Origin: Epinephelus fuscoguttatus
Taxonomy: Eukaryota > Chordata > Actinopteri > Perciformes > Serranidae
DNA length: 64,000 bases
NCBI RefSeq assembly: GCF_011397635.1
Contig: NC_064770.1
Coordinates: 21,483,707-21,547,706, forward strand
Reading direction: 5' to 3'
Position 1 is the stretch's first letter, and each line of letters begins with the position of its first letter. A program made the position numbers and the translations under genes. The notes below the pieces were generated by a model that worked only from the letters and a program-made list of their open reading frames with translations, made no database searches and was not told the DNA's origin. This document shows positions 1 through 64,000 of the stretch, in pieces.

Positions 1-202
1 CATCTGCCCGGTAATAACATTCCTAATGTTGTAAATCTCAATGAAAACCAAGTCTTAACCTAACAGGCTGCTTTGCTCTGTCTGCATGATGGCTACAGCA
101 CTGTCCAGCTGCACTTTTCCTTCTCACTGCCTGTTGTTGTCTTTTCTCTTTCCTCCTCCTTCCCTCTGTCCCTTTTCCCGGCCCTGATCTGCCTGGTCAC
201 AG

Positions 203-13624
<13,422 letters not shown>

Positions 13625-14285
13625 AGTGTGGACGGCGTGAGCGCGGCAGGAAGGCATCAGGTCAAAACATGTGGACTAACAGATGATATCAGCCAGTCTG
13701 TGTGTCCACTCTGCCCCCGTGTGACTGTCCCCTTCTCTGTGAACAATGACAGTATACTTGTGTTAAGTTTTTTTACTCTGTCAGTATGAATACCTATGCC
13801 ACTCATCTTAAACAACCTCCTTTAATCACCTCCCTGTTCACCGGCAGTCATTGTCACTCCTTCACTGTCCAGTGAAACAAAGGTATGGCACTTCTGAACC
13901 TCATCAAAATTCCCAGCTGCCCTTTACACGTGAGGCAGGAATTAGTGAAGCCAGCGCTGGTACAGAGAGAAGGAATATTTAATTTTTTACATTCACACTC
14001 CAGACATAGGTTTTATTATTCAGGCAACCTCATACAGAAGCAGGGACAAAAATCAAATATTGATACCTTTTGTGCCTTGTTGATAAATGTACCAACTACT
14101 GCCATATTTTTGTTACATTATGCTGAGCACTCGAATGTTTTCTTTTATTTGTTTATTGCTTCTCAAGAAGTGATGATTGTTTTGAACACGGTAGTGTTTT
14201 AGCTACCTGTCTACTCACATGTAACTGAAAACAACAGTAAAAAAAAAAAAAAATTAAAGTGGTCTGACTTTCTCTTAATTACAAG
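13625..14285 (+). other. rhbdf1 3'UTR with ATTAAA signal
   Basis: Non-coding sequence after the rhbdf1 stop. A poly(A) signal variant ATTAAA lies at 14253-14258, just after an A-rich run. The 3' end is inferred from this signal only. Confidence 0.5.
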
Positions 14286-14306
14286 AAAACGCCTGTTGAA
14301 GATTGT

Positions 14307-14319
14307 TTTATTGTTTATT
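14307..14319 (-). terminator. aanat2 poly(A) signals
   Basis: Two AATAAA hexamers on the minus strand (plus-strand TTTATT at 14307-14312 and 14314-14319), about 550 bp past the aanat2 stop. Cleavage would fall near 14280-14297, almost meeting the inferred rhbdf1 end. Confidence 0.6.
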
Positions 14320-14864
14320 CAAATTATGACAAAGAAATATTCTATTGAATGCAGGCGTTTTAGTGGTTGCATTTAAGTAGCTCACTTTACAGTAAGGACC
14401 ATGAATTCATAACACCTTTTCATTTATATGGTTTACAAAAATAGAACAGTATTTACATCACAACTCCAGATATAATGCTGATTTTTTTTTTTAAATGAAT
14501 TGAATACATTAATACACTGATTTGTGACAAATAAATGGAGAAATAACATTAAGTTAACAAAGCCAAGATGCAAATGGTGACAGGGGAGTTTAATTTGATG
14601 TCAGCAAAGCCACTGGTTCCTCTTCTGCATTGATCCACTCTTGGTCTCTCCTCACAAAGACCTCACTCCTTGCTTAGTGGGATACTGTGCAGTGCAGACA
14701 TCAGGAGGTCCTTGTAACCATTACTGAACCCAGTTCACTGGTGCACACATGGTCCCGTGCCTCTATCTGTCCATCTCCCGGCTGTGTTTTGTTAATCTTA
14801 TCTGCCCTGAGTCCATGTTAGAGGTGAGTAAGTGGAAGGAGGGTGGGGTAGGGGGGTTCATGGA

Positions 14865-15839
<975 letters not shown>

Positions 15840-16110
15840 TCAATAATACAAGACACGACTCTTGTGTCAATCTGTTTTCTTCTCTCGCAGCCTTCTGCAA
15901 TATAAATTCTACACTGATGTCTTAAATGAGGCAAAGTGAGTCACACCCTGCCAGCAGAACGGTCTCTCTCTGGCTCCCTATTTGTCCAACAGCTCTGACT
16001 GTAAAGTAGCTCACTTGAGAAGGTGAGGCGCTGACCTCCGTGTCTCTCCTGCTCTCCTCTTCTGTCTCATACTGTGAAGTGGTCATCCCAAAGTAGGATA
16101 ACTGTCTGTG

Positions 16111-16282
16111 CACGTGTCTCCAAAGTCTCTAAATCCCCTGCCTTTCAAATGCCAGACATTCTGTTGTGGAGGCATTTCTTTTGTGATTGAATTATTCATT
16201 TTTCTAATGTCTAAGTTCACAGACAGACAGCTCTGTAATTACAGCTTTCATTGTGCATATTTTAATTAGACAATTTGGATTA
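16111..16282 (-). promoter_or_regulatory. aanat2 upstream E-box and OTX/CRX-like site
   Basis: A perfect CACGTG E-box lies at 16111-16116, about 280 bp upstream of the aanat2 start codon. A GGATTA core (TAATCC on the other strand) lies at 16277-16282. In zebrafish, aanat2 is driven by clock factors through E-boxes and by OTX5 through TAATC-type sites. The role here is inferred. Confidence 0.4.
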
Positions 16283-16698
16283 AGCTCAGATAGGGGTGTT
16301 GACAGCAATCATTTTTATATTTCCCATACCTTTATTTAAAACAAAAATCTGGTGTTTTCAGAGATGAACTGTATGATAAGTGTCTTTTTGTCTGATTTTA
16401 TGCCAGATTGGATGAGGTTACATGTTAGGGCTGCCACGATATCAGATTTTTACTGCATGATTATCAGTAATTGGTGGCTAAAAGAGTTCATGATAACGAT
16501 ATTATCGTGATATCAATATCTGAGCTGTATCAGAATGTGGGATGGCGTTCTCTTACTGATAGAAGGGGAAAACATTGTCTCCTTTTTGTTTATAAGGCAC
16601 TGCTCGGAAAGCTATCCTTCTACCTCACTTCTCTTTTAAAAATCAAATCCATCTCTCATCGCACACACTTAGGAATTTTTATCCCTCGAAACCCCTCA

Positions 16699-16739
<41 letters not shown>

Positions 16740-18480
16740 GATGGTGTGATGTGATGGTAGATTAGGATTACTTTTTGCCGAGCACATGTATATTGACACA
16801 TGCACTCACTGTACATTCAGGTATGTGGCGTGACTGGATGTGGCGATACGCATGTTTTCCGGAGATCAAGGGCATGTAGGCTAATTTACCTGCACTGGGT
16901 AAGGGCGGAGATTTGTGTGGATTGCTGTTGGGATGATTTCATGCCCCAAAGAGGTTTAGCACGGACTAATTAATTGAGGGAGCACTTGCTTTGACTGGCC
17001 TGAGGTAAACCTGTTTACCCAGACACGTTTGACTGTCAGTGCATTATAGCAGACAACTCCTTTAAATTCAGTATAATTATATTTATTTTTTAATGCAAAG
17101 GTAATCCTTATGTCATAAACTCCCATCTAAACTATTTATTTACAGTTCATTATGGTTGTGCAAGTGTCTAGTCGTTTAAAACTGTATTCTTGGTTCATTT
17201 TACTTTTCCAAAAGCTTTTTTTCTTAAGCATCAAATAATGAAAGTTTGCACTGTATTTTTGTTTTGGTCTTATCTTATTTATTTCTCTGCAGAAAAACAG
17301 GCTTCTCACAGTCACCCAGCTTGAAGCTTAGCCCTAATATTGTTTAATTTAGCCTCAAGAGATGAAACCACAATAGAACTGTTTTCAGGATTACTGTTTC
17401 ACCCCACTGCCTCCTTTTGGCCTTTACTACAGTGATGAATGGGAAATCTCCCACGTCATCTGGACAACTGGCCAATCACAAACACAAGAACATTTCTGCC
17501 CGTGAGATCATCGGATGTTAGAGGCGAGCACGTACACAGTTGCCCAGAGATTAAATCACCTTTTCTGACCTGCAGCTCTGTCAGTCTGTGTGGCCTCTGA
17601 GGGGGAGGGACTGTCTGAAATAAGTCCCCATGGCTCTTAAAACAGCAGCTTATAGCCAACTGAATGACACAGTCACGTTTTGTGAATCCCACAGACATGT
17701 TTCAGCTTTTCAGACAAGCTAATAAATTTAGTTTAGGACTTTGGCTCTCGAGCTGATAGAAGACTAAACTCTGATTTTATATGTGTACAGTATAACCTCA
17801 CCCACTAACCTTCTCTGGCTTAAAGTGTCATAGACCCTAATCTCATTTACAGCATGTGTATACATACACATACACTTGCACACACATTTTCTCAGTGTAT
17901 TATGTTTTTACAGGCAAGCTCGAGGTCACAGTGTAACTGAATCCTCATTAAACTTTACACCGGCCAACTACACCTGTCAGTCCAGCTGAGCTGAGAGCAA
18001 CAGTCAACCAATACTGCAGGAGAATATCATTATGTATGAAATGTGACACGTTACACACTTTAGGAGTGCGTGGCAGCTAGAAAATTCATCCTGAAATGAA
18101 CTGTAACACCATAGCAGCTTATTATATGTGTGCTTCAGCCACACAACATGAAGCATAACCAATGTACTCATTGCAAGATGAGACTTAATGCTATGCAGTG
18201 GATCACATACAATATTTAATATTAAGAGGTTTAACCTATTTAGAAATTACATGCTATGCCATTTATTTAACAATGTGACCATATTAAAGGGATTTATTTG
18301 CATTTATTTTTGTTTACCACAATGAAAATATAGGATCATGTGAGTCATCTATAGTTGGGTTGGAAAGAAGCAGAAACATTGGATGTCCAAAAACAATGTG
18401 TGGCCACAGGAAAGAATCGTGTGGCAAATGCAGCTGTTTTTCAGCTCTTTGAAACATGACTAACGTGACATATAACGAAA
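16283..18480. other. Gene-free spacer
   Basis: No gene seen. A TATC microsatellite lies at 16699-16739. Around 16530-16690 a plus-strand stretch reading WRSLTDRRGKHCLLFVYKAL looks like a short LINE ORF2 scrap. The rest is unremarkable. Confidence 0.5.
16699..16739. repeat. TATC microsatellite
   Basis: About ten perfect copies of the TATC tetramer. Confidence 0.95.
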
Positions 18481-18484
18481 GACT

Positions 18485-19060
18485 TAATGGTCCAGTGTGT
18501 AGGATTTAGGTTGCAGATTGCTACCAACTGAAACTTCTCCCATGTGCCAAGCAAGCGGCGACCTGCGGGGCTAAAACATAGAGCCAACAGGAAGTGCTAA
18601 AAACTGCAGTTCTTTGAACAACCACTTGAGGCTGGCTCCAGAAGCCTGCCAGTCCCCACAGACCCCCCATGTTACAATGCCCAACTTTACAGCAGAAATA
18701 AACATGTTTACAGCCTGGTACAAAAAACAGTTTTGGTCTCTACGGCTTGTTTCACCCTTCATGACAATTGTGCAGAGGGGGATTTTTTTTTTTTTTTTAT
18801 AACTCAACTGTTTCCATTTTATTAGGGCTTTAAGTTATGCATGCGGGGCTGCTTGAGCTTCTCAGTCAGACTCAGTCAACCCCTCTCACAGCACCAGCGT
18901 CTCACCCAATTATGGTCTCTTCTGGCTCCAAAAAACCAAGATGGCGACGACCATAATGCCAAACTCGAGTCTTAAAAAAAATGGGTGTTGTGTGACGTTA
19001 TCATAGCTACGTCCATTATTTTTACAGTCTATGGGGCCAAGCATGTAGGAGAGCTACAGT
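18485..19060. repeat. Interspersed repeat, composite
   Basis: Begins GGTCCAGTGTGTAGGATTTA, a start I recognise from fish interspersed repeats, then passes into GGCTGGCTCCAGAAG-type sequence with an A/T run near 18782-18799. No coding potential. Family not assigned. Confidence 0.45.
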
Positions 19061-19359
19061 AGCCAATGTAAATACACAAATGGCCCTATCCAGAGCCAGT
19101 GCTGTTTTATCTGTTACAGGCTACTGTAGAAACAACATGGTGGACTCTATGGATGAGGTACACCTGCATAATAACAACTTGATACTACACGCCAAGATGG
19201 TGCCTATTCAGTCCAATGGCTTTGCTCACCTGGAGTACTGCCAAACAAGTTTTTGGCCTCAGGATTTACTTCCAGGGTATGCTGCCCACTGAATATATGA
19301 ACATCACACATTTTTAAAAACACATTTTCTAAATGAAAGAGATGCAGAAAAATGGATTC

Positions 19360-20480
19360 ATGCCTTTATTTCAAGCCAACTTGACCACTGTATCGCACTT
19401 TTTACTGGTATCCCTAAAAACACCACTGAGGGACTTTAGCTCATTCAAAACTCTGCAGCTCAGCTATTAACCAGAACCAAGAGGAGAGAGCACATAAGAC
19501 CAGTCTGAACTGCTCTGCAGTGGCCTCCTGTTACATTTAGAATTGATTTTAAGGTCCTCCTCCTTCTATACAAAGTTCTAAACGGGCTGGGACCAAGCTA
19601 CATTGCTAACTCCACTGTTTGCCTCCACTGCACTGCAATAATCTGCTGCTGGTTTATCAGAGGTTCCCAGCAACAGCGGGAAGAAGATCGGGAATGCAGC
19701 TTTTAGCTACGGAATACACTACCTGTAGATATCAGGGAAGCTAGCTCGCTAAATATAGGCTAGTTAAGAGAAAGCTAAAAACATGTCTGTTCAGCGTAGC
19801 CTTTAACTAGCTCTGATTTTTCCGGTACAGGTCTGAAACTCTTTCTTTTTACGCTTCACGCTGCTGCAACTCCTTTAAAAATGCTATATATTACTTGATG
19901 TAATGATTCTGCAATTCTATGATTTTATGATTTCATGATTTTCTGACTTACTATGATTTATTTCATCTCATGATTATTTTTTTTTAAATGATTTTAAGAT
20001 TTATGGTTTTGCGTGTGGGTGGTGGATTTGATGGAGAAAGACTGTGGGGAGTTCTTTCTGATCCACAACTGGGTGGAAGATTCCGCGGCAGCTGTGGAAC
20101 GTACCCGGCACAGACAATACCCACAGTAAGGTTAACTCTTGAGAAGAAGTTCTGGGGTAGTTGGTGAGTCTGTGCCTATTGGGAATTATAGGCTCTGATT
20201 GTTAATGACATTGGAAGGCTTAAAAGGTGACACAAGAAGAAACACTATATGAGATTTCCATTAATAGGATCTCAAATCACCACCACTTTTAGATGAAAAT
20301 TGTTGAATCCTTGTTTTAAACTGTTTTTAAATGTCCTTTTATATTGAATCGCCTTGTTTGTCTGTTTTAAATTCATTATGTCAATTTTCAGGTGAAGCAT
20401 TCCGTGTTTATAATATCCTTATTGTGCTGCATATTTTGCATGAAAGGTGCTGTATAAATAAAGTTTTTATTATTATTATT
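19360..20480 (+). mobile_element. LINE 3' end fragment (L2-like), degraded
   Basis: Plus-strand fragments read as ORF2 tail (QNSAAQLLTRTKRREHIRP-like and VLLLLYKVLNGLGPSYIANS). A 3' end follows, with ATAAATAAAGTTTTTATTAT at about 20453-20472. Many stops and indels. Confidence 0.6.
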
Positions 20481-21240
20481 GTTGTGGCTGTGTTAAATTG
20501 TATTGGGACTTAATGGGACTTCTGATTAGCTGTTATTTTTGGCCTGTCTAGAGACAAAGATTGTAAATGAGCTTAGTGTGTGTGTTTATATTCATCCACT
20601 TGGCTCTGACTCAGCTCTAATTAATTTAATGACAACGCAGGGTGTACTGTTTCATCATTCACCCTTCTGCTTCCAGTTTTCTGGGGGACATCGAAAGTTC
20701 TTTGTTTTCAGTACAAGTTGGTTACAGCATAAAACTGCACTTTCACAAATGGCATGCAGTGACACACTTGGAAGGCCTTTAAGGTGGAAGATTAACTGAG
20801 TGCCTGGCTTGATGGTTTTATAGCAGTCCATGGTCCATGTGTTAGTAAACTGCAGTGTGACCAAAATCCACAGCACAGATTTGGTGCCTGCTTTGCCAGC
20901 AGAGGGCACTGCTTATCCTAATAGAGGATTCATCTTTGCCAGGTTTACACACAGTATGAGATGGACTCAAACCACGTCTATGACTATAATACACGTAGGT
21001 TTAAATTTCAAATTTATATTGATGCAGCATTTATTTGTCAAAGGGGAAAAATCAAAGTTATCACAGAACATCAACCTCCAAAATCTATCTGTAAGTTACC
21101 AACAAGTAAATGTGCACTTCTCGTGTTGTGCGGCCCTCAGTCACATGCTGGCACGCTACACAGGCACTTAGTCATCAAAGCCTTGCAAAACCCTGGTACA
21201 GTATGTCATAAAAAATGTGAATATTTAAAAAATAAATAAA
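20481..21240. other. Gene-free spacer
   Basis: Nothing recognised on either strand before the satellite begins. Confidence 0.5.
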
Positions 21241-22818
21241 TAAAGTCATGATGCATGATGCATGATGCAATAAAAAGTTACACCATAACATTACCTTAAA
21301 ATGTCAGAAAAATGCCATAGTATAATATAAACATAAAAATATACATAAAACATAAATATTTGTCTAAAAATGTCATAGTCATGAAAAAGTAATCAAAGAA
21401 GTCATTCTATAGCATGCCAATGAAATGTAATTAAAAAACCATACTACTGTGTGCCCTGAAAATGTCATAAAAATGTCATGTATGTATGCCATAAAAATGT
21501 CATAGTATAGTATGTCATAAAGAAGTCATAGTATAGTATGCCAAAAAAGTCATAGTATATGTCATAAAAAGTGTAATAGTATAGTATGTCATAAAAAATG
21601 TCATAGTATATGTCATAAAAAGTGTAATAGTATAGTATGTCATAAAAAATGTCATAGTATATGTCATTAAAAAAGTCATACTTTAGTATGTTGTCCAAAA
21701 TCATGAAAAAAGTCATAGTATAGTATGTTATCTGAAATCATGAAAAAAAAAAAAAAAATCATAGTATAGTATGTTGTTCAAAATCATGAAAAAAAGTCAT
21801 GGTATACTATGTCATCCAAAAACATGAAAAAAAGTCATAGTATAGTATGTTGTTCAAAATCATGAAAAAAACGTTGTAGTATAGTATGTCGTCCAAAATC
21901 ATGAAAAAAAGTCATGGTATACTATGTCATCCAAAAACATGAAAAAAAGTCATAGTATAGTATGTTGTCCAAAACCTTGAAAAAAAGTCATAGTATAGTA
22001 TGTTGTCCAAAAACATGAAAAAAATCATAGTATAGTATGTGGTCAAAAATCATTTAAAAAAGTCATAGTCTAGTATGTGGTCCAAAATTATGAAAAAAGT
22101 CATAGTATGAATGTGGTCCAAAACACTGAAAAAAAGTCATAGTATAGTATGTGGTCCAAAATTATGAAAAAAATCATAGTATGAATGTGGTCCAAAACAC
22201 TGAAAAAAAGTCATAGTATGAATGTGGTCCAAAATCATGAAAAAAAAGTCATAGTATAGTATGTGGTCCAAAATTATGAAAAAAGTCATAGTATAGTATG
22301 TGGTCCAAAATTATGAAAAAAGTCATAGTATGAATGTGGTCCAAAACACTGAAAAAAAGTCATAGTATAGTATGTGGTCAAAAATCATGAAAAAAGTCAT
22401 AGTATAGTATGTGGTCCAAAATCATTTAAAAAAGTCATAGTATAGTATGTGGTCCAAAATTATGAAAAAAGTCATAGTATGAATGTGGTCCAAAACACTG
22501 AAAAAAAGTCATAGTATAGTATGTGGTCAAAAATCATGAAAAAAGTCATAGTATAGTATGTGGTCCAAAATCATTTAAAAAAGTCATAGTATAGTATGTC
22601 GTCCAAAATTATGAAAAAAATCATAGTATGAATGTGGTCCAAAACACTGAAAAAAAGTCATAGTATGAATGTGGTCCAAAATCATGAAAAAAAGTCATAG
22701 TACAGTATGTCGTCCAAAATCATGAAAAAAAGTCATAGTATAGTATGTGGTCAAAAATCATTTAAAAAAGTCACAGTATAGTATGTGGTCCAAAATAATG
22801 AAAAAAAGTCATAGTATA

Positions 22819-23014
22819 GGGGCGTCGGTAGTGTATTGGATAGTGCAGGCGCCCCATGTACAGAGGCATCGCCTCACTGCAGCAGCCACGGGCTCAAATC
22901 CGGCTCGTGGCTCTTTGCTGCATGTCAGTCCCCACTCTCTTTCTGTCTCCCCATGTCACTGTCTGCCCTGTCAATAAAGGCGAAAGGCCCATAAAAATAG
23001 CCTTAAAAAAAAAA
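22819..23014 (+). mobile_element. tRNA-derived SINE, copy 1 in satellite
   Basis: The tRNA-like head has a box A region (TAGTGTATTGGATAGTGC) and box B (GGCTCAAATCC). The body carries CTGCATGTCAGTCCCC and the tail CAATAAAGGCGAAAGG plus an A run. It sits directly after the satellite word CATAGTATA. Confidence 0.8.
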
Positions 23015-23137
23015 GTCACAGTATAGTATGTGGTCCAAAATTATGAAAAAAGTCATAGTATGAATGTGGTCCAAAACACTGAAAAAAAGTCATAGTATAG
23101 TATGTGGTCCAAAATAATGAAAAAAAGTCATAGTATA

Positions 23138-23333
23138 GGGGCGTCGGTAGTGTATTGGATAGTGCAGGCGCCCCATGTACAGAGGCATCGCCTCACTGCA
23201 GCAGCCACGGGCTCAAATCCGGCTCGTGGCCCTTTGCTGCATGTCAGTCCCCACTCTCTTTCTGTCTCCCCATGTCACTGTCTGTCCTGTCAATAAAGGC
23301 GAAAGGCCCATAAAAATAGCCTTAAAAAAAAAA
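23138..23333 (+). mobile_element. tRNA-derived SINE, copy 2 in satellite
   Basis: Nearly identical to copy 1, 319 bp downstream, with the same left junction CATAGTATA. It was probably copied together with surrounding satellite units. Confidence 0.8.
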
Positions 23334-23479
23334 GTCATAGTATAGTATGTGGTCCAAAATTATGAAAAAAAGTCATAGTGTAGTATGTTGTCCAAAATCA
23401 TGAAAAAACGTCATAGTATGTGGTCCAAAATAATGAAAAAAAAACGTTGTAGTATAGTATGTGGTCAAAAATCATGAAA

Positions 23480-24060
23480 AAAAAGTCATAGTATAGTATG
23501 TGGTCCAAAATTATGAAAAAAGTCATAGTATGAATGTGGTCCAAAACACTGAAAAAAAGTCATAGTATAGTATTTGGTCCAAAATAATGAAAAAAAGTCA
23601 TAGTATAGTATGTGGTCCAAAATTATGAAAAAAGTCATAGTATGAATGTGGTCCAAAACACTGAAAAAAAGTCATAGTATAGTATTTGGTCCAAAATAAT
23701 GAAAAAAAGTCATAGTATAGTATGTGGTCCAAAATTATGAAAAAAGTCATAGTATGAATGTGGTCCAAAACACTGAAAAAAAGTCATAGTATAGTATTTG
23801 GTCCAAAATAATGAAAAAAAGTCATAGTATAGTATGTGGTCCAAAATTATGAAAAAAGTCATAGTATGAATGTGGTCCAAAACACTGAAAAAAAGTCATA
23901 GTATAGTATTTGGTCCAAAATAATGAAAAAAAGTCATAGTATAGTATGTGGTCCAAAATTATGAAAAAAGTCATAGTATGAATGTGGTCCAAAACACTGA
24001 AAAAAAGTCATAGTATAGTATTTGGTCCAAAATAATGAAAAAAAGTCATAGTATAGTATG
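23480..24060. repeat. 112-bp higher-order repeat within the satellite
   Basis: Three monomer types of 37, 37 and 38 bp alternate in fixed order: with ATTATG, with GAATGTGG plus CACTG, and with ATTTGG plus AATAATG. The word TGGTCCAAAATTATG begins at 23501, 23613, 23725, 23837 and 23949, so the period is exactly 112 bp over five copies. Confidence 0.9.
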
Positions 24061-24129
24061 TGGTCCAAAATAATAAAAAAAAGTCATAGTATAGTATGTG
24101 GTCCAAAATCATGAAAAAATCATAGTATA

Positions 24130-24297
24130 GGGGCGTCGGTAGCGTAGTGGATAGTGCTGGCACCCCATGTACAGAGGCATCGCCTCACTGCAGCAGCCAC
24201 GGGCTCAAATCCGGCTCACGGCCCTTTGCTGCATGTCAGTCCCCAATCTCTCTCTGTCTCCCCATGTCACTGTCTGTCCTGTCAATAAAGGCGAAAA
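24130..24297 (+). mobile_element. tRNA-derived SINE, copy 3 in satellite
   Basis: Same head and body and the same left junction, but with several substitutions and without the 3' tail after AATAAAGGCGAAAA. Confidence 0.78.
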
Positions 24298-25482
24298 ACT
24301 GTCGTAGTATAGTATGTGGTCCAAAATCATGATAAAGCGTCATATCATAGAATGTCGTCCAAAATAATGAAAAAAAGTCATAGTATAGTTTTGTATGTTA
24401 TGTAAAATGTCAATGTCCATTATGCCAAATAAAGTCATAGTATGGTAATGTAAGAAATGTCAGTAGAGTATGTCATAAAAAATGTCATAGTACAGTATAC
24501 CAAAACATGTCGTAGTACTGTGTCATAGAGTCATAGTATAGTTTGCCAAAAAGAGTCATAGTATAGTTTGCCAAAGAGTCATAGTATAGTATGCCAAAGA
24601 GTCATAGTATAGTATGCCAAAAAGAGTCATAATATAGTTTGCCAGAGTCATAGTATAGTATGCCAAAGAGTCATAGTATGCCAAAAAGAGTCATAGTATA
24701 GTTTGCCAAAAAGAGTCATAGTATAGTTTGCCAAAGAGTCATAGTATACTTTGCCAGAGTCATAGTATGCCAAAAAGAGTCATAGTATAATTTGCCAAAA
24801 AGAGTCATAGTATAGTTTGCCAAAAAGAGTCATAGTATAGTATGCCAAAGAGTCATAGTATACTTTGCCAGAGTCATAGTATAGTATGCCAGAGTCATAG
24901 TATAGTTTGCCAAAGAGTCATAGTATAGTTAGCCAAAAAGAGTCATAGTATAGTATGCCAAAGAGTCATAGTATAGTTTGCCAAAAAGAGTCATAGTATA
25001 GTTTGCCAAAGAGTCATAGTATAGTATGCCAAAAAGAGTCATAGTATAGTTTGCCAAAAAGTCATAGTATAGTTTGCCAAAGAGTCATAATATAGTATGC
25101 CAAAAAGAGTTATAGTATAGTTTGCCAAAAAGAGTCATAGTATAGTATGCCAAAAAGAGTCATAGTATAGTTTGCCAAAGAGTCATAGTATAGTATGCTA
25201 AAAAAATGTCATACTTTAGTATGCCAAAAGAAATACCTACAAAAGGTGAATCATTATTTTTAGAAAATCCTATTAATCTCAAAGTAATGGCCTTATGTCA
25301 TTATACTTAAGGTCCCAAGTTTAATCTTTGGCCATGTTCTTTATCTTAAAACATACCATGGCATATCAGTGGATATTAACAGATTTGAGTCTGCAGAATA
25401 ATAAAGAACATCAGTACTGTCAGTAGCAAATAGGCATTGTGATGAATCAGAAAACAACTGGTGAAGTACTGAATCTTTGTTC

Positions 25483-27203
25483 TTTATTGTTATACACATG
25501 CTGCTATACACACAAGGAAAGACAGGTATTGATTTTACAGAGAGCCACAAACCACCTACTGTGGAGTTATCCTGGATACCAGGTCAATAGTGGTCAGAAC
25601 AGGAACAGGAAGGCACAGTGTCAAGTTGAAATGGCACAGAAGAGGAGGAGGGGAAAAGACAAAATAACTTACTTAAAAGCAGTGAGACGTTTCAGCCTCT
25701 ACAAATTCGCATGCAAATGCTAGCCCAATTACTAAAATGCAACGTTTGCACTTATTGCATTGGATGTGGTCCTTCCAATCAAATACACATTAAGAGAATC
25801 CGCTTGAACCTAAATACTAAGATTAAATGCATAATCGATACATGGCCATAACATAGTAAATGAACAGTTCAATTTCATATTGCAATAACAAGATACATTT
25901 GTCCAGTAACATGTAGATTGCGATAGAAAAAAAGGCTCTGTACATCAGCATCAAAAATCCTGTCTACGGGCTGACAACGGTTGTATATTGTAGCATTTAG
26001 AAGAACACTAATGTCCAATGCAACAAGCAGGCAGCCATATCAATTCAAGGCACATAGATCTATATGCATGGCGCTACACATACGTACAGGACCCAATTGT
26101 GTAAAGGTGTTGCAGCCACACAAACACCGGAACCCCATTTTTTTTTGCAGCTACATCACATAAGCAGACACTGGCATTGCCACAAAAAGACTGTACAGAG
26201 ATCTGCCACATCTACGACAAGCACACTTACTGTGCCATAGTGAGTCGGCATACATGTAGCTGGAGCATCTATGCTTGTTGCAGGCTTTATCTATCTTTGA
26301 GTTTAGCTGTTAGGGTGTGAATCTGTAGCTCTTATCGATTATCCAAGTCTTAAATAATGTGCATGTTAACTGTATCTAGTTCCATTATTTCAATATCTGG
26401 ATTTTTTTTCCTTCTATGTAATATGCAAGTATACAATTTTGGAAGTAACTACACAGGATTCTAGTACAGTTATGATACATAGATATCACATATTTTGAAA
26501 TGATAAAAAAGTGACATGTAAATGTTTGCAGACAACTTAAACTCATCTCATCATAAACTCTGTTATAAGGAATGGATTATAAACGATTTTGTCGCAGAGT
26601 GCAAAATCACTTCAAATGGACACACAGATACATACTTAATATGTCCTCAAATTTCTGCTCATAACTCAAATCAACCTAGCTGTAAAAATACGTTCTCGAG
26701 TCATTAATGCATTTAACTGATGAATACAATATCTAAACACAAACTGTATTTATAAAGTCTTCTGAATTTAGTGTTTAGCAATTGGTACAGAGTTAATTTA
26801 AAGTAAGTGTGCTTAAAGCCACCGTGACAGGTGGTGAAATATCTCTGGAATCGACATTACTAGACCACAACTCTGGTCAAGACACACAACTGAACACCAT
26901 CTGACAGTTAATGAAATGTTTTCAAAGCTGGGGAAACGATATCTTTTTTATAAACATCAGTCATAAAGTAAGGTACTGAGAAAATCATAACAGGAGTCAA
27001 ATTTTCTTTTCTAATGTCAGAGACACTGATGGAATAGACAGTCCTCCCTTGTCCTGGTGGACTTCCTTTCAGGGCCGTCCTCGGCTCTGATCACTGAAGC
27101 AGAAAACTGGGCTGGAGGGTATAAGGAATTAGAGGGACTGGATCATCTTTGTAACGCATAAATCTGTTCTGATGGAGGGGAGGGGGGAAAGGCTGGATGA
27201 GAG
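25483..27203 (-). other. mgrn1 3'UTR (inferred)
   Basis: About 1.7 kb after the mgrn1 stop without recognisable repeats. AATAAA on the minus strand lies at 25483-25488 and is the likely cleavage signal. The satellite ends about 270 bp further on. Confidence 0.5.
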
Positions 27204-30200
27204 TCAGGGGCTGAGGTGCTCATCTTCCATATGAAGGCTGCTCGTGGGACACAGGAGAGGCTGGCTGGAGCAGTTTGTGCTCTGACTTTTCAGGCTTTCT
27301 GTTGACTCGGATGACCCTGCAGAGGAAGCAGCAACAGATGAGCAGCACGCCTCAAAGTGACATCTCTACTCAGACTACACGGAGCCTGTTTACACCTGGT
27401 ATTAACATATGAGCTTGGTGATCAGATCTCAAGTGGACATCTCTAAATACAAGTGTAAACTAGGGATGTTCCTGGCGACTAATTTCCCCGTCGACTAAAT
27501 GAAAATTTTAATCAAAACACTGAGAAAACAGTCAAAATTTAGTACCATTTATTGTTAAATTTGTGAAACACTGTCCCAAAAAATATTGTGTGCATTAAGA
27601 GCCCTTTGAAGCCTTTAATCACAACCAAGTACGAGGCACTTTGCATCGTGCGGTATGAACGTGAACACGACAGCAACTCAGTCAAAAGTCTAAAATAAAT
27701 AACTTGCCTCTAAAATGTGGGGCACAATAAACCTTGCACATTATCCTACAGAAATGACAGCAGTTCTTTTAAAAGTTAATAAAACAACATCTAATTTATA
27801 ATGAAATTTCAGCTGAAATGAGAGGTATTTTGCGTTGCGCAGTATGAATGTAAACCCTGCACATTATATATGTGCATTCACTTAAAGTTAACAAATAATA
27901 TCTCTAAAAAATCTCAAAAAATAAACTGAAGCTGAATTCATTTTCTAGATCAAAGCTCTGCCAAACCATGCTGGTTTTGTGAGAGGACATCTCTCCAATT
28001 TCCCGCTGTGCTGTTTTAAAACTCCAGTCTACTCGAGCATTACCACGGGGAGGGGGACTGCTGTCTGACGGCTCTGTAGCACCCACTAGTGGCAGGCTGC
28101 TGCATGCCAGTTAAGCTGCCTTGTACATGAATACCCAACTAATTAATCGCTTAAATGTCAAACTGCGCGCATTCCTAGTGTAAACAACCACTAGGAAGCA
28201 TTATGATCCGATCACTCAAACCACTTGTGGTGGACTGGGACACTTTTGACTGCTATATCTTGTCGTGTAAACACTACTGTGTCTTAATAACACAGCCGGG
28301 AACTGCGCTCAAGTCAATTTTACACAGTGGCCAAACATGGAATTCCAACTTCCAGGTCTGTCACATGATGCCAAGGGGCCTTAAAAACCTTTTTCTTATA
28401 GACTTACATTGTGAAAGAGACAACACAACCCCCAAAGAATGACTCGGTTCAACTGGATTTGATCCACAACCTTTTTAAGTCTAGAAGAGCTGGATGATAA
28501 AATTATTTTGATCTCCATTCAAATTAGAGGAGGGCTAAATTGGAAGTTAGCTGCTTGGCCACGCTCAGCCACCATAAATTCCTAGTGTGCTTGCTCTATG
28601 GGCTCCACAATACAGAAGCTCTGGGTAATATCATACCATAGAAATTGAGGTTATTTTGGCTTTATGCACAACTGAGCAACTTTCATAGGAATAATTGGGA
28701 CCCTATCTCCAACGCTGTGTCCGGATCTCTTTATAAATCCAGAGTCCTGATGTGTCCCCAACAAGGACTATGTCATGAGTGCCGGGCATGCCAGTTGTTT
28801 TGGTAACAGAACCCTAACGCTCTATAACTTGCCCATTTTACAATGAATTGGATAAAGTGTTGTGTGACTGTCCATTGTTTTGCCCGATGGAAGGAGACAG
28901 TCATGGTATCACTGCTGACAGTGATACCTCCAGCTGTACAGACACAACGGCAGTGACATGATGTGAAAGCATGCACAGGCGTCAGTGTTGATTGGCTATC
29001 ATTTGTGCCGTGTAACCAATCAGAGGGGGCTGTAGGCGGGACATTGTTACAAAGCCCAGTACAGTGGGGACTGCAGGCAGGGAGGGAGACGGCTGTATCA
29101 GAGCCAAAGGAGCAAGTTTTAAAATACTGCTGTCCACTTGTGATTGGATCACTGAAACATATGTTAATACCTGGTGTACACAGGTTCATTGAGAAGTGAA
29201 AAAGGAAATGTTCTCGATAAGATAAGTCTGCATTAAAAACTGCTGTAATCATACGACACTCACTTGACAATACCTGCCGCATCTTTTAATTCTAGCTGTG
29301 ATAGATGTGAATGATCATTTATGGGAAACAGGATTCAGTGAGCACAGTAGAGCTCATATGCAGAGAAGCAGAGCAGACAGGAAAGCCTACATACCACAGT
29401 TATTCCTCCATACCAATAGAGCAGGAATCGGGACCGAGAGCTGCCCAAAGTGAGGCGGTACGAAGGGACAGGACGGTAGGGAACAGAAGAGGAGTGTTAG
29501 GGAACAGAGAAGCACAACAGCACACAGGTTAGATGCAAAGCACAGGGAATCACAGCCTCATGTCTTGGATTTAAGAAAAGAAATGTTAAGAGAACCAGAA
29601 CTAGAAAAAAGTTATAAACCATCAAGAACCAGATGATCTGTAGTTGACAATTCTCTTCATTCTAGGAGTCAATGCTAGACCATCTGATTTGCCAAAAGAT
29701 GCCATCAGAAAGTGCAGACTGATAATGTACATGGATTTATACATAAGCGATAACATACATAGTACATATTCTGCTTCCTTTCTTTTCCTTGCTGGTTGCT
29801 GGGGCTTTAACAGTAGAGAGAAACTCTTACCTGGCAGAGACAAATCGCCCGGTGGGTCGCTCTCTGTTTTGGTCAAGCTGCTGTGCTCACTGCTGCAGTC
29901 CTGTAGGATGTCTCCTCCAGAATGCATCCTGTCCTCTGGATCACCCAGGAGAGTAAATGTTAATGAATGTAACTCTTAAAGCCAACAACTTTACCAGTGT
30001 CACATAATGAACTGTTTATTGACTGCCAAAGTAAAAAACTCACCATCATCTGGAGACAGGGACTCTGCCACGTCCTCGGTGGCTGTGGCCTGGAGTAAGA
30101 AGGAAACGAGCTGGTTAAAGATTTTATTTGCAACACAGTTAAAGTTTAAACATCAGGTGGTGGAGTGGCGGCTTACGTCAGTGGGGGCGGGGCTGCTGGA

Positions 30201-33200
30201 CAGCAGTGTGTGTGGCTGAGCGTCAGACATCTCAGATAGCTTCTCCTCATCTTCCTCTTGAATGGGAGAGGATGGAGACCTAAGGGTGCTGTGGAGGGGG
30301 ACGAGGCAAAAAATTGGTGAATACAGAAAGATACAAGTGGTAAAGGCTATTAAATCAATCACAGCTATCTACACAGACCAATTATAACCCTATCTGTAAA
30401 AATGCACTCAGTGGAGTGCACATCTCCGCGGGAGATAATCGTGGCCACTCTAGACGATGCGTGCACGGTGGAATTGTCTCTCCCAGCTCCCTTACACTTA
30501 AGATGGTAGCGAAAATAGCCATAAATGTACACACAAAATGTTAGGCTGACTGGTCCAATAATATGTGAGATTAGCTGCAGATGGACAGATACAGCACACT
30601 CAACGCATAAAAATGAAAACTCTACCTTTTAAAAAGAAATGATGTAGACTTCAAAATAAATTAAGAAAACAACTGGTTTTAGGCCAGCAGCATGTAGAAG
30701 CTGCATTCTACAATTATGTCATGACAACTGTCCCACATGAAAGAAAACCTGCAGCACCCACTAAGGCTGTAGCAGTCCGTGTATTTGTGCCGAACTGTCT
30801 GAATACACATTATGTAGACTGGTGCACATACTGCAGAATCAAAATTCATGAGGGCAAGTTCTGCCCAGAAACTTTTAACTGTATGCTACCAGCAACAGGT
30901 TCTGAGAGTAGCACAATGAGTCAGTCACACTATGGCGAGTGCAAATGAAACACCACAGCTGAAAGACCTGCCTGCAGGTTCCCCATCAGCTATAACAGCA
31001 ACAAGGAGAGAGTTGTGTGTAAGATGGCATGTCAGCCTTATTCCAGTGTTTTAGGTTATGTGAAAGAAAACCCATGCGACATGCTGAGGCACATCTGACT
31101 GCATCACTAAGATGTGCTGATCACCAGGACAAGGAAACAAAAAAGCCCAAGCACAACAAGCCTGATGTAAAGTGATGGTTGTGATCTCATTTCCTGTCCT
31201 GACCTGATTTCTCACAGTACTATTTTTGTAAGCGTGTGCGTATAACGTACCTGTCAGGTGACTTGCTGACTTTGCCCTTCTGCAGACTTCCATCACTTAA
31301 ATGTTCTGGGGAGCTCAGCTGTCTGCTGTCACCTCCCAGACCCCCTGAGAAATTGATCTCATCGTAGAGGGGGGCAGATGGGATGGCAGGAGACACTGAC
31401 CGCAGACCATTCAGAGCTTCCAACAGCGAGATGGGTTCAAAGCCGGGAGGAACCGAGTCTGTGCTCTGCAAAGAGACGTAGACGAGGACCGTGGTGATGA
31501 TGCACAGCGGATAAACAAACTGCTGCATATTCATGACAAACACTGTAAAAGAGTTTTAACTATTTCATTTAAAGATGGGTTACTGCCAGTTTAGGCGTCA
31601 GAGCTGTTAGCCATGAGTCTTTCAATTGAGCTATAAGTTTGAAAAATGTTAAGGTAAAAACTGACTTAATATTTGGACTTAAAGTTGTGAATTCCAGCTG
31701 TTCCAATACTGCACCCCTTACAATATTTTTACTGCAGAACTTCATATTGCAATAAGGATAGAAATATGTTGTGCAGCCCAAAGTCATGCCCAGTCCTCCC
31801 TTGATGTTGCTGCACATTAGCTAACTGTATCTGATTATACACAGATGTACATGACTTACTGAGTGCTCCTCATGGTCCATAGTCTGAGCCAGGACTGGGC
31901 TGAAGGACACAGGGGAAAGAGCACCGGGCTTTTTCCTCACAGCTCTGATCTGCAGCAAGGCTCTGAAGGCTGATAAGAGGAACCCAGGCTCAAATTAAAC
32001 ACGATAACAATGTCACACTTTAACTACTTTCCAAAAAATATTGTAACAGTTCTTACGCAGCCTGCAGATCGGACAGTTGTTGGCCTGGTAGCGCAGAGTG
32101 TCTGCGCAGGAGTTACAGAGACACAGGTGTCTGCAGGGCAGGATGAGTGTATCTCTCAGGTCAGACAGACAGACAACACACTCGTTGCTGTTGTCACTGT
32201 TCTCATCATCTGATGGCTGGAAAAAGAAATCACATCAAAAGTCACACAAATAAAACTATCACATCAATGTGACTCATTCTCAATGTAATGTTTTAAGTGA
32301 AACCTTGGTTTCTTGGTTGTTTTTGTTCTCAATCCCATAGATCTCCTGTAAGAGGTAGCTCACACGGTCCACCTGAAAAGAGATAACAGCACAAATTATC
32401 TTCCAGAAACCTATGTTCATGCACGCAACGAGGTCTAAGGGAGCTGGAAAAGCAAAATGCATGACATCTTCTATCCACTGTCTTGTTTTGTCTTCCTTTT
32501 TAATTTTTAGAGAAGTGTGATACAGAAAATAGATTCATACATCTCACTGCTGTCTTAAAATTAAAACCATCTGTTTTAACAATGTTTCACATTTAAAGAC
32601 AAATTACACAAAAAACTGAATATATGTGAAATAACTTTGAGCTCCCTGAAAGTTTATATTCAACGTCTACTTCACAGCTTTGCTTTATTGCCAGACTCCC
32701 AAGGGTCTCAGCACAGATCTTTGTCTTTTCAAAAGCTGCAAATATGTATGAGGGTCACTGACGCTCTGCGTTAAACATCCTGCATTGCATCAATAACATG
32801 CTGCAGCACGAACAGTAAGTCCTTCATAATTTAATCAATTGCATTTAGGGTGATTAAGTAAATAAAAAAAAAGCCACTGATAAAAAGCAAAGTGAGGATA
32901 TTCACTATACATTCAGCTTAATAATTTGCTAACTAGCAATATTGAAAGAGGAACATTCATAAACCTACGATTTGCTTCTGCTTCAGAGGCTTGACGGAGA
33001 AACTGCCATCAACGTGCTGGAGGTGAGAAACAAAACAAACATGTTTTAGCTCATGTAGAAACTTCTTTGATCCAGACTAAAAATATTTCTACTTTAATTT
33101 CAGGGTTGCCACGCCTTCTCAACAACAAATTCAAGGACTTTTAAAAGGACTTTCCAGGCCCAGTTCCTTCAAATTCAAGAAGCCAGCACAGCAGAGTTTG

Positions 33201-36200
33201 AGACACTTATCAAAGTTAATCACTGGTACAATAAACAAAGAATTTTATAATTAAAACTAGCAGGCTTTAGAGAAGCTCACAGATCACAATTAAAAGAGAG
33301 AAAGGCTTGAGTGTATGAACGCTTGAACGCCTAAAAATATTAAAAGAACATCCATTTTTATTCTTACACAAAATATAAATTCAAGCACCCTCAATGACCC
33401 ATATCTATTAATATCTTTATAAAAAACTTTCAAGATGTTCCTTTACATTGACGAACTTTTAAGGATTTCAACGACCCATGGGAACCCCGTTATTTAGATG
33501 TATACGTACTCTTTCAAAGGCTGCCAAAAGCACGTGAGCATGTCCGAGGCAATCTTAAGAAGAACACACAATGTCCTGGTTAGTACAAATGCAAATTTAA
33601 GCTTGAAATTTAACTGTTTATACTGACAATATTAGTATAATTTCTCATGACTGTCGACCTGCTACTTTATGTTACAATTCCATAAATAGGTCTTAATGTT
33701 TGTGCAACAAGTCTCAATATGAAAGCTATCCTGTCCTGACTGTTACACAGTAACTTACCGTCCCCTTCGTCAACCACAGCTTGGATTACCATGGGAAACA
33801 CTCCTCGGTCGAGGTCAAAGTTCAGCTGTAAGGGAAGAGATACATGTATTTTTTTTTCAGTTCAATGAGGCATGGTTATGTAATAGCAGCTTATAAAAAC
33901 ACATAAACATCTTAAAAGCAAAACTGGCATTTTTCTGTAGAAATACGGGATGGATTATACAGAAATGTACAAAGCAAATTGTTCAGTCAACCATTTTTAT
34001 TTGTTACTGACTATGGTGGTGTAATTTATATGAACTCTCCTACCTCTATTTTTCAACTTCTTAAAGGTTTTTTTTTTTTTACTTTTTGCCTTTATTTGAT
34101 AGGACAGTATTAAGGCATGAAAGGGGGCGAGAGAGAGGGAATGACATGCAGCGAGGGGCTGTGGGCTGGAATCGACCCTCTGGCTGCTGCAGCATGAGCA
34201 CTGCCTTTGGGATGCCCACTCTACTCACTTTTTTATTATACGAGGAAGTTGGGTGTCAGTCATTGGCAGTGAGGAAAGTAACAACACTGCATTCTATTAA
34301 TTTATAAAACACCTCTGGGCAAAATTCACTCAGCACTGGGTCCCAGGCTTATTTGGTCCTTGAAAATCATCATGTTAACACTGAGACTGGGAGACTGGCT
34401 CTTCAGTACTACGCACCACACAAGTGGAACAATCTGCAGAAGCTTCAAAAATAAGACAAGCTTTTCCTTTTTAATCAATTTAAATACTTTCTGACAAACT
34501 TGGAGCAGTATATGCATGTGCTCTCTGTGAACTGATGCTGTCCCTTACGCTGATGTCCTTGCCCTGTTTGTTTTATGATTCGTTGATACATGGTGTAACT
34601 TTTATGTTCCCCTATTATTGTTTTATCTGTACTACAACCAGGGCTTTCTTGTAAAAGAGAACTTCCTCTCAGTGGCCTTCCCTGTTTCAATAAAGCCTAT
34701 AATAAAAAAGTCAAAGGTTGTGTTGATGCACTGATGTAGACCTCTGGCAAAAAGTGTGCTGTGTAAGTGAAAGCAGAATATTCGAAGACATAAACGAACA
34801 CCGGTGGAGACTAAGTGTTGCTGTGATGTGTGACCTAGAAACAAACTGCTGCAGATACTTACATCTTCCTCTTTCCACTCGCTGAAGTCTATTTTGAAAG
34901 ACGGCATGGAGAACTGCTGGCTCACGCCGCGCTTGTAATGCACAGTTTCAGAGACCAGCGATGGATTCTTTGGGCTGTACCTGCGCACAGTATGTTACAG
35001 AGAAATGTGATCAGCGTGCAGGAGGGTGAAGGAATCCTGGATGGACAGTGCACTCTGTTTTTCTAACTAGATATTTATCATTCAGGAAAATCTTTACATA
35101 CTTAATATAAATTAGTGTGCCTAAAAATGGATAGACACAATGGAAATAAAGAAAAGTGAATATCATAGCACAACAGTAGTAATATCTGATCTCTATGACT
35201 CCAGAAAGAAGTATCATCTTTGTGTCTCATTTCATAATAACTGAATAACTTTGGTACGAACTATTACTTTCATCTTCTTCTAAGACTTATCTGCAGTATC
35301 CATGGCGACTGGTGGTTGCTAAGGACCCTCTGTATCTATTCTAGCCCTTGTGCTCTAAGGCCTGAATCTCACTACCCAAAAAACAGAGATTAAATGTCTC
35401 TGGCACAAGATTTTTCACTAATATGACGCTGCTGTGTCAGTTCCACTCGTCTGTTTATATGGCTCAAATCTGAACAACTGATCCTCTCACAGACAGACAG
35501 ATGTGCCCTATGTTGGTTTCGCAAATGGATTCAGATGTGATTTTTAAATTTAAATAATGAAAGACAGATAAAAGTCTGATTCCAGTTGAATATTTAAGTA
35601 GCAGTTCACCCTTTGTGATGCTAATAGATAAAGCTTAATCTGAGAGTTCTGAGATCAAATTCTTACACTGCCATCCCATTGGAGAACTCCTCAAACGCTT
35701 GGCAGTAGAGGGTGATGGCCACCCGAGCATCTGCGTCAAAGGTGAACTCAACACCATACTGGACCTTTGGTTTTCCGCCTTCCTCCACCGGTGTGTCAGA
35801 GTCATCTTTATACCTGGAATCAAGAGGCGTGACACAGTTGTGACGAGTTGCCACAATGGAAACTGTTTTCGTTAAAACAGTTATTTGCTTTTAATGTAAT
35901 TATATCGCAGTTGGCCTCGTTATCTTCACCTGACCAAACGCAGAGAGTCCTTCCTAATGTTCACCAGGCTCCTCAGGGTCTTCACAGGCTCATGTGGTGC
36001 AGGCGTCACATATGGAAACTAGTGAGATAACAGCAAATATGGACGATATGTGATTAGAAATAATCAACATGGTGTGATTATTACGATTACTGACAAGAAA
36101 TGTAGAGCTGCGATGCTACGTTGCTGTTTTATGATTAAAATATCAGTTTTCACCTGCACTGGCCTATTTCCAAGAAAATTCAGGTCCATGTTTTCTCCAA

Positions 36201-37916
36201 AAAGGTATCCCTCTGGATGTGGTGTGTCAAATTTCTCTCCTCCCATGAAGAAGTGGCTCGCAAAATAATTCCCTGAGGACAAGAGAAGGAAACAATAAAT
36301 AATAAAGGCACTGCGAGCAATATAAAACCTCTCTACCTGCATTGATGTGAGCAGTAACTCAGTCCATATATTGTTACTTTGAATATTATGACTCTTTTGA
36401 GCAACATGTTTAAGCTCTCGTTTAATAGTGCAGTCATTTCAGAGGCAGGAGCACAGAAGTCTTAACAAACCATAAACCCCCAAACAACTACATACAGATA
36501 GCGATATTATTATATTTTCAAATTGGCTTGGCTGTTTTTTGGCATGTAATGTAGGACTATCATTCAGATGATAAAAAGGACAATAAAGGCTGCTTGGTTG
36601 CATAAATGGGATCAATAAATACCAACAGAGGTACATCAGCACTATGCCACTGTTATTATGTCATTATGTCTGCCTAAACGTGTTGTAGCATTTTATATTT
36701 GCAGCACGTAAATTTCTATATCAAAAAAAGATTTCTGTTCAAGTGCAATCATTTTAATCACCCCTAAACAAGAAAATAACAGTGAATAAAATCAAGAGCA
36801 ACGTCATTATCACCATATCAGTCCTCGTATGTGTGTACGGAAGTGCAGGAGATTATATGACCAGCTGAAAGGCCAGTTTATGGGTTTTAAACAGAGGTTT
36901 CTTGGTCTCACATTGACATATCTATCTCAGTACTAGTGTTGTCAAATCAATTGATCTATAAATGGTTATCAATATTGAATATTTTAAGTGGTTTCAATAA
37001 TAATTTTCAGCAGTGCTGATACATGTTACAGTTTGCCATTTCTTGCTCTCTCTTACAGTTAATGTTTACTACAATTATTCTGCGGTTCCCCGCTGCTAAC
37101 CAAGAGAAGAAAACTCGTCACGTTGTGGCTTTGTTAAATTTATCTTTGATTTAAGAAAATTAAAATGTATTTTTTCCCCATGATACTGAATGTGGATATT
37201 TTTCAAGGCATTGTATCAAAGTGAGAAATTACAGTGTACACCGTACTGTTTTCACTGATTGAAAATATCTCAATAGCAAAGTGAGAGTGTAATAAATATG
37301 TAAGACTAATTACTATTTACTTTAAACATAGCTGAAACACAACACTAACAGGAAATGGCATTTAAGCTGAAAATCCTTTGTTGCCATGGGTGTCGTGTCT
37401 CATCAGCTCTTGGAGCATCAGTTTAATGTGAATAAAACACACATGCCACTTCATTACATCCATTTTTGGAGTTAGACATTCAGTGCTTCAGTCTGCTACC
37501 ATCACACTGCAATAACATAACATTAGACCCGTTTGCATTAACCTGACAGTCCTCAGCAGTAGCACAATGTAGGCTATAAAAACCACAGTAAATTTTGAAA
37601 GCTTTCTTAACATGTGAACCAGACAGACAGACAAATTTATAATCGGGTTAGCAATTCTTATCTCGCCAATAAAATTATCTGATGGCAATCAACAGAAAAT
37701 AAACAGTAATTAGAGCCCAACTAACGTTAGCTAGCGTCAGCTCCGTGTGTCTATGTCTGTTCTTGCTTTAGATGATCCATGGTAATATGGAATCTGAATT
37801 CAGCCGGGAGATACTACCGATCACTTACCAGATTTCGGTGGAAATCGATAGGCCGAGTTGGCCTGGATATCGATATCCTCAACGCCAGCGATTCTGCGAC
37901 TCAGAATGGACCCCAT
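27204..37916 (-). CDS. mgrn1: Mahogunin RING finger 1, E3 ubiquitin ligase
   Basis: MGRN1 is a cytoplasmic/endosomal RING E3 that ubiquitinates TSG101 and acts on melanocortin receptor signalling and endosomal sorting (family knowledge). Exons, 5' to 3': 37829-37916, 36154-36272, 35930-36018, 35667-35813, 34863-34980, 33759-33825, 33510-33553, 32969-33016, 32304-32372, 32057-32216, 31860-31969, 31251-31465, 30177-30288, 30044-30089, 29831-29935, 27204-27316. Phases agree and sum to 549 codons plus stop, near the human length. It starts [18 protein letters not shown] with a myristoylation-type Gly2. The C3HC4 RING, from CVVC to CPICRL, is at about residues 276-316. The PSAP motif, a TSG101 late-domain ligand, is at 382-385. 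The start separates it from RNF157. The last intron (2.5 kb) could hide an alternative exon. Confidence 0.95.
27385..29185. mobile_element. DNA-transposon-like element with inverted ends, in the last mgrn1 intron
   Basis: The left end CTGTTTACACCTGGTATTAA (about 27388) and the inverted right end CCTGGTGTACACAGG (about 29170-29184) match for about 55 bp, through the inner words GTGATC and AAGTGGACA. Degenerate interior, no clear transposase. It hosts the insertion at 27461-28177. Confidence 0.5.
27461..28177. mobile_element. Non-autonomous hAT-like element, nested
   Basis: Ends TAGGGATG and CGCATTCCTA are inverted. It is flanked by a perfect 8-bp direct repeat GTGTAAAC at 27453-27460 and 28178-28185, the target duplication size of hAT elements. 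The interior contains no intact gene. Confidence 0.75.
33103..33495. repeat. MITE-like repeat in an mgrn1 intron
   Basis: Starts CAGGGTTGCCACGCC and ends GGGAACCCCGTTA, an imperfect inverted pair, with several copies of TTCAAGGACTTTT-like words inside. The family is probably hAT-like, not certain. Confidence 0.4.
34068..34215 (-). mobile_element. tRNA-derived SINE, degraded
   Basis: Minus strand: box B-like GGTCGATTCCAG, then CTGCATGTCATTCCC and the tail CAAATAAAGGCAAAAAG with a T/A run. The tail design is the same as in the satellite SINEs. Confidence 0.65.
34330..34705 (+). mobile_element. LINE 3' end fragment (L2-like)
   Basis: The plus strand reads [18 protein letters not shown]-like ORF2 tail (with a break), then a 3' tail with AGAACTTCCTCTCAGTGGCC and CAATAAAGCC. 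5'-truncated, in the mgrn1 intron. Confidence 0.65.
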
Positions 37917-38300
37917 CTTTCTCTGCTGGATCGCCGATGTTAGCTACAGTTAGCTAGCAGCTTGACAGCTAACGGCGCGTCGCAGCTCCGACTGGCTCTG
38001 CCTTCAAACGAACACCAACGTCAAATCAAAGATAACATCGACCGGGTATGAACGCTGTCGTTAATTTAACATTTTTACACGCTAGGTTTTGTCGGCGGCT
38101 CTGTTGCTAATGCTAGTGCTAACAGGAAACAAATTGAGACGGGCTGTTGTTTTGCCAGAGCTGTGCAAACGTAGTAGGGAGTCAACTTGATTGGCTGTCT
38201 CCAAGCGTTCCAGCGATTCAGGGCGTTCGCTCTGTGTGTTGGGACCGCCCGGCGGGGCGGAGGTCAGCAGGGGAAGGGGTCAGGGTAAGGGCGTCGGTTC
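37917..38300 (-). promoter_or_regulatory. mgrn1 5' region, CpG-rich
   Basis: Upstream of the mgrn1 start the sequence turns GC- and CpG-rich (GGCGCGTCGCAGC near 37974; CGCCCGGCGGGGCGG near 38247), unlike the AT-rich surroundings. This fits a housekeeping-type promoter without a TATA box. No transcript start can be placed. Confidence 0.45.
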
Positions 38301-38639
38301 GTTTTGTATATAACTCAGAACAACTATTAAAGCGGTTTCTTATTTTTTTCCCTCATATCATTATAAAGCCTAATATGTGGCACCAGAACACACAAAAAAA
38401 TTAATAACGTGCGACATAGATACAAAATATAACTAAATCTCTACCGCCTCCCCCAAAAGAATAGACGCAACAAACACCACTCTCTTTTAATTGTTCAATG
38501 TCACATTTATATCTGAAGTGTTTGTTTTGTTTCTGAAGCGCGACACTACAGGAGACGATGGTTTACTGCCCCTCAGTGGTCAAAATGAGGAACTGCATTA
38601 TTAAATATATCAAATATCAACAGCAAGGTCATGTCTGCT

Positions 38640-38691
38640 CACACACATAATATAATAATATGAAAATACAAATAATAGTAATAATAATAAC

Positions 38692-38725
<34 letters not shown>

Positions 38726-38902
38726 TGATCATGTTAAAAAACTGAAAATAAAAAAACTACCTATAATAATAATATAATATAAAATATAATATATATTATA
38801 ATTATATAATATAATATATTATATTATAATATATAATATAATAATCTAATAATAAGAATAAGAATAAGAATAATAAGAATAAGAATAATAATGTAAAACA
38901 CA

Positions 38903-38938
<36 letters not shown>

Positions 38939-39121
38939 CATTTAATGATGTTGAAAAAAATTGAAAAATTCCATATTCCGCTCTGTATTATTATTATTAT
39001 TTTTTATTATGAATGATATAATAATAATGATAATAATAATAAGAATAATAATGCTGATAATGATAAATTGAAAAAAAAAGATTTATCAATAACAACAACA
39101 CTCATAGTAGTAGTAATAATG

Positions 39122-39164
<43 letters not shown>

Positions 39165-39480
39165 CAACAACAACAACAACAACAACAATAAACCTATTAT
39201 TATTATTATTATTATCATCATCATCATTTAAGGATGGCATTGAATGAAAATTGAAAACAAAATTATTCATCAATGACACTCATAGTAGTAGTAGTAATAA
39301 TAATAATAATAATAATAAAATAATCATAATAATCATAATACACCTATTATTATTATTGTTATAAGTATTATTTGATGATGTTAAAAATTGAAACAAATTA
39401 AAAAATTCTGTATTCTATTCTATTATTTTTATTATCAATAATAATAACAATAATCAATAATAATAATAATAATAATGAAA
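38640..39480. repeat. AAT/ATT microsatellite block
   Basis: Alternating blocks of TAA, TTA, AAC and TCA triplets over about 800 bp, on both strands, between the mgrn1 promoter and the light-chain array. Confidence 0.9.
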
Positions 39481-39671
39481 CAAAATAATATATAATTTGT
39501 TGTATCAACAAGAACAAGCGCTAACAACAAATCAACCCAAACAAAACACTTCATAGAAATTGTTGTTTTGTATTGCACTTTGGATGGCCTTTGCATTTTC
39601 ATTTTCAATCAGTTTCCAAATACACTCCATTCTACCTTGGCCATCAATGTTCTAGCATGCTTTGACTGACT

Positions 39672-39815
39672 TACTCTTTGTGCTGTTTGCTCATTACAAG
39701 GTTTACATGTTAGAAAAGATGTGTTTGCATGCTTGTAATAAATGTTGTGACAGTTAGGTGGAGCTGTTGTATCAGCTTTGCAAATGCTGCAGTTTTCAAC
39801 AATCATTCAATAAAA
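39672..39815 (+). pseudogene. 3'UTR remnant of a lost light-chain C gene (C0)
   Basis: From CTTACTCTTTGTGCT to the AATAAAAAA near 39808 this matches the 3'UTRs of C1, C2 and C3. No C exon precedes it; unrelated sequence begins to the left of about 39672. It marks the truncated left edge of the array. Confidence 0.8.
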
Positions 39816-40206
39816 AAAAAAAAAACAGTTGAAAAAGTGTTTGTATTTATTTGTACTTGTGAAAACATCATTTAAAAGGATAATGTTCTGCAAATGTTGT
39901 CACCTTGACTAGATTGTATTTTTCTCCTGTTGTTCATCTCACTGATAATAATCCTGGACACAAAGACAACAGACAGACTTGTTTCTTTAATATTTATATT
40001 CAAAATCATAAAGCAACATTGTTATTAGGTGTTAATTTGCAATAAAAGCACAGCAGAAAGATGAATATGACTTTGCCTTGTTTTAGTTGCTCACAGTGGT
40101 TAAGACGTTAGAAAAATCAGATGACATGAGCAAATGAAACTGAGTTTTCATCCTCCATCAGTGAAGCATCACCTCTCTACTCCTCCCTCTCTTCCTTCCC
40201 AGGATG

Positions 40207-40248
40207 CACCTGCAGGCCTCCTCTCCTTATTTATAGCTCCATGTAAAT
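40207..40248 (+). promoter_or_regulatory. E-box/octamer-like block, copy 0
   Basis: CACCTG at 40207-40212 and ATGTAAAT (one change from the octamer ATGCAAAT) at 40241-40248, with TTATTTATAG between. Conserved after every C. An enhancer or distal promoter role is inferred. Confidence 0.4.
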
Positions 40249-40685
40249 GAAGAGGTCAAGTGTCAGCTCTCTGTAAAATCAGAGGAACTGTCTCTGACTG
40301 CAAACACACTGAGAGTTGAATCATTAACAGGTTGTAAATCAAATACAGTTTACGTCTAATGTCTGTAAATTACAATATGTACATGTGAGCAGAGCCAAAG
40401 TTTATATCCTCTAGCAGATGTCTGTTGTTGACGTATGAAAAACCTGCTCAATGATACAAATATGATCAAGCTTTCATGCATGAATTCCATCCATTAGGAA
40501 CCAAACAATAGTGACATTCATCTATACTGAAGTATTTTGTGACATCATGACACTGAATTTAGTAAATCATCGTCTACACTGGGTATAATGGATAAATGAA
40601 AGAAGATGAGAGTGAGAAATGTGAGAAAGCATGCTGAGTGAGGCAAAGCTCCTCCTCCTGTCAGTCACTCTCAGTTTCAGTGTGC

Positions 40686-40693
40686 TATTAAAT
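40686..40693 (+). promoter_or_regulatory. TATA-like box of V1
   Basis: TATTAAAT about 110 bp before the V1 leader; the same element at the same distance precedes V2, V5 and V8. Confidence 0.5.
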
Positions 40694-40796
40694 TGCTCCT
40701 CCAGCACCTCCTCTCCTCATCCTCCAAAGCCTGTGATCTGTCAGCAGTAAGCTGACTTTCCAAGTTACAAGGCCATTCTCAGCACACACTGACAAC

Positions 40797-41252
40797 ATGC
40801 TGGGGACCCTCTGCACTCTCATCACTGCTCTAACATGTAAGGAGGCTGACTTACTGCAGCTTTGACCTCATGTTGGATTCATCAGTCTGTGTGTTTCTCT
40901 TGACTCCATGTCATCTTGTTGCTTCCAGGTGTGAGTGCTGTGACGGTGGTGACACAGAAGCCTCCTGTTGTGACGCTGAGGAAAGGAGAGACAGCCACCA
41001 TGGACTGTGATGTTTTTACAGATGATGGGTCTCGCTGGTATAAACAGATTCCAGGAGGAACATTTAAGTTTGTGCTGAGGAATCATCACAGCTATTCCTC
41101 TCCAAATTATGGCTCTGGTTTCTCCGCTCCCAAATTCACTTCTAGTCATTTGTCGGGTACAAAGTATCGTTTGATCATCAGCAATGTGGAGGAGGGAGAC
41201 TCAGCAGTCTATCACTGTGAAACATGGAACGACTCTGTTAAACAGTTTGTAT
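40797..41252 (+). CDS. IgL (L2/sigma-type) variable gene V1, family A
   Basis: The germline V gene encodes the antigen-binding domain of an antibody light chain. Leader exon 40797-40836 (MLGTLCTLITALT plus one base), 92-bp intron, V exon 40929-41252. First Cys in TATMDC, then WYKQIPGG, GSGFSAPKFTS, and the second Cys in DSAVYHC, where the usual YYC has His. It is the most divergent family-A member: the CDR1 region reads DVFTDDGSR in place of the NLGTVT type, and FKFVLRNHHS replaces the PQYVL type. The frame is open. No J or J remnant lies between it and C1. It could still join J2 across C1 by deletion. Confidence 0.9.
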
Positions 41253-41280
41253 CACAGTGATTTACACTGTGACAAAAACC
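41253..41280 (+). other. V1 recombination signal, 12-bp spacer
   Basis: Heptamer CACAGTG 41253-41259, 12-bp spacer, nonamer ACAAAAACC 41272-41280. Confidence 0.95.
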
Positions 41281-42167
41281 TCCTCACTAAACACTTCTGC
41301 TTTTCGAGACTCTGATACATCTGATAATAGAGACATCAAACAACACTCTGTGTAACAACACATTATTCGGTATTTTGTGTTTAATTTAATGATATGTGAT
41401 TCATTTCTACATTAATCAAGGACAAAATATATTTTTTGAAAAAATGAAAAAACATAAGTAATTCACCAGTAATTCAATTTTAATGCAATTCAATTCATTT
41501 TTATTTATAAAGCCCAATATCACAAATCACAATTTGCCTCACAGGGCTTTACAGCATACGACATCCCTCTGTCCTTAGGACCCTCACAGCGGATAAGGAA
41601 AAACTTGACCCCAAAAAAACCCTTTTACTGGCGGAAAAAAATGGTAGAAACCTCAGGAAGAGCAACTGAGGAGGGATCCCTCTTCCAAGATGGACAGACG
41701 TGCAATGGATGTCGTACAGAACAGATCAACACAATACATTTACAATATTCCATATGACAAAATGAGACATAAAGAGAGACAGAGACAGAGAAAGAGATGC
41801 AGGACAGACAGTAATGACAATAGCTTACAACAACATTAATTTAATTAGTAATATTATAATAATAATTACAGCTATTGTGGTACAATATGTTGTAAGTATA
41901 TATTAATATATGATAGTATATGTATGTGACAATAACAATATGTGTATAATAACAGTAGAAGTATGACTAATGATAACAGCAGCAGTAGGCATCATCACGC
42001 AGGACCACGGCAGCAGCGCAACCACGTCATACAATCCAGGCACCGCTGCGATATGAGGTAACCTGCCACACAATGGAGCACAAAGGCTCCAGAGAAGAAG
42101 CTGAGTTAGTGACATGCAGTAGAGCCAAGTTAGCGAGATGCAGTAACAGGACATGAGTGTTAGTAAA

Positions 42168-42193
42168 GGAGAGAGAGAGAGAGAGAGAGAGAA
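42168..42193. repeat. GA microsatellite
   Basis: About 13 GA units inside the LINE 3' region. Confidence 0.9.
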
Positions 42194-42759
42194 GGAGAGA
42201 AGGTGCTCTGTGTATTATAGGGGGTCCTCCGGCACACTAGGCCTAAGTCAGCCTAACTAGGGGCTGGTACAAGGCAAGCCTGAGCCAGCCTGATAATAGG
42301 AATTACAGTACTCCAGCCTTGAGGTAACAAAAGTGTGGACCAGTTTTTCTGCATCTTTTGGGACAGGATAGGCCTAATTTTTGCAATGTTACGCAGATGA
42401 AAAAACGCAGTCCGTGAGGTTTGTTTTAAATGGGAATTGGAACACAAATTTTGGTCAAATATTACTCAGAGGTTTCTTACGATAGTGCTAGAGGCCAGAG
42501 CAATGCAATCCAGAGAAACTATATCATCAGATAAAGAGTTTCTGAGTTGGTTGGTCCGAGAACAATAACTTCAGTTTTGTCTGAATTTAAAATCAGGATA
42601 TGGAGCTCATCCAGGATTTTATGTCTTTAAGGCATTTTTGAAGTTTAGTTAATTAATCAGTTTCTTCTGGCTTTATTGATAAATACAATTGTGTATCATC
42701 TGCATAGCAATGGAAATTTACAGAATGATTTCTGATCATGTTACCTAAGGGAAGCATAT

Positions 42760-43511
42760 TGTAGCAAACCCATTTTGTTTTGGTGCTTGCTGTTTCTCGT
42801 TTTGTTCACCAGAGGGCAGCTTGCATTGTTTGCAGGTCAATTTTGAAAAAACAAATATTTGCTTTAGATACATTTTTGACATGATTTCTTTAAAATATAA
42901 ATTACATGAGTTGTGTTGCTATTAAGAAGATGTAATTTCATTCATTTTTATCTGTATATTTTTGCCCGTTTTGGAGATAATGGTTCCGTTTTTAAACAGT
43001 GAGATTTTATTTTGAAGACCATTACTTCCTACTTCCTTCCTGTGTTATACTGCCGAACAAAACAAAGTCACTTGACTACGGAATGAATGGTAAAACGGTA
43101 AAAGTTCAAGGTAAACAAAGGAAAATAAAACGGCAACGGCAACTTAATGATAAAAACGTCGAAGGCTGAGTGTATTTTGGCAACCCCCCGAGGAGGCATA
43201 AGGTTGGTGTGTGTTGTGCCTGTGGTGATTATTTTCTTACTTTATGATTTGTGTCAAAGGTATGCTAACTCTTTTGCCCACCTGTCTGGTGAATTGGCGG
43301 TGTATTGCTTGGTATAATGTTGAGTTGTCTGAGAAAGTACCGTGATCATTTACCATTTATTATGGACAGAAGTGGAAACAGAAATGTGATTGCTTTGTTT
43401 TCTTTGTTTTGTCAGTTCTCACGTTGGTTTATGGAGCTGGTTTTGTGGAACAGCAATAAACGTTAAAACCATCAGTCGAGTCTCTTACCATCTTTCGGAG
43501 GGTATGCTACA
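42760..43511 (+). mobile_element. Solo LTR of an LTR retrotransposon
   Basis: A 752-bp fossil starting TGTAGCAAACCC and ending GGGTATGCTACA (inverted ends, 11 of 12 matching). It is flanked by the 5-bp direct repeat CATAT at 42755-42759 and 43512-43516. An AATAAA lies near 43455. No internal coding region remains, as after recombination between two LTRs. It sits inside the LINE, so it is the younger of the two. Confidence 0.85.
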
Positions 43512-43789
43512 CATATATAAAGTGAATAGAATTGGTCCAAGCACAAAACCTTGTGGAACTCCAAAACAAACTTTAGTGTGAATGGACGATTCATGGTGAA
43601 CGTGAACGAACTGAAGTTGATCGGATAAATAAGATTTAATATCTACCTCTTGTGAGAGTATTAACACTGACTCAAAGGACATCAGCAGGTCTCCAAAGAC
43701 AACAGGAACAACAACAAAACAAAGTGGAACAAACTGAATTGTCAATAAGCTGTGAAAACACATAAATCCTGTCATTTACGAATGAATGA

Positions 43790-43850
43790 AAACAGTGTTG
43801 AGTGTTGAAACTCCTCCTCCTCCACTTCTCCTCTCCTCACTGTCTTTATT
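43790..43850 (+). promoter_or_regulatory. V-type promoter fused upstream of C1
   Basis: GAGTGTTGAAACTCCTCCTC and the pyrimidine block CTTCTCCTCTCCTCA match the promoters of V3, V4, V6 and V7. The TATA word is TTTATTAG here instead of TTTATAAG. Directly after it (43850-43856) the sequence switches to J-C intron sequence. Confidence 0.7.
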
Positions 43851-44071
43851 AGCTAAATTTCTAAATTTGTGATTGATGGATTGTTGATGTTTTAAAAAGG
43901 AACACTGCTCATATTTTAGGTGTAAATGTGTTTGCAGATTCAAAATGCTTAACTTCTTCAGCGTGTTGGTTATACCGTCAACACAAGCAATAAATGAATC
44001 TCCTACTGTCATGCTTTGTGTTAATGATTTGACTCCTAGTTATGTGATGAATGTCCTTTGTGTATCTTCAG

Positions 44072-44400
44072 GCTCCAGCCTCCCTCCTCCTGTCCTGACA
44101 GTCTTCCCTCCGTCCAGTGCTGAGCTCCAGTCCAACAAAGCCTCTCTGGTCTGTCTGTCCAGTCAGTCTGTGCCTTTTGCAGATGTGAGCTGGTTGCTTG
44201 GTGGGAGTCCAGTGAGCAGTGGGATCTCTACCAGCACCGCTGTTCAGCAAGCAGACCAGACCTTCCAAATCAGCAGCTATCTGGCCGTCCAGACGTCAGA
44301 CTGGAACATGGATAAGGTTTACACATGTAAAGTGTCTTTGGGCTCCCAGACTGCAGAGAAAAACATCAACAAGTCCCACTGTCCCACTGAAGAACAGTAG
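44072..44400 (+). CDS. IgL constant exon C1 (no J upstream)
   Basis: One Ig C1-set domain exon, with acceptor TATCTTCAG before 44072 and stop at 44398-44400, 109 codons including the stop. It reads SLPPPVLTVFPPSSAELQ, the first Cys in KASLVC, Trp in ADVSWLLGG, second Cys in VYTCKVSL, and the last Cys in KSHCPTEEQ, which pairs with the heavy chain. The domain is intact. Unlike C2 and C3 it has no J: the J-C intron is cut and joined to a V promoter about 220 bp upstream. The frame is open back to an ATG at 43945 (MLNFFSVLVIPSTQA). Whether it is used, skipped or dead cannot be told from sequence. Confidence 0.9.
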
Positions 44401-44570
44401 AGGAGCACAATGAGCATTTAACATCTGCTTCTTTACTCTTTGTGCTCTTTGCTCATTACAAGGTTTACATGTTAGAAAAGATGTGTCTGCATGCTTGTAA
44501 TAAATGTTGTGACACTTAGGTGGAGGTGTTGTATCAGCTTTGCAAATGCTGCAGTTTTCAACAATCATTC

Positions 44571-44578
44571 AATAAAAG
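44571..44578 (+). terminator. C1 poly(A) signal
   Basis: AATAAA within TTCAATAAAAGAAG, about 170 bp after the C1 stop, in the same place after C2 and C3. Confidence 0.65.
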
Positions 44579-44970
44579 AAGACAAAAAACAGTTGAAAAA
44601 GTGTTTGTATTTATTTGTACTTGTGAAAACATCATTTAAAAGGACAATGTTCTGCAAATGTTGTCACCTTGACTAGATTGTATTTTTCTCCTGTTGTTCA
44701 TCTCACTGATAATAATCCTGGACACAAAGACAACAGACAGACTTGTTTCTTTAATATTTATATTCAAAATCATAAAGCAACATTGTTATTAGGTGTTAAT
44801 TTGCAATAAAAGCACAGCAGAAAGATGAATATGACTTTGCCTTGTTTTAGTTGCTCACAGTGGTTAAGGCGTTAGAAAAATCAGATGACATGAGCAAATG
44901 AAAGTGAGTTTTCATCCTCCATCAGTGAAGCATCACCTCTCTACTCCTCCCTCTCTTCCTTCCCAGGATG

Positions 44971-45012
44971 CACCTGCAGGCCTCCTCTCCTTATTTATAG
45001 CTCCATGTAAAT
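44971..45012 (+). promoter_or_regulatory. E-box/octamer-like block, copy 1
   Basis: CACCTG 44971-44976 and ATGTAAAT 45005-45012, same spacing as the other copies, about 0.6 kb past the C1 stop. Confidence 0.4.
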
Positions 45013-45450
45013 GAAGAGGTCAAGTGTCAGCTCTCTGTAAAATCAGAGGGAACTGTCTCTGACTGCAAACACACTGAGAGTTGAATCATTAACAGGTTGT
45101 AAATCAAATACAGTTTACGTCTAATGTCTGTAAATTACAATATGTACATGTGAGCAGAGCCAAAGTTTATATCCTCTAGCAGATGTCTGTTGTTGACGTA
45201 TGAAAAACCTGCTCAATGATACAAATATGATAAAGCTTTCATGCATGAATTCCATCCATTAGGAACCAAACAATAGTGACATTCATCTATACTGAAGCAT
45301 TTTGTGACATCAAGACACTGAATTTAGTAAATCATCGTCTACACTGGGTATAATGGATAAATGAAAGAAGATGAGAGTAAGAAATGTGAGAAAGCATGCA
45401 GAGTGAAGCAAAGCTCCTCCTCCTGTCAGTCACTCTCAGTTTCAGTGTGC

Positions 45451-45458
45451 TATTAAAT
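45451..45458 (+). promoter_or_regulatory. TATA-like box of V2
   Basis: TATTAAAT about 110 bp before the V2 leader. Confidence 0.5.
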
Positions 45459-45561
45459 TGCTCCTCCAGCACCTCCTCTCCTCATCCTCCAAAGCCTGTG
45501 ATCTGTCAGCAGTAAGCTGACTTTCCAAGTTACAAGGCCATTCTCAGCACACACTGACAAC

Positions 45562-46023
45562 ATGCTGGGGACCCTCTGCACTCTCATCACTGCTCTAACA
45601 TGTAAGGAGGCTGACTTACTGCAGCTTTGACCTCATGTTGGATTCATCAGTCTGTGTGTTTCTCTTGACTCCATGTCATCTTGTTGTTTCCAGACGTGAG
45701 TGGTGTGACGGTGGTGACACAGAAGCCTCCTGTTGTGGCGCTGAGGAAAGGAGAGACAGCCACCATGGACTGTAACCTGGGGACTGTCACTAATTATGCA
45801 GCAGTCTGGTATAAACAGATTCCAGGAGGAGTTCCTCAGTATGTGCTGGGGTTTCGTCACAGCTGGAGCTCTGTCGACTATAGCTCTGGTTTCTCCTCTC
45901 CAAAGTTCACATCTAATCATCAGTCAACAACAGATTATCGTTTGATCATCAACAATGTGGAGGAGGGAGACTCAGCAGTCTATTACTGTGCTACATGGGA
46001 CAGCTCTGTTGATGAGTACGTAT
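45562..46023 (+). CDS. IgL variable gene V2, family A
   Basis: Leader exon 45562-45601, 92-bp intron, V exon 45694-46023, frame open. It reads VSGVTVVTQKPPVVALRKGE, first Cys in MDCNLGTVT, CDR1 NYAAVW, WYKQIPGGVPQYVLGF, CDR2 RHSWSSVDYSSG, and second Cys in DSAVYYCATWDSSVDEYV. The V exon acceptor gives a YVSG start where sister genes have CVSG or CVSA. It lies 1.16 kb after the C1 stop, as the first V of the next cluster. Framework sequence is nearly identical to V5, V6 and V8; differences gather in the CDR positions. Confidence 0.92.
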
Positions 46024-46051
46024 CACAGTGATTTACACTGTGACAAAAACC
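46024..46051 (+). other. V2 recombination signal, 12-bp spacer
   Basis: Heptamer CACAGTG 46024-46030, 12-bp spacer, nonamer ACAAAAACC 46043-46051. Confidence 0.95.
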
Positions 46052-46320
46052 TCCTCACTACATACTTCTGCTTTTTGACTGTTTGACACATCTTGTCTGG
46101 GAGTAAAGCCATCAGCCAATTCTTTATGTCACCTCTCTCATATATTAGAAACATATTTTAAAACTTCAAATCCCTTTGATTGGATTCTCACAAAAAGCCT
46201 CAGATCTTAGTGGTAGTAACTTACAGTATGTCATGTGTACGTTCATTAATGCAAAAATAGACAATATGCTTGCTGGTAAATGTTGACCACAAGATCTATT
46301 CCACTGTTGGACAAATCAGT

Positions 46321-46600
46321 GTTTACAGTAAATATTCATGTCTTTTGATGCTCATGGAAATAAACAAGTTATTAAAAGTTCTCAGCAGATTCTCATTTGC
46401 TGATCCAAACTCAGACTATGTGATAAATCTTTCTTGACAAAAATGCTCTGGTGCACATGTAGTGAGGATTGTTACACAAACATGTTTTGTATTATATTGT
46501 TATGTTGCAGTTTGTCCCTCTTCATGAACAGGTCGGTAGGTCATCTGGCAGCCAAAGTTACAAAAACTAGAAGTCACGTGCAGATAAAACACAACCAAAC
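46321..46600. repeat. Local direct repeat, copy 1
   Basis: AGTAAATATTCATGTCTTTT through the word AACTAGAAGT returns, diverged, at 47122-47370. It is V-flank sequence duplicated within the V2-V3 interval. Confidence 0.6.
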
Positions 46601-47039
46601 AAACCTCTCCATTAATATAGGGTAATAGTTAATGGGAAAAAGAGAATGTGGTTATTAGTATCAGCAAAGTTACTCAACATGGCTATATACGTATATAGTA
46701 CACTAAAATAAGGTGGTACAATGAATAGGTCTACATAATATTTGATGATGAAGATAACAAAGGTACAGTGCCCTGCTAATTATTAAACAGTTTATTGTCT
46801 TTATACTACACGATAAATCTTGAGCTTCTAACATGAACCACCTATTTGTTTGTATGTTTAATTTTAAAGAGAGTAAATGTCTGATAGCACTCCAATATGT
46901 ACACAAGAGAAATGTAATGATGATATGTAGTAATATGACGATTTATGGTCATGAGCAAAAGACATTATGAAACATGAGATTACTGGTACAAAATGATCTA
47001 CAGATATGACACTGAATCACATTCAGAATGTTTTTCATT

Positions 47040-47110
47040 AATGAGTAAAAAGCTGAGTATAGTTTTGAAACTCCTCCTCCTGCACTTCTCCTCTCCTTCA
47101 GTCTCTCTCT
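47040..47110 (+). promoter_or_regulatory. Orphan V-type promoter
   Basis: AACTCCTCCTCCTGCACTTC resembles the V promoters, but no leader or V exon follows. It is a leftover from a lost V gene. Confidence 0.55.
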
Positions 47111-47121
47111 CAGTCAGTCAT

Positions 47122-47370
47122 TGTAAACAGTAAATATTCATGTCTTTTGACACGAATAAAAATTAACTCGTTTTGAATAATTTACGGCAGATCCTCATTT
47201 GCTGATCCAGATTCAATGAAATGACAATGTAATGGATATTTCTTGATATAAATTCAGCAGTGCAGATGTTTGTTTTGTCCTTCTTTGTGAACAGGTCAAA
47301 GGGTCACCTGACAGTCAAAACTGAAACAAACTAGAAGTGAATGTGCAGCTAAAACATGACCAAATGAAAG
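47122..47370. repeat. Local direct repeat, copy 2
   Basis: Diverged copy of 46321-46600. Confidence 0.6.
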
Positions 47371-47529
47371 TCTTTCTTTTACCTGACAACATTTCATTTA
47401 TATTTTATGATTCGAGATGTGTTTCCAACAGAGGAAAAGAATTAGAATAATTAAAGCTGTTTGCACATGCTGTACATACAGATATGTAGAGTGCTACAGA
47501 GTGCTTATAATCTGAGGGATCACCATGAC

Positions 47530-47920
47530 ATGTGGAGTTCCTCAGGGCACGATTATTGGGCCGCAGTTATTCAACCTGTACATCCTAATTCCATGACAAT
47601 AATGGTTGTTATCACAGCTACATAGATAACACTCAGATGTTTTTAGCTCTTTCATCAAGTGACCATAGTCACTCAGACTCAGTCTATCAATGCTTAGAGA
47701 AAATCAATATTTGGAATTAAATCTATTTAAGGAAATAATGTAAAGAAGTAAAAGAGGATAGAATGAAAGTTATTGATCAGCTTGATTCCACAGCTATAAA
47801 GACAAAAACCCCATCAGAAACTTGGTGTTTAAAGCAGACTCAGATCTGAGCGTCAGCAGTGTCATCAAGGCAATGACTGAAACAACATTTTACCAAAGAT
47901 CAGTAATTGGAGGTCTCATA
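47530..47920 (+). mobile_element. LINE reverse-transcriptase fragment
   Basis: The plus strand reads TCGVPQGTIIGPQLFNLYIL, then a LALSSSDHSHSDS-like stretch and LGVxxDSDLSVSSVIKA-like pieces, with indels. Same family as the fragment at 54191-56640. Confidence 0.65.
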
Positions 47921-48309
47921 GTAAGAAAAGTGTCATAAACATAAAGTCAACATTTGCATTTACACCATGTTATCCCCAAGACTTAACCATGTTTACTGCG
48001 CCTATTTATAACCTGAATAGTCATGTTTAACATAAAACTATACAAACATGAAGGAGTATTTATTTAGTGTGATCAGTCCTTCATGGAAAAATACTACAAA
48101 GTACAGAAACAATTCATGTGATACTAAAACTAGATTTAATACTTAGAGAACATTAACAGACTTCATAAAGCTACATGAAGATGTGTTTCTTAAGAGCAGA
48201 AGAAAAAGTTTATAATGTGAAACCACGTACATAAAGTAGCTGATTTATAAATAAAAACAGAGCTGAGTGTTGAAACTCCTCCTCCTCCACTTCTCCTCTC
48301 CTCAGTGTC

Positions 48310-48317
48310 TTTATAAG
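48310..48317 (+). promoter_or_regulatory. TATA box of V3
   Basis: TTTATAAG after the CTCCTCCTCCTCCACTTC block; the same promoter type precedes V4, V6 and V7. Confidence 0.6.
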
Positions 48318-48464
48318 CTTCAGTCTGTCTTCTCCTCACACTCCAACCCTGCTCACCTCTCAGCTGGACAGTAAGGGACGTTTACACCACACACTGACAA
48401 CATCAACACAGACAACATCAGTCTGTGTGTTTCTCTTGACTCCATGTCATCTTGTTGTTTCCAG

Positions 48465-48791
48465 GTGTGAGTGGTGTGACGGTGGTGACACAGAAGCCTC
48501 CTGTTGTGACGCTGAGGAAAGGAGAGACAGCCACCATGGACTGTAACCTGGGGACTGTGACTGATCAAGCAGTCTAGTATAAACAGATTCCAGGAGGAGT
48601 TCCTCAGTATGTGCTGAGGTTTTATCACAGCTGGAGCTCTGTAGCTTATGGCTCTGGTTTCTCTTCTCCAAAGTTCACATCTAATCATCAGTCAACAACA
48701 GATTATCGTTTGATCATCAACAATGTGGAGGAGGGAGACTCAGCAGTCTATCACTGTAAAACATGGGACAGCTCTGCTAATGAGTTCGTAT
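48465..48791 (+). pseudogene. IgL variable pseudogene V3, family A
   Basis: The V exon has the family-A pattern (VSGVTVVTQKPPVVTLRKGE, second Cys in VYHCKTWDSSANEFV) and a recombination heptamer. Two defects are visible. The leader exon and the start of its intron are deleted: the sequence jumps from CACTGACAACAT to CAACACAGACAACATCAG. The FR2 Trp codon is TAG (GCAGTCTAGTATAAACAG). It cannot make a light chain but could donate sequence in gene conversion. Confidence 0.92.
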
Positions 48792-48819
48792 CACAGTGAT
48801 TTACACTGTGACAAAACAC
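48792..48819 (+). other. V3 recombination signal, weak nonamer
   Basis: Heptamer CACAGTG 48792-48798, 12-bp spacer, nonamer changed to ACAAAACAC (48811-48819). Confidence 0.8.
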
Positions 48820-49502
48820 ATCTGATACATGAATCTTTAGAGCTGCATCTTTAAAGTTCCTCTAAATACAGTAAATGTGATCAATAGTTTTGAGATACAC
48901 AGGTTGTGATGATTGTTGAACTTCCAGATGAAGTAAATCTGACAGTAATCTGACTACAGTAATCATGTTTCATTAAGTAATCTGCTTCACAATGATTCAA
49001 AAGCCCAACACTTAATCAAAGTGCTGCTAAACAAAAGTAAATAACAATACTACAGTAACCTACAGGTCATGGACGTGAAGACATTTTAGTTTGTTTTTAA
49101 AAGTATTAGTCAAAATAATTCAGATATATAGCAAACATGTTTGCTTGCTAAGAGGAATATTGAAAAGTATGAAAACAGTGAAATAAAAAGTAAACTTTCA
49201 CACTCTGGTTAGAATCCTGTTTACCTACATAATACACAACTTTGTGACAATTCTTTATAACAAACTTATAAACTAATGACAGTATGTTCATCCTGTGGTC
49301 TGTAAGATTACTTTAATAATGACATTGAAAAATGAACATAAATGAATCTGATATCACCACTGGAAGTGATAAAACTTTCACAAAAATCATCAGCAGTTAT
49401 CAAATATAATTTATAGACACAGTTTATGAGCAGACGAAGCATCAGATATCTGCTGTTTGATGAGAAATGATTTAAACTGACTCATGCTGTAGTTGATGAA
49501 TG

Positions 49503-49566
49503 AATGAAAACAGAGCTGAGTGTTGAAACTCCTCCTCCTCCACTTCTCCTCTCCTCAGTGTCTTTA
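49503..49566 (+). promoter_or_regulatory. Second orphan V-type promoter
   Basis: Full promoter block ending TCAGTGTCTTTA, joined straight to LINE sequence. The working V4 promoter follows 210 bp later. Confidence 0.55.
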
Positions 49567-49715
49567 AACTCTGCTGCTAGAATTCCAGCACCAATCAAGA
49601 GAACAGAGCACATTACCTCGTTCTTAAATATCTACAGTGGCTTCAAGTGACTTAATGGATAGATTATAAAATGCTGCTGTTAGTTTTTAAACGTCTCAAT
49701 AATCTCAGAATATTA
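49567..49715 (+). mobile_element. LINE fragment carried with V4
   Basis: Encodes CCCAGCACC-type tail sequence read as NSAARIPAPIKRTEHIT. The same piece lies before V6 (56395-56660) and V7 (59256-59515). Confidence 0.65.
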
Positions 49716-49778
49716 ATGAATGAAAACAGAGTTGAGTGTTGAAACTCCTCCTCCTCCACTTCTCCTCTCCTCAGTGTC

Positions 49779-49786
49779 TTTATAAG
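49779..49786 (+). promoter_or_regulatory. TATA box of V4
   Basis: TTTATAAG, about 90 bp before the V4 leader. Confidence 0.6.
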
Positions 49787-49870
49787 CTTCAGTCTCTCTT
49801 CTCCTCACACTCCAACCCTGCTCACCTCTCAGCTGGACAGTAAGGGACGTTTATACCACACACTGACAAC

Positions 49871-50325
49871 ATGCTGGGGACCCTCTGCACTCTCATCACT
49901 GCTCTAACATGTAAGATATTCTTCTCAGTCCTTTTATAGCCCATATTTTCACACACAAACCTTTGACTCATGTATTTTTCTCTGTATGTTGACAGATGTT
50001 GATGCAGCCAAAGTGCTGACCCAGACGCCTGCTGTCCACACAGTTTCTACAGGACAACAAGTTGTTCTCAACTGCAACATTCAGAGATATGATGGAAAAT
50101 ATGTCCGCTGGTATAAACAGGTTCCTGGTGAAGCTCCTCAGTTTGTTCTGGAGTTTCATTATTCTAACAGTGCACTCAACTTTGGATCAGGATTCTCCTC
50201 AGACAGATTCAACTGTAAATCCACATCAAACATAGATTACCAGTTCATCATAAAGCGGACAGAGACAGGAGACTCTGCTGTCTATTACTGTAAGACATGG
50301 GATGACTCTGCTGATGAAACTGTAT
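49871..50325 (+). CDS. IgL variable gene V4, family B, next to J2
   Basis: Leader exon 49871-49910 (same MLGTLCTLITALT as family A), 85-bp intron, V exon 49996-50325, frame open. The V domain differs from family A: VDAAKVLTQTPAVHTVSTGQ, first Cys in VVLNCNIQRYDGKYV, RWYKQVPGEAPQFVLEF, HYSNSALNFGSGFSSDRF, and second Cys in DSAVYYCKTWDDSADETV. It is the V nearest to a J, 0.3 kb away. With J2 and C2 it forms the only cluster in the window whose V-J-C set is intact throughout. Confidence 0.93.
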
Positions 50326-50353
50326 CACAGTGATTCACACTGTGACAAAAACC
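50326..50353 (+). other. V4 recombination signal, 12-bp spacer
   Basis: Heptamer CACAGTG 50326-50332, 12-bp spacer, nonamer ACAAAAACC 50345-50353. Confidence 0.95.
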
Positions 50354-50597
50354 TCAGTGAGAGACTCACTGCAGATTTTATGAATTCTGATCAAAATCAA
50401 ACAATTAAAATCAGTAAACATGAAGCAAAACAAGAACAGACATTAAATAAATTCCCCTAAAGAGACAAAAGTGTTTGAAACAAGTCCAGCAGTGTTTTGG
50501 AATATAATGAGACTGATGAAGTGAAGAGACGTTGACAGTGAAAGTTGGTCTCAACAGGATGTTTCAGTTCCACTCCCCTCATTAGTGAGAGTCAGGA

Positions 50598-50636
50598 GGT
50601 TTTTGTACAGCCATGTGTACAAACTGAATCACTGTG
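50598..50636 (+). other. J2 recombination signal, 23-bp spacer
   Basis: Nonamer GGTTTTTGT 50598-50606, 23-bp spacer, heptamer CACTGTG 50630-50636. It pairs with the 12-bp V signals under the 12/23 rule; this V12/J23 layout is that of kappa and sigma, not lambda. Confidence 0.95.
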
Positions 50637-50670
50637 GTATTCGGACAAGGCACCAAGCTGATTGTGACAA
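50637..50670 (+). CDS. IgL joining segment J2
   Basis: 34 bp reading VFGQGTKLIVT plus one base, then donor GTAAGT. It carries the FGxG motif of light-chain J. The leftover base A joins the C exon start to give Ser (A + GT in C2). It begins with GTAT, the same four bases with which every V here ends. Confidence 0.95.
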
Positions 50671-51531
50671 GTAAGTACTTTTTAACTCATCATAAAACAG
50701 CACAGATTTTATGTTTCTCATTCAAATTAAGACAAAATGGTCAATTTACAATCTGTTAAATAAAAAGAAAGAAAGAAATATTCAACACATTGTTTGGTGA
50801 ATAATAGATAAGTGGTTCTACATCTGTTTGATATCAGGCTGTGTGTCTGAAGGCAAACGATCACAATTTTTAAGTATTTTATACAAATATTCAGAAGGTT
50901 TTTTGATGGCAAAGGAGTTTTAAACATTTGGGCAACATTTACAAGATTATTTATTTTCATGACTTATGACAAGTTTTAACATTTCAAAACTCTGCATTAA
51001 TTATTCTGTAAAGAGTATTTTATATTGTGATATTAATAGTAAAATATTGTTCTTGTGATATTTATTTACTTATCCTCTAACGTTCTGATATATTTTAAAC
51101 TTCATGTGAATATGATTGTGGCTGTTTGAAGTATTATTTTTATTAGGTGGTTAGATAGACACCACAAAGCAAAGTGACTTCTGATATACCTGAAACTGTC
51201 ACAGTGATTTAAATTATTATATTAGAATTTTAATAACATTATGTAAAGTACAGAGGGTGAATTAATGACAGTTTCCACCTTAACAATTAAAATTAACTCA
51301 TGAAAAATATTTCTAAATTTGTGATTGATGGATTGTTGATGTTTTAAAAAGGAACACTGCTCATATTTTAGGTGATGATTTCTAAATGTGTTTGCAGATT
51401 CAAAATGCTTAACTTCTTCAGCGTGTTGGTTATATCCTCAACACAAGCAATAAATGAATCTCCTACTGTCATGCTTTGTGTTAATGATTTGACTCCTAGT
51501 TATGTGATGAATGTCCTTTGTGTATCTTCAG

Positions 51532-51869
51532 GTTGCAGCCTCCCTCCTCCTGTCCTGACAGTCTTCCCTCCGTCCAGTGCTGAGCTCCAGTCCAACAAAG
51601 CCTCTCTGGTCTGTATTTCCATTTTGCCCAGTGAATCTAAGGGTTTTGCAGATGTGAGCTGGTTGCTTGGTGGGAGTCCAGTGAGCAGTGGGATCTCTAC
51701 CAGCACCGCTGTTCAGCAAGCAGACCAGACCTTCCAAATCAGCAGCTATCTGGCCGTCCAGACGTCAGACTGGAACATGGATAAGGTTTACACATGTAAA
51801 GTGTCTTTGGGCTCCCAGACTGCAGAGAAAAACATCAACAAGTCCCACTGTCCCACTGAAGAACAGTAG
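51532..51869 (+). CDS. IgL constant exon C2
   Basis: Ig C1-set domain, 338 bp, acceptor ATCTTCAG before 51532, stop at 51867-51869, frame open. It has the same backbone as C1 (SLPPPVLTVFPPSSAELQ, VYTCKVSL, KSHCPTEEQ). After the first Cys, however, it reads ISILPSESKGFADVSWLL where C1 and C3 have LSSQSVPFADVSWLL, which is three residues longer and quite different in one loop. It begins with Cys (SCSLPPP) where C1 and C3 have Ser, an extra unpaired Cys at the J-C border. It is spliced to J2 across an 861-bp intron. Confidence 0.94.
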
Positions 51870-52040
51870 AGGAGCACAATGAGCATTTAACATCTGCTTC
51901 TTTACTCTTTGTGCTCTTTGCTCATTACAAAGTTTACATGTTAGAAAAGATGTGTCTGCATGCTTGTAATAAATGTTGTGACACTTAGGTGGAGGTGTTG
52001 TATCAGCTTTGCAAATGCTGCGTTTTTCAACAATCATTCA

Positions 52041-52046
52041 ATAAAA
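52041..52046 (+). terminator. C2 poly(A) signal
   Basis: AATAAA in TTCAATAAAATAAG, about 170 bp after the stop. Confidence 0.65.
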
Positions 52047-52430
52047 TAAGAAAAAAAAACAGTTGAAAAAGTGTTTGTATTTATTTGTACTTGTGAAAAC
52101 ATCATTTAAAAGGATAATGTTCTGCAAATGTTGTCACCTTGACTAGATTGTATTTTTCTCCTGTTGTTCATGTCACTGATAATAATCCTGGACACAAAGA
52201 CAACAGACAGACTTGTTTCTTTAATATTTATATTCAAAATCATAAAGCAACATTGTTATTAGGTGTTAATTTGCAATAAAAGCACAGCAGAAAGATGAAT
52301 ATGACTTTGCCTTGTTTTAGTTGCTCACAGTTGTTAAGACGTTAGAAAAATCAGATGACATGAGCAAATGAAACTGAGTTTTCATCCTCCATCAGTGAAG
52401 CAACTCCTCCCTCTCTTCCTTCCCAGGATG

Positions 52431-52472
52431 CACCTGCAGGCCTCCTCTCCTTATTTATAGCTCCATGTAAAT
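52431..52472 (+). promoter_or_regulatory. E-box/octamer-like block, copy 2
   Basis: CACCTG 52431-52436 and ATGTAAAT 52465-52472. Confidence 0.4.
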
Positions 52473-52909
52473 GAAGAGGTCAAGTGTCAGCTCTCTGTAA
52501 AATCAGAGGGAACTGTCTCTGACTGCAAACACACTGAGAGTTTAATCACCATTTGGTCAGTCAGGCAGTTTACGTCTCATATCTGTGAATTGCAGTACAT
52601 GTGAGCAGAGCCAAAGTTTATATCCTGCAATAAATGCATCGATGTCTGTTGCTAACGTATGAAAAACCTGCTCAATGATACAAATATGATCAAGCTTTCA
52701 TGCATGAATTCCATCCATTAGGAACCAAACAATAGTGACATTCATCTATACTGAAGTATTTTGTGACATCATGACACTGAATTTAGTAAATCATCGTCTA
52801 CACTGGGTATAATGGATAAATGAAAGAAGATGAGAGTAAGAAATGTGAGAAAGCATGCAGAGTGAAGCAAAGCTCCTCCTCCTGTCAGTCACTCTCAGTT
52901 TCAGTGTGC

Positions 52910-52917
52910 TATTAAAT
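52910..52917 (+). promoter_or_regulatory. TATA-like box of V5
   Basis: TATTAAAT about 110 bp before the V5 leader. Confidence 0.5.
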
Positions 52918-53020
52918 TGCTCCTCCAGCACCTCCTCTCCTCATCCTCCAAAGCCTGTGATCTGTCAGCAGTAAGCTGACTTTCCAAGTTACAAGGCCAT
53001 TCTCAGCACACACTGACAAC

Positions 53021-53482
53021 ATGCTGGGGACCCTCTGCACTCTCATCACTGCTCTAACATGTAAGGAGGCTGACTTACTGCAGCTTTGACCTCATGTTGG
53101 ATTCATCAGTCTGTGTGTTTCTCTTGACTCCATGTCATCTTGTTGTTTCCAGGTGTGAGTGCTGTGACGGTGGTGACACAGAAGCCTCCTGTTGTGACGC
53201 TGAGGAAAGGAGAGACAGCCACCATGGACTGTAACCTGGGGACTGTGACTGGTTATCCAGCAGTCTGGTATAAACAGATTCCAGGAGGAGTTCCTCAGTA
53301 TGTGCTGAGGTTTCGTCACAGCTGGAGCTCTGTAGAATATGGCTCTGGTTTCTCCTCTCCAAAGTTCACATCTAATCATCAGTCAACAACAGATTATCGT
53401 TTGATCATCAACAATGTGGAGGAGGGAGACTCAGCAGTCTATTACTGTAAAACATGGGACAGCTCTGCTAATGAGTACGTAT
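53021..53482 (+). CDS. IgL variable gene V5, family A
   Basis: Leader exon 53021-53060, 92-bp intron, V exon 53153-53482, frame open. It reads VSAVTVVTQKPPVVTLRKGE, first Cys in MDCNLGTVT, CDR1 GYPAVW, CDR2 FRHSWSSVEYGSG, second Cys in YYCKTWDSSANEYV. It is the first V after C2, 1.15 kb past its stop, in the same relation as V2 to C1 and V8 to C3. Confidence 0.93.
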
Positions 53483-53510
53483 CACAGTGATTTACACTGT
53501 GACAAAAACC
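53483..53510 (+). other. V5 recombination signal, 12-bp spacer
   Basis: Heptamer CACAGTG 53483-53489, 12-bp spacer, nonamer ACAAAAACC 53502-53510. Confidence 0.95.
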
Positions 53511-54141
53511 TCCTCACTACATACTTCTGCTTTTTGAGTCTCCACTGAACACTGACTGAGTTGAAGCCACCATACACAATGCTGTTTGTTATATCTTTGT
53601 TTGTTATATATCTATACTTATTGGAGAATGTCAGAAGTTTTGGAAAAACGCTGATGACTGCAGATGAGCAAAGATATCTGTGAAGCACTCAGTTCATGTG
53701 TAACAGGTCCATCAACAGGCCCAATGTTAATATTAAAACAGCCATACCTGTCTTTAATGGCTCAACAATACATTCAGAGATCCGCAATGTGTTTTTCTTT
53801 CCTTTTTAAATCCTGTCATCCAGTGTTGTAGTAGAGGATATATGCAGGTATACAGGACACACCCACCTCTTCTTCTGGCATTTTAAAGAAGCCTCCTATC
53901 AGCCAGAAAAACAAAGGAATATATAGAAGTATACCCTCTTACTCTTCAGTAACCTACCCATCACCCACCTCATCAACTACCACTCCACCACTGCTTTTAT
54001 TAAGTTGGTCCTACAAACTCAACTCAGAGTGAGCCAAGAAGTAACAACATACATGACATAACCCCTCACTCCCTTATTTGCTCCTACATACTGTCCATTT
54101 CACCCTTATCCAACCAAGGCCCCCACCTAGCTATTAAAGAC

Positions 54142-54190
54142 ACTGATGCTTTGTGGTATAAACAGATTCCAGGAGGAGTCCCTCAGTTTG
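54142..54190 (+). pseudogene. IgL V fragment (FR2 only) fused to LINE
   Basis: About 49 bp reading TDALWYKQIPGGVPQF, a family-A FR2, then directly into LINE reverse-transcriptase sequence reading DDIQIYIALSPSDHS in the same frame. Nothing of FR1 or FR3 remains. Confidence 0.75.
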
Positions 54191-54246
54191 ACGACATTCA
54201 GATTTATATAGCTCTGTCACCAAGTGACCATAGTCCCTTAGACCAA

Positions 54247-56135
54247 GGGGGTAGTTTTGATTTGAGCTTTGGTGGCCACATTGAAGGTGAGCGTGCAAAG
54301 CGTGTGAGCTGAAAAAATTTGGCACTTGTTTATCGAATCAAATATCACATAAATACAGTTTTAAGATGTACAGTCAGATCAGATTATCTTGATGACAGCT
54401 TCTTTGAATAGGCACGTTTCACTGGTCACATGGCATGCATCAATGTATTATTTTATCAGTCAGCAGTCTCAGAAGCAGTCCTGCCAGGTTTTGGCACAAA
54501 CAGAGCAGGAGAGGAAGAGTCACAGGTGAGGCCCAGGCTTATAAGTTACAAGTAGATATTACTATACTAGTATATAAACAAGTGGTGACTAGCATCATCA
54601 GTGTGTAGATCTATGTAATTCTATCTAAATACATCTATGTATTTCCACATGTAGTTAGTTGATAGAGTGGCTAATTGTAGCCTTTACTGTTGTGTTTATC
54701 AAAGGAAACTGCTCCAGATGGAGAAGACAGCAACGGAGAGTAGCAGTGAGATTGATGTCAGTGAACAATGTCAGCCACTCTATCAACTACTGTAAGTACA
54801 CATGGAAATACACAGATGTATTTAGAATTACATAGATGTAGATCTACACACTGATGATGCTAGTCACCACTTGTTTATATACTAGTATAGTAATATCTAC
54901 TTGTAACTTATAAGCCTGGGCCTCACCTGTGACTCTTCCTCTCCTGCTTTGTTTGTGCCAAAACCTGGCAGGACTGCTTCTGAGACTGTTGACTGATAAA
55001 ATAACACATTGATGCATGCCATGTGACCAGTGAAACGTGCCTATTCAAAATTCCCATTTCAAACAGACATGAACCAACCAGTACATCATCAGATCAACAT
55101 TTGTCACAATACTAAATCTAACTAACTACTATCACCAAGTCATTATTATTCTAGCTCACCTGTGTCCCTGTCCCTGCCTCTCCACTTTCCTCTCCTGTAC
55201 CTGCACTAGTGCCTGGCACTGCTTCTGTCACCTGCATGTTGATACATGGCATATCAACAGTGAGGAAAAACATGTAGCCAGGCAATAGCTTAGTTAAGTA
55301 GGCTATTATTATTAGCCCATGATTATTGTTGACTCTGGCAATTGAGAAAACTCGGACCTCCAGCCGCCCGCCCCCGCCTTGATTAAACTCTGAAAATAAA
55401 ATAAAAAAGGGAGACAGGTTTTTCCTATTTTATCTTATTTTGTTTTATTTCTCCCTCTCCTCTTGATGGAAGCGTCGGACCTCCCGCCTCCCGCTCCCGT
55501 CTCAAACACGGAGGTCTCCCTCTCCGCTGAGCACGCCCGGCCTGTTAAATAGCCTGTAACCGTAAAAACTGTGTGACACAAAGTCAGTGTTTTGGTCATT
55601 AAATAATGTCGGGCTCGGTTCGGGTTCGGACAGAAAAATGTGGCCCGTGCCGCACTCTAACACACACACACACACAAACACACGGAAAACCCGACATTAT
55701 CATCAGTTTATAAAAAAACCCCGGACGCCCTGGACAGGACGTGAAAAGTGGACATGTCCGGGCAAAAGAGCACGTTTGGTCAACCTAAACTTGAGTATAC
55801 TGATGTAATGAGCGAAGATAGATAACTTACGCTAACTACTGTAGCAGCTCAACTCTGCCTGCCTCTGAGGAAAAGTGCGTGCTGCACAGAGCTCCAGCTT
55901 CCAGGAAAGTGGAGGACATCTCAGCCAACGAAAATGTAGTTTTTCATTCAAGGGCGGGGCTTTGAGCTAAACTTGCTTGGATTGGATGGGGAATCCTGTC
56001 AAAGGCATTTTAGCGGTACATGAGGCGCGACTAGTGGTTAACCTTTTGTGTACCAAATGATTGGTGGGGACATTTCAGCACTTGCTGGGTATTGGTGTGG
56101 ACACGACCCCACCGTCCCCACTAAAAATTACGCCA
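54247..56135. mobile_element. hAT-like element nested in the LINE
   Basis: Left end CAAGGGGGTAGTTTTGA and right end TAAAAATTACGCCAGTG are imperfect inverses. Flanks CCTTAGAC (54239-54246) and GCTTAGAC (56136-56143) are near-identical 8-mers, and LINE coding sequence resumes exactly there. It contains the hairpin at 54405-55048 and GC-rich stretches near 55360-55540. No transposase frame is seen. Confidence 0.65.
54405..55048. repeat. Large hairpin, about 270-bp arms
   Basis: Arms 54405-54672 and 54773-55048 are near-perfect inverted copies with a loop of about 100 bp. Paired words include GTGACTAGCATCATC and GATGATGCTAGTCAC. Confidence 0.85.
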
Positions 56136-56723
56136 GTGCTTAGACTCACTCTGTCAATGCTTAGAACAAGTCAACAGCTGGATGCAATCAAATGTCCTTC
56201 AAATAAATAAAGACAGAAAAGAAATCATTGTTTTTGGCAACAAGGAGGAAAGAATGAATGTTACTGCAGTTTCTGATTCCAGAGCTATAAAGACAAAAAC
56301 CCCAGTCAGAAAACTTGGTGTTTATTTAGACTCAGATCTGAGCTTCAGCAGCGTCATCAAGGCAAGAACTGAATCAGCATTTTATCATCTTTAAAAAAGA
56401 GCAAGATTTAGAGAAACTCATTCATGCCATAATATCCAGCAGGGTGGACCAATGTAACAGTGTCCTTTCTGATCTTCCCCAAAAGACAGTCAGACAACTT
56501 CAGCTCACTGAAAACTCTGCTGCTAGAATTCCAACACCAACCAAGAGAACAGAGCACATTACCTCGTTCTTAAATCTCTGCAGTGGCTTCAAGTGACTTA
56601 ATGGATAGATTTTAAAATGCTGCTGTTAGTTTTAAATGACTCAATAATCTCAGAGCAATAATGAATGAAAACAGAGCTGAGTGCTGAAACTCCTCCTCCT
56701 CCACTTCTCCTCTCCTCAGTGTC

Positions 56724-56731
56724 TTTATAAG
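56724..56731 (+). promoter_or_regulatory. TATA box of V6
   Basis: TTTATAAG after the CTCCTCCTCCTCCACTTC block, about 80 bp before the leader. Confidence 0.6.
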
Positions 56732-56810
56732 CTTCAGTCTCTCTCTCCACTCCAACCCTGCTCACCTCTCAGCTGGACAGTAAGGGACGTTTACACCACA
56801 CACTGACAAC

Positions 56811-57272
56811 ATGCTGGGGACCCTCTGCACTCTCATCACTGCTCTAACATGTAAGGAGGCTGACTTACTGCAGCTTTGACCTCATGTTGGATTCATCAGT
56901 CTGTGTGTTTCTCTTGACTCCATGTCATCTTGTTGTTTCCAGGTGTGAGTGGTGTGACGGTGGTGACACAGAAGCCTCCTGTTGTGACGCTGAGGAAAGG
57001 AGAGACAGCCACCATGGACTGTAACCTGGGGACTGTGACTGATCGACAAGCGGCCTGGTATAAACAGATTCCAGGAGGAGTTCCTCAGTATGTGCTGAGG
57101 TTTTATCACACCTGGAGCTCTGTTAAATATGGCTCTGGTTTCTCCTCTCCAAAGTTCACATCTAATCATCAGTCAACATCAGATTATCGTTTGATCATCA
57201 ACAATGTGGAGGAGGGAGACTCAGCAGTCTATTACTGTAAAACATGGGACGACTCTGCTAAAGAGTACGTAT
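56811..57272 (+). CDS. IgL variable gene V6, family A
   Basis: Leader exon 56811-56850, 92-bp intron, V exon 56943-57272, frame open. It reads VSGVTVVTQKPPVVTLRKGE, first Cys in MDCNLGTVT, CDR1 DRQAAW, CDR2 FYHTWSSVKYGSG, second Cys in YYCKTWDDSAKEYV. It is a family-A V body behind the promoter type used by V4 and V7 (TTTATAAG), as in V3. That points to promoter exchange or unequal crossing-over. Confidence 0.93.
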
Positions 57273-57300
57273 CACAGTGATTTACACTGTGACAAAAACC
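57273..57300 (+). other. V6 recombination signal, 12-bp spacer
   Basis: Heptamer CACAGTG 57273-57279, 12-bp spacer, nonamer ACAAAAACC 57292-57300. Confidence 0.95.
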
Positions 57301-57660
57301 TCCTCACTACATACTTCTGCTTTTTCAGAAACTCCCACTTGTTGACTTCTGAAGTGATGATTTGCTGCAGCTAAACTCCCTAAAACTCTGTGTAACTACT
57401 CACAACTTCATTTTTTTCAAATTTCACAACATTAACTAATGAAAGTATTTATTTGTTTGTACCTAAAAATTAAAAAAAAGAATATGTAATACATCAGTAA
57501 ACGCACTCCACCTACATCCTAACTATCTGATATTTTCATATTCAGGTTTTAAATCCAACTGTATTTTGCCACATATTATCTTTATGTTCACTGACACTGT
57601 TTTAGATACACAAACTATGATAATTATTTTTTTGGATCAATCCTCTGCTGCCCAGGTAGT

Positions 57661-59255
57661 TTATTGTTTATTTAGGATCCCCATTAGTTGTTACCACAGC
57701 AACAGCTATTCTTCCTGGGGTCCACACAACAGACAAACATTCAACATCACATTACAAGCAATTCACAATATCACAATATCAAAAACAAATGAATTAAAGA
57801 AGAGGGAATAAGTCGTCCTCTCCCATTCATGTAAGCTAAACAATACATTGTAAAAACGGATCATAATTAGTAGGCTGGTGTGTACAGTGTAACTGCCCAA
57901 AAGTACAATGCACAGTGAACTTCAATATAATATTTCACTGTAATACAATACAAATACAGGTACAGACATTTCAGTGATAATAAAATACCAATATAATCAA
58001 CCTTCACATACAAATCATCATATGTTACCTAAGCTGACTTCTTTCTGAATAATTGCTGTTCTTAATTATTTTATAAAACGGATCCTACTGCTAATCTGGG
58101 TTAAATGTATTGGTAGTTTGTTCCAGTTTGACATAGCCCTGTATACTACAGTTTTCTTTAAAGCATTGCTTTTGGGTAAAGGTAATGTAAAGCGTCCCAT
58201 GAGGGCATGTCTGGTGTTATAATAATGTCTGTCATTGGTGTGTGTTAGCTGTGAGTATAAGTAGCTAGGTTTTTTTAAGTCACGAATATTTCTCACATAT
58301 TGGATCAGGCTGTATGCCAGTCTCTCTTCCACCTGCATCCATGACAGTCTGGCATGCATCCCGTCCACACTGTCTCTCATTGAGCAGTGAAGAGCAAGGC
58401 GGGCAGCTCTGTTTGGATGAGCTGGATCTTATTAAGCTCGCTTATTATGCAGATAGTTTGAGGAGTAGATCAAAAGCTGCACTGAAGTCCAGCAGTACTG
58501 TACCTACCATTAACTTTTTATCAATGTGTTTTAAAAAGTCATCTGTTAATTGTGTTAAAGTTGTACATGTTGAATAACCTACCTTATATGCATGCTGGAA
58601 TTCTGAGTTGATATTGTTTTCCGAGAAGTACTGCTGAATCTGTTTAAATACAATACACTCCATCAGTTTGCTTAAAGCAGGTAAAATGCTAATAGGTCGA
58701 CTATTTGGTCCAGTAAATAATGCCTTGCTATTTTTCGGAAGAGGAGTAACCTTTGCTATCTTCCACTTTTGTGGATAAACACCTTCATTCAGACATAAAT
58801 TAAAAATATGACACAGACGCTTTGCCACAATCCTAGATGATATCTGTAGTAATTTATAATCCAGATGATCATAACCACAAGGTTTATCACATTTCAATGA
58901 CAAGAGCAGTTTTTCTATTTCTACTATATTAGTATTGATAAAATCAAATTTACATTTTTTGTCATGCATAATATGTTGTTTAATTAGTGACTCAGGCAGC
59001 TTACCATTCACTGGCAACATCTGATTTCTCATTGTATCCACTTTACCTATAAAATAATCGTTAAAATAATTAGCAATATCTGGAGGTTTGGTAATAAATC
59101 CACCATCAGATTCAATAAATGAGGGAATTGTATTAATTTTATCTTTACCCATTATTTCATGAAGGGTTCTCCATAACTTTTTGCAATCACCTTTTATTTC
59201 CTCAATCTTGGATTGATAATATTTCTTTTTCTTTTGTTGATTGATTTTTGTGCAA
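57661..59255 (-). mobile_element. LINE with reverse-transcriptase domain, internally deleted
   Basis: A minus-strand frame from 59272 to 58445 encodes the first part of an RT: KKLWRTLHEIMGKDKINTIP, GYDHLDYKLLQISSRIVAKR, NSRPISILPALSKLMECIVF, GTVLLDFSAAFDLL. The tail frame 58380-58066 has HYYNTRHALMGRFTLPLPKS. The piece between them, where the RT catalytic motif belongs, is missing. The 3' end near 57661 reads TGGGGATCCTAAATAAACAA on the minus strand. It is one of the better preserved LINEs here. Confidence 0.8.
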
Positions 59256-59515
59256 GATTTAGAGAAACTCATTCATGCCATAATATCCAGCAGGGTGGAC
59301 CAATGGAACAGTGTCCTTTCTGATCTTCCCCAAAAGACAGTCAGACAACTTCAGCTCATTGAAAACTCTGCTGCTAGAATTCCAGCACCAACCAAGAGAA
59401 CAGAGCACATTACCTCGTTCTTAAATCTCTACAGTGGCTTCAAGTGACTTAATGGATAGATTATAAAATGCTGCTGTTAGTTTTTAAACGTCTCAATAAT
59501 CTCAGAGCATTAATG
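59256..59515 (+). mobile_element. LINE fragment carried with V7
   Basis: The plus strand reads DLEKLIHAIISSRVDQWNSV and LIENSAARIPAPTKRTEHIT. Same piece as before V6 and V4. Confidence 0.65.
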
Positions 59516-59578
59516 AATGAAAACAGAGTTGAGTGTTGAAACTCCTCCTCCTCCTCCACTTCTCCTCTCCTCAGTGTC

Positions 59579-59586
59579 TTTATAAG
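59579..59586 (+). promoter_or_regulatory. TATA box of V7
   Basis: TTTATAAG, about 90 bp before the V7 leader. Confidence 0.6.
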
Positions 59587-59670
59587 CTTCAGTCTGTCTT
59601 CTCCTCACACTCCAACCCTGCTCACCTCTCAGCTGGACAGTAAGGGACGTTTACACCACACACTGAAAAC

Positions 59671-60123
59671 ATGCTGGGGACCCTCTGCACTCTCATCACT
59701 GCTCTAACATGTAAGATATTCTTCTCAGTCCTTTTATAGCCCATATTTTCACACACAAACCTTTGACTCGTGTATTTTTCTCTGTATGTTGACAGATGTT
59801 GATGCAGCCAAAGTGGTGACCCAGACGCCTGCTGTCCACAGTTTCTACAGGACAACAAGTTGTTCTCAACTGCAACATTCAGAGAGATGACAGATATGTC
59901 AGCTGGTATAAACAGGTTCCTGGTGAAGCTCCTCAGTATGTTCTGAGATTTTACCCTTCTCACAGTGCACCAGATGACTTTGGATCAGGATTCTCCTCAG
60001 ACAGATTCAACTCTAAATCCTCATCAAACATAGATTACCAGTTCATCATAAAGCGGACAGAGACAGGAGACACTGCTGTCTATTACTGTGAGACATGGGA
60101 TGACTCTGCTGCTGCAGCTGTAT
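59671..60123 (+). pseudogene. IgL variable pseudogene V7, family B
   Basis: Leader exon 59671-59710, 85-bp intron, V exon 59796-60123. It is a sister of V4 with the same layout before a J. Near 59838 it reads GCTGTCCACAGTTTC where V4 has GCTGTCCACACAGTTTC. This 2-bp loss shifts the frame before the first Cys. The rest stays recognisable (SWYKQVPGEAPQYVLRF, YYCETWDDSAAAAV), and the signal is intact. It could be a sequencing or assembly error, but its C3 partner is also frameshifted. Confidence 0.85.
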
Positions 60124-60151
60124 CACAGTGATTCACATTGTGACAAAAACC
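60124..60151 (+). other. V7 recombination signal, 12-bp spacer
   Basis: Heptamer CACAGTG 60124-60130, 12-bp spacer, nonamer ACAAAAACC 60143-60151. Confidence 0.95.
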
Positions 60152-60383
60152 TCAGTGAGAGACTCACTGCAGATTTGATGAATTCTGATCAAAATCAAAC
60201 AATTAAAATCAGTAAACTTGGAACAAAACAAGAACAGACATTAAATAAATCTCTTGTGAGAGACAAGAGTGTTTTTAGTGTTTTGAAATATAATGAGACT
60301 GATGAAGTGAAGAGACGTTGACAGTGAAAGTTGGTCTCAACAGGATGTTTCAGTTCCACTCCCCTCATTAGTGAGAGTCAGGA

Positions 60384-60422
60384 GGTTTTTGTACAGCCAT
60401 GTGTACAAACTGAATCACTGTG
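60384..60422 (+). other. J3 recombination signal, 23-bp spacer
   Basis: Nonamer GGTTTTTGT 60384-60392, 23-bp spacer identical to that of J2, heptamer CACTGTG 60416-60422. Confidence 0.95.
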
Positions 60423-60456
60423 GTATTCGGACAAGGCACCAAGCTGATTGTGACAA
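60423..60456 (+). CDS. IgL joining segment J3
   Basis: Identical in sequence to J2 (VFGQGTKLIVT plus one base, donor GTAAGT). It starts with GTAT. Confidence 0.95.
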
Positions 60457-61309
60457 GTAAGTACTTTTTAACTCATCATAAAACAGCACAGATTTTATGT
60501 TTCTCATTCAAATTAAGAGAAAATGGTCAATTTATAATCTGATAAATAAAAAGAAAGAAAGAAATATTCAACACATTGTTTGGTGAATAATAGATAAGTG
60601 GTTCTACATCTGTTTGATATCAGGCTGTGTGTCTGAAGGCAAACGATCACAATTTTTAAGTATTTTATACAAATATTCAGAAGGTTTTTTGATGGCAAAG
60701 GAGTTTTAAACATTTGGGCAACATTTACAAGATTATTTATTTTCATAACTTATGACAAGATTTAACATTTCAAAACTCTGCATTAATTATTCTGTAAAGA
60801 GTATTTTATATTGTGATAATAGTAAAATATTGTTCTTGTGATATTTATTTACTTATCCTCTAACGTTCTGATATATTTAAACTTCATGTGAATATGATTG
60901 TGGCTGTTTGAAGTATTATTTATTAGGTGGTTAGATAGACACCACAAAGCAAAGTGACTTGATATACCTGAAACTGTCACAGTGATTTAAATTATTATAT
61001 TAGAATTTTCATAACATTATGTAAAGTACAGAGGGTGAATTAATGACAGTTTCCACCTTAACAATTAAAATTAACTCATGAAAAATATTTCTAAATTTGT
61101 GATTGATGGATTGTTGATGTTTTCAAAAGGAACACTGCTCATATTTTAGGTGATGATTTCTAAATGTGTTTGCAGATTCAAAATGCTTAACTTCTTCAAC
61201 GTGTTGGTTATATCGTCAACACAGCCAATAAATGAATCTCCTACTGTCATGCTTTGTGTTAATGATTTGACTCCTAGTTATGTGATGAATGTCCTTTGTG
61301 TATCTTCAG

Positions 61310-61633
61310 GCTCCAGCCTCCCTCTTCCTGTCCTGACAGTCTTCCCTCCGTCCAGTGCTGAGCTCCAGTCCAACAAAGCCTCTCTGGTCTGTCTGTCCAG
61401 TCAGTCTGTGCCTTTTGCAGATGTGAGCTGGTTGCTTGGTGGGAGTCCAGTGAGCAGTGGATCTCTACCAGCACCGCTGTTCAGCAAGCAGACCAGACCT
61501 TCCAAATCAGCAGCTATCCGCCCAGACGTCAGACTGGAACATGGATAAGGTTTACACATGTACAGTGTCTTTGGGCTCCCAGACTGCAGAGAAAAACATC
61601 AACAAGTCCCACTGTCCCACTGAAGAACAGTAG
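61310..61633 (+). pseudogene. IgL constant exon C3, frameshifted
   Basis: Same exon as C1 (SLPLPVLTVFPPSSAELQ, LSSQSVPFADVSWLLGG), but 324 bp against 329 in C1. One base is missing in AGCAGTGGATCTC (C1: AGCAGTGGGATCTC) and four in AGCTATCCGCCCAG (C1: AGCTATCTGGCCGTCCAG). The net loss of five bases keeps the frame broken, so the second half of the domain, with its Cys and the C-terminal Cys, is out of frame. It is either a pseudogene or an assembly error. Confidence 0.85.
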
Positions 61634-61803
61634 AGGAGCACAATGAGCATTTAACATCTGCTTCTTTACTCTTTGTGCTCTTTGCTCATTACAAGCTTTA
61701 CATGTTAGAAAAGATGTGTCTGCATGCTTGTAATAAATGTTGTGACACTTAGGTGGAGGTGTTGTATCAGCTTTGCAAATGCTGCAGTTCTTCAACAATC
61801 ATT

Positions 61804-61809
61804 CAATAA
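61804..61809 (+). terminator. C3 poly(A) signal
   Basis: AATAAA in TTCAATAAAAGAAA, about 170 bp after the stop. Confidence 0.6.
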
Positions 61810-62197
61810 AAGAAAAAAAAAAAGTTGAAAAAGTGTTTGTATTTATTTGTACTTGTGAAAACATCATTTAAAAGGATAATGTTCTGCAAATGTTGTCACC
61901 TTGACTAGATTGTATTTTTCTCCTGTTGTTCATCTCACTGATAATAATCCTGGACACAAAGAACAGAGCTTGTTTCTTTAATATTTATATTCAAAATCAT
62001 AAAGCAACATTGTTATTAGGTGTTAATTTGCAATAAAAGCACAGCAGAAAGATGAATATGACTTTGCCTTGTTTTAGTTGCTCACAGTGGTTAAGACGTT
62101 AGAAAAATCAGATGACATGAGCAAATGAAAGTGAGTTTTCATCCTCCATCAGTGAAGCATCACCTCTCTACTCCTCCCTCTCTTCCTTCCCAGGATG

Positions 62198-62239
62198 CAC
62201 CTGCAGGCCTCCTCTCCTTATTTATAGCTCCATGTAAAT
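62198..62239 (+). promoter_or_regulatory. E-box/octamer-like block, copy 3
   Basis: CACCTG 62198-62203 and ATGTAAAT 62232-62239. Confidence 0.4.
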
Positions 62240-62676
62240 GAAGAGGTCAAGTGTCAGCTCTCTGTAAAATCAGAGGGAACTGTCTCTGACTGCAAACACA
62301 CTGAGAGTTGAATCATTAACAGGTTGTAAATCAAATACAGTTTACGTCTAATGTCTGTAAATTACAATATGTACATGTGAGCAGAGCCAAAGTTTATATC
62401 CTCTAGCAGATGTCTGTTGTTGACCTATGAAAAACCTGCTCAATGATACAAATATGATAAAGCTTTCATGCGTGAATTCCATCCATTAGGAACCAAAAAA
62501 AGTGACATTCATCTATACTGAAGTATTTTGTGACATCATGACACTGAATTTAGTAAATCATCATCTACACTGGGTATAATGGATACATTGAAGAAGATGA
62601 GAGTGAGAAATGTGAGAAAGCATGCAGAGTGAAGCAAAGCTCCTCCTCCTGTCAGTCACTCTCAGTTTCAGTGTGC

Positions 62677-62684
62677 TATTAAAT
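62677..62684 (+). promoter_or_regulatory. TATA-like box of V8
   Basis: TATTAAAT about 110 bp before the V8 leader. Confidence 0.5.
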
Positions 62685-62787
62685 TGCTCCTCCAGCACCT
62701 CCTCTCCTCATCCTCCAAAGCCTGTGATCTGTCAGCAGTAAGCTGACTTTCCAAGTTACAAGGCCATTCTCAGCACACACTGACAAC

Positions 62788-63246
62788 ATGCTGGGGACCC
62801 TCTGCACTCTCATCACTGCTCTAACATGTAAGGAGGCTGACTTACTGCAGCTTTGACCTCATGTTGGATTCATCAGTCTGTGTGTTTCTCTTGACTCCAT
62901 GTCATCTTGTTGCTTCCAGGTGTGAGTGCTGTGACGGTGGTGACACAGAAGCCTCCTGTTGTGACGCTGAGGAAAGGAGAGACAGCCACCATGGACTGTA
63001 ACCTGGGGACTGTGACTGATAAAGCAGTCTGGTATAAACAGATTCCAGGAGGAGTTCCTCAGTATGTGCTGAAGTTTTTTCACAGCTGGAGCTCTGTACA
63101 GTATGGCTCTGGTTTCTCCTCTCCAAAGTTCACATCTAATCATCAGTCAACATCAGATTATCGTTTGATCATCAACAATGTGGAGGAGGGAGACTCAGCA
63201 GTCTATTACTGTCACACATGGGACGACTCTGCTAAAGAGGAGGTAT
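62788..63246 (+). CDS. IgL variable gene V8, family A
   Basis: Leader exon 62788-62827, 92-bp intron, V exon 62920-63246, frame open. It reads VSAVTVVTQKPPVVTLRKGE, first Cys in MDCNLGTVT, CDR1 DKAVW (one residue shorter than V2, V5 and V6), CDR2 FFHSWSSVQYGSG, second Cys in YYCHTWDDSAKEEV. Its J and C lie right of the window. It is the first V after C3. Confidence 0.93.
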
Positions 63247-63274
63247 CACAGTGATTTACACTGTGACAAAAACC
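63247..63274 (+). other. V8 recombination signal, 12-bp spacer
   Basis: Heptamer CACAGTG 63247-63253, 12-bp spacer, nonamer ACAAAAACC 63266-63274. Confidence 0.95.
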
Positions 63275-64000
63275 TCCTCACTGCATACTTCTGCTTTTTC
63301 AGAAACTCCCACTTGTTGACTTATAAAGCGATGATGTGCTGCAGCCAAACTCCCTAAAACTCAGTCTCAAACTCTACATCAGTAAACGCACTCCACCTAC
63401 ATCCTTACTATGTGATATTTTCATATTCAGGTTTTAAATCCAACTGTATTTTGCCACATATTATCTTTATGTTCACTGACACAGTTTTAGATACACAAAC
63501 TATGACAATTATTTTTTTCAATCAATCCTCTGGTGCCCAGGTAGTGACGATTGTTACACTTCCAGCTGCAGAAACTGTGACAGTAATGTCATGACATGAT
63601 TCCTGTTTCATGGGATAGACTCAGAGTCATCTGAAACATATCATAGTTTTATTTTCAGGTAAAACACCAAATGAAAATGCTGCTTTGAGCTCCTAACATA
63701 TCATCTATATTCACAGATTGTTTCCAATAAATGAATCACAGGAGACATTATTAATATGGAGCATGTTCACTTGGTGAGAGGACATTTCAGAAAAGTGTGA
63801 TGGAACTGAGATAAAAGATAAATAGTCATGTTTACTCTCAGTCAGTGAGTCAGTTTACTGGTAATTCATGTCAGTCATTGTTGGAATGCACATAATAGAA
63901 AGTAAATAACATCAAGGCATTGAATCAAAAGAGAAAATAAGGAAAACAAAAACACACACATGCTGTAGTTGATGAATGAATGAAAACAGAGTTCAGTGTT
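63275..64000. other. V flank and start of the next V promoter
   Basis: The flank matches that of V6 up to 63545. The last bases (TGAATGAATGAAAACAGAGT) are the lead-in seen before the V4 promoters, so the array goes on past the window. Confidence 0.6.

Follow-up and report, generated by a model that had tools for sequence, protein, structure and literature searches.

Organization of the locus

The window, a stretch of 64,000 nucleotides from Epinephelus fuscoguttatus, carries V exons, J exons and C exons of an immunoglobulin light-chain type together with their recombination signal sequences (RSS), all on the forward strand. The features are listed below; the starts of the V exons are predicted, that of V1 from a splice AG.

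40929..41252 (+) V1 exon, family A; ends with GTAT at 41249-41252; predicted start
41253..41280 (+) 12-RSS of V1
45694..46023 (+) V2 exon, family A; ends with GTAT at 46020-46023; predicted start
46024..46051 (+) 12-RSS of V2
48465..48791 (+) V3 exon, family A, stop at FR2 tryptophan; ends with GTAT at 48788-48791; predicted start
48792..48819 (+) 12-RSS of V3, nonamer ACAAAACAC
49996..50325 (+) V4 exon, family B; ends with GTAT at 50322-50325; predicted start
50326..50353 (+) 12-RSS of V4
50598..50636 (+) 23-RSS of the first J
50637..50670 (+) first J exon, V-F-G-Q-G-T; begins with GTAT at 50637-50640; one codon before Phe
directly 3' of the first J exon (+) putative donor GTAAGT
51532..51869 (+) C exon (C1-set) of the first J-C unit
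53153..53482 (+) V5 exon, family A; ends with GTAT at 53479-53482; predicted start
53483..53510 (+) 12-RSS of V5
56943..57272 (+) V6 exon, family A; ends with GTAT at 57269-57272; predicted start
57273..57300 (+) 12-RSS of V6
59796..60123 (+) V7 exon, family B, 2-bp frameshift; ends with GTAT at 60120-60123; predicted start
60124..60151 (+) 12-RSS of V7
60366..62767 (+) second copy of the J-C unit, 95% identical to 50580-53000
60384..60422 (+) 23-RSS of the second J
60423..60456 (+) second J exon, identical to the first; begins with GTAT at 60423-60426
62920..63246 (+) V8 exon, family A; ends with GTAT at 63243-63246; predicted start
63247..63274 (+) 12-RSS of V8

The J-C unit is duplicated, with copies that are 95% identical over 2.4 kb, and the eight V exons form two families with identities of 56-62% between and 81-97% within families. 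Six of the eight look intact, the others being the V ending at 48791 (stop), for which a leader-pattern search found no leader, and the V ending at 60123 (upstream 2-bp frameshift). Spacers are 12 bp long in all eight V and 23 bp in both J, and the nonamers of these ten segments are ACAAAAACC throughout, except at the third V.

As the initial annotation had stated, every V in the window ends with GTAT immediately before the heptamer: GTATCACAGTG lies exactly at 41249, 46020, 48788, 50322, 53479, 57269, 60120 and 63243, and has no further occurrence in the window. Both J begin with the same word, CACTGTGGTAT lying exactly at 50630 and 60416 and thus placing GTAT at 50637 and 60423. The accompanying claim that overlap of the two words gives GTA-TTC-GGA in frame for every V-J pair is correct at the junction itself, but two of the V are disrupted elsewhere by the stop and the frameshift. 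A chance match was ruled out, as the exact 11-mer is confined to V ends in the window and the pattern is kept at two loci. The ten matching ends are nevertheless not ten independent cases, because the two J are copies within a duplicated unit and the eight V represent two families.

The locus is probably of the teleost sigma/L2 type. Its V segments carry a 12-RSS and its J segments a 23-RSS, as in sigma/L2 (the spacer is 24 bp long in one of 11 J), although kappa shares this arrangement, which is therefore unspecific; in Pfam, only generic immunoglobulin-domain models such as V-set and C1-set were matched. Three nucleotides precede Phe in J, versus seven in the kappa J of the same fish, which fits the J of zebrafish chromosome 12, shorter than other J by about one codon. 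We take the latter locus to be L2/sigma, in part from the old names of its segments. These names, V2/J2/C2, appear in Table 1 of PMC3014032, in which by our count the chromosome 12 J exons are 35 nt long (3/3), versus 38-42 nt in 13 of 14 elsewhere. V, J and C share one transcriptional orientation, like those of zebrafish chromosome 12, the C of which was grouped with carp type 3 (PMC3014032).

Matched ends at two loci of one chromosome

The GTAT pattern is carried by two loci of one chromosome, where 38 of 39 V end with this word. Using tblastn in two regions of that chromosome, 37 of 38 V were found to do so (including the eight in the window), and one further V, masked upstream, brings the total to 38/39; the single exception has drifted to GCAT. 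Since both regions were located by the GTAT-RSS pattern, these counts would miss L2-like V elsewhere with other ends. A search pattern containing GTATTCGG recovered 11 J with a GTAT coding start genome-wide, and a wider pattern without GTAT returned the same 11 and no additional J at the two loci, so that 11 of 11 begin with GTAT. Three other matches of the wider pattern (C3, C9, C12) were treated as chance. Within each arm V and J are uniformly oriented, and locus A consists of two arms.

Two of the 36 places matched by GTAT-RSS lie on C15. These were rejected as light-chain segments and excluded from every count, since neighboring segments carry a 12-RSS on one side and a 23-RSS on the other; in our reading they are TCR-delta-like. 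The collections searched were prokaryote and viral, and the cross-species comparison thus rests on papers: 92 pattern stretches in the prokaryote contig collection included no relatives of the C domain, and an RSS pattern recovered no relatives from the viral contig collection.

Conservation of GTAT

GTAT is conserved at the DNA level, beyond the coding of valine. On a parsimony tree of 34 of the 38 V (excluding four whose upstream sequence is scrambled or frameshifted), the codon preceding GTA is the most-changed codon of the exon, with 18, 13 and 12 changes per site, while the sites of GTA changed 0, 1 and 0 times and the final T not at all. In stop-free V, GTA makes up 32 of 33 terminal codons and 8 of 271 valine codons elsewhere; these counts omit five V with a stop in the 102-codon stretch and retain one garbled stop-free V (18798458). 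The upstream-masked V is absent from the tblastn-V count and from the homology, tree, codon and modelling sets.

The initial annotation had argued for selection from the fact that families A and B both keep GTAT. This argument is weak alone, as the two families agree at 47% of fourfold sites and 8 of 31 such sites never changed, which makes invariance of the third base of GTA unremarkable in itself. Selection finds better support in the GTA codon bias, in the highly changed preceding codon, and in a terminal T that is unfavorable to RAG.

A history of recent duplication only, in which all copies inherited, without functional weight, a match established in a single ancestor, is highly improbable. 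It would fit the 95% likeness of the J-C copies and their identical J stretch, the likeness of 92-97% among the window's family A V apart from V1, and the drift of one of 39 V to GCAT. All 11 J share one sequence across the matched stretch and the V fall into two deep lineages, so the copies are indeed non-independent. This history is opposed by the contrast, on the same tree, between 12-18 changes per site in the preceding codon and one change over four GTAT sites, and by the dissimilarity of the families 3' of the RSS (30%).

Alternatively, the constraint may act on the protein only: valine before Phe-Gly would be structurally favored at the end of CDR3, and the match would be a by-product of its coding in both V and J. 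The best PDB match, which is to an antibody light chain, does have a valine before FG, and the G and T of the terminal codon are nearly invariant, like replacement sites. However, J alone could supply this residue, the choice of GTA in 32 of 33 terminal codons departs from its use elsewhere (8/271), and the T after GTA is kept in 39 of 39 V though it completes no codon in germline V. We therefore regard this explanation as unlikely.

The third possibility is that GTAT improves RAG cleavage as a part of the conserved RSS block. The whole RSS is conserved between the families of the window, including the spacer (88%), and GTAT is thus the edge of a larger conserved block, while the sequence on either side diverges. 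Read into the heptamer, the J flank ATAC also resembles CTATAC, which was more active than the two other flanks in a published comparison of three (PMC9723617). A preference of this kind nevertheless explains GTAT poorly, because a T adjoining the heptamer is reported to be inhibitory to nicking (PMC7337519), yet is found in all 39 V. Flank preference further predicts similar ends in inverted orientation, each read into its heptamer, whereas GTAT at V and ATAC at J form a direct repeat, and kappa V of this fish have A beside the heptamer (10 of 10 ends examined). On balance this explanation, too, is improbable.

Frame and homology at the V-J junction

The 38 V provide 35 distinct ends, and the distance from the Cys codon to the coding end is constant in every one of them. 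In 37 of these 38 V, no homology within a loss of 12 nt is longer than the flush 4-bp overlap, which is in frame; two of the 37 have another in-frame 4-bp match of equal length. In the V ending with GCAT (C19:18825930), which has a weak nonamer, the longest match is displaced inward by four bases and falls out of frame.

In a toy model that favors each matched base e-fold, the overlap product accounts for 71-85% of joins, and 79-88% of joins are in frame, versus about 32% for random V ends. When overlaps are allowed but not favored in this way, the corresponding values are 25-37% and 45-52%. A model without any use of homology gives 9-11% overlap product and no gain of in-frame joins, which counts against the steering of joins.

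We consider it probable, at about 0.7, that the germline 4-bp direct repeat biases end joining toward one in-frame junction with a fixed CDR3 length. Given a GTAT repeat flush with both RSSs, cleavage by RAG beside the heptamers would leave V ends terminating in GTAT and J ends starting with it. After opening of the hairpins and slight resection, the V top strand (GTAT) may anneal to the J bottom strand (ATAC), and non-homologous end joining (NHEJ) would retain a single copy of the word. The predicted product is GTA-TTC-GGA (Val-Phe-Gly), in frame, with CDR3 length set by the V segment. Because an untrimmed blunt join would be four bases longer and out of frame, the overlap would be the natural productive outcome at low TdT; TdT is presumably low during light-chain rearrangement, and the bias in joining would follow from this. 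The built-in V-J homology proposed by the initial annotation is thus real, being present at nearly all V and all J found at the two loci and constrained as DNA, and we infer that steering of joins is its best explanation.

Comparison with kappa of the same fish

In the kappa stretches examined, V is opposite to J in orientation. Kappa V ends are fixed too, as GTTCA, but mostly without a flush match to kappa J. We found 66 kappa V with this ending (one with a 13-bp spacer), using a search pattern that included GTTCA and so misses kappa V with other ends. A flush 4-bp overlap with L2 J is present for 37 of 38 L2 V versus none of 10 kappa V ends, a set that omits one duplicate end, one non-V match and one further V (also GTTCA). 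When L2 V were paired with 12 kappa J variants, chosen from 47 found by the wider J pattern, 38 of the 456 pairs had a flush match of 2 bp and the remaining 418 had none. Flush homology is therefore specific to cognate segments. Kappa is not homology-free, since in at least 88 of the 120 kappa pairs examined the longest match, with a loss of up to 12 nt allowed, preserves the frame; its position varies, and trimming is usually required. Two kappa J of this fish begin with GTTCA, the same 5 bp with which its kappa V terminate.

It is also conceivable, though very unlikely, that the flush GTAT repeats are a well-kept instance of the arrangement that the original transposon insertion into a V-J exon would have left, with identical short words immediately outside both RSSs, as in a target-site duplication. 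The kappa and L2 words differ, and the L2 match is 4 bp long versus the 5-bp duplications of Transib type (PMC10322711), which argues against a single relic. If such a relic did persist, a whole antibody isotype would continue to use the duplication for joining, yielding a nearly hard-wired, pattern-recognition-like light chain.

Relation to known systems

In fetal mouse gamma-delta TCR genes, short coding-end homology combined with low TdT leads to near-invariant canonical junctions. That system involves a few specific V-J pairs, whereas a whole isotype with dozens of V is concerned here.

The idea is less novel than the initial annotation assumed, as microhomology-directed V-J joining has already been demonstrated for zebrafish TCR-alpha: more than three quarters of joins were in frame on a non-selectable allele, and shifting the RSS by 1 bp almost inverted the frame ratios (PMC10322711). 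Teleost TRAV-TRAJ joining and the present locus have in common a VJ organization, an RSS position fixed to the frame, conserved matching end bases, an in-frame bias and no need for TdT, the last two being predictions for the present locus (PMC10322711). They differ in that TRAV-TRAJ joining mainly uses the dinucleotide TG or single bases near the RSS, in four patterns, and each pair has three dominant lengths (PMC10322711), while L2 of this fish has one 4-bp repeat, flush with both RSSs and common to nearly all pairs.

A light chain is also involved in sterlet, where all studied V1.1 of kappa IgL1 end with GTGTTCA, nine of 10 J start with GT, N bases are absent, and V1.1-J junctions contain an invariable valine (PMC5985310). 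Sterlet V1.2 and V1.3 have a different end word, and some of the junctions they form contain P bases (PMC5985310). This is a different isotype from L2, with a match of 2 bp that lies inward of the V end, and it is a milder version of matched-end joining. The sterlet ending (GTTCA/GTGTTCA) recurs in kappa V of the present fish.

Cod and zebrafish sigma/L2 share with this locus the V12/J23 signals and a single orientation of V, J and C (PMC11223323, PMC3014032). Deep sequencing of cod sigma showed little variation in CDR3 length (PMC11223323), in agreement with the constant length expected by the initial annotation, the interpretation of which is partly supported overall. No description of matched V and J coding ends in sigma/L2 was found in the literature searched, including the excerpts of PMC11223323 and PMC3014032. 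The GTAT locus is an unusually complete case of a principle known from other immune-receptor genes.

If steering by GTAT is correct, microhomology-programmed receptor assembly would extend from fish TCR-alpha to an antibody light-chain isotype. It would do so in the simplest form, with a single word that abuts both cleavage sites and is shared by 38 of the 39 V and all 11 J recovered. Such steering predicts a single dominant in-frame product and an excess of in-frame joins even on silent alleles, with the lone GCAT V serving as a natural control for homology steering. It could also explain the low variation in CDR3 length of cod sigma light chains.

The putative L2 locus and its coding ends

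The window contains part of a teleost light-chain locus, with eight V exons that end in GTAT directly before a recombination signal (RSS) with a 12-bp spacer and two J exons that start with GTAT, each with a 23-bp-spacer RSS, as the initial annotation had described. The translated V-J is a V-set domain, the translated C is a C1-set domain, and V, J and C share a single orientation. Other features of the window are as follows.

about 2.7-15.3 kb: ORFs flanking the locus; by inspection, those on the plus strand probably resemble iRhom (RHBDF) and those on the minus strand AANAT
39671-40776: further fragment, holding only sequence downstream of C
43857-45541 (about 44 kb): third copy of the J-C unit, with C and without J

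The common orientation, the V12/J23 signals and the short J (three nucleotides precede Phe, versus seven in kappa J of the same fish) suggest that the isotype is sigma/L2. The zebrafish chromosome 12 locus is presumably L2/sigma as well, judging from the old gene names in Table 1 of PMC3014032. By our own count from that table, J exons are 35 nt long in 3/3 cases on zebrafish chromosome 12 and 38-42 nt in 13/14 elsewhere, in agreement with the short J reported here.

We searched the genome (1.047 Gb, 26 contigs) and found that the window (C19:21483707-21547706) belongs to a locus that extends to about 21.59 Mb on contig C19, where its second arm is inverted, and that a second L2 locus lies on C19 at 18.79-18.85 Mb. 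The opposite orientation of the two arms (C19:21.525-21.591 Mb) makes inversional V-J joining between them possible. Using tblastn on the two fetched C19 regions, we found GTAT ends in 37/38 V and a GCAT end in one; an additional V, masked upstream, brings the total to 38/39 V with GTAT, and since both regions were located by a GTAT-RSS pattern, this total applies to them, while L2-like V elsewhere with other ends could escape. All 11 L2 J start with GTATTCGGACAAGGCAC, and a wider J pattern without GTAT recovered the same 11 and none else at the two loci. The L2 J at C19:21589614 has a 24-bp RSS spacer, not 23. The sole V with a GCAT end (C19:18825930) has a weak nonamer, ACAAAACCT, and carries GTAT four bases further in, so that a join guided by homology at this V would lose the reading frame. 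The Cys codon position is identical in all 35 distinct ends from 38 V, which gives uniform germline CDR3 length.

Constraint at the DNA level

Within the window, V of family A share 56-62% identity with those of family B. Just before the RSS, agreement is 45% over the 12 nt preceding GTAT and 100% in GTAT; it is 100% in the heptamer, 88% in the spacer, 96% in the nonamer and 30% in the 3' flank. In window family A V (e.g. 41253-41280) the 12-bp spacer is ATTTACACTGTG, in which an inverted heptamer adjoins the nonamer (CACAGTG-ATTTA-CACTGTG-ACAAAAACC); altered versions occur in several V of family B and in one family A member at locus 2.

In a tree built from 34 V, the three positions of GTA changed 0, 1 and 0 times and the final T never, while the preceding codon changed 18, 13 and 12 times and is the most changed in the exon (43 in total, runner-up 39). 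As 8/31 fourfold sites also show zero change, the third base of GTA is weak proof by itself, and the choice of codon says more: GTA is the terminal codon in 32/33 stop-free V, while valine elsewhere in these V is encoded by GTT 113, GTG 85, GTC 65 and GTA 8 times. The extra T, which completes no germline V codon, is kept in 39/39 V. Codon choice thus supports the selection proposed in the initial annotation, but the ends are of limited independence, because the V belong to two deep lineages and the J to a single one.

GTAT might instead be kept as a flank preferred in RAG cleavage, which we consider improbable. Read into the heptamer, the flanks are GTAT in V and ATAC in J; the latter is favourable, given that CTATAC is reported to have had the highest activity in a comparison of three flanks (PMC9723617), but the former places beside the heptamer a T, which is described as often inhibiting nicking (PMC7337519). 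Furthermore, a cleavage preference would favour ends alike in the inverted sense, whereas the ends observed form a direct repeat, the orientation required by joining.

Predicted outcome of V-J joining

The flush overlap, a join keeping one GTAT, is the longest homology to J (at most 12 nt lost) and is in frame for 37/38 V, in two of which it ties with another in-frame 4-bp match. Lossless blunt joining leaves four extra bases and breaks the frame. We ran simple joining models on the 35 distinct V ends, as illustrations rather than measurements. Random trimming without homology yields the overlap product in 9-11% of joins, with one third in frame; permitting overlaps without a bonus yields 25-37%, with 45-52% in frame; and an e-fold bonus per matched base yields 71-85%, with 79-88% in frame (about 32% for random V ends). 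Doubling the exponent raises the overlap product to 92-96%. The flush in-frame homology and the constraint on DNA give partial support to the steering to a fixed junction that had been proposed; the steering itself we infer, and consider likely at L2.

Kappa chains of the same fish

By our own count, 37/47 kappa J on contigs C14 and C17 begin with GTGG, GTAC, GTTG or GTGC. The kappa V ends examined carry GTTCA (10/10) and GTGTTCA (7/10), and GTTCA precedes an RSS with a 12-bp spacer (13 bp in one) at 66 places, in a search whose pattern included the word itself. GTGTTCA is also reported for sterlet kappa V1.1 (PMC5985310), so fixed kappa V ends look old in ray-finned fish. Of 120 kappa V-J pairs, 100 have no flush overlap, 10 overlap by 1 bp and another 10 by 5 bp. 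The 5-bp pairs all involve J starting with GTTCA, an in-frame flush match to the kappa V end, found with consensus 23-RSS at two places, C17:9160045 (L034) and C17:9226106 (L035). Kappa pairs have homologies further in, mostly in frame, and kappa may therefore be steered too. Among the light chains examined, a complete flush match over the whole isotype is found in L2 only.

Relation to known systems

In zebrafish tra, microhomology-directed V-J joining has been demonstrated in PMC10322711, which proposes that transposon target-site duplications seeded the V-J homologies and regards light chains as less suited for in-depth comparison. Sterlet kappa junctions are described as free of N bases, those between V1.1 and J having an invariable valine (PMC5985310), and for cod sigma about 100 unique CDR3 with little length variation are reported (PMC11223323). 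Microhomology-directed joining is not itself a new mechanism; the present L2 locus is probably an unusually clean further case of it.
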